Shown one piece after another: positions 1 through 42,042 of a DNA stretch of 42,042 nt. The DNA is from an uncultured Bacteroidales bacterium. GTDB lineage: Bacteria > Bacteroidota > Bacteroidia > Bacteroidales > UBA932. Within the stretch, counting starts at the first letter, position 1; each line of letters starts with the position of its first letter. The stretch covers positions 1 through 42,042 of the forward strand of contig ONOQ01000013.1 in the NCBI GenBank assembly GCA_900319485.1, given 5' to 3'. Below the pieces are notes generated by a model, which was not told the DNA's origin, made no database searches, and worked only from the letters and a program-made list of their open reading frames with translations. The position numbers and the translations under genes were made by a program.

Positions 1-567
1 GGCCTTGGGGAAAGCCTCCTGGATGAGGGTGTCCCCGAAGAACTGATACAGTTTCTCGTTATTGATGATAAGGAGGGAGTCTACGTTCTTTTCCAGCTCA
101 TGGATGCCGTCAACGGCCTTTGACTGGCTCTCGTTGCCCTCGTTCTTGAACGGGATGGTGACAACTGCCACGGTAAGGATGCCGCGGTCCTTTGCCATCT
201 TTGCGATGACAGGGGATGCGCCTGTGCCCGTGCCGCCGCCCATACCGGCGGTGATGAAGAGCATCTTTGTGCCGCAGTCCAGTACCTTAGCGGCAATCTC
301 GTCCTGGCTTTCCAGGGCGGCGTTACGGCCGGCGGTAGGGTCGGTGCCCGCACCAAGGCCGTTATTGCCCATCTGGATCTTCACCGGGACCTCGCTGGTC
401 TGGAGCGCCTGGGCGTCCGTGTTGCACACTATGAAGCTGCAGCCCTGGATGTTCTGCCTGTACATGTAGTTTACGGCATTGCAGCCACCGCCGCCCACGC
501 CGATAACCTTTATGATGGAGTTCTCCTTGCCCCAGTTGTCAGGGAAAATGTCTTTGTCGATGTTCAT
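1..567 (-). CDS. ftsZ: Cell division GTPase FtsZ (5' part; runs off the left edge)
   Basis: Tubulin-like GTPase that polymerises into the cytoplasmic Z-ring and recruits the divisome. Only the first 189 residues are in the window and the frame is open to position 1. Visible are the glycine-rich N-terminal loop (GVGGGGCNAV, about residues 23-32) and the tubulin/FtsZ signature GGGTGTG at about residues 110-116, followed by ASPVIAK. The start is fixed by ATG at 567 with a clear AGGAGG 7 nt upstream. It lies 11 bp after ftsA and closes the visible dcw operon, the usual ftsQ-ftsA-ftsZ order. The C-terminal half and the conserved FtsA/ZipA-binding tail cannot be seen. Identification is secure from the signature and context. 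Confidence 0.97.
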   Translation of the reverse strand, partial: MNIDKDIFPDNWGKENSIIKVIGVGGGGCNAVNYMYRQNIQGCSFIVCNTDAQALQTSEVPVKIQMGNNGLGAGTDPTAGRNAALESQDEIAAKVLDCGTKMLFITAGMGGGTGTGASPVIAKMAKDRGILTVAVVTIPFKNEGNESQSKAVDGIHELEKNVDSLLIINNEKLYQFFGDTLIQEAFPKA

Positions 568-574
568 AACGTAT

Positions 575-580
575 CCTCCT
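575..580 (-). promoter_or_regulatory. Shine-Dalgarno site of ftsZ
   Basis: AGGAGG on the minus strand, 7 nt before the ftsZ ATG and overlapping the ftsA stop codon. Bacteroidota genes usually lack Shine-Dalgarno sequences, and most genes in this operon do, so this site stands out. Confidence 0.7.
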
Positions 581-2012
581 ACTGTTTGTTAGCCTCGTCG
601 TAAATCTTGAGGGCGGTGTTTTCCACTGTGTTCCAGAAAATTGAAAGGAAGCCGGTCTTCTCTCCCTTGGGCTTAGGGACCTTCACTTTCTTAGTCTTCT
701 TCTCCTTGGGCTTGGGAGCCTCTTCCACGGGACCCATATCCTCCGGAGCGAATAGGGTGTCAACAGGAGTCTCGTCCGTCACTTCCACCTCAATTGTCTC
801 TTCCTCCTTGGGCTCCTCAGGCTTTTCAGGCACGCTCACGCAGTCCGGGAGTTTATCCTCCTTGGCCGCCAGCACCATTCCTATGGCCGATGTCGCCGCA
901 GTGCTGTAAACCCCGCTTCCAACCGATGCGGAGAACATATAGCGGGGATAACCCTTGCGGACGTCATACCCCGACATCTCCTTCACAAGGTTCACGAAAT
1001 TTGCCAGTTCCGCGCCGCCGCCGGTGATGACAACGCCGCTTCTAAGGGAATTCTGAAGGCCGCTCTCCTGGATGTAATAGAGCACGGCGCTCACAATCTC
1101 ACGCGCGCGGCTGTCCACAACCTCCGAGATATAGCGTACCGGAACCTCCTTGTAAGGCTCCGTGAGGCGTATCTGCAGCACCTTCTCGCTGAGTGAAGCC
1201 AGTTTCCCGGGGAGGCAGGCGCCAAAACGCTTTTTGATCTTCTCCGCTAGGTCGTCGGAGATGGAGCACTCCGTGCGGATGTCGTTGGTGATGCTCTTTC
1301 CGCCGAACGGAATGGAAGCGTAGTGCCTCATAATGCCGCCCTGGTAGATGGCAATTGAGGTTACGCCGGCGCCAACGTCCACAAGGGCCACGCCGGAGGA
1401 CATCTCCACGGGGCTCAGGACCGTGCGTGCAACCACATCCGGAAGGAAATACTTCTTGGCAATGGCAATGCCCAGTTGATTGAAGATCTTGTCCAGGGAA
1501 ACCGTTGCGCCGCGCTTCCCTATAAACACCTTGAAATTGCCTTCCAGGGCACTGCTCAAAGTACCTACAACCTCGTTTTCCACAAGTTGGATTTCGTCGT
1601 CAATGGAGAAGGACTGGGCCACGGCGCCGTACATGATCTGCTTCTCCGGATTGGGGAGGGGATAGGTCTCAAGCGCAATGGACTTGAGGGCCTGCACTTC
1701 TTCGGCCGATATATACTCTTCCGGATTGGTGCGTTCGATGCGGCCCGATGCCGTCACCTGGGTGACTTCGCTCCGGGGCATACCCACCACAACCTGAAGG
1801 ATGTGGATCATCAGTTCTTTCTCCGCCTCCGCAATCGCTTCCTTGAGGCGCTCGGAAGCCTTCATGGGGTTGGTAATCATACTGGCCCTGATACCATCCG
1901 AAGGCGTTTCCCTGTAATACACAATCTGGACGTCGTCGCCTATCACCCTGGCTACGCACAGTCCGAACTTGGAACTTCCAAGATCAATTGAGGCTATGTA
2001 TTTCTCTTCCAT
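579..2012 (-). CDS. ftsA: Cell division protein FtsA
   Basis: Actin-like ATPase that anchors FtsZ filaments to the inner face of the cytoplasmic membrane. The 477-residue product begins with the actin-fold phosphate-1 loop (IDLGSSKFG, about residues 9-17) and has later glycine-rich nucleotide-binding stretches (LVDVGAGVTS and VVITGGGAEL). Residues about 395-450 form a low-complexity linker, first acidic and then lysine-rich, before a terminal segment (FLSIFWNTVENTALKIYDEA) that looks like the amphipathic membrane-targeting helix. It is longer than the E. coli protein (about 420 aa) because of this linker. It sits between ftsQ (14 bp) and ftsZ (11 bp). Confidence 0.96.
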   Translation of the reverse strand: MEEKYIASIDLGSSKFGLCVARVIGDDVQIVYYRETPSDGIRASMITNPMKASERLKEAIAEAEKELMIHILQVVVGMPRSEVTQVTASGRIERTNPEEYISAEEVQALKSIALETYPLPNPEKQIMYGAVAQSFSIDDEIQLVENEVVGTLSSALEGNFKVFIGKRGATVSLDKIFNQLGIAIAKKYFLPDVVARTVLSPVEMSSGVALVDVGAGVTSIAIYQGGIMRHYASIPFGGKSITNDIRTECSISDDLAEKIKKRFGACLPGKLASLSEKVLQIRLTEPYKEVPVRYISEVVDSRAREIVSAVLYYIQESGLQNSLRSGVVITGGGAELANFVNLVKEMSGYDVRKGYPRYMFSASVGSGVYSTAATSAIGMVLAAKEDKLPDCVSVPEKPEEPKEEETIEVEVTDETPVDTLFAPEDMGPVEEAPKPKEKKTKKVKVPKPKGEKTGFLSIFWNTVENTALKIYDEANKQ

Positions 2013-2026
2013 ATATGGTTATTGTT

Positions 2027-2815
2027 TTATTTTCTGCAAACAAGTTGTCCGCCGTAGCGGAGATCCACCGTACCGTAATATCCGGGCTCCTTTGACGGCG
2101 CAACTGTGTCGTAATACCTTCCCATAAGGTAAAGTTTCTCTTCCACATTAACAGGCTGCCCGAAGAGGAAACGCTCCTTCCCTTCAAGCGGGAAAAGCAC
2201 CAGGTCTCCGTCGGCCGATGCCGTGATCCTTTTTATGTCCCTTTCCCACACCGTGTCCTTCATTGCGGCCACAAGATGGAGGATACGGTCCATCCACTCC
2301 TTGTGGGAGATGTCAGTAAGAGTGCCCTTATAGCCCTTTGGCACGCGGAAGGGGAGTTTCCCGTCCACTACCGGGACAGGCACGCTTCCGCGCTCCTGGA
2401 GCGGGAAGATGAAGCCTTCTGCATCGGCATAGAAGCCGCCGGCGCCGTCGTCAAAGCGCACAAGGGGCTCCCTCTGGCTTATCTCAACGTGGAGGATGCC
2501 GTCGTCCGTGAGCCAGGCCTCGCAGTGCTTGACGGCGCTGTGCCCTGTCACAATGCTCTCTATCCGCGTCAGGTCCACGCTGTCAAGGGGAAGCCCCGCA
2601 TAGGCCCTGTACTCACTGTCAAGCCACTTTTCAATGTCCTCCCGGCCCACGAAGTTCCTCTGAAGGGAATCCGTCACAATCACGTCCAGGGTGCCTTTAC
2701 CCTGGCACGTGCGCGTGCGGAGAGCGCTGCGTGACATCCGGAGCGTGAAACTCCAGAGAATCATGCAGGCCACAATCAGAAGAAGGCCTAAACCGCGTCG
2801 GACTATCGGCTTCAT
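2027..2815 (-). CDS. ftsQ: Cell division protein FtsQ
   Basis: Bitopic inner-membrane divisome protein of 262 residues. There is a short cytoplasmic N-terminus, one transmembrane helix (about residues 7-23), then a periplasmic POTRA-like region (TLDVIVTDSLQRNFVGREDI onward) and a beta-rich domain. FtsQ is poorly conserved, so the call rests on size, topology and position between murC and ftsA. The ATG overlaps the murC stop in an ATGA arrangement, suggesting translational coupling. Confidence 0.88.
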   Translation of the reverse strand: MKPIVRRGLGLLLIVACMILWSFTLRMSRSALRTRTCQGKGTLDVIVTDSLQRNFVGREDIEKWLDSEYRAYAGLPLDSVDLTRIESIVTGHSAVKHCEAWLTDDGILHVEISQREPLVRFDDGAGGFYADAEGFIFPLQERGSVPVPVVDGKLPFRVPKGYKGTLTDISHKEWMDRILHLVAAMKDTVWERDIKRITASADGDLVLFPLEGKERFLFGQPVNVEEKLYLMGRYYDTVAPSKEPGYYGTVDLRYGGQLVCRK

Positions 2816-4161
2816 AGGCGGCTTTTAAGTAATTCAGTTATAGGTTCAATGAACCTGTCAATGTTTCCGGCGCCAAAACTCACAAGAACGTCAAGGGGCT
2901 CATTGGCAAGGTAATCCATCAGTTCCTCCTTCTTAAGGAGAACCTTCTCCGGGGCGGTTACGTCCTTGAAAATGATCTCCGAAGTAACTCCGGGAATGGG
3001 CTCCTCGCGGGCGGGATAGATGTCAAGGAGGATGAGTTTATCCACCTTCGAAAGGGCGGCTGCAAACTCGGGGGCAAAGTCCCTTGTGCGGGTGTAGAGG
3101 TGCGGCTGGAAAATGGCCGTCAGTTTGCGTCCGGGGAAAATATCCCTCATAGAGGATATGGCCGATGCAAGTTCTGCCGGATGATGGGCGTAGTCGTCAA
3201 TGTAGGACAGTTTGGGGCTGTTCACGTGCACCTCCAGGCGGCGCTTAACGCCTTCAAAAGTGCCGATAGCCGCCTTCACCGCGGCAGGCTCGATCCCGTA
3301 CGAAAGGGCGATTGCGGCCGCTGCAACACTGTTTTCGGCGTTCACCCAGCCGGGGGCGCCAACGCGGACATCTTCAATAACGCCTCCGGGATAGTGGAGG
3401 TCATAATGGAAGTAACCGCACTGGTCCGGATGAGGATTTCCGGCATAGAAATCGGCCGATGAATCCGTGTAGTGGTAACTGAGGAGGCGCGCATTTGTAT
3501 CGGCCTGGACAATTGGAGTTCCCAGTTTTGCGATGAGGGTTCCGCTCACCTGCGACGCGAAAGCCTTGAAGGCCTCCACCACGTGGGCGTAATCCCCGTA
3601 GATGTCCAGGTGATCCGGATCTACTGCCGTGATCACCGCAATCTCCGGGTAGAGTTGAAGGAAGGACCGGTCAAACTCATCGGCCTCCGCTACCACGGTA
3701 TTGGTTTTGGACATCAGGAGATTTGTTCCGTAGTTACGGGAAATACCGCCAAGGAAGGCGCTGCAGCCTTCTCCACAGGCGGTGAGAATATGCGCTGTAA
3801 GGGTGCTGGTGGTGGTTTTACCGTGGGTTCCGGCAACCGCCAGGCATCTCTGGCCGCGGGCAATTTCCCCAAGGGTGCGGGAGCGCTTGAGAAGCGCATA
3901 GCCGCCCTCGCGGGCCTTCACAAGTTCCCCAAGATCGGCCGGGATTGCCGGCGTGTAAACCACCAGCGTCTCATTAATGTCGGACGGGATGAGGTCCGGA
4001 CGATCCTCGTAGTGCACTGAGATTCCTTCCGCCTCAAGCTGCCCCGTCAGTTCCGACGGCGTGCGGTCATACCCCGCCACGTTGAAGCCCTTGAACTTGT
4101 AGTACCTGGCCAGGGCACTCATCCCTATGCCACCGATTCCTATGAAATATACGTTTTTCAT
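2812..4161 (-). CDS. murC: UDP-N-acetylmuramate-L-alanine ligase MurC
   Basis: Cytoplasmic ATP-dependent ligase that adds L-alanine to UDP-N-acetylmuramic acid, the first amino acid of the peptidoglycan stem peptide. The 449-residue length fits the family. Visible are the N-terminal Rossmann-like motif (GIGGIGMSALARYY, about residues 8-21), the Mur-ligase ATP loop GTHGKTTT at residues 111-118, the central EADEFDRSF stretch, and the C-terminal DDYAHHP motif typical of MurC/Mpl. MurC rather than Mpl is favoured by its place in the dcw operon. It is separated from murG by 47 bp holding a small palindromic repeat, and overlaps ftsQ by 4 bp. Confidence 0.97.
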   Translation of the reverse strand: MKNVYFIGIGGIGMSALARYYKFKGFNVAGYDRTPSELTGQLEAEGISVHYEDRPDLIPSDINETLVVYTPAIPADLGELVKAREGGYALLKRSRTLGEIARGQRCLAVAGTHGKTTTSTLTAHILTACGEGCSAFLGGISRNYGTNLLMSKTNTVVAEADEFDRSFLQLYPEIAVITAVDPDHLDIYGDYAHVVEAFKAFASQVSGTLIAKLGTPIVQADTNARLLSYHYTDSSADFYAGNPHPDQCGYFHYDLHYPGGVIEDVRVGAPGWVNAENSVAAAAIALSYGIEPAAVKAAIGTFEGVKRRLEVHVNSPKLSYIDDYAHHPAELASAISSMRDIFPGRKLTAIFQPHLYTRTRDFAPEFAAALSKVDKLILLDIYPAREEPIPGVTSEIIFKDVTAPEKVLLKKEELMDYLANEPLDVLVSFGAGNIDRFIEPITELLKSRL

Positions 4162-4172
4162 ATTATTCTATT

Positions 4173-4205
4173 TTGAGATTTCTCGACTTCGCTCGAAATG
4201 ACAAA
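4173..4205. repeat. Degenerate GAGAT..CG..ATGACA palindromic repeat
   Basis: The murG-murC gap holds GAGATTTCTCGACTTCG followed by CTCGAAATGACA, a degenerate copy of the small imperfect palindrome also seen near 22,304, 23,479 and 33,613. It lies inside the transcribed dcw operon and forms a weak hairpin. Confidence 0.55.
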
Positions 4206-4208
4206 ACC

Positions 4209-5345
4209 TTATACTAACTTATAAATCTCATCACAAATAACCTGGGCGGCATTCCTGAGGGCCATAGCCTCTGCGTTTTTAGAAAGCGAAGCCAGTTTCA
4301 GAGGGCTGTTAAGAAGGCCGATAGCCGTGGGAAGGAGTTCGTCAATGGCCTCGGAGTCCTTCACCAGAAGGGCGGCTTCCCTACGGACAAGGGCCATTGC
4401 GTTATGCGTCTGATGGTCCTCGGCAACGTTGGGGGAAGGGACAAACACGGTGGGCTTACCCATTGCGCAGAGTTCGCTCACGGTGCTTGCGCCGCTACGG
4501 GAAATCACTACATCGGCCGCGGCGTATGCAAGGTCCATCCTCTGGATAAAGTCAAAATGCTTTATGCCCTTGATGTCAGGATGCGCTGCCATAAACTCGT
4601 CTGTGGAGGCCTTGTAGTACTTTCCGCACTGCCATATCACCTCCAAATCTTCTCCGCCGGGGCAGCCGTCCTGGATCCAGTGCATCATAGCCCTGTTGAG
4701 GGTACCGCTGCCAAGGCTTCCGCCCACTATAAAGAGGTGTTTCTTCTGCGGATCCAGCCCGTAAAACTTCATCGCTTCCTCCTTCTGCTCCGGTGTGGAG
4801 GGCTTGGAGACATCCTTACGGATAGGGTTTCCGCTCATCACTATCTTATCGGCAGGGAAAAACTTTTCCATCCCTTCATAGGCCACGCAGATGCTCTGGA
4901 CGCGGGAGCCCAGCATCTTGTTGGTAAGGCCTGCAAAGCCGTTCTGCTCCTGGATCACGGCGGGAATCTTCATCCCCGTGGCGGCCCAGAGAAGGGGAGC
5001 GCTGGCGTATCCGCCCACGCCCACAACTACATCAGGCTTGAACTCCTTCACCACCTTCTTTGCAGCCCTTAGGCTGGCAAGAAGTTTGAACGGAGCCTTG
5101 AGGTCGTTCAGGATGTTTCGGAGGTTAAGTTGCCTCTGTAGGCCCACAACAGGAAGGCCTACAATCCTGTATCCCGCTGCGGGGACCTTCTCCATCTCCA
5201 TCTTTCCATCGGCCCCTACAAAAAGAATCTCAGTGTCAGGATTCAGTTCCTTCAGTTTATCCGCGATGGAGATGGCAGGGAAGATGTGTCCTCCCGTGCC
5301 TCCGCCGCTCACAATGGCCCTTATGGCTTTGTACTCTTTGCTCAT
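4209..5345 (-). CDS. murG: Lipid II synthase MurG (N-acetylglucosaminyltransferase)
   Basis: Peripheral membrane GT28 glycosyltransferase that adds GlcNAc from UDP-GlcNAc to lipid I, giving lipid II. The diagnostic N-terminal motif GGGTGGHIFPA is at about residues 14-24, and the second glycine-rich loop GVGGYASAPLL and the C-terminal donor-site region (ISRSGASTVSEL) are present. I chose ATG at 5345 (MSKEYKAIRA) rather than the in-frame ATG at 5366, because it gives an ATGA overlap with the ftsW stop like most junctions in this operon. This gives 378 aa, normal for the family. Confidence 0.96.
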   Translation of the reverse strand: MSKEYKAIRAIVSGGGTGGHIFPAISIADKLKELNPDTEILFVGADGKMEMEKVPAAGYRIVGLPVVGLQRQLNLRNILNDLKAPFKLLASLRAAKKVVKEFKPDVVVGVGGYASAPLLWAATGMKIPAVIQEQNGFAGLTNKMLGSRVQSICVAYEGMEKFFPADKIVMSGNPIRKDVSKPSTPEQKEEAMKFYGLDPQKKHLFIVGGSLGSGTLNRAMMHWIQDGCPGGEDLEVIWQCGKYYKASTDEFMAAHPDIKGIKHFDFIQRMDLAYAAADVVISRSGASTVSELCAMGKPTVFVPSPNVAEDHQTHNAMALVRREAALLVKDSEAIDELLPTAIGLLNSPLKLASLSKNAEAMALRNAAQVICDEIYKLV

Positions 5346-6727
5346 ACGCTTGCGCTTTGCGTCCACTCGTCGTCGTCGTGGACAATTATCTGTTCGGCTT
5401 CGGCCTCGGCCTCACGCCTTGCAATATTTTCCTTTGCATCCTTGGAGATGGACAGCAGTATGCCAAAGACAATGCTGAACACCAGCAGGGAGTTGGTTCC
5501 GTGGCTCACCAGGGGGAGGGTCTGGCCGGTCTGCGGCACAAACGGCAGGTGCACGTTCACCGCCATATGCATGAAGGCCTGCCCCGTGACAAGGATGATG
5601 AGCCCCGTCACAATCATTTTGTCGTAGTATTTGTCGCACTCCTTCGCAACCAGTGTGCCCCTTGCAAGGAGGCTGAAGTACAGAAGGATGATGAGGATGG
5701 CCCCTATTATGCCGCTCTCCTCAATTATGAAACTGAACATATAGTCCCCGAAGATGACGGGAGTGGCATATTTCTGCGTGCTGTTGCCTATGCCCTTGCC
5801 AAAGACGCCGCCTTCCTTAATGGCCAGAAGGGCGCTCACGGGCTGCTTCAGTTCATCCCTGGCGTCGTTGAAATCCTTGGACCCCCGCGGGGCGTCCAGG
5901 AGTTTCTGCATAACGGCGTCGTCGTCCTGAGTGATGCGGGAGATGGCGGTTCCTATGCGGCTGTCCTTGAGGAGCCCGGCCTTCCACGCCAGGAACATGC
6001 TCCCCACGCCAACAGCGAGGGCCAGCACCATAATCCCTATGTCCTTGCCGTCAATTCCGCCCACAAGTATCATCAGGACCATAATGAGGCCGATGAAAAG
6101 GGCCGATGAATTGGACCCCATCATAACCATGAACGTGGTGAGGAGGATGGGGAGGTAGATGTAGAACAACTTCTGGTAGAAGTCCTTCTCCAGGAATCCA
6201 AGCCTCTTGGGGTATTTCCAGGCAAGCCAGGGCAGGAAGGTGAAGCCGTGGCGCTTGAAGGTGTCCAGCGCCCAGCCAAGGTACATAATCATAAACACCT
6301 TCACAAACTCATACACGTGGATCTGCTTCCCCGCAACCATAAGGATACGGCGCGCCCCGTTGATGGAACCGGCCTTCACTATCCCCAGGTTGAGGTTAAG
6401 GACCAGTATGATGAGTATCCCGAATGTTACCGCAAAGCCCAGCATGGAGAGCCTGCGGTAAATCTCCACACGGCCGAAGAAGTACAGAAGGAAGATGAAG
6501 ATAAAGCCCATTGCAACCGCCTTCAACTGGTCCAGCATGATGTCCATACGACCCGTACCCAACTCCCTTGCAAGGAGAGGGGTGGAACTGAAGACGGACA
6601 CTACGGATACCAGCATGAGGAACAGGGCAATCAGAAGGATTACCTTGTCTCCCGTGAAGCGGTCCATAAGGTTGAACAGGGAACCTATCCGGCCTTCTTC
6701 TTTCTTTTCTTCCTTAACTTCTGCCAT
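5342..6727 (-). CDS. ftsW: Peptidoglycan glycosyltransferase FtsW
   Basis: SEDS-family polytopic membrane protein that polymerises lipid II glycan strands at the septum with its partner transpeptidase FtsI. The 461-residue product has many hydrophobic segments starting at about residue 30, and the family C-terminal region with PQTGQTLPLVSHGTNSLLV, which matches the FtsW/RodA signature around the conserved TG.tLPlvShG. A long hydrophilic loop (DSRIGTAISRITQDDDA...) lies in the middle. FtsW rather than RodA is indicated by its place between murD and murG. The end is cytoplasmic and acidic (EAEAEQIIVHDDDE). Confidence 0.95.
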   Translation of the reverse strand: MAEVKEEKKEEGRIGSLFNLMDRFTGDKVILLIALFLMLVSVVSVFSSTPLLARELGTGRMDIMLDQLKAVAMGFIFIFLLYFFGRVEIYRRLSMLGFAVTFGILIILVLNLNLGIVKAGSINGARRILMVAGKQIHVYEFVKVFMIMYLGWALDTFKRHGFTFLPWLAWKYPKRLGFLEKDFYQKLFYIYLPILLTTFMVMMGSNSSALFIGLIMVLMILVGGIDGKDIGIMVLALAVGVGSMFLAWKAGLLKDSRIGTAISRITQDDDAVMQKLLDAPRGSKDFNDARDELKQPVSALLAIKEGGVFGKGIGNSTQKYATPVIFGDYMFSFIIEESGIIGAILIILLYFSLLARGTLVAKECDKYYDKMIVTGLIILVTGQAFMHMAVNVHLPFVPQTGQTLPLVSHGTNSLLVFSIVFGILLSISKDAKENIARREAEAEAEQIIVHDDDEWTQSASV

Positions 6728-6733
6728 ACTTTA

Positions 6734-8068
6734 TTAAAGGTTACGGACGGCAGCCTTGAACTGCTCTCCGCGGTCTTCGTAATTCTTGAAAAGGTCAAAA
6801 CTGGCGCAGCAAGGGGAGAGGAGCACCACGTCTCCTGCATCGGCCATAGCGGCAGCCTTCTGTACGGCCTCGCGGGCGCTCAGGGCATCCTCCATACGGG
6901 ATACCATTCCGCCGAAGGCCTCGTGAATCTTCTTGTTGTCCACTCCAAGGCACACGATGCCCTTCACCTTTTCTCGTACAAGGTCATTCAGGACGCTGTA
7001 GTCGTTACCCTTGTCAGTACCGCCAAGGATCCACACCACGGGGCGCTTCTGGCACTCAAGTGCGTACCATGCGCTGTCTACGTTAGTGGCCTTGGAGTCG
7101 TTGATGTAGAGGACGTCCTTTATGCTCAGGACAGGCTCCAGACGGTGCTCGATGGGCTTGAAGGTGGCAAGGGAGTTACGGATTACGTCGCTCTCGATTC
7201 CCGTTGCCTTTGCGGCCAGGGCGGCTGCCATGGAGTTATACACATTGTGCTTTCCGCCAAGGGCGAGGCTCTCAAGGAACACGTCCGTCTCTTCCTCGTC
7301 CACGCGCACAATCATCTTGTTCTCACGGATGAAGGCGCCCTGCTCCAGTTCCTTCTCCTGTGAGAAGGGGAGCATCTTGCAGCGCAGGACTATCTTTGAC
7401 AGGTGTCCCACGGTGATTTCGTCGTCGGAGTCGAAGATGAAGCAGTCGTCCTCACGGAGATTGCGGGTTATGTTGAACTTGGCATTGACGTAGTTCTCCA
7501 TCTTGTGGTCGTAGCGGTCAAGATGGTCGGGGGTTATGTTGGTGATGATGGCAATGTCCGGACGGAAGTCACGGATGTCGTCCAGTTGGAAACTGGAGAT
7601 CTCAAGCACGTAGTAGTCAAAGTGCTCGGTAGCCACCTGATAGGCATAACTCTGGCCGATATTTCCGCCAAGGCCCACATTGAGGCCCGCATTCTTGAGG
7701 AGATAGTAGATGAGGGATGTAGTGGTGGTCTTGCCGTTTGATCCGGTGATGCAGATCTTCTTTGCAGAGTCGTATCGGCTTGCAAATTCAATCTCTGAGA
7801 TAACGGGGATACCGTTTTCCTTCACCTTCTGCACCATAGGAACGGTTCCGGGGATGCCGGGGGATTTAACCACCTCATCGGCATTCAGGATGAGTTCCTC
7901 CGTATGCTGACCCTGCTCAAAGGGGATGTCCCATTTACGGAGGGTATCGGCATAACTTTCCTTGATCTGTCCCTTGTCGGAGAGGAACACATCAAAACCT
8001 TTCACTTTTGCCAGAACTGCAGCGCCAACACCTGATTCTGCGCCGCCTAAAACTACCAATCTTGCCAT
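6734..8068 (-). CDS. murD: UDP-N-acetylmuramoylalanine-D-glutamate ligase MurD
   Basis: Cytoplasmic ligase adding D-glutamate to UDP-MurNAc-L-Ala. The 444 residues include the N-terminal nucleotide-sugar Rossmann motif (GGAESGVGAAV, about residues 8-18), the ATP loop GSNGKTTTT at 109-117, the central YVLEISSFQLD stretch typical of MurD, and the C-terminal LLSPCCASFDLFKNYEDRG motif diagnostic for the family. It sits 1 bp after mraY and 6 bp before ftsW. Confidence 0.97.
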   Translation of the reverse strand: MARLVVLGGAESGVGAAVLAKVKGFDVFLSDKGQIKESYADTLRKWDIPFEQGQHTEELILNADEVVKSPGIPGTVPMVQKVKENGIPVISEIEFASRYDSAKKICITGSNGKTTTTSLIYYLLKNAGLNVGLGGNIGQSYAYQVATEHFDYYVLEISSFQLDDIRDFRPDIAIITNITPDHLDRYDHKMENYVNAKFNITRNLREDDCFIFDSDDEITVGHLSKIVLRCKMLPFSQEKELEQGAFIRENKMIVRVDEEETDVFLESLALGGKHNVYNSMAAALAAKATGIESDVIRNSLATFKPIEHRLEPVLSIKDVLYINDSKATNVDSAWYALECQKRPVVWILGGTDKGNDYSVLNDLVREKVKGIVCLGVDNKKIHEAFGGMVSRMEDALSAREAVQKAAAMADAGDVVLLSPCCASFDLFKNYEDRGEQFKAAVRNL

Positions 8069-8069
8069 A

Positions 8070-9362
8070 TTACCTAATCTTCAACAATGCCAATGTACTA
8101 ACTGCCAGTATGATTCCCACAATCCAGAAACGGATGGTAATCTTTGCCTCGTGCTGGGCGGGAACCGGTTTGGGGAAAAGGACGGGGCCTTCGGGGGCCT
8201 TCTTGTCCTGATAATGGTGGTGGAGGGGAGTCATGCTCCAGATGCGCCTTCCTGTGCCGTATTTCTTACGCGTGTACTTGAAATAGAACCTCTGCATAAG
8301 GACGGAGAGGCTCTCCACGAAGAAAATGCCGCAGAGAAGGGGGAGGAGCAGTTCCTTACGCATAAGTACCGCGCTCACGCCAATCACGCCGCCAATTGTG
8401 AGACTTCCCGTGTCTCCCATAAACACCTGGGCGGGGAAAGAGTTGTACCACAGGAATCCTATGAGGGCCCCTACGAAGGCGCTCATGAAGATGGCAATCT
8501 CTCCACTGCCGGGTATATACATAATGTTAAGGTAGTTAGAGTCTATCAGGTTGCCCCCCAGCCAGGCCAGGATGCCTAATACAACTCCAACAATGGCCGA
8601 TGTTCCCGCCGCAAGTCCATCCAACCCGTCAGTGAGATTGGTTCCGTTGGAGCAGGCGGTAATTACCAGCACTATCATAAGAACATATATTGCCCATTTT
8701 GCATACCAGCCCCAGGTGCCCTTCACGGGGGAGAGCCAGCGGTAGTCAAACTCGTGGTTCTTTACAAAAGGGATGGTAGTCTTTGTACTCTTAACAACAT
8801 CTTCCTCCACATATCGGCCGCTGGTGACGGTAGTCTCAGTCTCCAGGGTGCGCTCAACGCTCTCCTTAACCTCCACTTTTTCACGCACAACAATGTCAGG
8901 GCTCATCCATACGGTAAGGCCCACAATAAAGCCAAGAACTATCTGGCCAAGGAGTTTACCCTTCTCTGACATACCCTCCTTATTATGCTTGAACACCTTG
9001 ATGTAGTCGTCGGCAAAACCAAGCGCGCCGCACCAGAGAGTGCTCACAAGAAGGAGGATGACATAAATATTTGTAAGGTCGCACCAAAGGAGCACGCCGC
9101 AGAGGATGGAGAGGATTATGATGACCCCGCCCATAGTGGGGGTGCCTTTCTTCTGGATCTGGCCCTCCAGGCCAAGGTCACGGACAGTTTCCCCAATCTG
9201 CTTTTTCTGAAGGAGGCGGATAATCTTCTTGCCGGCTATCATAGCCACAAGCACGGCCGTCACGGCCGCCGCCATAGCGCGGAAACTAAGGAAGTTAATG
9301 AGTCCCATTCCGGGGAAATCCGCCCCCAGGCCCTCAAGATATTGAATGAGGTGGAAGATCAT
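8070..9362 (-). CDS. mraY: Phospho-MurNAc-pentapeptide transferase MraY
   Basis: Polytopic inner-membrane enzyme that transfers phospho-MurNAc-pentapeptide to undecaprenyl phosphate, making lipid I. Key motifs are the DDY of ADDYIK (residues 118-120), NGTNLTDGLDG (239-249), FMGDTGS (314-320) and the HHH motif (381-383). At 430 aa it exceeds the usual 360 aa because of a hydrophilic insert at about residues 155-210, a feature I associate with Bacteroidota MraY. The start overlaps the murE stop by 4 bp. Confidence 0.97.
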   Translation of the reverse strand: MIFHLIQYLEGLGADFPGMGLINFLSFRAMAAAVTAVLVAMIAGKKIIRLLQKKQIGETVRDLGLEGQIQKKGTPTMGGVIIILSILCGVLLWCDLTNIYVILLLVSTLWCGALGFADDYIKVFKHNKEGMSEKGKLLGQIVLGFIVGLTVWMSPDIVVREKVEVKESVERTLETETTVTSGRYVEEDVVKSTKTTIPFVKNHEFDYRWLSPVKGTWGWYAKWAIYVLMIVLVITACSNGTNLTDGLDGLAAGTSAIVGVVLGILAWLGGNLIDSNYLNIMYIPGSGEIAIFMSAFVGALIGFLWYNSFPAQVFMGDTGSLTIGGVIGVSAVLMRKELLLPLLCGIFFVESLSVLMQRFYFKYTRKKYGTGRRIWSMTPLHHHYQDKKAPEGPVLFPKPVPAQHEAKITIRFWIVGIILAVSTLALLKIR

Positions 9363-10858
9363 TGCAAAATAAGTTTAAAGGTTTCAGTCACAATTTCTTT
9401 CTCGTCAAAATGACGTTTTTCACGGCCCACAATCTGGTAAGTCTCGTGGCCCTTTCCTGCAAGGAGGATGGTGGCGCACTCCGGAGCCGTGAGGATGGCG
9501 GTGCGGATAGCCTCCCTGCGGTCCTCAATCACAATTGACTTTGCAAGGCCCTTGGTGGTGAGGCCGGTCTTTATCTCATCAATTATGGCCGATGGCACCT
9601 CCGTGCGGGGGTTGTCGGACGTAATGACAAGGCGGTCGGCAAGGTCCTCGGCAATCTTTGCCATCTCAGGGCGCTTTGTGCGGTCACGGTCTCCGCCGCA
9701 GCCAAACAGGCATATGAGTTGCCTCTTTGGCGCAATTGCGCGGAGAGTCTTAAGCACATTCTCCAGGGCGTCCGGGGTGTGGGCGTAGTCTATGATAACG
9801 CTGAGGCCCCTTGGACCGTTGAGGTTCTCAAGCCTTCCCGGAGCCGGCTCCAGGGAAGAAAGCGCAATCAGAGTCTCCTCAGGCTTTGCTCCAAGGCAAA
9901 CCGCAGCAGAGTAGATGGCAAGAAGGTTATAGGCGTTGTGCTCGCCAATGAGGCGGCACCACACCTCCGTTCCGTCCACCTTGAGGAGCATTCCGTCAAA
10001 ACTCTGCTCCATAACGCGGGCGGTATGATCGGCCAGCCCCTTCACGGAATAGGACACTATTTTGGCCGATGTATTCTGCACCATCACGCTGCCGTGCTTG
10101 TCGTCAGTATTGATAAGGGCAATGGCCTTTGAAGGCAGATTGTCAAAGAAGAGTTTCTTGCAGCGGAGATACTCTGCAAACGTCTTGTGGTAGTCCAGGT
10201 GGTCGTGAGTAAGGTTGGAGAAAATGCCCATCGCAAACTCCAGCCCCGTCACGCGGTCCTGCTCCACGCCGATGGAACTAACCTCCATAAAGCAGTACTG
10301 ACAGCCCTTTTCCACCATCCTTGCAAGGAGGCTGTTAAGGGTGATGGGATCAACAGTAGTGTTGGAAGTTTCCAGCCTTTCGTCGTCCACATAATTTGCA
10401 ATGGTGGACAGAAGGCCGCAACTGTAACCCATGCTCTTGAAAAGCCTGTACAGCAGCGTCACGGTGGTTGTTTTGCCGTTAGTTCCGGTAATACCCACCA
10501 GCGTCAGTTTCCCCGACGGATGGCCGTAATACTCATCGGCAATCAGCGCCAGCGCCTTACGGGAATTCTCCACAAGGTAGAACTTTATACCGGAGGGTGT
10601 TGTTGCGCAAACCTCTGGCCACCCTCGGCCGGATAAGAGGGAGGGGCCCGCCGAAGGTGGGAGGGGTCGCGAAGCGACGGTTTGCGCAACAATACCCTCC
10701 GGTATTTCTTCACAAACTATCCCTGTGGCACCGTTGTCGATGGCGGCCTGGATATAGGCGTGACCGTCAGATTCATGGCCGCGTACGGCAATGAAAAGCG
10801 CTCCGGGAACAACCTTCCTGGAATCGGCAGTTATCAATGTGTAATCCCTATAGTTCAT
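9359..10858 (-). CDS. murE: UDP-MurNAc-tripeptide synthetase MurE with an in-frame palindromic insertion
   Basis: Adds the third stem-peptide residue to UDP-MurNAc-L-Ala-D-Glu. The ATP loop GITGTNGKTTT begins at residue 122, the substrate-side stretch SNTTVDP is at about 165-171, and DNPR at 415-418 is the motif associated with meso-diaminopimelate specificity. The N-terminal domain is abnormal: between GIVCEE and GIKFYLVENSRKAL the protein carries about 35 extra residues rich in Pro, Ser and Gly (RPLPPSAGPSLLSGRGW and neighbours, about residues 52-90). These are encoded exactly by a 118-bp palindromic element (10587-10704). The frame stays open and all catalytic motifs are intact, so the gene is probably functional and the insert is a surface loop. 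Overlaps mraY and ftsI by 4 bp each. Confidence 0.95.
   Translation of the reverse strand: MNYRDYTLITADSRKVVPGALFIAVRGHESDGHAYIQAAIDNGATGIVCEEIPEGIVAQTVASRPLPPSAGPSLLSGRGWPEVCATTPSGIKFYLVENSRKALALIADEYYGHPSGKLTLVGITGTNGKTTTVTLLYRLFKSMGYSCGLLSTIANYVDDERLETSNTTVDPITLNSLLARMVEKGCQYCFMEVSSIGVEQDRVTGLEFAMGIFSNLTHDHLDYHKTFAEYLRCKKLFFDNLPSKAIALINTDDKHGSVMVQNTSAKIVSYSVKGLADHTARVMEQSFDGMLLKVDGTEVWCRLIGEHNAYNLLAIYSAAVCLGAKPEETLIALSSLEPAPGRLENLNGPRGLSVIIDYAHTPDALENVLKTLRAIAPKRQLICLFGCGGDRDRTKRPEMAKIAEDLADRLVITSDNPRTEVPSAIIDEIKTGLTTKGLAKSIVIEDRREAIRTAILTAPECATILLAGKGHETYQIVGREKRHFDEKEIVTETFKLILQ
10587..10704. repeat. Palindromic element inserted in frame inside murE
   Basis: Inverted arms at 10587-10613 and 10678-10704 match at 26 of 27 positions (arm begins ATACCGGAGGGT and ends TTGCGCAAACC). 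Inside are a perfect small hairpin GTCGC-GAA-GCGAC (10667-10679) and a CCACC/GGTGG pairing. On the coding strand it is read through without a stop, adding the extra N-terminal peptide of MurE. It resembles, in principle, palindromic elements known to insert in frame in Rickettsia genes; homology to those is not claimed. Confidence 0.85.
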
Positions 10859-12768
10859 TTCTTGTCAGTCATTTCCGGCACTTTGGCGGTGGGGCGGAGT
10901 TCCGGGCGCCAGGTGTCATCCAGTGCGTAAATCTTGTCAACAATCTCCTTCACGGCCAGCGCCGGCTTGGTGCCGCCGTAAAAGTTGTGATGGCTGGGGT
11001 AGGAGTACACCGTCACAAGGATGGTGTACTTGGGGTCATCGGCCGGGAAAAATCCCACGAACGTGCCCTGGAACTTCTTCCTGCCCTGGGCGTCAGAGTA
11101 TGGATCCCTGCTGCCGCCGCGTTCATCGGCCGATAAAACCACGCGCGCGGTGCCCGTCTTTCCGGCAACGGAGAGTTTTGCGCTCTTAAGCCTTGTGGCG
11201 GTACCGGTGTTCACAACGGCGCGAAGGGCGCGGGTGACGGTATCGGCCGTGGCAGGGGAGCAGATGCTTCCGTTGAGGGCGCTGGGCTCGAACTTGCGGA
11301 GGACCTTTCCGTCCTTCTCGATGCTCTCCACAAGGTAAGGCTTCATCATGGTGCCTTTGTTGGCGATGCCGTTGTAGAAGGTTGCAATGTGGAGGGGAGT
11401 CACGCTTATGCTGTATCCGTAGGCGGTGGTGCCAAGTGTGGTCCTTGACCAGGCGGGAGTGCCGGGACGGTTCACCACGGGGGTGCCAAGGCCGGGGATG
11501 TCAAAGTCAAATGCTTCGCCAAGCCTGTAGGAATAGATGTGGTCGAACATCTCCTGGGGCTGCTTGCCGTAATATGTTTCGGCAAGATATGTGAAGACGT
11601 AGTTTGAGGAGATCTCAAAGCCGTGCATCACGCTGATGTCCCTGCGGCCCGTTTCTCTCTGGTAATCCAGGATATGGACGTCCTGGTTGTAACCTCCGGG
11701 GACAAAGCCGTTGCCCGTGGGGATGGTCTGCTCAAGGGTTTTGACGTAGCCGTCTTCCACAAGGGAAAGGAGGGTGACCGTCTTCATCACGGAGCCCTGC
11801 TCTCCTACCTGACGGAGAACCAGGTTCTCGCGCTCCCAGAGGGTGGTCTGGGGCGTAGCGCCGCGGGAGAGGTTCACCATTGCGCGGATGGCGCCGGTCT
11901 TTGCCTCCATAATGATGCAGATGCCGGCGCGGACTTCGTCGTCACCGTCAATCTGGGCGCGGAGGGCTTTATCGGCAATATCCTGGAAATCCACGTTGAG
12001 GGTGGTCCGGAGGTCGTTTCCGTCCTTTACCTGCACGGTGGTGGAGTCAAGATCCCTTACCCAGGAACCGTCGTCCGTAACCCTTCTCCACTCATAGCCG
12101 TCCCTGCCGTGAAGTTCGGAGTCAAAACTGTTTTCAAGGCCGATGCGGTTCTGCTCCTTCACATAGCCGATCACCCTTCTTGCCAGGGAGTCGTAGGGGT
12201 AGATGCGCTCCTGGTGGGCTTCCACTATGAGGCCGCCGCGGTAAGATCCCTCCTTGTACAGGGGGAAAGTCTGGATGCGGCGGAGAGTCTCAAGGTCCAC
12301 GTTCTTTCTTATCAGAAGGTACTTGGAGCCTTTCTCGCGGCCTTTAAGGATGGCATCGGCCCAGCCTTCAGCGCTCTTTTCGCGGAATTCTCCGGCAAGG
12401 GCAGCGCCAAGTTGACGGGCCTTATTCTGCCACACGCGCTCCAGGCTGTCCTTTCCGGACTCCTTGTAGCTTTGCTTCAGGACGGTGCAGTCCATATGTA
12501 GGTCGTAGAGAGGGGCCGATATGGCCAGGGGCCTTCCGTCCGTTGCAAGGATACGGCCGCGGACCGGGAAATCCACGTGCTTCTGGACAACGGGCCTGAA
12601 GAGGCCGATGACGCGGTCGTCAACGGTGTATGAAGTCTGGATCTTGACAATCCAGATCACGATGGCCACTCCAAGCGCAAGGAACAGCAGGGACAGGAAG
12701 AACATAACCACGTGGATTCTGTCGCGGTTCTGGATGGTGTCCTGTATTTCGCTCTGCCTGGAGCTCAT
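10855..12768 (-). CDS. ftsI: Septal transpeptidase FtsI (PBP3-like penicillin-binding protein)
   Basis: Class B penicillin-binding protein that cross-links septal peptidoglycan, anchored by one N-terminal transmembrane helix (about residues 18-41) with the rest periplasmic. The dimerisation-domain motif RGRILATDGRPLA is at about 70-82. The acyl-serine motif SVMK is at 326-329 (GEQGSVMK replaces the common PGSTFK), SSN at 387-389 and KTGT at 537-540, so all three active-site motifs are present. The 637 residues end soon after the transpeptidase domain with no obvious PASTA repeat. Start and stop overlap neighbours by 4 bp. Confidence 0.96.
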   Translation of the reverse strand: MSSRQSEIQDTIQNRDRIHVVMFFLSLLFLALGVAIVIWIVKIQTSYTVDDRVIGLFRPVVQKHVDFPVRGRILATDGRPLAISAPLYDLHMDCTVLKQSYKESGKDSLERVWQNKARQLGAALAGEFREKSAEGWADAILKGREKGSKYLLIRKNVDLETLRRIQTFPLYKEGSYRGGLIVEAHQERIYPYDSLARRVIGYVKEQNRIGLENSFDSELHGRDGYEWRRVTDDGSWVRDLDSTTVQVKDGNDLRTTLNVDFQDIADKALRAQIDGDDEVRAGICIIMEAKTGAIRAMVNLSRGATPQTTLWERENLVLRQVGEQGSVMKTVTLLSLVEDGYVKTLEQTIPTGNGFVPGGYNQDVHILDYQRETGRRDISVMHGFEISSNYVFTYLAETYYGKQPQEMFDHIYSYRLGEAFDFDIPGLGTPVVNRPGTPAWSRTTLGTTAYGYSISVTPLHIATFYNGIANKGTMMKPYLVESIEKDGKVLRKFEPSALNGSICSPATADTVTRALRAVVNTGTATRLKSAKLSVAGKTGTARVVLSADERGGSRDPYSDAQGRKKFQGTFVGFFPADDPKYTILVTVYSYPSHHNFYGGTKPALAVKEIVDKIYALDDTWRPELRPTAKVPEMTDKK

Positions 12769-13106
12769 CTTTTCTTTATCACCGTTGCGGGTTCCTTGGG
12801 CATTGCGGCCTCGGAGCCCAGTTTCTTAAGTCTTGTTTCTGTGGCCGATGCGCTCTTTATCTTCACAAGCGCGGCCTCGCTTTCAGTATGATGTATCCTC
12901 AGTTCCTCGATGGCGGCCTTGTTGGCGCCGGCGCGGGTGAGGGTCTTGTCCACTTTGAGGCTCAGCATAATTGAGAGCCACATGAGGAGGAACACGTACA
13001 TCACGTGGATGTAGTATTTGTCGGCCCTTACCTTAAGGAGAAGGTCTCCGGTCCTGAGGGCCCTGTATGCGTTCCGCACGCTTAGCCAGAAGTTCTTTAC
13101 GCTCAT
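12765..13106 (-). CDS. FtsL-like divisome protein
   Basis: Small bitopic membrane protein of 113 residues: a cytoplasmic basic segment, one transmembrane helix (about 32-50), then a periplasmic helical stretch with heptad-like leucines that could form a coiled coil (KTLTRAGANKAAIEELRI...). In other bacteria the gene between rsmH and ftsI is ftsL, whose product joins FtsQ and FtsB. Sequence conservation in this family is very low, so the call rests on size, topology and operon position. A strong AGGAGGT lies 7 nt before its ATG. Confidence 0.8.
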   Translation of the reverse strand: MSVKNFWLSVRNAYRALRTGDLLLKVRADKYYIHVMYVFLLMWLSIMLSLKVDKTLTRAGANKAAIEELRIHHTESEAALVKIKSASATETRLKKLGSEAAMPKEPATVIKKR

Positions 13107-14005
13107 TGCTGGGACCTCCTTTCTGCTATACGGAGCTTTGCACTCCTTGCGCGGGTGTTCTGCGCAATCTCTTCCTCGGCGGGAAGGATGGGCTTCCGGT
13201 TAACGGCCTCAAGAGGGGTATCGGCCCTTCCGAAAACATCCTGCCGGAGGGTACCTTCCACGTTTCCGGTTTTGATGAAATTCTTCACCATACGGTCCTC
13301 AAGGCTGTGGTAAGTGATTACCACAAGACGGCCGCCTGGCTTGAGGCTCCTTGCCGCGCCTTCCAGGAACTTTTCCAGGGAACGCATCTCTCCGTTCACC
13401 TCAATGCGGAGGGCCTGGTAGATCTTTGCAAGGACCTTGTGCTCCGCGCCCTTGGGGAGGACCTTCGCCACTGCGCGGTCAAGGTCTCCGGTTGTTGCGA
13501 TGGGGCGGGCCTCCGCGATAAGCCTTGCAACGTTACGGGCGCCGTCCACCTCTCCGTAGAGTTTCAGGATGCGCTCAAGGTCATCGGCCTCATAAGTATT
13601 CACAACGTCTGCGGCGGTGAGTTTTGCACCCTGGTTCATACGCATATCGAGGGGCGCTTCCTCATAGCGGAAACTGAATCCGCGCTCTGCGGTGTCAAAC
13701 TGGTGGCTGGATACGCCAAGATCGGCCAAAATGCCGTCAAACTTTACACTGTGGTAAAAAGCGTAGTTTTCTATGAAGCGGAAGTTGTTGTGGATGAGGG
13801 TGAGGCGCGGGTCCTTGAGGGCGCCGTTTATAGCGTCGATGTCACGATCGAAGGCGATGACTCTCCCGTCACCGGATAAGCGTGAAAGTATGGCAGCGGT
13901 GTGTCCACCGCCTCCGAAAGTGGCATCTGCGTATATTCCGTTGGGATTTGTGACAAGGGAGGAAACACTTTCCTCCAGCAGCACGGGGATATGATATTCT
14001 GACAT
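13103..14005 (-). CDS. rsmH: 16S rRNA m4C1402 methyltransferase RsmH (MraW)
   Basis: SAM-dependent methyltransferase that N4-methylates cytidine 1402 in the decoding region of 16S rRNA. The 300-residue protein begins with HIPVLLEE and has the SAM-binding FGGGGHTAAIL motif (30-40), FDRDIDAI, the ADLGVSSHQFD motif, RGFSFRYEEAPLDMRM and the C-terminal NRKPILPAEEEIAQNTRARSAKLR-type ending (all typical of the family). Overlaps the FtsL-like gene by 4 bp; mraZ is 14 bp upstream. Confidence 0.97.
   Translation of the reverse strand: MSEYHIPVLLEESVSSLVTNPNGIYADATFGGGGHTAAILSRLSGDGRVIAFDRDIDAINGALKDPRLTLIHNNFRFIENYAFYHSVKFDGILADLGVSSHQFDTAERGFSFRYEEAPLDMRMNQGAKLTAADVVNTYEADDLERILKLYGEVDGARNVARLIAEARPIATTGDLDRAVAKVLPKGAEHKVLAKIYQALRIEVNGEMRSLEKFLEGAARSLKPGGRLVVITYHSLEDRMVKNFIKTGNVEGTLRQDVFGRADTPLEAVNRKPILPAEEEIAQNTRARSAKLRIAERRSQQ
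13114..13120 (-). promoter_or_regulatory. Shine-Dalgarno site of the FtsL-like gene
   Basis: AGGAGGT on the minus strand with 7 nt to the ATG at 13106. It lies inside the end of rsmH. Confidence 0.65.
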
Positions 14006-14012
14006 TCCTGAG

Positions 14013-14018
14013 ACCTCC
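14013..14018 (-). promoter_or_regulatory. Shine-Dalgarno site of rsmH
   Basis: GGAGGT on the minus strand, 7 nt before the rsmH ATG at 14005, in the short mraZ-rsmH gap. Same spacing as the sites of ftsZ and the FtsL-like gene. Confidence 0.65.
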
Positions 14019-14019
14019 C

Positions 14020-14481
14020 TTACTTCTTGGCGGAGAGTCTCTGAGCGGAAAGTTTGAACTGCTCGTCTGTCATCAGGGAGGCCTCATAGGTCTCCTTGGC
14101 CCAGATCTGAAGCTTGTAACCGATTCCGCTAAGTACTACTTCCCTTGTAATACCTGCCTTTTCAAGTAACTCCGCGGGGATGTTGAGCCTTCCCAGTTTG
14201 CCGTCCGGGACAATGGCGTACACACCCTCGTTGTACTTGGTCCAAAAGTTAGCGTCTTCAGTATTAAGTTCAGGGTCAAGGCCTTCCAGCACCTTGTCAC
14301 TCCTGCGGGCCCACTCCTGGTAAGCAAACAGGTCCAGACAGGGCTGCTGGACGTTTTTCTTGACGATGAGGGTCATATCCTCCAGGCCTTCTTTCACCAT
14401 GGCGTCACGGAAGATGGCAGGGAACACGATGCGTCCCTTGTCATCCACTTTGCCGCTGGCTTTGCCGAAGAATCTGACCAT
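14020..14481 (-). CDS. mraZ: Transcriptional regulator MraZ
   Basis: First gene of the dcw operon. MraZ is a DNA-binding protein of the AbrB/SpoVT fold that in E. coli represses its own operon by binding TGGGN repeats with 10-bp spacing. The 153-residue product has the two expected half-domains: KVDDKGRIVFPAIFRD at residues 11-26 and DGKLGRLNIPAELLEKAGI at 93-111. The start ATG at 14481 is about 22 nt from the predicted transcription start. Four TGG repeats directly upstream suggest the autoregulatory loop is kept here. Confidence 0.96.
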   Translation of the reverse strand: MVRFFGKASGKVDDKGRIVFPAIFRDAMVKEGLEDMTLIVKKNVQQPCLDLFAYQEWARRSDKVLEGLDPELNTEDANFWTKYNEGVYAIVPDGKLGRLNIPAELLEKAGITREVVLSGIGYKLQIWAKETYEASLMTDEQFKLSAQRLSAKK

Positions 14482-14508
14482 AAATTTCTATACTTTCACG
14501 CTTGGGTA

Positions 14509-14516
14509 CAAAGGTA
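14509..14516 (-). promoter_or_regulatory. Promoter -7 element of the dcw operon
   Basis: TACCTTTG on the minus strand matches the Bacteroidota -7 consensus TAnnTTTG, with transcription expected to start near 14502. No good -33 TTTG is present at the usual distance; that region is occupied by the TGG repeats. Confidence 0.7.
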
Positions 14517-14520
14517 ATGA

Positions 14521-14560
14521 AAATTTTCCATTTTCTACCATTTTCTTCCAAATTTTTCCA
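14521..14560 (-). promoter_or_regulatory. Probable MraZ box array (four TGG repeats, 10-bp period)
   Basis: On the minus strand TGG occurs at 14560, 14550, 14540 and 14530 (5' ends), each followed by an A-rich spacer such as AAAAATT or AAGAAAA, giving four direct repeats at exactly 10-bp spacing on one DNA face. MraZ of E. coli binds TGGGN repeats at this spacing. The array lies immediately upstream of the -7 element of the operon that begins with mraZ, where bound protein would block RNA polymerase. Confidence 0.7.
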
Positions 14561-14635
14561 CAATTTTCTTTTTGGCCGATTTTCCTCACTTTTTTGCCTC
14601 CCTTCAGCGCCCTTTAGTGCCCGCACCCCTTTATA

Positions 14636-14769
14636 GTTCTCCCCTTGCGGTGGAGCTTAAGTGCTTGATAGTAAGGCGGTTGCGGAATTTTCTACCAGAA
14701 TTTTTTCTGGTAGAAACCCTTGTAAGTGACTGAGTGTGAATTAGTTAACCTCCACCGCACGGGGAGAAC
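14636..14769. repeat. Family 1 palindromic repeat, copy A
   Basis: 134 bp bounded by GTTCTCCCC and GGGGAGAAC. Subterminal inverted motifs are GCGGTGGAG and CTCCACCGC, and the centre is a hairpin of TTTCTACCAGAA and TTCTGGTAGAAA. The outer ends, subterminal blocks and centre all pair, so the element is a nested palindrome. It lies between upp and mraZ next to a family 2 element. Confidence 0.88.
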
Positions 14770-14776
14770 CAAGGAG

Positions 14777-14882
14777 CTGGCGCATAAGTGTCTGACGGTG
14801 AGAGTATTATAAGAAATCGGGTGCACCGTGAAGTGCACCCGACTATGCGGAAGTGATTGTAAGTCAGCGAGTTGTACGCCAG
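14777..14882. repeat. Family 2 palindromic repeat, copy 1 (downstream of upp)
   Basis: Bounded by CTGGCG and CGCCAG, with a central hairpin TCGGGTGCAC-CGTGAA-GTGCACCCGA (14817-14842). On the minus strand the hairpin follows the upp stop and is trailed by TTTCTTATAA, so it may act as the upp terminator. Its reverse complement matches the element after gdhA at 37,483 nearly base for base across the centre. Confidence 0.8.
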
Positions 14883-14907
14883 GAGGCTGGGACTGAGCGG
14901 GGGCCGA

Positions 14908-15561
14908 TCAGAGTTTGCCGCCAAAGGCGAGGTCTCCGGCGTCTCCTATGCCGGGGATTATGTAACTCTGGCTGGTGAGTTCCTCATCAATTGCAGCCAC
15001 CCAAAGGGTGTATTCTTCCCCGAATGTCTGGCAGAGGTGATCCACTGCGTAGCGGCTTGCGACCGGCACCACAAGGTGCACGCGGGCGGGGACGCCGCCT
15101 TCCTCGTGGAGCTTTTCAATGCCAACTTCCATGGAGGAGCCGGTGGCGAGGAGGGCATCGGCCAGAATGAGAGTCTTGCCCTCAAGGGAGGGGGTGGTGC
15201 AGTACTTTGCCTTCACCTTGAAATAGCCAAGTTTGCCGGTACTTCTGTAGGCCGATAAAAACGCTGTTTCCGCGTGGTCGAAGAAGCGGAGCATACCCTC
15301 CTGGATGGGGAGGCCGGCACGGAGGATGGAAGCGATAACAATCTGGGTATCAGGCGTTGAGACCTGGGCCACGCCAAGCGGGGTCACGACGTCTTTTACT
15401 GAATAGTCCAGGGTTTTTGAGATCTCATACGCAAAGATTTCTCCAACGCGCTCAAGGTTGGTGCGGAAGCGGAGGCTGTCTTTCTGGATGCGTGCGTCAC
15501 GCAACTCTGCGAGGAACGATCCCAGGACGGAATTGTTTTCCCCAATGTGGTTAACTTTCAT
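14908..15561 (-). CDS. upp: Uracil phosphoribosyltransferase
   Basis: Pyrimidine salvage enzyme converting uracil and PRPP to UMP in the cytoplasm. The 217 residues match the family length. The PRPP-binding loop LILADALLATGSSMEVGI is at about 131-148 and the C-terminal uracil-binding motif PGIGDAGDLAFGG is at the very end; the N-terminal RFRTNLERVGEIFAYEISKTL is also typical. Transcribed alone from its own TATATTTG promoter, divergently from the lipoprotein-SPOR-rpoN genes. Two palindromic repeats follow its 3' end. Confidence 0.96.
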   Translation of the reverse strand: MKVNHIGENNSVLGSFLAELRDARIQKDSLRFRTNLERVGEIFAYEISKTLDYSVKDVVTPLGVAQVSTPDTQIVIASILRAGLPIQEGMLRFFDHAETAFLSAYRSTGKLGYFKVKAKYCTTPSLEGKTLILADALLATGSSMEVGIEKLHEEGGVPARVHLVVPVASRYAVDHLCQTFGEEYTLWVAAIDEELTSQSYIIPGIGDAGDLAFGGKL

Positions 15562-15583
15562 GGCACAAGACTTGTTTCAAGCA

Positions 15584-15591
15584 CAAATATA
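15584..15591 (-). promoter_or_regulatory. Promoter -7 element of upp
   Basis: TATATTTG on the minus strand, 22 nt before the upp ATG, matches TAnnTTTG. No clear -33 TTTG. Confidence 0.6.
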
Positions 15592-15612
15592 GAAAATTTC
15601 CTGAATTTTCAC

Positions 15613-15620
15613 TACCTTTG
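15613..15620 (+). promoter_or_regulatory. Promoter -7 element of the lipoprotein-SPOR-rpoN genes
   Basis: TACCTTTG matches TAnnTTTG and ends only 5 nt before the preferred ATG at 15626, so the transcript would be leaderless or nearly so. It is divergent from, and only 21 bp away from, the upp -7 element. Confidence 0.55.
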
Positions 15621-15625
15621 TGAAG

Positions 15626-16105
15626 ATGAAAACGCTGAGGCGCATACTCCTTGCCGTGGCGGCCGCTGCGCTCACCTGCCTTATGGCGGGCGGCTGCGGC
15701 GTGTCAAAGATCAAGGACATAAAACTTGTATCGGCCGGGGTGAAATATATCATCCCCACGTCCCTGCGCACCTTTGACGCGGTGCTGGAACTTGGCGTCG
15801 ACAACCCCGCCATGACCTTCAACGTGAGCGGCATAGACGGCATCATCCGCGTGGATGAAGTGCCTTTCGCAACGTTCACCGCCGGGGAAATGAGGGTGGA
15901 GGGGAAGCAGATCATCCGCTATGAACTTCCCTGCAGCATCGCCCTGGAGCCGGGCATTTCCCTCCTGGATGTGCTGAAACTCTCCACGCGTCGCTCCCTT
16001 GACGGCATTAAGGCCGATGTAAACCTCAACGTGGCCTCCAAGAACGGTACCCTCAAGGCGCCCCTTTCATACAAGAACCTGGATTTAGCAGAATTCTCAA
16101 AATGA
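15626..16105 (+). CDS. Putative lipoprotein with a LEA type 2-like domain
   Basis: 159-residue secreted protein of unproven function. The N-terminus (MKTLRRILLAVAAAALTCLMAGGC) is a signal peptide ending in a lipobox-like AGGC. The mature part contains VLELGVDNPAMTFNVSGIDG and later alternating hydrophobic strands, resembling the LEA14/water-stress fold in which an NP-containing strand follows the first beta strand; this is inference. An in-frame GTG at 15620 could add two residues, but it overlaps the promoter motif, so ATG at 15626 is preferred. The stop overlaps the next ATG (ATGA). Confidence 0.7.
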   Translation: MKTLRRILLAVAAAALTCLMAGGCGVSKIKDIKLVSAGVKYIIPTSLRTFDAVLELGVDNPAMTFNVSGIDGIIRVDEVPFATFTAGEMRVEGKQIIRYELPCSIALEPGISLLDVLKLSTRRSLDGIKADVNLNVASKNGTLKAPLSYKNLDLAEFSK

Positions 16106-16563
16106 TGAAACGCATCCTTATCATACTAGTATTATCGGCCCTGGCATCAATCGGCGCGCGGGCTCAGGACTCCCTCAACCTTGCAAGGATGGACTCCACC
16201 TACGTGGGGAAGAGCATCCTTTCCGTTATCGGCCCGGGAGCGGAAATCAACCAGACCACCCAGGTGCGGCAGGCGCTCTACAATTACGTGAGTTCCAATG
16301 CCGGGAAAGCCGTCCAGGGGTACAGGATCCGCGTTTTTTATGACAATTCCCCCCAGGCCCGCGTCCGGTCGGAGAGCATAGCCGCATACCTTCGGGCGCA
16401 GTATCCGGAAACCGGCGTCTACCGCAGTTTCGAGACCCCCAACTACAAGGTTACCATAGGGGATTTCCGCACAAAGGACGAGGCCTTACGGATTTACAAC
16501 GCCCTCAAGGGAACGTATCCCACCGCTTATATTATTAAAGAGAACATCAACTTCCCCCGGTAA
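16102..16563 (+). CDS. SPOR domain protein
   Basis: 153-residue exported protein. A signal peptide (about residues 1-21, ending GARAQ) is followed by a short linker and a C-terminal SPOR domain: YRIRVFYDNSPQARVRSESIA, then YPETGVYRSFETPNYKVTIGDF and the closing ALRIYNALKGTYPTAYII. SPOR domains bind denuded septal glycan strands, so a periplasmic role in peptidoglycan or division is likely. It overlaps the lipoprotein gene by 4 bp and its stop shares a base with the rpoN start (TAATG), so the three genes are probably co-transcribed. Confidence 0.85.
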   Translation: MMKRILIILVLSALASIGARAQDSLNLARMDSTYVGKSILSVIGPGAEINQTTQVRQALYNYVSSNAGKAVQGYRIRVFYDNSPQARVRSESIAAYLRAQYPETGVYRSFETPNYKVTIGDFRTKDEALRIYNALKGTYPTAYIIKENINFPR

Positions 16564-18014
16564 TGGCCGCTTCTATCAAACAGGGAATGGAGCAGAAGCT
16601 CCAGCAGAAACTTTCACCGCTTCAGATTCAGACAATAAAACTGATAGAGATGCCGGTGCAGGCCCTGGAGCAGCACGTGAGGGAGGTTCTGGCCGATAAC
16701 CCCGTCCTGGACGATTCCCCCCAGAAGAGTGACCAGGACCGTGAGGTTTCAATTTCTGAAGTGGAAGCCCAGGAGCAGAGCGGCGGGTCCATGGAGGAAA
16801 ACTACGGTCCCCAGGACGACGACATCCCTTCCTACAACCTCCACGTCAATAACTGGGGAAAGGACGAGCGCCCTCAGTACAACACCTTCTCCGTCAAGCA
16901 GAGTTTTACCGGAAGCCTTGAGGAGCAACTTGGATACCGTAACCTTGACCCCCACCAGAGGGCTGTGGCAAGTTTTATAATTGGCTCGCTGGACGACGAC
17001 GGCTACCTCCGCCGTGACATAGAATCCCTGGTCGACGACCTCGCTTTCCGCGCGGGGATTGAATCATCGGCCCAGGAAGTGGAGAAGATGCTGAAGGTGA
17101 TCCAGGAGTTTGAGCCCTCCGGCGTTGGCGCCCGAGACCTCCGGGAATGCCTCATCATCCAACTTGAGGACAAGAAGCGCACTCCGTCCGTGGATAACGC
17201 CCTGAGGGTCCTCAAGGACCAGTTCGAGGCCTTCAAGAACCGCCATTTCCAGAAGATAATGAGCCGTCTCCACCTCACGGAAGATGAGATGAAGGCCGTT
17301 CTGGACGAGATAAAACGGCTAAATCCTTCCCCCGGCGGCCAGATAGATGATTCTTATGCCGATCAAGCCCAGCAGGTGGTCCCGGATTTCGTGCTGGAAA
17401 TTGTGGACGGCAAGCCTCTTCTCACAATGCCGCGTTTCAACATCCCGGAACTCCGCATCAACCGGAAGTACTCTGAGATAATGGAAACGGGGAAATATTC
17501 TGAATCCAAGGCCGATAAAGAAGCCGCCACCTTCGTCAAGCAGAAAGTGGATTCAGCAAAGTGGTTCATAGAGGCCCTCCGCCAGAGGCAGAACACCCTC
17601 TACAGCACAATGTCGGCCATTCTGAACTACCAGAAGGAATACTTTGTGGACGGTGACGAGAGTTCTCTTAAGCCCATGGTCCTCAAGGACATAGCGGAAA
17701 TAACGGGTTTCGATATCTCCACCATATCCCGCGTTGTGAACAGCAAGTGGATAGAAACCCACTTTGGAATCTTCCCGCTCAAGTACTTCTTCTCCGAAGG
17801 CCTTGAAAACTCCGACGGCGAGGAAGTTTCCACCCGTGAGATCAAAAAGGCCCTCCGTGAAATGGTGGATAACGAGGACAAGCACAACCCCCTCACTGAC
17901 GACGAACTTGTTGACGGCCTCTCCGCCAAGGGCTACAAGGTTGCCCGCCGCACCATCGCCAAATACCGCGCCCTCCTGGACATCCCCAAAGCCCGCCTCC
18001 GCAGGGAACTGTAG
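16563..18014 (+). CDS. rpoN: RNA polymerase sigma-54 factor RpoN
   Basis: Alternative sigma factor that recognises -24/-12 promoters and needs AAA+ activators. The 483-residue protein has the N-terminal activator-interaction region rich in Gln and Leu (MEQKLQQKLSPLQIQTIKLIEM), an acidic variable region, the core-binding domain with EPSGVGARDLRECL, the helix-turn-helix region (LKDIAEITGFDISTISRVVN) and the C-terminal RpoN box ARRTIAKYRALLDIP. All regions are complete. The next gene is convergent miaB, with family 1 repeat copy B between them. Confidence 0.97.
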   Translation: MAASIKQGMEQKLQQKLSPLQIQTIKLIEMPVQALEQHVREVLADNPVLDDSPQKSDQDREVSISEVEAQEQSGGSMEENYGPQDDDIPSYNLHVNNWGKDERPQYNTFSVKQSFTGSLEEQLGYRNLDPHQRAVASFIIGSLDDDGYLRRDIESLVDDLAFRAGIESSAQEVEKMLKVIQEFEPSGVGARDLRECLIIQLEDKKRTPSVDNALRVLKDQFEAFKNRHFQKIMSRLHLTEDEMKAVLDEIKRLNPSPGGQIDDSYADQAQQVVPDFVLEIVDGKPLLTMPRFNIPELRINRKYSEIMETGKYSESKADKEAATFVKQKVDSAKWFIEALRQRQNTLYSTMSAILNYQKEYFVDGDESSLKPMVLKDIAEITGFDISTISRVVNSKWIETHFGIFPLKYFFSEGLENSDGEEVSTREIKKALREMVDNEDKHNPLTDDELVDGLSAKGYKVARRTIAKYRALLDIPKARLRREL

Positions 18015-18066
18015 CCTCTTTGCCAGTTCTCCTGTTGTTGATTCCCCCTGTCAGTTCCCCCTATTG

Positions 18067-18189
18067 GTTCTCCCCTTGCGGTGGAGCTTAGTTACCTGAT
18101 TATCAGCTATTTACAGAAGTTTCTACCAGAAAAAGTTCTAGTAGAAACCTTTGTAACTTATTGGCTGTCAGTGGATTAACCTCCACCGC
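18067..18189. repeat. Family 1 palindromic repeat, copy B
   Basis: Starts with GTTCTCCCC TTGCGGTGGAG and has the central hairpin CTACCAGAA/TTCTAGTAG, but ends at CTCCACCGC, lacking the final GGGGAGAAC block. It runs directly into the 3' end of miaB, and the miaB stop codon spans the junction. It lies 53 bp after rpoN, so it sits between two convergent genes. Very similar to copy C in reverse orientation. Confidence 0.87.
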
Positions 18190-19499
18190 TATTTGCAGAT
18201 CAGCGTAGCGGAAGTGGCGTCTGTGACGGTGACGTCTGTGTAGTCACCCTTCTTAATATCTCCGGCGGGGAAAACGCACATCATATTGTTGGAAGCGCGG
18301 CCGCAGAGCATATTGGGGTCACGTTTTGAGGGCCCTTCCACAAGAACGTGCATAGTGTGGCCGATCTGAGAACGGTACCTCTCCAGGGACTTCCGGTTCT
18401 GGAGTTCGATAATCTCATTGAGGCGGCGGTTCTTTACATCGGCCGGAACGTCATCCTGCATCGTGCGGTTGGCAAGGGTGCCGGGGCGGTCGGAGTAGGC
18501 GAACATGAAGGCCCAATCGAAGCCCACCTCATCCATAAGGCTCATTGTGAGGGCGTGGTCTTCCTCTGTTTCAGTGCAGAATCCGGCTATAACATCTGTT
18601 GTGATACCGCAGTCCGGCATCACTTCACGGATCTTTGAAACCCGCTCCAGATACCACTCACGGTCATATTTCCGGCGCATCAGTTCCAGCATCCGGGAAC
18701 TTCCGGACTGCACCGGAAGATGGATGTGGCGGCAGATGTTGGGTTTGGAGGCCATTGTGTAGATTACTTCGTCTGAGATGTCCTTGGGGTGGGACGTGGC
18801 AAAACGGACGCGAAGATCCGGGGCTATATCGGCCACCCTGGCAAGAAGTTGAGCGAAGTTAACCGTCTCAGTCTCAGACTTATACAGGTAACTGTCCACA
18901 TTCTGGCCAAGGAGCGTGACCTCCTTGTAGCCCTTGCTGTAGACGTCGCAGGCCTCGCGGACAATGGAATTGGCGTCACGGGAACGCTCCGCCCCGCGGG
19001 TATACGGCACCACGCAGTAGGAGCACACGTTGTTGCATCCGCGCATAATGGATATGAAGGCCGATATCCCGTTCCTGTCCGTACGCACCGGGGTAATATC
19101 GGCATAAGTCTCCTCACGGGAGAGGAGAACGTCCATCTGGGGGCTCTCCGGGGTGATGGCTTCCAGAAGGCGCGGGAGGCTGCGGTAAGCGTCCGGGCCC
19201 ACAACAAGGTCCACCTTGCGGGTGTCCAGAAGTTTGTCCTTCAGACGCTCCGCCATACAGCCAACAATGCCCACAAGCACTCCTGGGCGTGTTTTCCGCT
19301 GCTGGTTGAACACCTCAATGCGGCCCCAGATACGCTGCTCCGCGTTGTCACGGATGGAGCAGGTGTTGGCAATAATGAGGTTTGCCTCATCAATGCTTTC
19401 AGTGCGCTCATAGCCGGCCTTAGCCAGGATTGCGAATATGACTTCGGTGTCATTGACGTTCATCTGACACCCGTATGTCTCTATGTATACCTTTTTCAT
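18189..19499 (-). CDS. miaB: tRNA-2-methylthio-N6-dimethylallyladenosine synthase MiaB
   Basis: Radical SAM methylthiotransferase that converts i6A37 to ms2i6A37 in tRNAs reading UNN codons. Starting at ATG 19499 the protein has 436 residues. The N-terminal UPF0004 domain carries the cluster cysteines C11, C47 and C81 (ETYGCQMN, ANTCSIR, GIVGCMAE), and the radical SAM motif C155xxxC159xxC162 is in MRGCNNVCSYCVVPYTRG. A C-terminal TRAM domain follows. An upstream in-frame ATG at 19508 would place the start in the promoter motif, so it is rejected. The stop is formed at the edge of repeat copy B, and inverted copy C lies upstream. Confidence 0.95.
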   Translation of the reverse strand: MKKVYIETYGCQMNVNDTEVIFAILAKAGYERTESIDEANLIIANTCSIRDNAEQRIWGRIEVFNQQRKTRPGVLVGIVGCMAERLKDKLLDTRKVDLVVGPDAYRSLPRLLEAITPESPQMDVLLSREETYADITPVRTDRNGISAFISIMRGCNNVCSYCVVPYTRGAERSRDANSIVREACDVYSKGYKEVTLLGQNVDSYLYKSETETVNFAQLLARVADIAPDLRVRFATSHPKDISDEVIYTMASKPNICRHIHLPVQSGSSRMLELMRRKYDREWYLERVSKIREVMPDCGITTDVIAGFCTETEEDHALTMSLMDEVGFDWAFMFAYSDRPGTLANRTMQDDVPADVKNRRLNEIIELQNRKSLERYRSQIGHTMHVLVEGPSKRDPNMLCGRASNNMMCVFPAGDIKKGDYTDVTVTDATSATLICK

Positions 19500-19505
19500 C
19501 GGGCA

Positions 19506-19513
19506 CAAAGGTA
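19506..19513 (-). promoter_or_regulatory. Promoter -7 element of miaB
   Basis: TACCTTTG on the minus strand with only 6 nt to the ATG, implying a leaderless or near-leaderless mRNA, as for the gene at 15626. Confidence 0.55.
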
Positions 19514-19550
19514 CGCAATTTCAGCGTTTTTACCAATGGTGCCACTTATT

Positions 19551-19684
19551 GTTCTCCCCTGAAGGTGGAGGTTAATCCACTTACACTCAATGAGTTACAG
19601 AGGTTTCTACTAGAACTTTTTCTGGTAGAAAACTTTGTAAGTGGCTGATAATCAGGTAACTAAGCTCCACTGCAAGGGGAGAAC
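19551..19684. repeat. Family 1 palindromic repeat, copy C
   Basis: 134 bp from GTTCTCCCC to GGGGAGAAC, the same length as copy A. Its reverse complement follows copy B closely over its full length (for example TTACCTGATTATCAGC and GTGGATTAACCTCCACC), so B and C are inverted repeats flanking miaB. It lies 44 bp after the radC stop. Confidence 0.88.
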
Positions 19685-19728
19685 TGTTGGTGGGACAGGG
19701 GACCGGGGACAGGGGGCGCCGGGGGCTA

Positions 19729-20418
19729 TCACCCCATAACCGTGCGGGAGTCGTCGGAGAAGGAGAAGAAGGAGTCCTCGGCCACAACTATGTGGTCCAG
19801 GAGGGTGATTTCAACGGCACGGAGGGCGGCTCGGAGGCGGTCGGTCTGGGTTATATCGGCCTTGGAGGGCGTGCAGTCCCCGCCCGGATGGTTGTGCACC
19901 AGGATTATGTAGGTGCACTGCTTCTCGATGGCTTTCTTGAGGATGCGCCCGGTGTCCAGGAGCACCATCTCCATGCTGCCGGTGTGGATCATCTCCTTTC
20001 CCAGGATGAAGTTTGAACGGTTGAGATAGATCACCCAGCATTCCTCGTGGTCCAGGCCCTTGAGGTGGGGGATCATCAGAGTGTAGGCCACCTTGGGGGA
20101 GGTTACGGCCTTCTTGTCCAGGATGGCGTTTTCCTCGAATGAGCGCCGTCCCAGTTCCATTGCGGCCGATATAAGCAGCGCCCGCGCCTCACCCACGCCC
20201 TTCAGGGACATCAGCCGCTCCAGCGGCATTGCGGCAAGGAGGGTGAGCCGGCCCTCGCAGAGGGAAACCAGTTCCTGCGCCACTTCCATAGCGCTTTTCC
20301 CGCCGATTCCGCTTCCAAGGAGCACGGCAAGGAGTTCTGCACTGCTGAGGGCCTTCGCTCCGCGTGTCCGGAGCCTCTCCCGGGGCCGCTCGTCCGGGAA
20401 CATATCCTTGATCTTCAT
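19729..20418 (-). CDS. radC: RadC-family JAB/MPN domain protein
   Basis: 229-residue cytoplasmic protein. The N-terminal part has a helix-hairpin-helix-like segment (LMSLKGVGEARALLI, about 69-83). The C-terminal JAMM metalloprotease-like motif is intact: H175-N-H177-PGGDCTPSKAD188, plus the upstream glutamate region. The family is widespread in bacteria and was linked to DNA repair by an old, later disputed assignment; the biochemical role is unknown. It stands between the OadA-like gene and miaB on the same strand, with repeat copy C after its stop. A weak promoter-like TAACTTGG lies 4 nt before the start. Confidence 0.9.
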   Translation of the reverse strand: MKIKDMFPDERPRERLRTRGAKALSSAELLAVLLGSGIGGKSAMEVAQELVSLCEGRLTLLAAMPLERLMSLKGVGEARALLISAAMELGRRSFEENAILDKKAVTSPKVAYTLMIPHLKGLDHEECWVIYLNRSNFILGKEMIHTGSMEMVLLDTGRILKKAIEKQCTYIILVHNHPGGDCTPSKADITQTDRLRAALRAVEITLLDHIVVAEDSFFSFSDDSRTVMG

Positions 20419-20444
20419 ACCCCCAAGTTAGGGCATAAAAATGA

Positions 20445-20481
20445 GAAACAACACCCCCTGGCATGCAGAAAGTGTTGTTTC
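20445..20481 (-). terminator. Probable terminator of the OadA-like gene
   Basis: Perfect 10-bp inverted repeat GAAACAACAC (20445-20454) and GTGTTGTTTC (20472-20481) with a 17-nt loop, located 20 bp after the stop of the OadA-like gene. On the minus strand it is followed by TCATTTTTAT, a moderate T-rich tail. Confidence 0.6.
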
Positions 20482-20501
20482 ACGTGAATATTTTTACGTT
20501 T

Positions 20502-22286
20502 TTATTGAATGAACGCTAAAATCTGGCCTTTTACAACGTTTTCACCCTGCTTGACGGGGGCTGCTACAACAATTCCGTCAACGGCCGCCACAACATCTTC
20601 AATGCCGTAGAAGGCCTGCACATGGCCGATAACATCACCCGCCTTCACCTTCTTCCCGGCTATGGGAGCCGCTGAGGCATCATCCACATCCAGTTCCCAG
20701 ATGACCTGGCCCTTGACGGGGCTCTGGACGGGAGTGGCCTTGGGATACTTCTGAAGGTATGCGTCAATGTCAAGGCTGGGCATCTCCACCACGGGACGCT
20801 CCACCACGATGGGGGCTCCGGCCTTGGCCTTAAGATCGGCCAGTTCCTTATTGAAACGCTCCTTGGCAATGCCGCTGCGGTAATCCCTGTACTGGCGTTC
20901 ATGCATGGCCATCTCAAAGAGTTCTTCGTCGTCCTGGCCGTAATCCCAGCCCTCGGCATCCATCATTTCGCGGAACTTTGGAAGTTCGTCGGGGTAGTTG
21001 TCCTGAGGGTTGCCGGTTGTGAACTCCATACCCTTTTCCTTTGCCAGGGCCACAATCTCCGGGGCAAGTTCTCCGGGGAGTTTACCCATATGGCCAAGGA
21101 TCATTCCCCAGGTGTCTTTGTCGATGGTGGTCCAGCGGGGCTTGTCCTGAAGCATATTGTACAGGTTCATCAGGGCGGTGTTCTTCACATACTGGCTGAA
21201 GGGGGTGACAAGCGGCGGGTAACCGAGGCGCGGCCACACGTACTCCACTTCCTCAAATAGTTTCACCATAAGGGTGTCAAGGCTCATCTCAGGCCTGCCA
21301 TGGGCACGCTGGGTGGCGTTTATGGCGCCCTGGAAGCCCTTAAGATCGGCCATCATTGAACCCATCATTCCGCCGGGAAGGCCGCAGCCCACAAGGAGGG
21401 AGGTCATGCGGGCGTTGGAAGGGTTGATCCAGTAGCCAAGGAAGTCGTCGATGAACTTCTGGGTGAGGCGCCTAACCTCCATATACGCGTCCATATTGAG
21501 GTCCTTCACCAGGAAGCCGTCTGATTTCAGCATCTCGCGGATGGTGATAACGTCAGGGTGCACCTTGCCCCAGGAGAGGGGCTCCACGGCTACGTCAAGG
21601 TAATCGGCCCCGGCGCGCGCAACCTCCAGCATAGAGGCAGTGGAAAAGCCCGGGCCGGTGTGGCCGTGGTACTGCACCTTGATGTGGGGGTACTTCTTCT
21701 TTATATCGGCCACAAGTTCTCCAAGCACGTTTGGACGGCCGATACCAGCCATATCCTTGAGGCAGATTTCATCGGCCCCGTACTCCACAACCTTGTCCAC
21801 GATGTCCATATAGTACGCCACCGTGTGCACGGGCGAGTGGGTGATTGAAAGCGCCACCTGGGATATCATACCGCCTTTTTTGGCGCCGATTACGGAGCCC
21901 TTGAGGTTGCGGTGGTCGTTGAGGCCGCAGAAACTGCGCGCGATGTCCGTGCCCTGCTTCTTCTTCACCTTGAACATCAGTTCACGCACATCCAGCGGCA
22001 CGGGGTTCATCCTGAGCGCATTCAGACCGCGCTCCAGCATATGCGTCTGGATGCCCGCCTTATGGAAAGGCGCGGTCCAGGCACGCACCGCCTTGTTGGG
22101 GTTCTCTCCAAAGAGGAGGTTCACCTGCTCAAAAGCGCCGCCGTTAGTCTCCACGCGGTCAAAGCAGCCCATATCGATGATTGCCGGAGCCACCTCCACA
22201 AGTTGATCCACACGCGGAACATACTTTCCGGAACTCTGCCACATATCCCTGTACACCAGGGAGAACTTTATTTCACGTTTTGCCAT
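20502..22286 (-). CDS. Oxaloacetate decarboxylase alpha/pyruvate carboxylase B-like carboxyltransferase lacking the biotin lysine
   Basis: 594-residue DRE-TIM-type carboxyltransferase. The TIM barrel has the metal-site residues expected for the family: D14 in YRDMWQS, K177 in CLKDMAG (the lysine that is carbamylated in relatives) and H207/H209 in QYHGHTGPG. A conserved PycB/OadA middle domain follows. The C-terminal 75 residues keep the shape of a biotinyl domain (SPVKGQVIWELDV...DGIVVAAPVKQGENVVKGQILAFI), but where AMKM should stand the sequence reads QAFYGI, with no lysine. It therefore cannot be biotinylated at the normal site. It may act with a separate biotin carrier or have another role; the wider decarboxylase/carboxylase genes are not in the window. 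Confidence 0.85.
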   Translation of the reverse strand: MAKREIKFSLVYRDMWQSSGKYVPRVDQLVEVAPAIIDMGCFDRVETNGGAFEQVNLLFGENPNKAVRAWTAPFHKAGIQTHMLERGLNALRMNPVPLDVRELMFKVKKKQGTDIARSFCGLNDHRNLKGSVIGAKKGGMISQVALSITHSPVHTVAYYMDIVDKVVEYGADEICLKDMAGIGRPNVLGELVADIKKKYPHIKVQYHGHTGPGFSTASMLEVARAGADYLDVAVEPLSWGKVHPDVITIREMLKSDGFLVKDLNMDAYMEVRRLTQKFIDDFLGYWINPSNARMTSLLVGCGLPGGMMGSMMADLKGFQGAINATQRAHGRPEMSLDTLMVKLFEEVEYVWPRLGYPPLVTPFSQYVKNTALMNLYNMLQDKPRWTTIDKDTWGMILGHMGKLPGELAPEIVALAKEKGMEFTTGNPQDNYPDELPKFREMMDAEGWDYGQDDEELFEMAMHERQYRDYRSGIAKERFNKELADLKAKAGAPIVVERPVVEMPSLDIDAYLQKYPKATPVQSPVKGQVIWELDVDDASAAPIAGKKVKAGDVIGHVQAFYGIEDVVAAVDGIVVAAPVKQGENVVKGQILAFIQ

Positions 22287-22303
22287 AGTCTGTATTATCT
22301 TTT

Positions 22304-22330
22304 GTCATCCCCGGCCGGACCGGGGATCTC
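22304..22330. repeat. Small palindromic repeat (GTCATCCCCGG type)
   Basis: GTCATCCCCGGCCGGAC then CGGGGATCTC is a near-perfect palindrome of the TGACATCCC/GAGATCC type. It lies in the predicted 5' leader of the OadA-like gene, so the mRNA could fold into a strong hairpin about 20 nt before the start codon. Confidence 0.7.
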
Positions 22331-22344
22331 AGTGAGGGCAATCA

Positions 22345-22352
22345 CAAAGATA
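22345..22352 (-). promoter_or_regulatory. Promoter -7 element of the OadA-like gene
   Basis: TATCTTTG on the minus strand matches TAnnTTTG and would give a leader of about 50 nt containing the palindromic repeat. It lies within the divergent tRNA-His promoter region. Confidence 0.55.
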
Positions 22353-22362
22353 CTAAATAAAT

Positions 22363-22393
22363 TTTGCAAAACCGGAAAAAAGACGTACATTTG
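22363..22393 (+). promoter_or_regulatory. Promoter of tRNA-His
   Basis: TTTG (22363-22366), 19-bp spacer, TACATTTG (22386-22393): a full match to the Bacteroidota -33/-7 consensus, with the tRNA starting 12 bp downstream. Confidence 0.85.
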
Positions 22394-22405
22394 CAGTCCC
22401 AACAT

Positions 22406-22479
22406 GGTGAGTGTAGTTCAGTTGGTAGAGCATCGGATTGTGGTTCCGAGTGTCGTGGGTTCGAGCCCCATCACTCACC
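22406..22479 (+). tRNA. tRNA-His (GTG anticodon)
   Basis: Cloverleaf read by eye: acceptor GGTGAGTG pairs with CACTCACC over 8 bp, which includes the extra G-1:C73 pair unique to histidine tRNA. The D arm is GTTC...GAGC, the anticodon arm TCGGA-TTGTGGT-TCCGA has GTG in the loop, and the T arm is GTGGG-TTCGAGC-CCCAT. CCA is not encoded. It has its own promoter and terminator. Confidence 0.97.
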
Positions 22480-22488
22480 CCTCTAAAG

Positions 22489-22516
22489 GCCCTGGTCTTG
22501 TGACCGGGGCTTTTTT
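22489..22516 (+). terminator. Rho-independent terminator of tRNA-His
   Basis: Stem GCCCTGGTC (22489-22497) pairs with GACCGGGGC (22502-22510) around a TTGT loop, followed directly by six T residues. Confidence 0.9.
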
Positions 22517-22522
22517 GTGTAT

Positions 22523-22741
22523 TTTTGGCCGAAAGAGGGATATGCCGGAGAGAATTGGCAAAAAAGGGATTGTGCGTGGGCCTTGCGGAGGGAGCGGTCC
22601 CGCGCAGCGGGATTGCGGATCTTGTCTGACGACGTTAGACGCGCCGTCAGGCGTGGCTAAAAGGAGGAGTTGGGACGCAAAGCGACCGGGCGAGCCCCTT
22701 TTTTGACAGTTGAACGGAGGCATACCCTCTTTTGGCCAAAA
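22523..22741. repeat. 219-bp palindromic element (family 3)
   Basis: Inverted arms at 22523-22546 and 22719-22741 (arm begins TTTTGGCC, then AAAGAGGG and TATGCC) differ by one base and one gap. A second inner pair contains CAAAAAAGGG (22559-22568, and reverse complement near 22697-22706). The interior has further hairpins such as TCCCGC-GCA-GCGGGA and CTGACG...CGTCAG. Part of the interior (GGGAGCGGTC...GCAGCGGGATTGCG) loosely resembles the interior of the murE insertion. Confidence 0.75.
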
Positions 22742-22743
22742 CA

Positions 22744-22866
22744 CCGGTGGAGGTTAAGTGATTGAGTGTGAGGGGATTATGAAAGTGTCTACCAGAAAAA
22801 GTTCTGGTAGACACTTGTGTAAATAACTGGTAATCAGTGATTTGGGTTCCACCGCCAGGGGAGAAC
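22744..22866. repeat. Family 1 palindromic repeat, copy D
   Basis: Begins at CCGGTGGAGG, lacking the outer GTTCTCCCC block, and ends with GGGGAGAAC; the centre is GTGTCTACCAGAA/TTCTGGTAGACAC. The G/C change in the central stem is matched on both sides, so pairing is preserved although the sequence differs from copies A-C. It lies 11 bp after the ompH stop. Confidence 0.83.
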
Positions 22867-22877
22867 CGTAAAGAGGG

Positions 22878-23447
22878 CTACTGAGCCTGCTGCTGAGCGG
22901 CCTGGGCCTTCTCCTGGAGTTCTGCCTGGAGGGTTTCCAGGGTGCGGCCTTCAGCGATGCCGAGGACCTTGCGGGCTTCGGGGGTGAGGTCGATCACCTT
23001 GGACTCATCGAAGTAGAGAGCCTGGGTGGCGTCGAAGAGGGCGGTGAGGCCCTTTGCCTTTGCCAGTTCCTGGACGGCCTTGTTGGCTTTCTCGTAGATG
23101 GGAGCCTGGAGCTGGTTCTGCTGCTGCTGAAGTTCCTGGGAGATGTTGGACTGGAACTCCTGGATGCGGTTCTGCATGTCGGAGAGTTCACGCTCCTTGG
23201 ATTCCTTGATGGCTGCAGTCCAGGTGGCCTGCTTCTGCTGATACTGTGAGTACTTGCTCTGGAATTCTTCCAGCATTGCGCTGTAGGTTTCCTCCGCTTC
23301 CTTCTGGGAGGCTGCGATTACCTCGCGGGCCTGATCCATTTCCGGCATCAGGGCCACAAGTTCTGAGAAATTAACACGGCCGAAGGTCTGGGCCTGAAGG
23401 CTGAGGCCTGCGAATGCTGCGAGTGCTAAAACAAAAAGTTTTTTCAT
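22878..23447 (-). CDS. OmpH/Skp family periplasmic chaperone
   Basis: 189-residue periplasmic protein predicted to hold unfolded outer-membrane proteins. A signal peptide (MKKLFVLALAAFAGLSLQA) is followed by FGRVNFSELVALMPEMDQA, typical of the family, then a long helical, Gln/Glu-rich coiled-coil region and a Q-rich tail. I chose ATG 23447: the upstream in-frame extension to 23531 reads CHPERSRGI, which is just the translation of a palindromic repeat. It follows bamA as in other Bacteroidota and is probably co-transcribed with it. Confidence 0.92.
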   Translation of the reverse strand: MKKLFVLALAAFAGLSLQAQTFGRVNFSELVALMPEMDQAREVIAASQKEAEETYSAMLEEFQSKYSQYQQKQATWTAAIKESKERELSDMQNRIQEFQSNISQELQQQQNQLQAPIYEKANKAVQELAKAKGLTALFDATQALYFDESKVIDLTPEARKVLGIAEGRTLETLQAELQEKAQAAQQQAQ

Positions 23448-23478
23448 ATCAAATAATTTTATCGTTTTTTCTTTTTCT

Positions 23479-23509
23479 GAGATCCCTCGGCTACGCTCGG
23501 GATGACAGG
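23479..23509. repeat. Small palindromic repeat (GAGATCCC..CGGGATGACA type)
   Basis: GAGATCCCTCGGCTACGC followed by TCGGGATGACAGG in the bamA-ompH gap. The stem pairs ATCCC with GGGAT and CTCG with CGAG-type bases. Its read-through gives the well-known spurious peptide CHPERSRGI. Confidence 0.75.
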
Positions 23510-23540
23510 GTGCCAGGTGCTGTAAGCACAAAAACCATAC

Positions 23541-26120
23541 CTAGAACTGCTGACCAAGGACAAAGTGGAACTGGCTGCCGCCGTTGACTGCGTCATCGAA
23601 GCCCCAGCCCCAGTCTACGCCAAGGAGGCCGATCATAGGCAGGAACACCCTCACGCCCACACCGGCGCTGCGCTTGATCTGGAAAGGATTGAACTCCCGG
23701 ATGTCGCTCCAGCAGTTACCGCCCTCCAGGAAGGCCAGCACAAATATAGTGGACTGAGGCTGCAAAATCACAGGGTAACGGAGTTCAACGGTAAACTTGT
23801 CGTACACGTTACCTGCGTAACTTTCATAATTGCGGCTGTAGGGAGTCATCTTGCGGGGAGTGAGGGAATAGTCCTCGTAACCACGCAGGGAGATGATCTC
23901 CGCGCCGTAGGTCATATAGCCGGACATACCGTCGCCGCCAACCTGGAAGTTCTCGAACGGGGAGTATCCCCAGTTGCGGTTGTAGTAGCCAAGGTATCCG
24001 AACTGCGCGCGCGTCATAAGCACCAGGTCTCCGATGAGTTTGGTGTAGACGGTTGCGTTGAATTTCCATTTATGGTATTCTATCCACTTGTATCTTTCGG
24101 CCGATGTCCAGGTGTTGTAGTTGACGTCCTGATAACTATCGACGGGCAGTTTCACGCGGTTGTCGTTGGCGTCATAGCCCCAGGTGTACTTGCGGAAGAG
24201 GGAGTACGGGGGAGTAAGTTGCAGGGAGGCCGAGAACTCGGAGCCCGTACGGGGATAGATCTGCTGGTCCGTGGAGTTACGGGACAGCGAGATTGTATAA
24301 CTCAGGTTATGCGAAATACCGTCGTTGAACGCAAAGTAGGAGTTGGTCCAGTTGGTGAGTTTGTAAGTTTGCCAACTGAGGTTGTTGTACAGCACGAAGT
24401 AGTTGTCGGGCCACTTCAGGCGCGTACCGAGGCCGGCGTTGAAGCCGAATACCTCGAACATCTTGTCCGTTGAAAGGATGCCGATTGCAAGGTAGGAGTC
24501 CGTCATCCTGGAATAGTATCCGGAGATGGAAAGGGAAGTGGGACGCTTGCCGAAGAGCCAGGGCTCAGTGAAACTGGCGCTGAGGTTGGTGTAATAACGG
24601 CCGTTTGTCTGGAAGCGGAAAGCAAGGTTCTGGGCATCTCCAAGCGGCACGGGCCTCCAGGCACCCTTCTCGAACATACGGCGGGTAGAGAAGTTGTTGA
24701 AACTCACGCCCGCTGTGAGAACAAAGGTGTTGCCGCCCCAACCGCCGGAGAGTTCCAACTGGGAAGACGGCTTCTCCGTTACATTATATATAACGTCTAC
24801 GGTGTTGTTGAGTTGGTTGGGGATGATGTTGTAGCCGGATCCGTACTGCATTATGGCCTCTGCGTCAAACTGGCCCATGGAGGCAATCTCACGGATGGAA
24901 CGCTCGAAGTCGCTCTGGGAGAAGAGGTATCCGGGCCTTGTCATAAGTTGGCGGCGGACCACTTTCTCATTTGTGAGGTCATTGCCGTTGATGATAACCT
25001 CGTTGAGCGTTGCCGGCTTACCCTCCGATATACGCATCTCGACGTCAATTGAGTCGTTCTGGATATTGACTTCCACGGGAGTGACGTTGAAGAAGAGAAA
25101 ACCGTTGTCCTTGTACATCTTGGAGACGTCGTATTCATTCTCCTTGCCGCCGCCGTGGAGGCGCTTTTCCATAGTGACAACGTCATATACATCTCCCTTC
25201 TTGATCTGGAGGATGTTGTTGAGGACTTCAGATGGATACACGGAGTTACCCGTCCAGGTGATGTTGCGGAAGTAATACTTCTTGCCCTGGTCGAAGTCCA
25301 TATCAATGTTGAGGTGTTTGTCGTCAATCAGATAGACAGAGTCCCTCACAAGGCGGGCGTCACGGTAACCTGCCTCGTTGAAGGCGTCCAGGACCGTCTT
25401 ACGGTCTGTCTGGTATTCTTTCTCCTTGAACTTCTTGGACTTGAAGAAATTGTACCACGTTGCGGCGTGGGTCTCCTTCATATTCTTGGCAAGTTTGCGC
25501 TCCTTGACATCCGTATTACCCGTGAAGTTGATCTTCTTGATATGAATCTTCTTGCCGCGGTCCACAACAAAGTTCACGCGGATTGCGCTGCGGATAACGG
25601 AGTCCTTGGAGACCTCCGTGTCCACCTTCACGTTGTTGAATCCCTTCTCCTTATAGTAGCGCTTTATGATGTCCGTGGAGGTGTTTTTCACGTAATCCGA
25701 GAACTCACGGCCGGGGCGGAGGTTGAGCCTTTCCTGAAGGTCCTTCTTCTCACCGGATTTTACGCCGGTGTAGGTCCAGCGGGACACGCGGGGGCGTTCA
25801 CGGATGACAACCTTCACCCACGCGGAATCGGCCTTAACTGAATCTATGCGAACGGCAACGTCCTCAAAATACTTCTGGGCAACAAGACGGCGGACGATTC
25901 CCGTTACGTCGTCTCCGGGGACGGTTATTTCCATTCCAGCCTTCAGGCCCGTCAGTTGGAGGATCTGGTTCTCTGAGAAGTACTGGTTGCCCTCTACGCC
26001 CACGCCGCCCACCGTGTACTTGCGGGGGTGGGAATAATCTATCTCTACGCTGCTCTGGGCCCTGAGGGTTATCCCAAGGAGCGCCAGAACCACTATCAAA
26101 ACCAGTTTTCTCACAGTCAT
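23541..26120 (-). CDS. bamA: Outer membrane protein assembly factor BamA
   Basis: Essential Omp85 protein that folds and inserts beta-barrel proteins. The 859-residue product has a signal peptide (about 1-21), a periplasmic section with several POTRA domains (for example YTVGGVGVEGNQYFSENQIL and IHIKKINFTGNTDVKERKL), and a C-terminal 16-strand-type barrel. The barrel lid-lock motif region (VRGYEDY-like SLRGYEDYSLTP) and the C-terminal strand ending FHFVLGQQF with terminal Phe are visible. ATG at 26120 is preferred over TTG at 26123. It lies 30 bp after uppS. Confidence 0.96.
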   Translation of the reverse strand: MTVRKLVLIVVLALLGITLRAQSSVEIDYSHPRKYTVGGVGVEGNQYFSENQILQLTGLKAGMEITVPGDDVTGIVRRLVAQKYFEDVAVRIDSVKADSAWVKVVIRERPRVSRWTYTGVKSGEKKDLQERLNLRPGREFSDYVKNTSTDIIKRYYKEKGFNNVKVDTEVSKDSVIRSAIRVNFVVDRGKKIHIKKINFTGNTDVKERKLAKNMKETHAATWYNFFKSKKFKEKEYQTDRKTVLDAFNEAGYRDARLVRDSVYLIDDKHLNIDMDFDQGKKYYFRNITWTGNSVYPSEVLNNILQIKKGDVYDVVTMEKRLHGGGKENEYDVSKMYKDNGFLFFNVTPVEVNIQNDSIDVEMRISEGKPATLNEVIINGNDLTNEKVVRRQLMTRPGYLFSQSDFERSIREIASMGQFDAEAIMQYGSGYNIIPNQLNNTVDVIYNVTEKPSSQLELSGGWGGNTFVLTAGVSFNNFSTRRMFEKGAWRPVPLGDAQNLAFRFQTNGRYYTNLSASFTEPWLFGKRPTSLSISGYYSRMTDSYLAIGILSTDKMFEVFGFNAGLGTRLKWPDNYFVLYNNLSWQTYKLTNWTNSYFAFNDGISHNLSYTISLSRNSTDQQIYPRTGSEFSASLQLTPPYSLFRKYTWGYDANDNRVKLPVDSYQDVNYNTWTSAERYKWIEYHKWKFNATVYTKLIGDLVLMTRAQFGYLGYYNRNWGYSPFENFQVGGDGMSGYMTYGAEIISLRGYEDYSLTPRKMTPYSRNYESYAGNVYDKFTVELRYPVILQPQSTIFVLAFLEGGNCWSDIREFNPFQIKRSAGVGVRVFLPMIGLLGVDWGWGFDDAVNGGSQFHFVLGQQF

Positions 26121-26150
26121 CAAATGTTCAATCCTACAAAGTTAACATTT

Positions 26151-26852
26151 TTATTTAACTTTTCCATATCTGCGGTCCCTGCGGGCGTATTCGTCAAGGG
26201 CTTCCTGGAACTGCGGCTTACGGAAATCGGGCCACAGGACGTCCGTGAAATAGAATTCGGTGTATGCGCACTGCCACAGCAGATAATTGGATATGCGGAT
26301 TTCTCCGGAGGTGCGGATAAGAAGGTCCGGATCCGGGATACCGGCCGTGACAAGATATTTGTCAAAGTCCTGGATCTCAAGCGATTCAATTTCTTTGGCC
26401 GATAAAGACGCCGCCGCCTTTTTCATAGCCTGTAGGATGTCCCACTTGCCGCTGTAACTTAGGAATACGACGCAGGTGGTGCCGGTGTTCCCGGCGGTTT
26501 CCGCCATCATGGAGTCTATCCCGGCGTTGAGGGAGTCAGAGAGACGGGCCCTGTTTCCAAGCACAACAAAGCGGATGTTGTACTTCATGAATCGGCCCAA
26601 CTCATTTTTCATGGACTTCATCATCAGTTCCATAAGGGTCATGACCTCATCCTTTGGCCTGTTCCAGTTTTCCTCTGAAAAGGCGTAAAGGGAAAGGTAT
26701 TTGATGCCCTTTTCAACTGCATACTCAAGGCAGGCACGGACGCTTTCAACGCCCTCCATATGCCCGAAGACACGCTCACGGCCGCGGGCCTTTGCCCACC
26801 TGCCGTTGCCGTCCATAATGATAGATACGTGCTGCGGTATCCTTTCTTCCAT
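26151..26852 (-). CDS. uppS: Undecaprenyl diphosphate synthase (isoprenyl transferase)
   Basis: Cis-prenyltransferase that makes the C55 lipid carrier for peptidoglycan and other glycans. At 233 residues it fits the family. The catalytic motif IIMDGNGRWAK (D14) is near the N-terminus, the YAFSEENWNRP stretch follows at about 57-67, and the C-terminal diphosphate-binding motif LLIRTSGEIRISNYLLWQ is complete. It lies 6 bp after nadK and before bamA. Confidence 0.97.
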   Translation of the reverse strand: MEERIPQHVSIIMDGNGRWAKARGRERVFGHMEGVESVRACLEYAVEKGIKYLSLYAFSEENWNRPKDEVMTLMELMMKSMKNELGRFMKYNIRFVVLGNRARLSDSLNAGIDSMMAETAGNTGTTCVVFLSYSGKWDILQAMKKAAASLSAKEIESLEIQDFDKYLVTAGIPDPDLLIRTSGEIRISNYLLWQCAYTEFYFTDVLWPDFRKPQFQEALDEYARRDRRYGKVK

Positions 26853-26858
26853 AAGAAA

Positions 26859-27683
26859 TTACTCGTTGTTACGCATATCCTCTCCCCAGAAAAGGCGTGA
26901 GGTGAGAGCCTTCACAAATCCGGATTCCGGGAGCCGGACACGTTTAAGCGAAAACTGTGCCATCTCCACGTGGATTGTCCAGTCTGTCTGGATTTCTTCA
27001 ACGCGGTTGTCCATGGACATTGTGGCCTTGCCGTCACGGGACTCGAAGGAGATGTCTATCTTGGCGGTTTCAGGTATGACGATAGGACGCACGTTTAGGT
27101 TGTGCGGGGAGATAGGGGCCAGCACCAGGACCTTTGTGTCAGGCATACAGATGGGGCCTCCCACGGAAAGGGAGTAAGCGGTTGAGCCTGAAGAGGTTGC
27201 AACCAGGAGGCCATCGGCCCAATATGTGGGAAGGGGCTCTCCGTCAATACTCACGTGGATGCCCAGGACGGAAGAACCGCTGCGGTGAAGCGCCACCTCG
27301 TTGACGGAATAAGGGAGCATGCCGATTGTGCGGCGCGCCTCCGGACCCTTGAGCGTTGCGTTGAGGACGGTGCGGTACTCTATGCTGAAATCTCCCTCCA
27401 CGAGGGCTTTGCGCACGGCCTCCGGCCTGTTTTCGCAGAGGAAGCCTATGCGGCCGAAGTTCACTCCCAGGATGGGAAGGCCGATATCGGCCACCGTATG
27501 CGCCGCGCTGAGGAAAGTGCCGTCCCCGCCCATGGAGAGCACGAGGTCCGTTTCCGGGCGGACATCGGCCTTCTTCTTTATCTCATAAACCTCAAAGGTT
27601 GCCTCCTCAAGGTCCTTCAGGAGGGCCTTCATGCGGGTGTCTTCCCTTAACTCATCCTTCAGGATGAAATATCCTATTTTCAT
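26859..27683 (-). CDS. nadK: NAD kinase
   Basis: Phosphorylates NAD to NADP in the cytoplasm. With ATG at 27683 the protein is 274 residues. The diagnostic GGDGT is at residues 52-56 (LVLSMGGDGTFLSA), followed by GVNFGRIGFL and the C-terminal ADGLLVATSSGSTAYSLSVGGPI, all hallmarks of the family. An upstream in-frame ATG at 27728 would put coding sequence over the promoter, so it is rejected. First gene of nadK-uppS-bamA-ompH, divergent from pdxJ. Confidence 0.97.
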   Translation of the reverse strand: MKIGYFILKDELREDTRMKALLKDLEEATFEVYEIKKKADVRPETDLVLSMGGDGTFLSAAHTVADIGLPILGVNFGRIGFLCENRPEAVRKALVEGDFSIEYRTVLNATLKGPEARRTIGMLPYSVNEVALHRSGSSVLGIHVSIDGEPLPTYWADGLLVATSSGSTAYSLSVGGPICMPDTKVLVLAPISPHNLNVRPIVIPETAKIDISFESRDGKATMSMDNRVEEIQTDWTIHVEMAQFSLKRVRLPESGFVKALTSRLFWGEDMRNNE

Positions 27684-27705
27684 ATCTTGATCATAAATCA
27701 ACCTG

Positions 27706-27713
27706 CAAAAGTA
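27706..27713 (-). promoter_or_regulatory. Promoter -7 element of nadK-uppS-bamA-ompH
   Basis: TACTTTTG on the minus strand, matching TAnnTTTG, 22 nt before the nadK ATG. It mirrors the pdxJ element 22 bp away. Confidence 0.6.
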
Positions 27714-27735
27714 ACATATTTTGCACAAAAATCCT

Positions 27736-27743
27736 TACTTTTG
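27736..27743 (+). promoter_or_regulatory. Promoter -7 element of pdxJ
   Basis: TACTTTTG, 21 nt before the pdxJ ATG. The same octamer faces the other way for nadK, making a symmetrical divergent promoter. Confidence 0.6.
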
Positions 27744-27764
27744 TACCATAATAATATAGAGAAT

Positions 27765-28487
27765 ATGACAAGACTCAGCGTAAATATCAACAAAATTGCC
27801 ACCATCCGTAACGCCCGCGGCGGCAATGTCCCGGACGTCACGCTGGCGGCCCAGAAATGCGAGGAATTCGGCGCAGAGGGCATCACGGTGCACCCAAGGC
27901 CTGATGAAAGGCATATAAGGTATGCCGATGTAAGGGAAATCCGCCCGCTCATAAAGACGGAATTCAACATTGAGGGAAATCCTACGGTCCAGAGTTTTGT
28001 GGACCTTGTGATGGAGGTGGTGCCGGACCAGGTGACGCTGGTTCCGGACGGCCACAACGCCATCACCTCAAACGCCGGCTGGGACACAATTGCAAACAAG
28101 GAACTTCTCACCGGCCTTGTGAAAACCTTCCACAGCAAGGGAATACGCGTTTCAATCTTCATAGATCCCGTGCCGGAGATGGCTTTCGGCGCTGCGGAAT
28201 GCGGGGCCGACAGAGTTGAACTCTACACCGCCGCCTATGCGGAGAACTATCCCAGGGACCCTGAAAAAGCCATAGACCCCTACCTTGAGACCGCCGTGGC
28301 GGCGCGTGATGCGGGCCTTGGCCTTAACGCCGGGCACGACCTATCCCTGGAGAACCTGGCCTATTTCATCCGCACAATTCCCTGGACCGACGAAGTCTCT
28401 ATCGGCCACGCGCTTATCTCAGATGCCCTGTATATGGGCCTTGAGAAAACAATTGGGGCGTATCTTACGGAAATCCGCAAAAAATAA
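27765..28487 (+). CDS. pdxJ: Pyridoxine 5'-phosphate synthase
   Basis: Last step of DXP-dependent vitamin B6 synthesis: condenses 3-amino-2-oxopropyl phosphate with deoxyxylulose 5-phosphate. The 240-residue TIM-barrel protein begins RLSVNINKIATIRNARGG and has the family motifs EGITVHPRPDERHIRYADV, VTLVPD, VSIFIDP and the C-terminal GLNAGHDLSLENL with IGHALISDALYMGL. ATG at 27765 is chosen because the upstream in-frame extension overlaps the promoter. Confidence 0.97.
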   Translation: MTRLSVNINKIATIRNARGGNVPDVTLAAQKCEEFGAEGITVHPRPDERHIRYADVREIRPLIKTEFNIEGNPTVQSFVDLVMEVVPDQVTLVPDGHNAITSNAGWDTIANKELLTGLVKTFHSKGIRVSIFIDPVPEMAFGAAECGADRVELYTAAYAENYPRDPEKAIDPYLETAVAARDAGLGLNAGHDLSLENLAYFIRTIPWTDEVSIGHALISDALYMGLEKTIGAYLTEIRKK

Positions 28488-28488
28488 C

Positions 28489-28496
28489 TATCTTTG
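28489..28496 (+). promoter_or_regulatory. Promoter -7 element upstream of the Skp-like lipoprotein gene
   Basis: TATCTTTG immediately after the pdxJ stop and 29 nt before the ATG at 28526; no clear -33 TTTG. Confidence 0.5.
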
Positions 28497-28525
28497 CAAG
28501 TTCAGACAAATACTAAAAACGTTAT

Positions 28526-29134
28526 ATGAAAAAGATCAGCATCATCGCAGGAGTAGTTGCCCTTATGGCATTTGCAGTGTCCTGCAACCAGAACCAGGCC
28601 GCCGCTCCGGAAGCCGCAGCCGCTCAGGACAGCACAGCCGTAGCAGGCAGCATCGTTTATTTCAATATGGACAAGGTTATGCAGGGCTACGATATGGCCA
28701 ATGACCTCAACTCCGTATTCGAGACCAAAACCTCCGGCATCCAGTCAGAGATTGACCGCCGCGGCAAGAAACTGGAAAAGGACATGACAGATTTCCAGAA
28801 CAAGGTGGACAAAGGCCTCCTCACCACTTCAGTGGCTCAGGCCCAGTACCAGAAGATCCAGCAGCAGCAGCAGGACTACCAGCAGTATGTTGTGCGCAAG
28901 CAGCAGGAAATGGGTGAAGAGCAGCAGGTTATGATGAACCAGATTGCAAACGCAATCGCAGAATACGTTGAGGAGTACAATGCAGAGCACCAGTACGCCC
29001 TCATCCTTGCAACCGCAGGCGCAATCCTCTCAACTCCCGTTGTGACCGGAGACCCTAAACTGGACATCACGGATGACCTCCTTGCCGGCCTTAACGCCGC
29101 CTATATCAAGACCAAAGAGGCTTCCAAGAAGTAA
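28526..29134 (+). CDS. OmpH/Skp family lipoprotein
   Basis: 202-residue protein with a signal peptide and lipobox ending at C20 (FAVSC), so unlike the soluble Skp-type protein at 22,878 it is probably membrane-anchored. After an Ala-rich linker, IVYFNMDKVMQGYDMANDL starts the Skp-like core, followed by a long coiled coil rich in Gln and Lys (for example YQKIQQQQQDYQQYVVRKQQ) and a C-terminal YALILATAGAILSTP strand region as in Skp. Likely a periplasmic chaperone for outer-membrane proteins. First gene of the run to bamD, and 8 bp before the glycosyltransferase. Confidence 0.88.
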   Translation: MKKISIIAGVVALMAFAVSCNQNQAAAPEAAAAQDSTAVAGSIVYFNMDKVMQGYDMANDLNSVFETKTSGIQSEIDRRGKKLEKDMTDFQNKVDKGLLTTSVAQAQYQKIQQQQQDYQQYVVRKQQEMGEEQQVMMNQIANAIAEYVEEYNAEHQYALILATAGAILSTPVVTGDPKLDITDDLLAGLNAAYIKTKEASKK

Positions 29135-29142
29135 GTTCTGCC

Positions 29143-30234
29143 GTGAGGATCGCGGTACTTTCAAGTTTTTACCCGCTTCGCGGAGGCATTTCCCAGTTCA
29201 ACGCTGCACTGCTGGCGGAACTGGGAAAATGTCATAAAGTAAAGGCGTGGAATTACCGCCGCCAGTACCCCTCTTTCCTCTTTCCCGGAAAGACGCAGTA
29301 CGTAACCCCTGAGGATGAAGCGGCGCCGGTGGAAGCAGATGCTACCCTGGATACGCTGAATCCTTTCACCTGGATAAGTACGGCAAAGGCCATAAGGGCC
29401 TGGAAGCCGGATCTTCTTATCCTTCCGTACTGGATGAGTTGGTTTGCACTGCCGCTTGGGTTTGTTGGAAGAAGGTGCGGGGTAAAGTGCCTTGGGCTCC
29501 TTCACAATGTGATTCCCCACGAGCCCCACTTTTTTGACGCACCGCTCACCCGGTACTACCTCAAGGCCTGCAGCGGCTTTGTGTGCATGGCGGGAAGCGT
29601 TGAAAAGGACCTTTTAAGGCTTAAGCCCGGCGCCCCCCATATTGTAATGCAGCACCCGCTGTACACTCATTTTGGGGAGAGGCTCGAAAGGAAAAGCAAG
29701 GGCACCAAAAACCTTCTTTTCTTTGGCCTCATAAGGGAATACAAGGGCCTTGACATACTCCTGGAGGCATTCCGGGACCTTCCGGAAGACTACAGGCTTA
29801 CAATAGCCGGAGAATGCTACGGGCCGTTTGACAAATACCGGGAGATAATTGACTCCCTGCCCGGAAAAGACCGCATAGAGGTGCATGAGGGCTATGTTAG
29901 GGATAGTGAGGTGAAGAATTACTTCAGTGAGGCCGATTTAGTGGTTCTGCCGTACCGGAGCGCCACCCAGAGCGGAATAAGCGCAATAGCCTGCCACTTT
30001 GGAGTGCCCATGCTGGTGACGGACGTCGGCGGCCTCAAGGAAGAAGTGGGGGAGACTGGCACGGGGATTGTTGCAAGTTCCCCGGCCCCGGAGGAAATCC
30101 GGAAGGAAATCCTCCGCTTTTTTGCCGATGACTCCATCCGTAAGGACTGTGAGGCGGCAATGGCCAGTGAGAGGGAGCGGCTCAGTTGGAGCGCCTTCTC
30201 CGCGGCCTTAACAGAATTTGCAAAAACGTTGTGA
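29143..30234 (+). CDS. Glycosyltransferase family 4 protein
   Basis: 363-residue GT-B fold glycosyltransferase; donor and acceptor unknown. The N-terminal domain starts MRIAVLSSFYPLRGGISQFN with the usual glycine-rich acceptor loop. The C-terminal domain has LLFFGLIREYKGLDILLEAF and the donor-binding region ADLVVLPYRSATQSGISAIACHFGVPMLVTDVGGLKE, typical of GT4. The start is GTG at 29143, 8 bp after the Skp-like gene and with no ATG in a suitable place. Being between envelope genes, it probably glycosylates a surface polysaccharide or lipid, which is inference. Confidence 0.88.
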   Translation: MRIAVLSSFYPLRGGISQFNAALLAELGKCHKVKAWNYRRQYPSFLFPGKTQYVTPEDEAAPVEADATLDTLNPFTWISTAKAIRAWKPDLLILPYWMSWFALPLGFVGRRCGVKCLGLLHNVIPHEPHFFDAPLTRYYLKACSGFVCMAGSVEKDLLRLKPGAPHIVMQHPLYTHFGERLERKSKGTKNLLFFGLIREYKGLDILLEAFRDLPEDYRLTIAGECYGPFDKYREIIDSLPGKDRIEVHEGYVRDSEVKNYFSEADLVVLPYRSATQSGISAIACHFGVPMLVTDVGGLKEEVGETGTGIVASSPAPEEIRKEILRFFADDSIRKDCEAAMASERERLSWSAFSAALTEFAKTL

Positions 30235-30236
30235 CT

Positions 30237-31868
30237 ATGAAACGTTTTCTTACAATACTTCTATCGGCACTGATGTGCACTGCCGTAATGGCGCAGGAAT
30301 ACGTTCCTACGCCCGTTACCGTTTCAAAGGAGAAGGTAAAACTGAACGGCAAGGTGTACCTTTCCCACGTCGTCCTGGAGCGCCAGACTCTCTACGGCAT
30401 CTCCAAGGCCTACGGCGTGACGGAGGAGGACCTATATGAGGCAAACCCTTCCCTCCGTGAGACCGGCCTCCAGAAAAACGCCATCCTGCTGGTCCCTTTC
30501 CGCGAGCAGGCGGCATCCGTCCAGGATGCCCCCCAGGAGGAAAAAGGCTACACTGAGCACACCGTGAAGTGGTACGAGGACATTGAGGACATTGCCCGTA
30601 AGTACAACATTTCCGTGAAGGAACTGATGGACTACAACGGCCTCAAGAGCCGGAAACTCTCTTCCCGCCAGGTCCTGAAGATCCCCGTGAAGCACGTGGC
30701 GTTTGAGATTGCCGATCAGGTCGGCAATGACGGCGCGGCCGGCAATGACGGTACGGCCGGCAATGACGGTACGGTCGGCCATGACGAAAATAACGTCATT
30801 CCCGACTCCGATCGGGAATCTCCCGCCCCGAAGGTGGAGGATGAGAACCTCTCCTTCACCCCCAAGCAGGACGTGGAGTTCTCACTGGTACTGCCCCTGA
30901 AGGCATCCGGCAACGTCAGCGAACTCAATATGGACTTCTACTCCGGCGTCCTTATGGCCGTGAAAGACCTTGAGGCAGACGGCCTTAAGATAAAGATGAA
31001 CGTCTTTGACCTTATGGCCGGAATGCCCAATATGGATATCCTCACAAGGGGAGACTTTGTGCTTGGTCCCGTGGCTTCAAGGGATATGGAGGCGGTTCTC
31101 CAGAGGGTGGACGGCAAGGTTACGGTGGTTTCCCCGCTGGACCAGAAAACCGCAGCCCTGTCCCAGAACTACACCAATTTCATTCTTGCCCCAACTCCTA
31201 TCGACAACCAGTGGGAAGACCTTGCAGAGTGGATTGGAGAGGATCTTGACGATGACGACAGGATTGTGTTTGTGACTGAAAAGGGAGCAAGCAATGTATC
31301 GGCCTCAGTGGCTCTCAGAAGCGCCCTGGCACGGAAGGACATCCCTTATCAGATCCTCAGTTACGCCATTGTTGAGGGCACTTCCATCCCCGGCACGCTT
31401 GAAGGAATGCTCACAAAGGGCGGAGAGAACCGCATCCTTGTGGCCTCTGAAAGCGAGGCTTTTGTGGGAGATGTGGTGAGGAATATCGGCATAATGATGG
31501 GTAAGGGCTACGATGTTGTGATGTACGCCCCGTCAAAGGTGCGTACCTTTGAAACCATCGAGGGCAGCGACTACCACGCCGCAAGGCTCCACATAAGCAG
31601 TTCCTACTTTGTGGACTACTCAAATTCCAAGGTAGACGCCTTTGTAAAGGCCTACAGGGCCCTTTTCAAGACGGAGCCTTCCCAGTTCGCCTTCCAGGGG
31701 TACGACACCGCCCGCTACTTCATAGAAAGATGCACCAAGGGTGTCCGCCAGGCCCACGGCCTTCACACGGACTTCTCCCTGGAGTTTGACGCCAACGGCA
31801 ACGCCGCAAACAAGGCAGTGCGCCGCATAGTTTACCACAAAGATTTCACAACATCCATTGAAAGATAG
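30237..31868 (+). CDS. LysM protein with a periplasmic-binding-protein-like domain and an in-frame repeat insertion
   Basis: 543-residue exported protein. A signal peptide (about 1-20, ending VMAQ) is followed by two LysM domains (about 43-88, with ISKAYGVTEEDLYEANP, and 107-151, with IARKYNISVKELMDYN), a linker, and a C-terminal type 1 periplasmic-binding-protein-like domain from about 215 (VEFSLVLPLKASGNVSEL). LysM domains bind peptidoglycan; the ligand of the other domain is unknown. The linker (about 157-197) is encoded by a palindromic repeat that has expanded into GNDG-type repeats and a second palindrome, VIPDSDRESP. ATG at 30237 is preferred over the in-frame codon at 30186, as it gives a proper signal peptide. 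Confidence 0.87.
   Translation: MKRFLTILLSALMCTAVMAQEYVPTPVTVSKEKVKLNGKVYLSHVVLERQTLYGISKAYGVTEEDLYEANPSLRETGLQKNAILLVPFREQAASVQDAPQEEKGYTEHTVKWYEDIEDIARKYNISVKELMDYNGLKSRKLSSRQVLKIPVKHVAFEIADQVGNDGAAGNDGTAGNDGTVGHDENNVIPDSDRESPAPKVEDENLSFTPKQDVEFSLVLPLKASGNVSELNMDFYSGVLMAVKDLEADGLKIKMNVFDLMAGMPNMDILTRGDFVLGPVASRDMEAVLQRVDGKVTVVSPLDQKTAALSQNYTNFILAPTPIDNQWEDLAEWIGEDLDDDDRIVFVTEKGASNVSASVALRSALARKDIPYQILSYAIVEGTSIPGTLEGMLTKGGENRILVASESEAFVGDVVRNIGIMMGKGYDVVMYAPSKVRTFETIEGSDYHAARLHISSSYFVDYSNSKVDAFVKAYRALFKTEPSQFAFQGYDTARYFIERCTKGVRQAHGLHTDFSLEFDANGNAANKAVRRIVYHKDFTTSIER
30707..30824. repeat. Palindromic repeat array inserted in frame in the LysM gene
   Basis: Starts with the palindrome ATTGCCGATCAGGTCGGCAA (30708-30727), close in form to the intergenic copy at 33613. 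Then come three 18-bp units GGCAATGACGGYRCGGYC (30723-30776) and a degenerate fourth. A second palindrome, CGTCATTCCCGACTCCG-ATCGGGAATCTCC, is at 30794-30823. All is read in frame, giving 6-residue repeats GNDGAA/GNDGTA/GNDGTV. Confidence 0.8.
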
Positions 31869-31869
31869 T

Positions 31870-32789
<920 letters not shown>

Positions 32790-32793
<4 letters not shown>

Positions 32794-33575
32794 AAAAGTT
32801 TCTGATAATCACTGTGGCTGTTTTATCGGCCATAATTTCCTGCAAAAGCCAGTACGAAGTACTTCTGGCCTCTAGCGACGTAGACGCCAAATACAAGGCA
32901 GCAATGGAGTTCTTTGCCAATAAGAAGTACCAGAAATCGGCCCAACTGTTTGAATCCATGGCGGTTCTTACCAGCGGCACCTCCCGCGACGACACCGTGC
33001 AGTACTACTGGGGCCTGTCAAATTACCGCGCCAAGGACTATTATACGGCCGAATCCAACTTCTCAAAGTTCATAGAGAACTTCCCGCAGAGCCCCTTCAC
33101 CCCGGACGCCCAGTTCTACAGGCTGGACTGCCTCTACAGGGCCACCTACCGCTGGGAACTGGACCAGAATCCCACGCGCGCCTGCATGAGCGCGATAAAT
33201 GAATATATGAGGGAGCATCAGGCCGATGATATCCATCGGCCCGCATGCGAGGAAATGCTGAAGGACCTTCAGACCCGCCTTGACCGCAAGGACTACGAAG
33301 CCGGAAAGCAGTACTACCATATGGAAGACTACCTCAGCGCCCGCGTGAAACTGAAAAACGTGCTTAAAACCAACTCAGACAACGTTTACCGTGAGGACGT
33401 CCTCTACTATACCGCCATGGCCTCCTACCACTACGCCCGCCTGAGCGTGAAGGAAAAGCAGAAAGAACGCTACCTCGTTTTCACCGACGACTACCTCAAT
33501 TTCATAAGCGAATACCCTGAATCCCACTACCGCCCGGAACTTGACCGCCTTTACCGCCAGGTGAATGAAAAATAA
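32790..33575 (+). CDS. bamD: Outer membrane assembly lipoprotein BamD
   Basis: 261-residue lipoprotein (lipobox IISC, C18) of the BAM complex. The mature part is a run of TPR-like helical repeats (DVDAKYKAAMEFFANKKYQKSAQLFE, then QYYWGLSNYRAKDYYTAESNFSKFIENFPQSPFTPDAQFY). The phrase ENFPQSPFTPDAQF and the later HADDIHRP-like region are typical. It overlaps trxB by 4 bp and precedes rpoZ, as in many Bacteroidota. It is the partner of BamA encoded at 23,541. Confidence 0.93.
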
Positions 33576-33612
33576 TTGAAACTTTGTTGAAAATAGTCTG
33601 GTAAACTATATA

Positions 33613-33661
33613 GATCCCCGATCAGGTCGGGGATGACAAAACCCGATTAATCGGGATGACA
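33613..33661. repeat. Two small palindromic repeats in the bamD-rpoZ gap
   Basis: GATCCCCGATCAGGTCGGGG then ATGACA (33613-33638), and CCCGATTAATCGGGATGACA (33642-33661). Both belong to the ...GGGATGACA family; the core GATCAGGTCGG also occurs inside the LysM gene. Confidence 0.75.
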
Positions 33662-33671
33662 AAAGAAGATT

Positions 33672-34019
33672 ATGGAAAAGAAGAAAGTACCTCAGAACAC
33701 CGTGACCCGCGACATCAAGAACCTTGCGGCTCCCACAGGAAACATCTATGAATCAGTAGTTATCCTCTACAAGAGGGCAAACCAGATAGCATCGGCGGAA
33801 AAGAAGGAACTGATGAAAAAACTTGAAGAGTTCCGCAACGACCGCGACACTATGGAGGAAGTCTTTGAGAACAAGGAGCAGATTGAAATCTCCAAGTACT
33901 ACGAGCGCCAGCCCAAACCGGACCTGGTAGCAATCTCAGAGTTCGAGAACGGAGACCTCTACTACCGCGAGGCCGGTGAGGAGGAAACCCACGACATCAA
34001 GCCCGTAGAAGAAGAGTAA
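33672..34019 (+). CDS. rpoZ: DNA-directed RNA polymerase subunit omega (Rpb6-like)
   Basis: 115-residue protein matching the Bacteroidota omega/Rpb6 family that helps assemble RNA polymerase. It begins with TVTRDIKNLAAPTGNIYESVVILYKRANQIA, the conserved helix that clamps the beta' subunit, and ends in an acidic tail (EEETHDIKPVEEE). It lies between bamD and recN and is 2 bp from recN. Confidence 0.88.
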   Translation: MEKKKVPQNTVTRDIKNLAAPTGNIYESVVILYKRANQIASAEKKELMKKLEEFRNDRDTMEEVFENKEQIEISKYYERQPKPDLVAISEFENGDLYYREAGEEETHDIKPVEEE

Positions 34020-34021
34020 TA

Positions 34022-35614
34022 ATGCTCAGGGCCCTATCCGTCTCCAACTACATTCTGATAGGCTCTCTGGAACTTGAGTTTCCGGAGGGTCTTGTCATTA
34101 TAAGCGGAGAAACCGGAGCGGGAAAAAGTATCCTCCTGGGTGCTCTGAGCCTTGTTTTAGGCGCCAAGGCCGATTCCGGTATGGTTGGCTCCCACGGGGA
34201 GAACTGCGTTGTTGAGGCTGAGTTCAGCGTGGACGCTGCGCTCCGGAAAGTCCTTGAGGAAAAGGACATTCCCGTGGAGGGAGATTCGCTTATCCTTAGG
34301 CGTGTTGTTTCCAAGAGCGGCCGGTCCCGCAGTTTTGCGGGGGATGAGCCTGTTTCGGTAGGGGATCTTCAGGAGATATCGGCCCTTCTTATTGACATCC
34401 ATTCCCAGCACCAGACGCTGCGGCTGCAGGACCCGCGGTTCCGGACGGAGGTCCTGGACCTTTACGGCGGCACGGTGGAACTTAGGGAACGCACGGCGGC
34501 GGCGCAGCAGGCGCTTAATGCCGCAACGCGTTCTCTTGAAGAACTTCGTGAGAAAAAGGCTCTGGCGCTTAGGGATCAGGAGTACAATCACTCCCGCTGG
34601 CAGAGGCTGGAGGAAGCCCGTCTTGTCCCCGGAGAACTGGAGGATCTGGAGGCGGAGCAGAAGGCCCTTGCGCACGCGGAAGAAATTAAGGAAAAACTCT
34701 CCGAGGCTTATGAGTTAGTTTCAAATTTGAAACTTAAAGATGCCTCCAGGATACTTGAGAGGGCATCGGCATATATTCCGCACCTTGAGGAACTGGCTGG
34801 CCGGCTGGAGAGCGCACGCATAGAAATAGAAGACATTGAGGCGGAGGTAGAGAGCCTTGGAGCGCGTACGGAGGCATCACCGGAAAGGCTGCAGGCCGTG
34901 GAGGAAAGGCTGTCACTTCTTTACTCACTGATGCAGAAATACGGAGTCTCTTCCGTGCAGGAACTTGCCGCGGAAAGGGACCGCCTGAAGGCGCTTGTCA
35001 TGAGCACTGAGACAATTGAGGAAGATGAGGCGGCGCTGGAGGCGGAGGTGTCATCGGCCAGGAAGGCGTATGCCGGGCTTTTGAAAGAGTTGTTTGAAAA
35101 GCGTACCGCCGCTGCGGGGCCGTTTGCATCGGCCATTCAGGAGCAATTACGCTACCTTGAACTTGACCACGCCGCATTTGAAGTGAAGGTGGGGGAGAGC
35201 AGCGTGGATTTCCTTTTCTCTTCTACCGGCAGGGCGCCCCAGGACGTTGCCAAGGCGGCTTCCGGAGGCGAACTTTCCCGCATTATGCTAAGCCTCAAGG
35301 CCCATATGGCGCGGCTTACGCATATGCCAACGCTGGTTTTTGATGAGATTGACACCGGAGTTTCTGGATCGGCCGCAGATAAAATGGGCTCCCTGGTGTG
35401 CTCCATGGGCGCTTCCATGCAGGTTTTTGCAATTACGCACCTTCCGCAGGTGGCGGCTAAGGGAAACGCGCATTACCTTGTTTCAAAATCGGCCGATGTA
35501 ACTTCCGTGAAGGCTCTTGACGCCGATGGCCGCGTGCAGGAGATTGCCCGTATGCTTTCCGGCTCCGTGATTACCCCGGAAGCCATTGCCAACGCTAAGT
35601 CACTTCTTAAATAA
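34022..35614 (+). CDS. recN: DNA repair protein RecN
   Basis: SMC-like ATPase acting in double-strand break repair. The 530-residue protein has the Walker A motif GETGAGKS at 29-36, a central helical section likely forming a short coiled coil (for example LEELREKKALALRDQEYNH), the ABC signature GGELSRIMLSLK, and Walker B with LVFDEIDTGVSG. Length is normal (about 550). The stop TAA shares its last base with the start of the Fur-family gene. Confidence 0.96.
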   Translation: MLRALSVSNYILIGSLELEFPEGLVIISGETGAGKSILLGALSLVLGAKADSGMVGSHGENCVVEAEFSVDAALRKVLEEKDIPVEGDSLILRRVVSKSGRSRSFAGDEPVSVGDLQEISALLIDIHSQHQTLRLQDPRFRTEVLDLYGGTVELRERTAAAQQALNAATRSLEELREKKALALRDQEYNHSRWQRLEEARLVPGELEDLEAEQKALAHAEEIKEKLSEAYELVSNLKLKDASRILERASAYIPHLEELAGRLESARIEIEDIEAEVESLGARTEASPERLQAVEERLSLLYSLMQKYGVSSVQELAAERDRLKALVMSTETIEEDEAALEAEVSSARKAYAGLLKELFEKRTAAAGPFASAIQEQLRYLELDHAAFEVKVGESSVDFLFSSTGRAPQDVAKAASGGELSRIMLSLKAHMARLTHMPTLVFDEIDTGVSGSAADKMGSLVCSMGASMQVFAITHLPQVAAKGNAHYLVSKSADVTSVKALDADGRVQEIARMLSGSVITPEAIANAKSLLK

Positions 35615-36063
35615 TGGCAGTAAAACCCCAGAAAGGCGTCCGCAGCGTTGAAGAGTTCAAGACGCAACTTCACCGGCACGGCCTCAAGGCCACGCGCCCC
35701 AGGATTGCCGTGCACACGGTGATGATGGACCTGGTCCACGCATCGCCTGACCAGGTTGTGGAAAGGTTCCGTGAAGCCGGCGTGAAAGTTACCGTGGCTT
35801 CCGTGTACAATATCCTCTCTGAACTGTCTGACAACCACATCTATGCCCGCAGGCTTTCCGCTGCCGGGAAGATGTTCTTTGATGCCATCCCTGAGTCACA
35901 CGTCCACCTCTACGACCGTGAGAACCACACTTATAGGGATGTTGTGGACGAGGAATTATCGGCCATAGTGGAGGAGCATCTTGGCCGCCGCAAGTTCAAA
36001 GGCTACTCCATCGAGGACATAGACATCCAGTTTGTGGTCCGTCCCACTAAACGTAAAAAATAG
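35614..36063 (+). CDS. Fur-family transcriptional regulator without cysteines
   Basis: 149-residue protein with a winged helix N-terminus (HRHGLKATRPRIAVHTVMMD, then VTVASVYNILSEL, typical of Fur/PerR) and a C-terminal dimerisation domain with the HVHLYDRENHTY motif. No cysteine occurs anywhere, so it lacks the CxxC structural zinc site of many Fur and PerR proteins. The metal it senses cannot be told from sequence. It overlaps recN by one base. A gdhA promoter overlaps its 3' end. Confidence 0.88.
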   Translation: MAVKPQKGVRSVEEFKTQLHRHGLKATRPRIAVHTVMMDLVHASPDQVVERFREAGVKVTVASVYNILSELSDNHIYARRLSAAGKMFFDAIPESHVHLYDRENHTYRDVVDEELSAIVEEHLGRRKFKGYSIEDIDIQFVVRPTKRKK

Positions 36064-36094
36064 TTGGGAAAATGCTTTTTCTTGTGTAAATTTG
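36063..36094 (+). promoter_or_regulatory. Promoter of gdhA
   Basis: GTTG (36063-36066), 20-bp spacer, TAAATTTG (36087-36094): good -7 and near-consensus -33. The -33 overlaps the stop of the Fur-family gene; the leader is about 28 nt. Confidence 0.7.
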
Positions 36095-36128
36095 TAAGAC
36101 AAATTATAACACTTAATTAAAAACTGAT

Positions 36129-37472
36129 ATGAAAACAACGGACATTATGGCACGCCTTCAGGCCAAGTACCCCGGAGAGAAGGAGTATCTGCAGGCTGTT
36201 CAGGAAGTTCTGGAATCTATTGAGGATGTGTACAATCAGCATCCTGAGTTTGAGCAGGCAAAGATAGTTGAGCGTCTGGTGGAGCCGGACCGCATCTTCT
36301 CTTTCCGCGTTACTTGGATAGATGACCGCGGTGAGGTCCAGACCAACACCGGCTACAGGATCCAGTTCAACAGTGCTATCGGCCCTTACAAGGGCGGTCT
36401 CCGTTTCCATAGGGCCGTGACCCCTTCAATGCTAAAGTTCCTGGGCTTTGAACAGACCTTCAAAAACGCCCTCACAACCCTTCCTATGGGTGGCGCAAAG
36501 GGCGGCAGTGACTTTGACCCCGTGGGTAAGTCCAACGACGAGATCATGCGTTTCTGCCAGGCGTTCATGCTGGAACTTTGGAACTGTATCGGCCCGGATC
36601 AGGATATCCCTGCAGGTGATGTTGGCGTTGGCGGCCGTGAAATTGGCTACCTCTACGGAATGTACAAGAAACTGGCCCGCCAGTACAACACAGGTGTCCT
36701 TACCGGTAAGGGCGGCACCTGGGGCGGCTCCATTCTCAGGCCTGAGGCCACCGGCTTTGGCGCCCTCTATTTCACCCAGCACCTTCTCCAGAAGGCTGGC
36801 AAGGATATCAAGGGTTGCCGCGTGGCTCTCTCCGGCTTTGGTAACGTTGCCTGGGGCGCCGCAACTAAGGCCCGCGAACTTGGCGCAAAGGTTGTTGCCA
36901 TCAGTGGCCCTGACGGCGTATGCGAAATCCCCGGCGGCATTACCCCGGAAATGATTGACTATATGCTGGTTATGCGTGCCTCCAACCGCAACAAGGTGGA
37001 GGATATGGCAACTAAGTTCCCGGAACTTGCCAAGTTCACTCCTGGCAAGAAGTCCTGGAGCATCCCCGTGGACATCGCCCTCCCTTGCGCCTTCCAGAAT
37101 GAACTTTCTGAGGATGATGCAAAAGAACTGAAGGCCAACGGCTGCTGGTGCTGCTGCGAGGTCTCCAATATGGGCTGCCAGCCCGGAGCCATCCACTTCT
37201 TCCAGCACAACGGCATCCTCTTCGCCCCCGGCAAGGCCGTGAACGCAGGCGGTGTGGCCACTTCCGGCCTGGAAATGACCCAGAACGCAGAGCACATCTC
37301 CTGGAGCGGCGCAGAGGTTGATGAGAAACTCCACTTCATCATGAAGTCCATCCACGAGCAGTGCGTGAAGTACGGCACCCAGCCTGACGGCAGCGTAGAC
37401 TACGTCAAGGGCGCAAACATCGCCGGCTTCATGAAGGTTGCTACCGCCATGCTGGAGCAAGGGACGATCTAA
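36129..37472 (+). CDS. gdhA: Glutamate dehydrogenase (hexameric, probably NADP-specific)
   Basis: Interconverts glutamate and 2-oxoglutarate plus ammonia. The 447 residues match the hexameric GDH50 type. Substrate-binding PYKGGLRFH, the catalytic-lysine motif TLPMGGAKGGSDFDP and the nucleotide-binding ALSGFGNVAWGAATKARELGA are all intact. NADP use is inferred from similarity to the 447-450-aa biosynthetic enzymes rather than from a single residue. It has its own promoter and is followed by a family 2 hairpin. Confidence 0.96.
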   Translation: MKTTDIMARLQAKYPGEKEYLQAVQEVLESIEDVYNQHPEFEQAKIVERLVEPDRIFSFRVTWIDDRGEVQTNTGYRIQFNSAIGPYKGGLRFHRAVTPSMLKFLGFEQTFKNALTTLPMGGAKGGSDFDPVGKSNDEIMRFCQAFMLELWNCIGPDQDIPAGDVGVGGREIGYLYGMYKKLARQYNTGVLTGKGGTWGGSILRPEATGFGALYFTQHLLQKAGKDIKGCRVALSGFGNVAWGAATKARELGAKVVAISGPDGVCEIPGGITPEMIDYMLVMRASNRNKVEDMATKFPELAKFTPGKKSWSIPVDIALPCAFQNELSEDDAKELKANGCWCCCEVSNMGCQPGAIHFFQHNGILFAPGKAVNAGGVATSGLEMTQNAEHISWSGAEVDEKLHFIMKSIHEQCVKYGTQPDGSVDYVKGANIAGFMKVATAMLEQGTI

Positions 37473-37482
37473 TCGGCCCGCG

Positions 37483-37567
37483 CTGGCGCGTAAATAACTG
37501 ACTCTCAGCGAATTGCTTCTAGTCGGGTGCACTTCCAGGTGCACCCGACTTTGCGTAAGTGGCTGGG
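37483..37567. repeat. Family 2 palindromic repeat, copy 2 (downstream of gdhA)
   Basis: Begins with CTGGCG just after the gdhA stop; the centre is a perfect 12-bp hairpin AGTCGGGTGCAC-TTCCAG-GTGCACCCGACT (37521-37550). The right end is less well defined than in copy 1. Same orientation relative to the upstream gene as copy 1 has to upp; probably acts at the gdhA 3' end. Confidence 0.78.
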
Positions 37568-37589
37568 GGAGAGGGGGTTGCGGGGCAGT

Positions 37590-37621
37590 ATTGTTTATGC
37601 CATTGAAAATGCGTAAATTTG
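37590..37621 (+). promoter_or_regulatory. Promoter of the M49-like/DASS/porin operon
   Basis: ATTG (37590-37593), 20-bp spacer, TAAATTTG (37614-37621); leader of about 22 nt to the ATG at 37650. Closely similar to the gdhA promoter. Confidence 0.68.
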
Positions 37622-37649
37622 TAAGCTAAATAAAACATAAACCATCTTT

Positions 37650-39161
37650 ATGAGAAAGCTCATTGCAGCGCTTGCTGTTATAGCGGCGGTGGCCACGGTC
37701 TCCTCCTGCGGGGGAGGACGCACAAAGGCGGCCCGTCTGCTGGAAAACTATGCGCTGGTAACAATCCCCGCACCGGATCTTTCCGGCATCACAGATAATG
37801 GAAAGGAGGTACTGAACCTCTACAGATTTGCCGCAGATCAGGCCGATGCAATCTACTGGAAGCAGAATTTCGGCCCTAAATCCACCTTCGACGGCCTTCA
37901 GGATTCCGCAGAGAAAGAGTTCGCATACGTGAACTACGGCCCCTGGAACCGCATAGACGGAGAACCCTTCATCTACGGATACGGCAAGAAGCCCCTGGGC
38001 GCAAAGTTCTATCCGGCCGATATGACGGAGGAAGAGTTCCGCGCCCTGAAGGATCCCGCAAAGGAAAGCCCCTACACCATTATCCGCAGGAAGGAAGACC
38101 GCACCCTTGAGGTTGTGTGGTACCACGATGCCTACGCAGAGGAAGTCCGCAAGATATCAGACCTTCTGAAGGCTGCGGCCGATATTACCATCAAGGAAAG
38201 CGTCCGGGAATACCTCCTTGCAAAGGCAGAGGACGTTCTCACTGACAACTATATGGCCAGCGAGCGTGCCTGGGAGCAGATGACAGACAGCAAGATGGAC
38301 CTTGTGATCGGCCCCAATGAAGCAATTGACGACGAACTTTACGGCATCAAGGCTTCCTACGGCGCATACGTGCTCCTGAAGAACGAGGAACGCACAAACC
38401 TCATCAAGGAGGTGTGCGCATATGTTCCCGGCCTGGACCCGGAGTTTAGCTCAAAGGTGTATGCCTGCGACGTGATCTATTACGGAGGCTATCCCAACGC
38501 TGGTTACAAGAACATAGGCTGCAACGTTTCCGGCAACCGCGCCATCATTTTCGGCAATATTATCAGGGAGAAGTACAACCGCACCGTCTTCCCGGCCGGA
38601 ATGCTCCTCTTTGAAGGCGACGACCGCGCTCATCTTGACGCCAACGCCTTCTGGTGGGGCATTGTGTTCCGTGAGATTGCAAAGAACCTGGTGGAAAGAA
38701 ACCACGCCCTGGGGAACGAAGCTCTCACGTTTGAGAAAGCGGAGGCTAATGTCCTTGGAGCGCTTCTGGCTGCCCAGTTGGTGGATGAGAACCGCATCAG
38801 CGCCCTCATCACAAAGCGTGACATCCTTGCCACATTCATCGCAAACACCATCCGTTCCACGCGCTTTGGTTTTGCCGATGCAACCGGCCGCGCAAACCTC
38901 ATAGTGTATAACTACCTCACTGAGGAGGGCGCAATCACCCGCAAGGTTTCCGGAAAATACAAGATTGATTATGCCAAGACAGTTGAGGCCCTCCAGGCTC
39001 TCAGCGATGCCATTAAAGGCATCCAGGCCAGCGGAGACTATGATGCCGCCGTGGAGTTTGCAGGCACATACGCATTTGTGCCCCAGGCCATCCAGCAGGA
39101 CGTAGTGAACCTGGAACTGGAAAAAATCCCCGTAGACATACGTTTTGAATACGAAAAATAA
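37650..39161 (+). CDS. Peptidase M49 (dipeptidyl peptidase III)-like lipoprotein lacking the zinc motif
   Basis: 503-residue lipoprotein (lipobox SSC, C20). Several segments match Bacteroidota M49-like proteins: NYGPWNRIDGEPFIYGYGKKPLGAKFYP, DMTEEEF, SPYTIIRR, and VIGPNEAIDDELYGIKASY (equivalent of the family GPiEtYeDgLfGyKAaF). Where the family has the HExxxH/HExxGH zinc motif, this one reads AFWWGIVFREIAKNLV (REIAK at 341-345), so both histidines are missing. The later EEAKAD-type segment survives only as EKAEAN (362-367). It is probably a non-catalytic descendant, perhaps ligand-binding. Its operon partners are a DASS transporter and a porin. Confidence 0.7.
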   Translation: MRKLIAALAVIAAVATVSSCGGGRTKAARLLENYALVTIPAPDLSGITDNGKEVLNLYRFAADQADAIYWKQNFGPKSTFDGLQDSAEKEFAYVNYGPWNRIDGEPFIYGYGKKPLGAKFYPADMTEEEFRALKDPAKESPYTIIRRKEDRTLEVVWYHDAYAEEVRKISDLLKAAADITIKESVREYLLAKAEDVLTDNYMASERAWEQMTDSKMDLVIGPNEAIDDELYGIKASYGAYVLLKNEERTNLIKEVCAYVPGLDPEFSSKVYACDVIYYGGYPNAGYKNIGCNVSGNRAIIFGNIIREKYNRTVFPAGMLLFEGDDRAHLDANAFWWGIVFREIAKNLVERNHALGNEALTFEKAEANVLGALLAAQLVDENRISALITKRDILATFIANTIRSTRFGFADATGRANLIVYNYLTEEGAITRKVSGKYKIDYAKTVEALQALSDAIKGIQASGDYDAAVEFAGTYAFVPQAIQQDVVNLELEKIPVDIRFEYEK

Positions 39162-39170
39162 AAGATAGAA

Positions 39171-40616
39171 ATGGAAAAGAAATTCAACGCAAAAATGTGG
39201 GTGTTCCTGCCCCTGGTGCTCATCATTTTCATTTTCCTCTGGGCCGTTCCCACAAGTTTCTTCGGGATTGAGGCCCTCACCGTGGTACAGCAGAGGGTGA
39301 TTGCCCTGTTTGTGTTTGCAGCCCTTATGTGGATATTTGAGATTATCCCCAACTGGGCCACATCCCTGATGGTGATTGTGATTGCGCTGCTTACGGTGTC
39401 AAACAAGGGTATCGGCCTTTTCTGCAATCCCCAGTACGGCACCCTGGTGCCCTACGGCCGCATTATGAGTTCTATGGCCGATCCCGTGGTGATGCTGTTC
39501 CTGGGCGGCTTTGTGCTGGCAATCATGGCAGAGAAATACGGCCTTGACGTGACGCTGGCCCGCGCCCTTCTGAAACTCTTCGGCACCAAGCCCGAGATAG
39601 TTCTGCTGGGCTTCCTCATCATGATTTCCATCTTCTCCATGTTCATGAGTAATACCGCCACCGCCGCAATGATGCTGGCCCTTCTCACCCCGGTGCTTTC
39701 AAAATTACCGGCCGATGACAAGGGAAAGATAGGCCTTGCCCTGAGTATCCCCGTGGCGGCAAACCTTGGAGGTATTGGAACGCCTATCGGCACTCCTCCC
39801 AACGCTACCGCAAAGGGTGCTCTGGAGCAGGCCGGCATTGACGTTTCATTTGGCGAATGGTGCGTCCATATGATCCCTTACGTTATCATTATGATTGTGA
39901 TTGCGTGGATTGTCCTCCGCATCATGTTCCCCTTCAAGACAAAGAAACTTGTACTTGAGATACCGGAGAGTAAACAAAAGAAAGACTGGAAGTTAGTGGT
40001 GGTGTGGATTACCTTTGTGGGGACCATCCTCCTTTGGGCAACCGAGCAACTTACCCACATCAATTCCAACATTGTGGCTCTCATTCCGCTTGGCGTTTTC
40101 ACCGCAACGGGCCTCTTTGGAAAGAATGAGATCAAGGAGATCAACTGGACGGTGCTGTGGCTTGTAGCCGGCGGCTTCTGCCTTGGATACTGCCTGCAGG
40201 ATACCGGCCTTGCAAAGGTCCTTATACAGGCCATTCCGTTTGGAAGCATGAGCGTTGTGGTGGTACTTATCATCGCGGGCCTTGTGTGCTACTTCCTCAG
40301 TAACTTCATCTCAAACTCCGCTACGGCAGCCCTTCTTATCCCTATCCTTATTGTGGTTGCCAACGGTATGGCAGACCCTGAAGCCGCAAACAACGCGCAG
40401 TTCCTTGCAATGGGCGGCACCAGCGCAATGATCATCTTCATTGCGGTTTGCGCATCAATCGCAATGCTGTTCCCTATTTCCACGCCGCCTAATGCCATTG
40501 CCTCCTCCACCGGTATGGTAGAGACCAAGGATATGACCAAGGTAGGCCTTGTGATGGGCCTCGTGGGCTTTGTGCTTGGCTACTTCTGGCTTACTAAACT
40601 TTTCCCGTTTGCATAA
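39171..40616 (+). CDS. DASS (SLC13/INDY) family dicarboxylate:sodium symporter
   Basis: 481-residue polytopic inner-membrane transporter. The two conserved SNT/SNS motifs that bind the carboxylate are S160-N-T162 (FMSNTATAAMM) and S381-N-S383 (FISNSATAALL), and GIGTPIGTPPNA plus ISTPPNAIASSTG are typical re-entrant hairpin ends. Substrate is probably C4 dicarboxylate such as succinate, although sulfate or phosphate relatives exist. It lies 9 bp after the M49-like gene and 1 bp before the porin gene. Confidence 0.92.
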   Translation: MEKKFNAKMWVFLPLVLIIFIFLWAVPTSFFGIEALTVVQQRVIALFVFAALMWIFEIIPNWATSLMVIVIALLTVSNKGIGLFCNPQYGTLVPYGRIMSSMADPVVMLFLGGFVLAIMAEKYGLDVTLARALLKLFGTKPEIVLLGFLIMISIFSMFMSNTATAAMMLALLTPVLSKLPADDKGKIGLALSIPVAANLGGIGTPIGTPPNATAKGALEQAGIDVSFGEWCVHMIPYVIIMIVIAWIVLRIMFPFKTKKLVLEIPESKQKKDWKLVVVWITFVGTILLWATEQLTHINSNIVALIPLGVFTATGLFGKNEIKEINWTVLWLVAGGFCLGYCLQDTGLAKVLIQAIPFGSMSVVVVLIIAGLVCYFLSNFISNSATAALLIPILIVVANGMADPEAANNAQFLAMGGTSAMIIFIAVCASIAMLFPISTPPNAIASSTGMVETKDMTKVGLVMGLVGFVLGYFWLTKLFPFA

Positions 40617-40617
40617 T

Positions 40618-41661
40618 ATGAAAAAACTTATTCTCATAGCAGCGGCACTGATGGTAACGGTCAGTGCATTTGCTCAAGGGGAGGACAACACCCCCAAGTA
40701 CAGTTACAAACAGACCGGCTTTGCCAGCGTTCCCAAAGTGGGAGGCTACATCATTGGAGGTTACAAGTACAGTGACCTTGCAACCGCAAACGGCGGCCCC
40801 GGTTTCAACTGCAGGCTTATCCGTCTCTATGTAGACGGCAGCATCTTCAATGACTTCAAGTACCGCATCCAGTTCCAGGCCAACGGAACCAGCCCTCACG
40901 TGAAGGATTTCTTCATTGAGTGGGCTCATTGGAAAGAGTTCTCAATAAAGATGGGCCAGTTCAAACGCGCATTCACCTTCGAGAACCCTATGAACCCCTG
41001 GGACGTGGGCGTGGGAGATTTCTCACTCCTGGTACAGAAGTTCGCAGGTATGGGAGACCGTCTTGGAGAAGCCAATATGGGCGGCCGTGACGTTGGTATC
41101 CAGATTCAGGGTGACCTTTTCCCCATAGGTGAGAAGAAGTACAGACTCCTGCACTATCAGTTAGGCGTTTACAACGGCCAGGGCATCAACGTAACGGACG
41201 TTAACCGCGCAAAGGATATCATAGGTACCATCCAGTTCCAGCCCATTCCTGGCCTGTTTATTGGCGCCTTTGGCTGGACCGGTTACTGGAGAAATGCAGA
41301 AGGCACAGACCTCAAGCGTGAACGCATCAGCGCCGGCCTTAAGTACGACTACGACAACTGGACCGTACGCGCCGAATACGCAACCGCAATTGGCGGTGAG
41401 GTTCAGGAGAGCGGTGCGGCCGATGCCTTCTATGTTACCGTGGGCGTTCCCGTCCTCCCTTGGCTCAAGGTTTACGCCAAGTGGGACGAGTTCCGCGCAG
41501 CAGGCACTCCGGAGTCTGCCCACGACCTTATTTCCGCCTGCCTTAACTTCCGCCTTCACAAGAATCTAAACTTCCAGGTGGAATACAGATATCATAACAA
41601 TAAAGTCCTGACAAATCCTCAATACAATGAGGTGTGGCTTATGGGATATATCAGATTCTAA
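40618..41661 (+). CDS. Porin-like outer membrane protein (phosphate-selective porin O/P type)
   Basis: 347-residue protein with a signal peptide (MKKLILIAAALMVTVSAFAQ) and a beta-rich mature part of alternating aromatic strands ending in NEVWLMGYIRF with terminal Phe, as in outer-membrane barrels. Segments such as KYRIQFQANGTSPHVKDFFIEW and KMGQFKRAFTFENPMNPWD resemble OprO/OprP-family porins. In context it may admit the substrate of the DASS transporter. ATG 40618 is chosen because it gives the signal peptide; an upstream in-frame start lies inside the DASS gene. Confidence 0.85.
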   Translation: MKKLILIAAALMVTVSAFAQGEDNTPKYSYKQTGFASVPKVGGYIIGGYKYSDLATANGGPGFNCRLIRLYVDGSIFNDFKYRIQFQANGTSPHVKDFFIEWAHWKEFSIKMGQFKRAFTFENPMNPWDVGVGDFSLLVQKFAGMGDRLGEANMGGRDVGIQIQGDLFPIGEKKYRLLHYQLGVYNGQGINVTDVNRAKDIIGTIQFQPIPGLFIGAFGWTGYWRNAEGTDLKRERISAGLKYDYDNWTVRAEYATAIGGEVQESGAADAFYVTVGVPVLPWLKVYAKWDEFRAAGTPESAHDLISACLNFRLHKNLNFQVEYRYHNNKVLTNPQYNEVWLMGYIRF

Positions 41662-41720
41662 AACGGGGCTTCGGATTTAGTTTTTGAAACATCCGGTTGC
41701 AAATCTTTTAATTTTACAAT

Positions 41721-41749
41721 GGACCGTCTAAAAGACGGCCCATTTTTTT
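41721..41749 (+). terminator. Rho-independent terminator of the porin operon
   Basis: GGACCGTCT (41721-41729) pairs with AGACGGCCC (41733-41741) around an AAA loop with one mismatch, followed by A and seven T residues. It overlaps the 3' end of the partial AT-rich gene on the other strand. Confidence 0.85.
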
Positions 41750-42042
41750 GCTTGTTTGGTTATAATTTCATATCTTTGTTTAGGATTATGAATTTCATAC
41801 GCTTTCCAACCTTTTGAATAATTATCCGTATATAATACAATTGCAGGTTCTGTAGTATCAACTTCAAAATCTATAGAGTTCTCTTTGAAATTTAAAATAT
41901 TTAAAGAATATTCTCCTTTAGCACCGAGTTTATATTGCGATTCTTTTTCTAAAATTATCGTATTAAAAATATCAAAATTCTTATCGCATAACATTTCATA
42001 AATTTTATTTTTATCCGTCTCTGTTATGCAACTGTAATATAA
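41728..42042 (-). CDS. YfhO-like membrane protein, C-terminal part only (runs off the right edge, AT-rich)
   Basis: The frame is open from 42042 to a stop at 41728 (104 residues). The segment EYSLNILNFKENSIDFEVDT followed by AIVLYTDNYSKGWKAY matches the soluble C-terminal domain of YfhO-family proteins, where a D-Y-x-x-GWKA motif precedes VDG. Here the sequence diverges right after KAY and ends in ITKQAKKWAVF, whose last codons lie inside the terminator of the neighbouring operon, so the true C-terminus was probably lost. Base composition (about 25% GC) is quite unlike the other genes. It is either transferred DNA or an assembly junction. Confidence 0.5.
   Translation of the reverse strand, partial: LYYSCITETDKNKIYEMLCDKNFDIFNTIILEKESQYKLGAKGEYSLNILNFKENSIDFEVDTTEPAIVLYTDNYSKGWKAYEIHNPKQRYEIITKQAKKWAVF

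What the first reader, a model, noticed from the sequence alone, without database searches (positions are those of the whole stretch)
1..41690. Extremely over-represented heptamer ATCGGCC / GGCCGAT across the whole window
By hand I count about 90 occurrences on both strands (for example 885-891, and runs in nearly every gene), roughly one per 460 bp. At about 57% GC, chance gives about 7 for both strands together. The 10-bp palindrome that joins both forms, ATCGGCCGAT, occurs at 3451, 11125 and 35488. The last C is important: ATCGGC without it is much rarer. The motif appears in several reading frames (TCG-GCC, GCC-GAT, ATC-GGC) and in genes of both orientations, so simple codon choice does not explain it. 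It is absent from the AT-rich end. Candidates are a HIP1-like iterated motif, a DNA-uptake word, a Chi-like or replication/segregation signal, or a methylase target. I know of no description in Bacteroidota.
Basis: partly seen in the sequence, partly recalled or inferred. Interest (0 to 1): 0.85.

Follow-up and report, generated by a model that had tools for sequence, protein, structure and literature searches.

The report
Genome-wide iterated word in rumen bacteria
A seven-letter DNA word is scattered thousands of times through the genomes of one group of uncultured, probably rumen-dwelling bacteria, much like the 'self' tags by which some other bacteria recognise their own DNA when they take it up; whether it does that job here has not been tested.

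Summary
ATCGGCC/GGCCGAT occurs 94 times in the window against 7.3 in shuffles, and 3,797 times in the 2.5-Mb genome against 298 for the reversed word. Synonymous-codon shuffles explain 89 of 598 coding copies; no other 7-mer has as large an excess. There is no strand or gene-orientation bias.

The genome belongs to Cryptobacteroides-like Bacteroidales. The excess marks one clade, 25 of 119 loci (5.4-fold pooled; 1.1-fold outside), with 'dialects' of one pattern, KGCCGAW. In the closest relatives (92% identity) 49 of 52 sites are kept, against 64% of controls; farther away sites turn over but enrichment persists.

A common methylase, Chi/KOPS polarity and type IV pili are not supported. I favour a DNA-uptake word read by a pilus-free uptake apparatus. 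A conserved, partly hypervariable operon (OB-fold protein, two nuclease-family proteins, outer-membrane protein, DUF5689 protein) resembles Riemerella transformation genes. That assignment is inferred, with conflicting allele data; no function has been tested.

The parts
885..41424 (.). 94 copies of the heptamer ATCGGCC (51 on the + strand; 43 on the - strand, read as GGCCGAT on +), mostly inside genes of both orientations; first copy 885-891, last 41418-41424
   Evidence: one search lists every copy; dinucleotide-shuffle mean 7.3
3451..3460 (.). palindromic pair ATCGGCCGAT (two overlapping copies), in a Mur-ligase gene (probably murC)
   Evidence: gene by Pfam
11125..11134 (.). palindromic pair ATCGGCCGAT, in a penicillin-binding-protein gene (ftsI-like)
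35488..35497 (.). palindromic pair ATCGGCCGAT, in a recN-like (SMC_N) gene
10855..12768 (-). ftsI-like gene, among the richest: 8 copies against 1.1 from codon shuffles
34022..35614 (+). recN-like gene, 7 copies against 0.2 from codon shuffles
579..14005 (-). division and cell-wall cluster (ftsA to mraW) used for the tree, site conservation and dialect comparison

Best explanation
The heptamer is the strongest form of a short, non-palindromic recognition word of double-stranded DNA, KGCCGAW. One clade of Cryptobacteroides accumulates it (about 1.5 copies per kb here), as Neisseria and Haemophilus accumulate their uptake words. I think it works as a DNA-uptake ('self') word. A surface apparatus without type IV pili preferentially captures DNA that carries the word, and recombination of captured kin DNA then spreads and repairs copies, so that density rather than position is kept. 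The best candidate apparatus is an operon outside the window (G000 contig C78: OB-fold/BACON protein, Endonuclease_NS protein, Exo_endo_phos_3 protein, large protein with a CarboxypepD_reg domain taken to be the outer-membrane partner, DUF5689 protein), together with ComEC. Shown: enrichment, codon-independence, symmetry, dialects, conservation, clade restriction, operon conservation. Inferred: that the word is read during uptake, and that the DUF5689 protein (or the equally variable OB-fold or nuclease partner) reads it.
For: Excess survives codon-preserving shuffles in all six frames. TCG is 7.9% of Ser codons, yet 230 of the 324 Ser codons that follow an A and precede Ala use it. Intergenic copies 24 against 3.0. 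No strand or gene-orientation bias. Dialects share KGCCGAW; G428 has 3,128 GGCCGAA copies and shows GGCCGAA at 11 of 51 aligned window sites. Sites kept 49/52 and 23/25 in the two closest relatives against 64% for controls; wobble codons 131/137 against 75% expected. ComEC core in 53 of 54 genomes. The operon has the two neighbouring domains described for RA0C_RS04915/04920, reported as essential for Riemerella transformation. Over 27 genomes DUF5689 length tracks enrichment, Spearman 0.84, kinship not removed.
Against: No uptake or binding has been measured. T2SSF, the type IV pilus platform, is over cut-off in none of 27 high-count genomes (two sub-threshold hits, G028 and G338), so the mechanism is unlikely to be that of Neisseria. 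The operon also occurs in genomes without the word, so its presence is not the switch. DUF5689 passes cut-off in only 20 of 27 high-count genomes against 24 of 26 low-count ones; five (G019, G146, G178, G387, G371) show no hit. Dialect does not follow the DUF5689 allele simply: G000 and G424 share GGCCGAT but their DUF5689 proteins are 45% identical, while G000 and G428 are 79% identical and differ in dialect. The Riemerella link rests on domain names and gene order, not on a sequence comparison. In L065 window sites are kept less often (13/51) than controls (34%). Inverted pairs between genes, typical of known uptake words, are rare (2 within 40 bp). A core-against-accessory contrast was not established.
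Confidence: 0.45

Rival explanations
1. HIP1-like word: the motif is the target of an orphan DNA methylase and is created and kept by methylation-coupled mismatch repair or another methylation-dependent process.
For: HIP and alternate HIP words co-occur with methylases, and HIP1 density is about one per kb (PMC4390886; abstract and part 1 of section 3.4). Some high-count genomes carry strong Eco57I-type genes, e.g. G428, G005, G425, G424, G379, G317, G019.
Against: The word is not palindromic. C5 methylase in 8 of 27 high-count genomes, N6_N4_Mtase over cut-off in 5, N6_Mtase in 8; G146, G172, G242, G338, G387 and G081 have none of the four families over cut-off, and G420 only a marginal Eco57I hit. 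Gradual drift at the edges of one pattern is not what swaps of restriction systems would give (inference).
Confidence: 0.15
2. Target of a chromosome-wide DNA-binding protein (nucleoid organiser, repair or replication factor) that reads double-stranded DNA without polarity.
For: Symmetry, nearly random spacing, enrichment kept while positions turn over. Rich genes include surface and biosynthetic genes as well as housekeeping ones.
Against: I know of no such protein that needs about 1.5 copies per kb of a 7-mer (recalled); edge specificity differs among related species.
Confidence: 0.2
3. Chi-like recombination hotspot read by AddAB/RecBCD, or a KOPS-like segregation signal.
For: Chi words are over-represented 5-8-mers of core genomes (recalled). 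An AddA-like gene (UvrD helicase plus PDDEXK nuclease domains) lies near ftsK and comEC in this genome.
Against: None of nine contig samples has an orientation bias (p 0.17 or more); density several times that of known Chi words (recalled); specificity differs between related species.
Confidence: 0.08
4. A mutational or repair bias that writes the word without any function.
For: Some near-miss words are depleted in G000, as if converted: changes at word position 2 stand at 0.35-0.58 of expectation and C to T or G at position 3 at 0.22 and 0.58; changes at position 5 are not depleted.
Against: A bias that only creates sites does not explain 94% retention against 64% of controls or 131/137 wobble codons kept.
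Confidence: 0.1
5. Codon or codon-context preference, or base composition.
For: Part of the raw count in GC-rich members of the genus (G003, G088, G093) is composition: O/E 1.1 to 2.1 there. In two genomes of other families the TGCCGA excess is mainly on the coding strand.
Against: Here 598 against 89 after codon shuffles, coding and non-coding strands of genes equally enriched (6.2- to 7.7-fold), intergenic copies enriched.
Confidence: 0.02

Closest known systems
DNA uptake sequence (DUS) of Neisseriaceae, with dialects
   Same: Short word, thousands of copies, species dialects around a fixed core that follow the phylogeny (PMC3630211, abstract only).
   Different: 7-bp word instead of 10-12 bp (recalled); no type IV pilus platform found; inverted pairs between genes rare; no uptake experiment.
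Uptake signal sequence (USS) of Pasteurellaceae
   Same: Same kind of genome-wide word; about 1,300 copies in H. influenzae (passage of PMC5217627).
   Different: Unrelated sequence and apparatus; here the candidate apparatus is pilus-free.
HIP1 and alternate HIPs of cyanobacteria
   Same: High density, lineage-restricted, replaced by variants in some relatives (PMC4390886, abstract).
   Different: HIPs are palindromes paired with methylases; this word is asymmetric and no common methylase was found among four families.
Pilus-free natural transformation of Bacteroidota (Riemerella, Porphyromonas)
   Same: ComEC; a CarboxypepD_reg outer-membrane protein next to a DUF5689 protein, both reported as essential in R. 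anatipestifer (PMC8459023, passages and one section). P. gingivalis needs ComEA and ComEC, with no T2SS or T4SS identified (PMC11532111, passages and one section). R. columbina prefers its own DNA (PMC7965970, passages and one section).
   Different: No uptake word is established in those species; the k-mers tabulated for Riemerella are A/T-rich runs. Here the operon also carries nuclease-family and OB-fold genes, and part of it is hypervariable.

Membership tests
DNA uptake sequence (DUS/USS) | Short word in hundreds to thousands of copies, far above composition and codon expectation | tested here: met
DNA uptake sequence (DUS/USS) | Both orientations equally used | tested here: met
   351 against 356 in genes; 1,883 and 1,914 genome-wide
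DNA uptake sequence (DUS/USS) | Dialects sharing a core, following phylogeny | tested here: met
   three dialects within one clade, shown on three genomes in depth
DNA uptake sequence (DUS/USS) | Type IV pilus apparatus (receptor ComP, a minor pilin, in Neisseria) | tested here: not met
   T2SSF over cut-off in 0 of 27 high-count genomes
DNA uptake sequence (DUS/USS) | Inverted pairs used as terminators between genes | tested here: inconclusive
   2 intergenic inverted pairs within 40 bp among 24 intergenic copies
DNA uptake sequence (DUS/USS) | The word raises DNA uptake or transformation | not testable with these tools
   needs cultured strains
HIP1-type iterated palindrome | Palindromic word | tested here: not met
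   the 7-mer is asymmetric; the 10-bp palindrome has 74 sites of 3,797 copies
HIP1-type iterated palindrome | Cognate methylase present | tested here: not met
   no family common to the high-count genomes; 6 of 27 lack all four over cut-off; D12 not searched
Chi / KOPS | Orientation bias along the replichore | tested here: not met
   nine contig samples, p 0.17 or more; closed genome not available
Bacteroidota pilus-free uptake operon (RS04915/RS04920 type) | Adjacent CarboxypepD_reg protein and DUF5689 protein | tested here: met
   Pfam in G000, G428 and G121; homologous neighbours in 31 of the 32 loci scanned, G428 being seen only
Bacteroidota pilus-free uptake operon (RS04915/RS04920 type) | Sequence homology to the Riemerella proteins and requirement for transformation | not tested
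   Riemerella sequences not held; no experiment

The most novel reading that the evidence does not exclude
The word is the first DNA-uptake 'self' tag in Bacteroidota, and it is read not by a pilin but by a hypervariable surface protein (DUF5689 and partners) on a nuclease-bearing outer-membrane uptake complex. Its specificity drifts at the edges and so makes mating barriers between sister rumen species.
Probability: 0.3. Interest if true: 0.93.

Novelty: new variant of a known kind. Interest (0 to 1): 0.8.

Why it matters
Uptake words are described for Neisseriaceae and Pasteurellaceae (abstracts in the listings), whose uptake uses pili (recalled). An independent case in a species-rich genus of another phylum, with dialects among many sequenced genomes and a candidate pilus-free apparatus, would allow a direct test of how such words arise, spread and change. 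It would also point to the unknown outer-membrane step of natural transformation in Bacteroidota. Even if the uptake reading fails, a conserved, lineage-specific 7-bp word with no known reader is a clean open problem.

Tried and rejected
Rejected: codon usage as the main cause, polarity signals, a common methylase of four families, a type IV pilus uptake system. Spacing as a clue: gaps look random, 5-kb dispersion index 1.61.

Led nowhere: apparent rival words in a 20-kb sample of G124 did not dominate in 120 kb. GGCAATG in G030 is 3.3-fold and was not explained. The excess of ATCGGCC over its reversed control in G053 and G056 (other families) is weak after codon shuffles (26/10.6 and 41/21.1); the related TGCCGA excess is mainly on the coding strand (sense 2.6- to 3.2-fold, antisense 1.3- to 1.8-fold), although in reverse genes of G056 the raw counts are even (21 sense, 23 antisense). 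Raw counts above 1,000 in GC-rich members such as G088 and G093 are mostly composition. A core-against-accessory contrast was looked for and not established: of 10 rich genes scanned (two in part) three are housekeeping (dnaE, IMPDH, dsbD) but others are TonB-receptor-like (3), NRPS-like, a glycosidase, PD40 or unknown; 10 empty long genes (one in part) are SusD, DUF4874, CotH, TIG or unknown. PDB sequence searches of the DUF5689 and outer-membrane proteins gave nothing useful. Literature: searches showed no description of this word, of an established uptake word in Bacteroidota, or of Cryptobacteroides competence; only open-licence papers are held, listings were mostly seen by title and start of abstract, and of 2,012 papers with the 7-mer as text 20 were listed.

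Full report
OBSERVATION. The heptamer ATCGGCC (GGCCGAT on the other strand) occurs 94 times in the 42-kb window; 100 dinucleotide shuffles give a mean of 7.3 and at most 14. It has the largest excess of any 7-mer of the window, and its one-letter neighbours stand at 0-12 copies, except ATCGGCA at 21. In the whole genome (G000, 2,506,427 bases, 91 contigs, 93.5% complete) it occurs 1,883 + 1,914 times, against 139 + 159 for the word read backwards. The palindrome ATCGGCCGAT has 74 sites, its reversed control 1.

CODON TEST. On 442 kb of the genome (window plus 20 stretches; 352 genes by a simple longest-ORF caller) 598 coding copies face 89.5 (sd 8.8, maximum 110 of 100) when synonymous codons are shuffled within genes, and 88.8 (maximum 118) when codon-junction dinucleotides are kept as well. 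Counts differ by frame, but all six frames are in excess. The word ranks first of all 7-mers with z 53.7; the next few overlap it, and the best that does not, TCCCGGA, has z 13.6. Rare codons are drafted in: TCG is 7.9% of Ser codons, but 230 of the 324 Ser codons that follow an A and precede Ala are TCG; 199 of 769 TCG codons lie in A-TCG-GCC. Between genes 24 copies stand against 3.0 from a first-order model.

SYMMETRY AND SPACING. In 502 kb, GGCCGAT lies 351 times on the coding strand and 356 times on the other; the ratio to the codon expectation is 6.2 to 7.7 in each of the four gene-strand classes, and none of nine contig samples is biased (p 0.17 or more). As a contrast, the TGCCGA excess in two genomes of other families is mainly on the coding strand (sense 3.0 and 2.9 in G056, 3.2 and 2.6 in G053; antisense 1.3 to 1.8), as codon context would give. 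Gaps between copies are close to random (median 427.5 against 467 expected) and 5-kb bins are mildly over-dispersed (index 1.61). Density rises with gene GC, but the ratio to the codon expectation is 5.0 to 7.6 in all GC fifths. The richest genes include housekeeping ones (dnaE, IMPDH, dsbD, ftsI-like, recN-like) but also TonB-receptor-like, NRPS-like and glycosidase genes; long genes without a copy include SusD, DUF4874 and unknown ones (10 rich and 10 empty genes scanned, some in part). I therefore claim no core-against-accessory contrast.

HOST AND DISTRIBUTION. MurE of the window finds relatives named Bacteroidales or Candidatus Cryptobacteroides; the nearest whose source is in the title are from ruminant forestomachs (80 best loci of 116). 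Among 400 genomes drawn from the genus, about 74 have 1,000 or more raw copies and about 41 have 2,000 or more (counted by hand), but part of this is GC content. Of 121 loci examined over the division cluster, 119 had enough genes; 25 of them form one clade (support 1.0) in which every locus is enriched 3.4-fold or more after codon correction (pooled 601 against 112). The other 94 pool to 315 against 280, the best being G097 (3.3) and G100 (3.2). By equal contig lengths, three of the 25 rows repeat a genome reached through two tools, as do several outside the clade.

DIALECTS. G428 (UBA4230; 85% MurE identity) has 3,128 TTCGGCC against 582 for its reversed control; the 17 other genomes searched have 243 to 1,460. 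On about 120 kb each, codon-corrected: G428 GGCCGAA 196/36 and GGCCGAT 88/21; G431 TGCCGAT 141/34 and GGCCGAT 74/20. Position by position, G000, G428 and G431 share GCCGA: no other letter at word positions 2-6 exceeds 1.7-fold. The first position takes G or T, the seventh T (G000, G431) or A and T (G428), and C is disfavoured at the eighth.

CONSERVATION AND TURNOVER. Aligned over the division cluster, window copies are kept in 49 of 52 cases in L061 (91.7% nucleotide identity) and 23 of 25 in L062; words of the same composition are kept in 64% in both. In L063 it is 14 of 23 (controls 50%), in L064 8 of 15 (39%), and in L065, the GGCCGAA genome, 13 of 51 (34%), with 11 more reading TTCGGCC. 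Wobble bases inside the word are kept in 131 of 137 and 64 of 66 codons of L061 and L062, against 75% and 73% expected from the same codons elsewhere; in L065 there is no difference (72 of 122, 59%). At about 75% nucleotide identity 6-32% of sites are shared, against 14-23% of controls, although those genomes remain enriched. So over longer times density, not position, is what is kept.

MECHANISM TESTS. Twenty-seven distinct high-count genomes and 26 low-count ones were searched (54-55 handles; G247 and G289 give the same hit places as G424 and G425 and are counted once). C5 methylase: 8 of 27 high, 12 of 26 low. N6_N4_Mtase over cut-off: 5 of 27 high, 11 of 26 low. N6_Mtase: 8 of 27 high, 13 of 26 low. 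Eco57I gives weak hits of about 300 residues in most genomes and strong hits in some. G146, G172, G242, G338, G387 and G081 have none of the four over cut-off, and G420 only a marginal one. T2SSF, the pilus and type II platform, is over cut-off in 0 of 27 high and 6 of 26 low. The ComEC core is present in 53 of 54. Three of the 27 (G173, G256, G418) were chosen by raw count; G256, the only one of them checked after codon correction, is not enriched (5/5.0).

CANDIDATE APPARATUS. A transposon screen in R. anatipestifer reports ComEC, DprA, ComF, RecA and four proteins without classical competence homologues as essential for transformation. Two of these are a predicted outer-membrane protein with a carboxypeptidase regulatory-like domain and its operon neighbour with DUF5689, proposed as DNA importer and DNA binder (PMC8459023; passages and the section on sequence analysis). 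It is the only paper in the library that names DUF5689. P. gingivalis needs ComEA and ComEC, and no T2SS or T4SS has been identified in it (PMC11532111, passages and one section). In our genus DUF5689 is over cut-off in 46 of 55 genomes: 20 of 27 high, G097 and G100, 24 of 26 low. In G000 it closes an operon on contig C78: OB-fold/BACON protein (805 aa), DNA/RNA non-specific endonuclease (397), Exo_endo_phos_3 (365), CarboxypepD_reg protein (989), DUF5689 protein (530) with an N-terminal signal-like stretch and an invariant cysteine. Of 22 genomes with longer context, all have the DUF5689 gene next to the CarboxypepD_reg gene, 21 have the two nuclease-family genes beside them (the contig of G333 ends), and 17 an OB-fold gene beyond.

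WHAT FITS AND WHAT DOES NOT. Between G000 and its close relative G424 (98% identity in division proteins) the Exo_endo_phos_3 and CarboxypepD_reg proteins are 93% and 87% identical, but DUF5689 45%, nuclease 49% and OB-fold 26%; with G428 these three are 79, 77 and 72%. The DUF5689 tree joins G000 to G428, the CarboxypepD_reg tree joins G000 to G424 (G428 not in that tree), so alleles appear to have been exchanged. Hypervariable surface parts would fit a specificity module. DUF5689 length correlates with enrichment over the 27 genomes that could be measured, of 32 with the protein (Spearman 0.84), but kinship is not removed. Genomes at 2.9-fold or more have 370-530 aa and those at 1.0 or less 346-364 aa; G096 and G114 (344-345 aa) show 2.2-2.3 on one 20-kb locus each, and G165 (381 aa) 2.2. 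Dialect does not follow allele simply: G000 keeps GGCCGAT with an allele like that of G428. A change inside the allele family, or a recent swap with lagging genome sequence, would explain this; neither is shown. Five high-count genomes have no recognisable DUF5689.

VERDICT. The motif is real, codon-independent, conserved, lineage-specific and has dialects. By anatomy it works like a DNA-uptake word; it is not filed as a member of the Neisseria or Haemophilus type, because the pilus platform was not found. The pilus-free uptake reading is my best explanation (0.45), with the DUF5689 operon as reader less certain than that (about 0.3).

Noticed in passing
L245:10241-19504 (own genome contig C78): Operon with conserved Exo_endo_phos_3 and CarboxypepD_reg proteins but hypervariable OB-fold, nuclease and DUF5689 proteins that seem to have been exchanged between related species.
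   Followed up: partly
L048, L155-L160 (genome G030): A different word, GGCAATG/GGCAAT, is 3.3 and 2.4 times over-represented after codon shuffles; also seen in sister locus L109.
   Followed up: partly
L033, L190-L194 (G097) and L035, L195-L198 (G100): Two genomes outside the main clade show moderate enrichment of GGCCGAT (3.4-fold each) and GCCGATG (3.5- and 2.4-fold): independent gain or remnant.
   Followed up: partly
own genome, 442 kb sampled: Strong avoidance of palindromes CTAG (0.06 of expectation from base composition), AGCT (0.25), TCGA (0.33), CATG (0.44) and GATC (0.57).
   Followed up: no
L203:3419-16083 (own genome contig C68): Short ComEC-core gene (362 aa) next to acetate kinase and phosphotransacetylase genes, near ftsK and an AddA-like helicase-nuclease gene, with an IS110-type transposase.
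   Followed up: partly
L219-L224 (G056, another family): GCCGAT lies mostly on one strand (122 to 40 over six stretches), where most genes also point one way; codon-corrected excess of TGCCGA is on the coding strand, but few reverse genes were available to exclude a replication-strand bias.
   Followed up: partly
window 22407-22481: tRNA-His gene (anticodon gtg).
   Followed up: no
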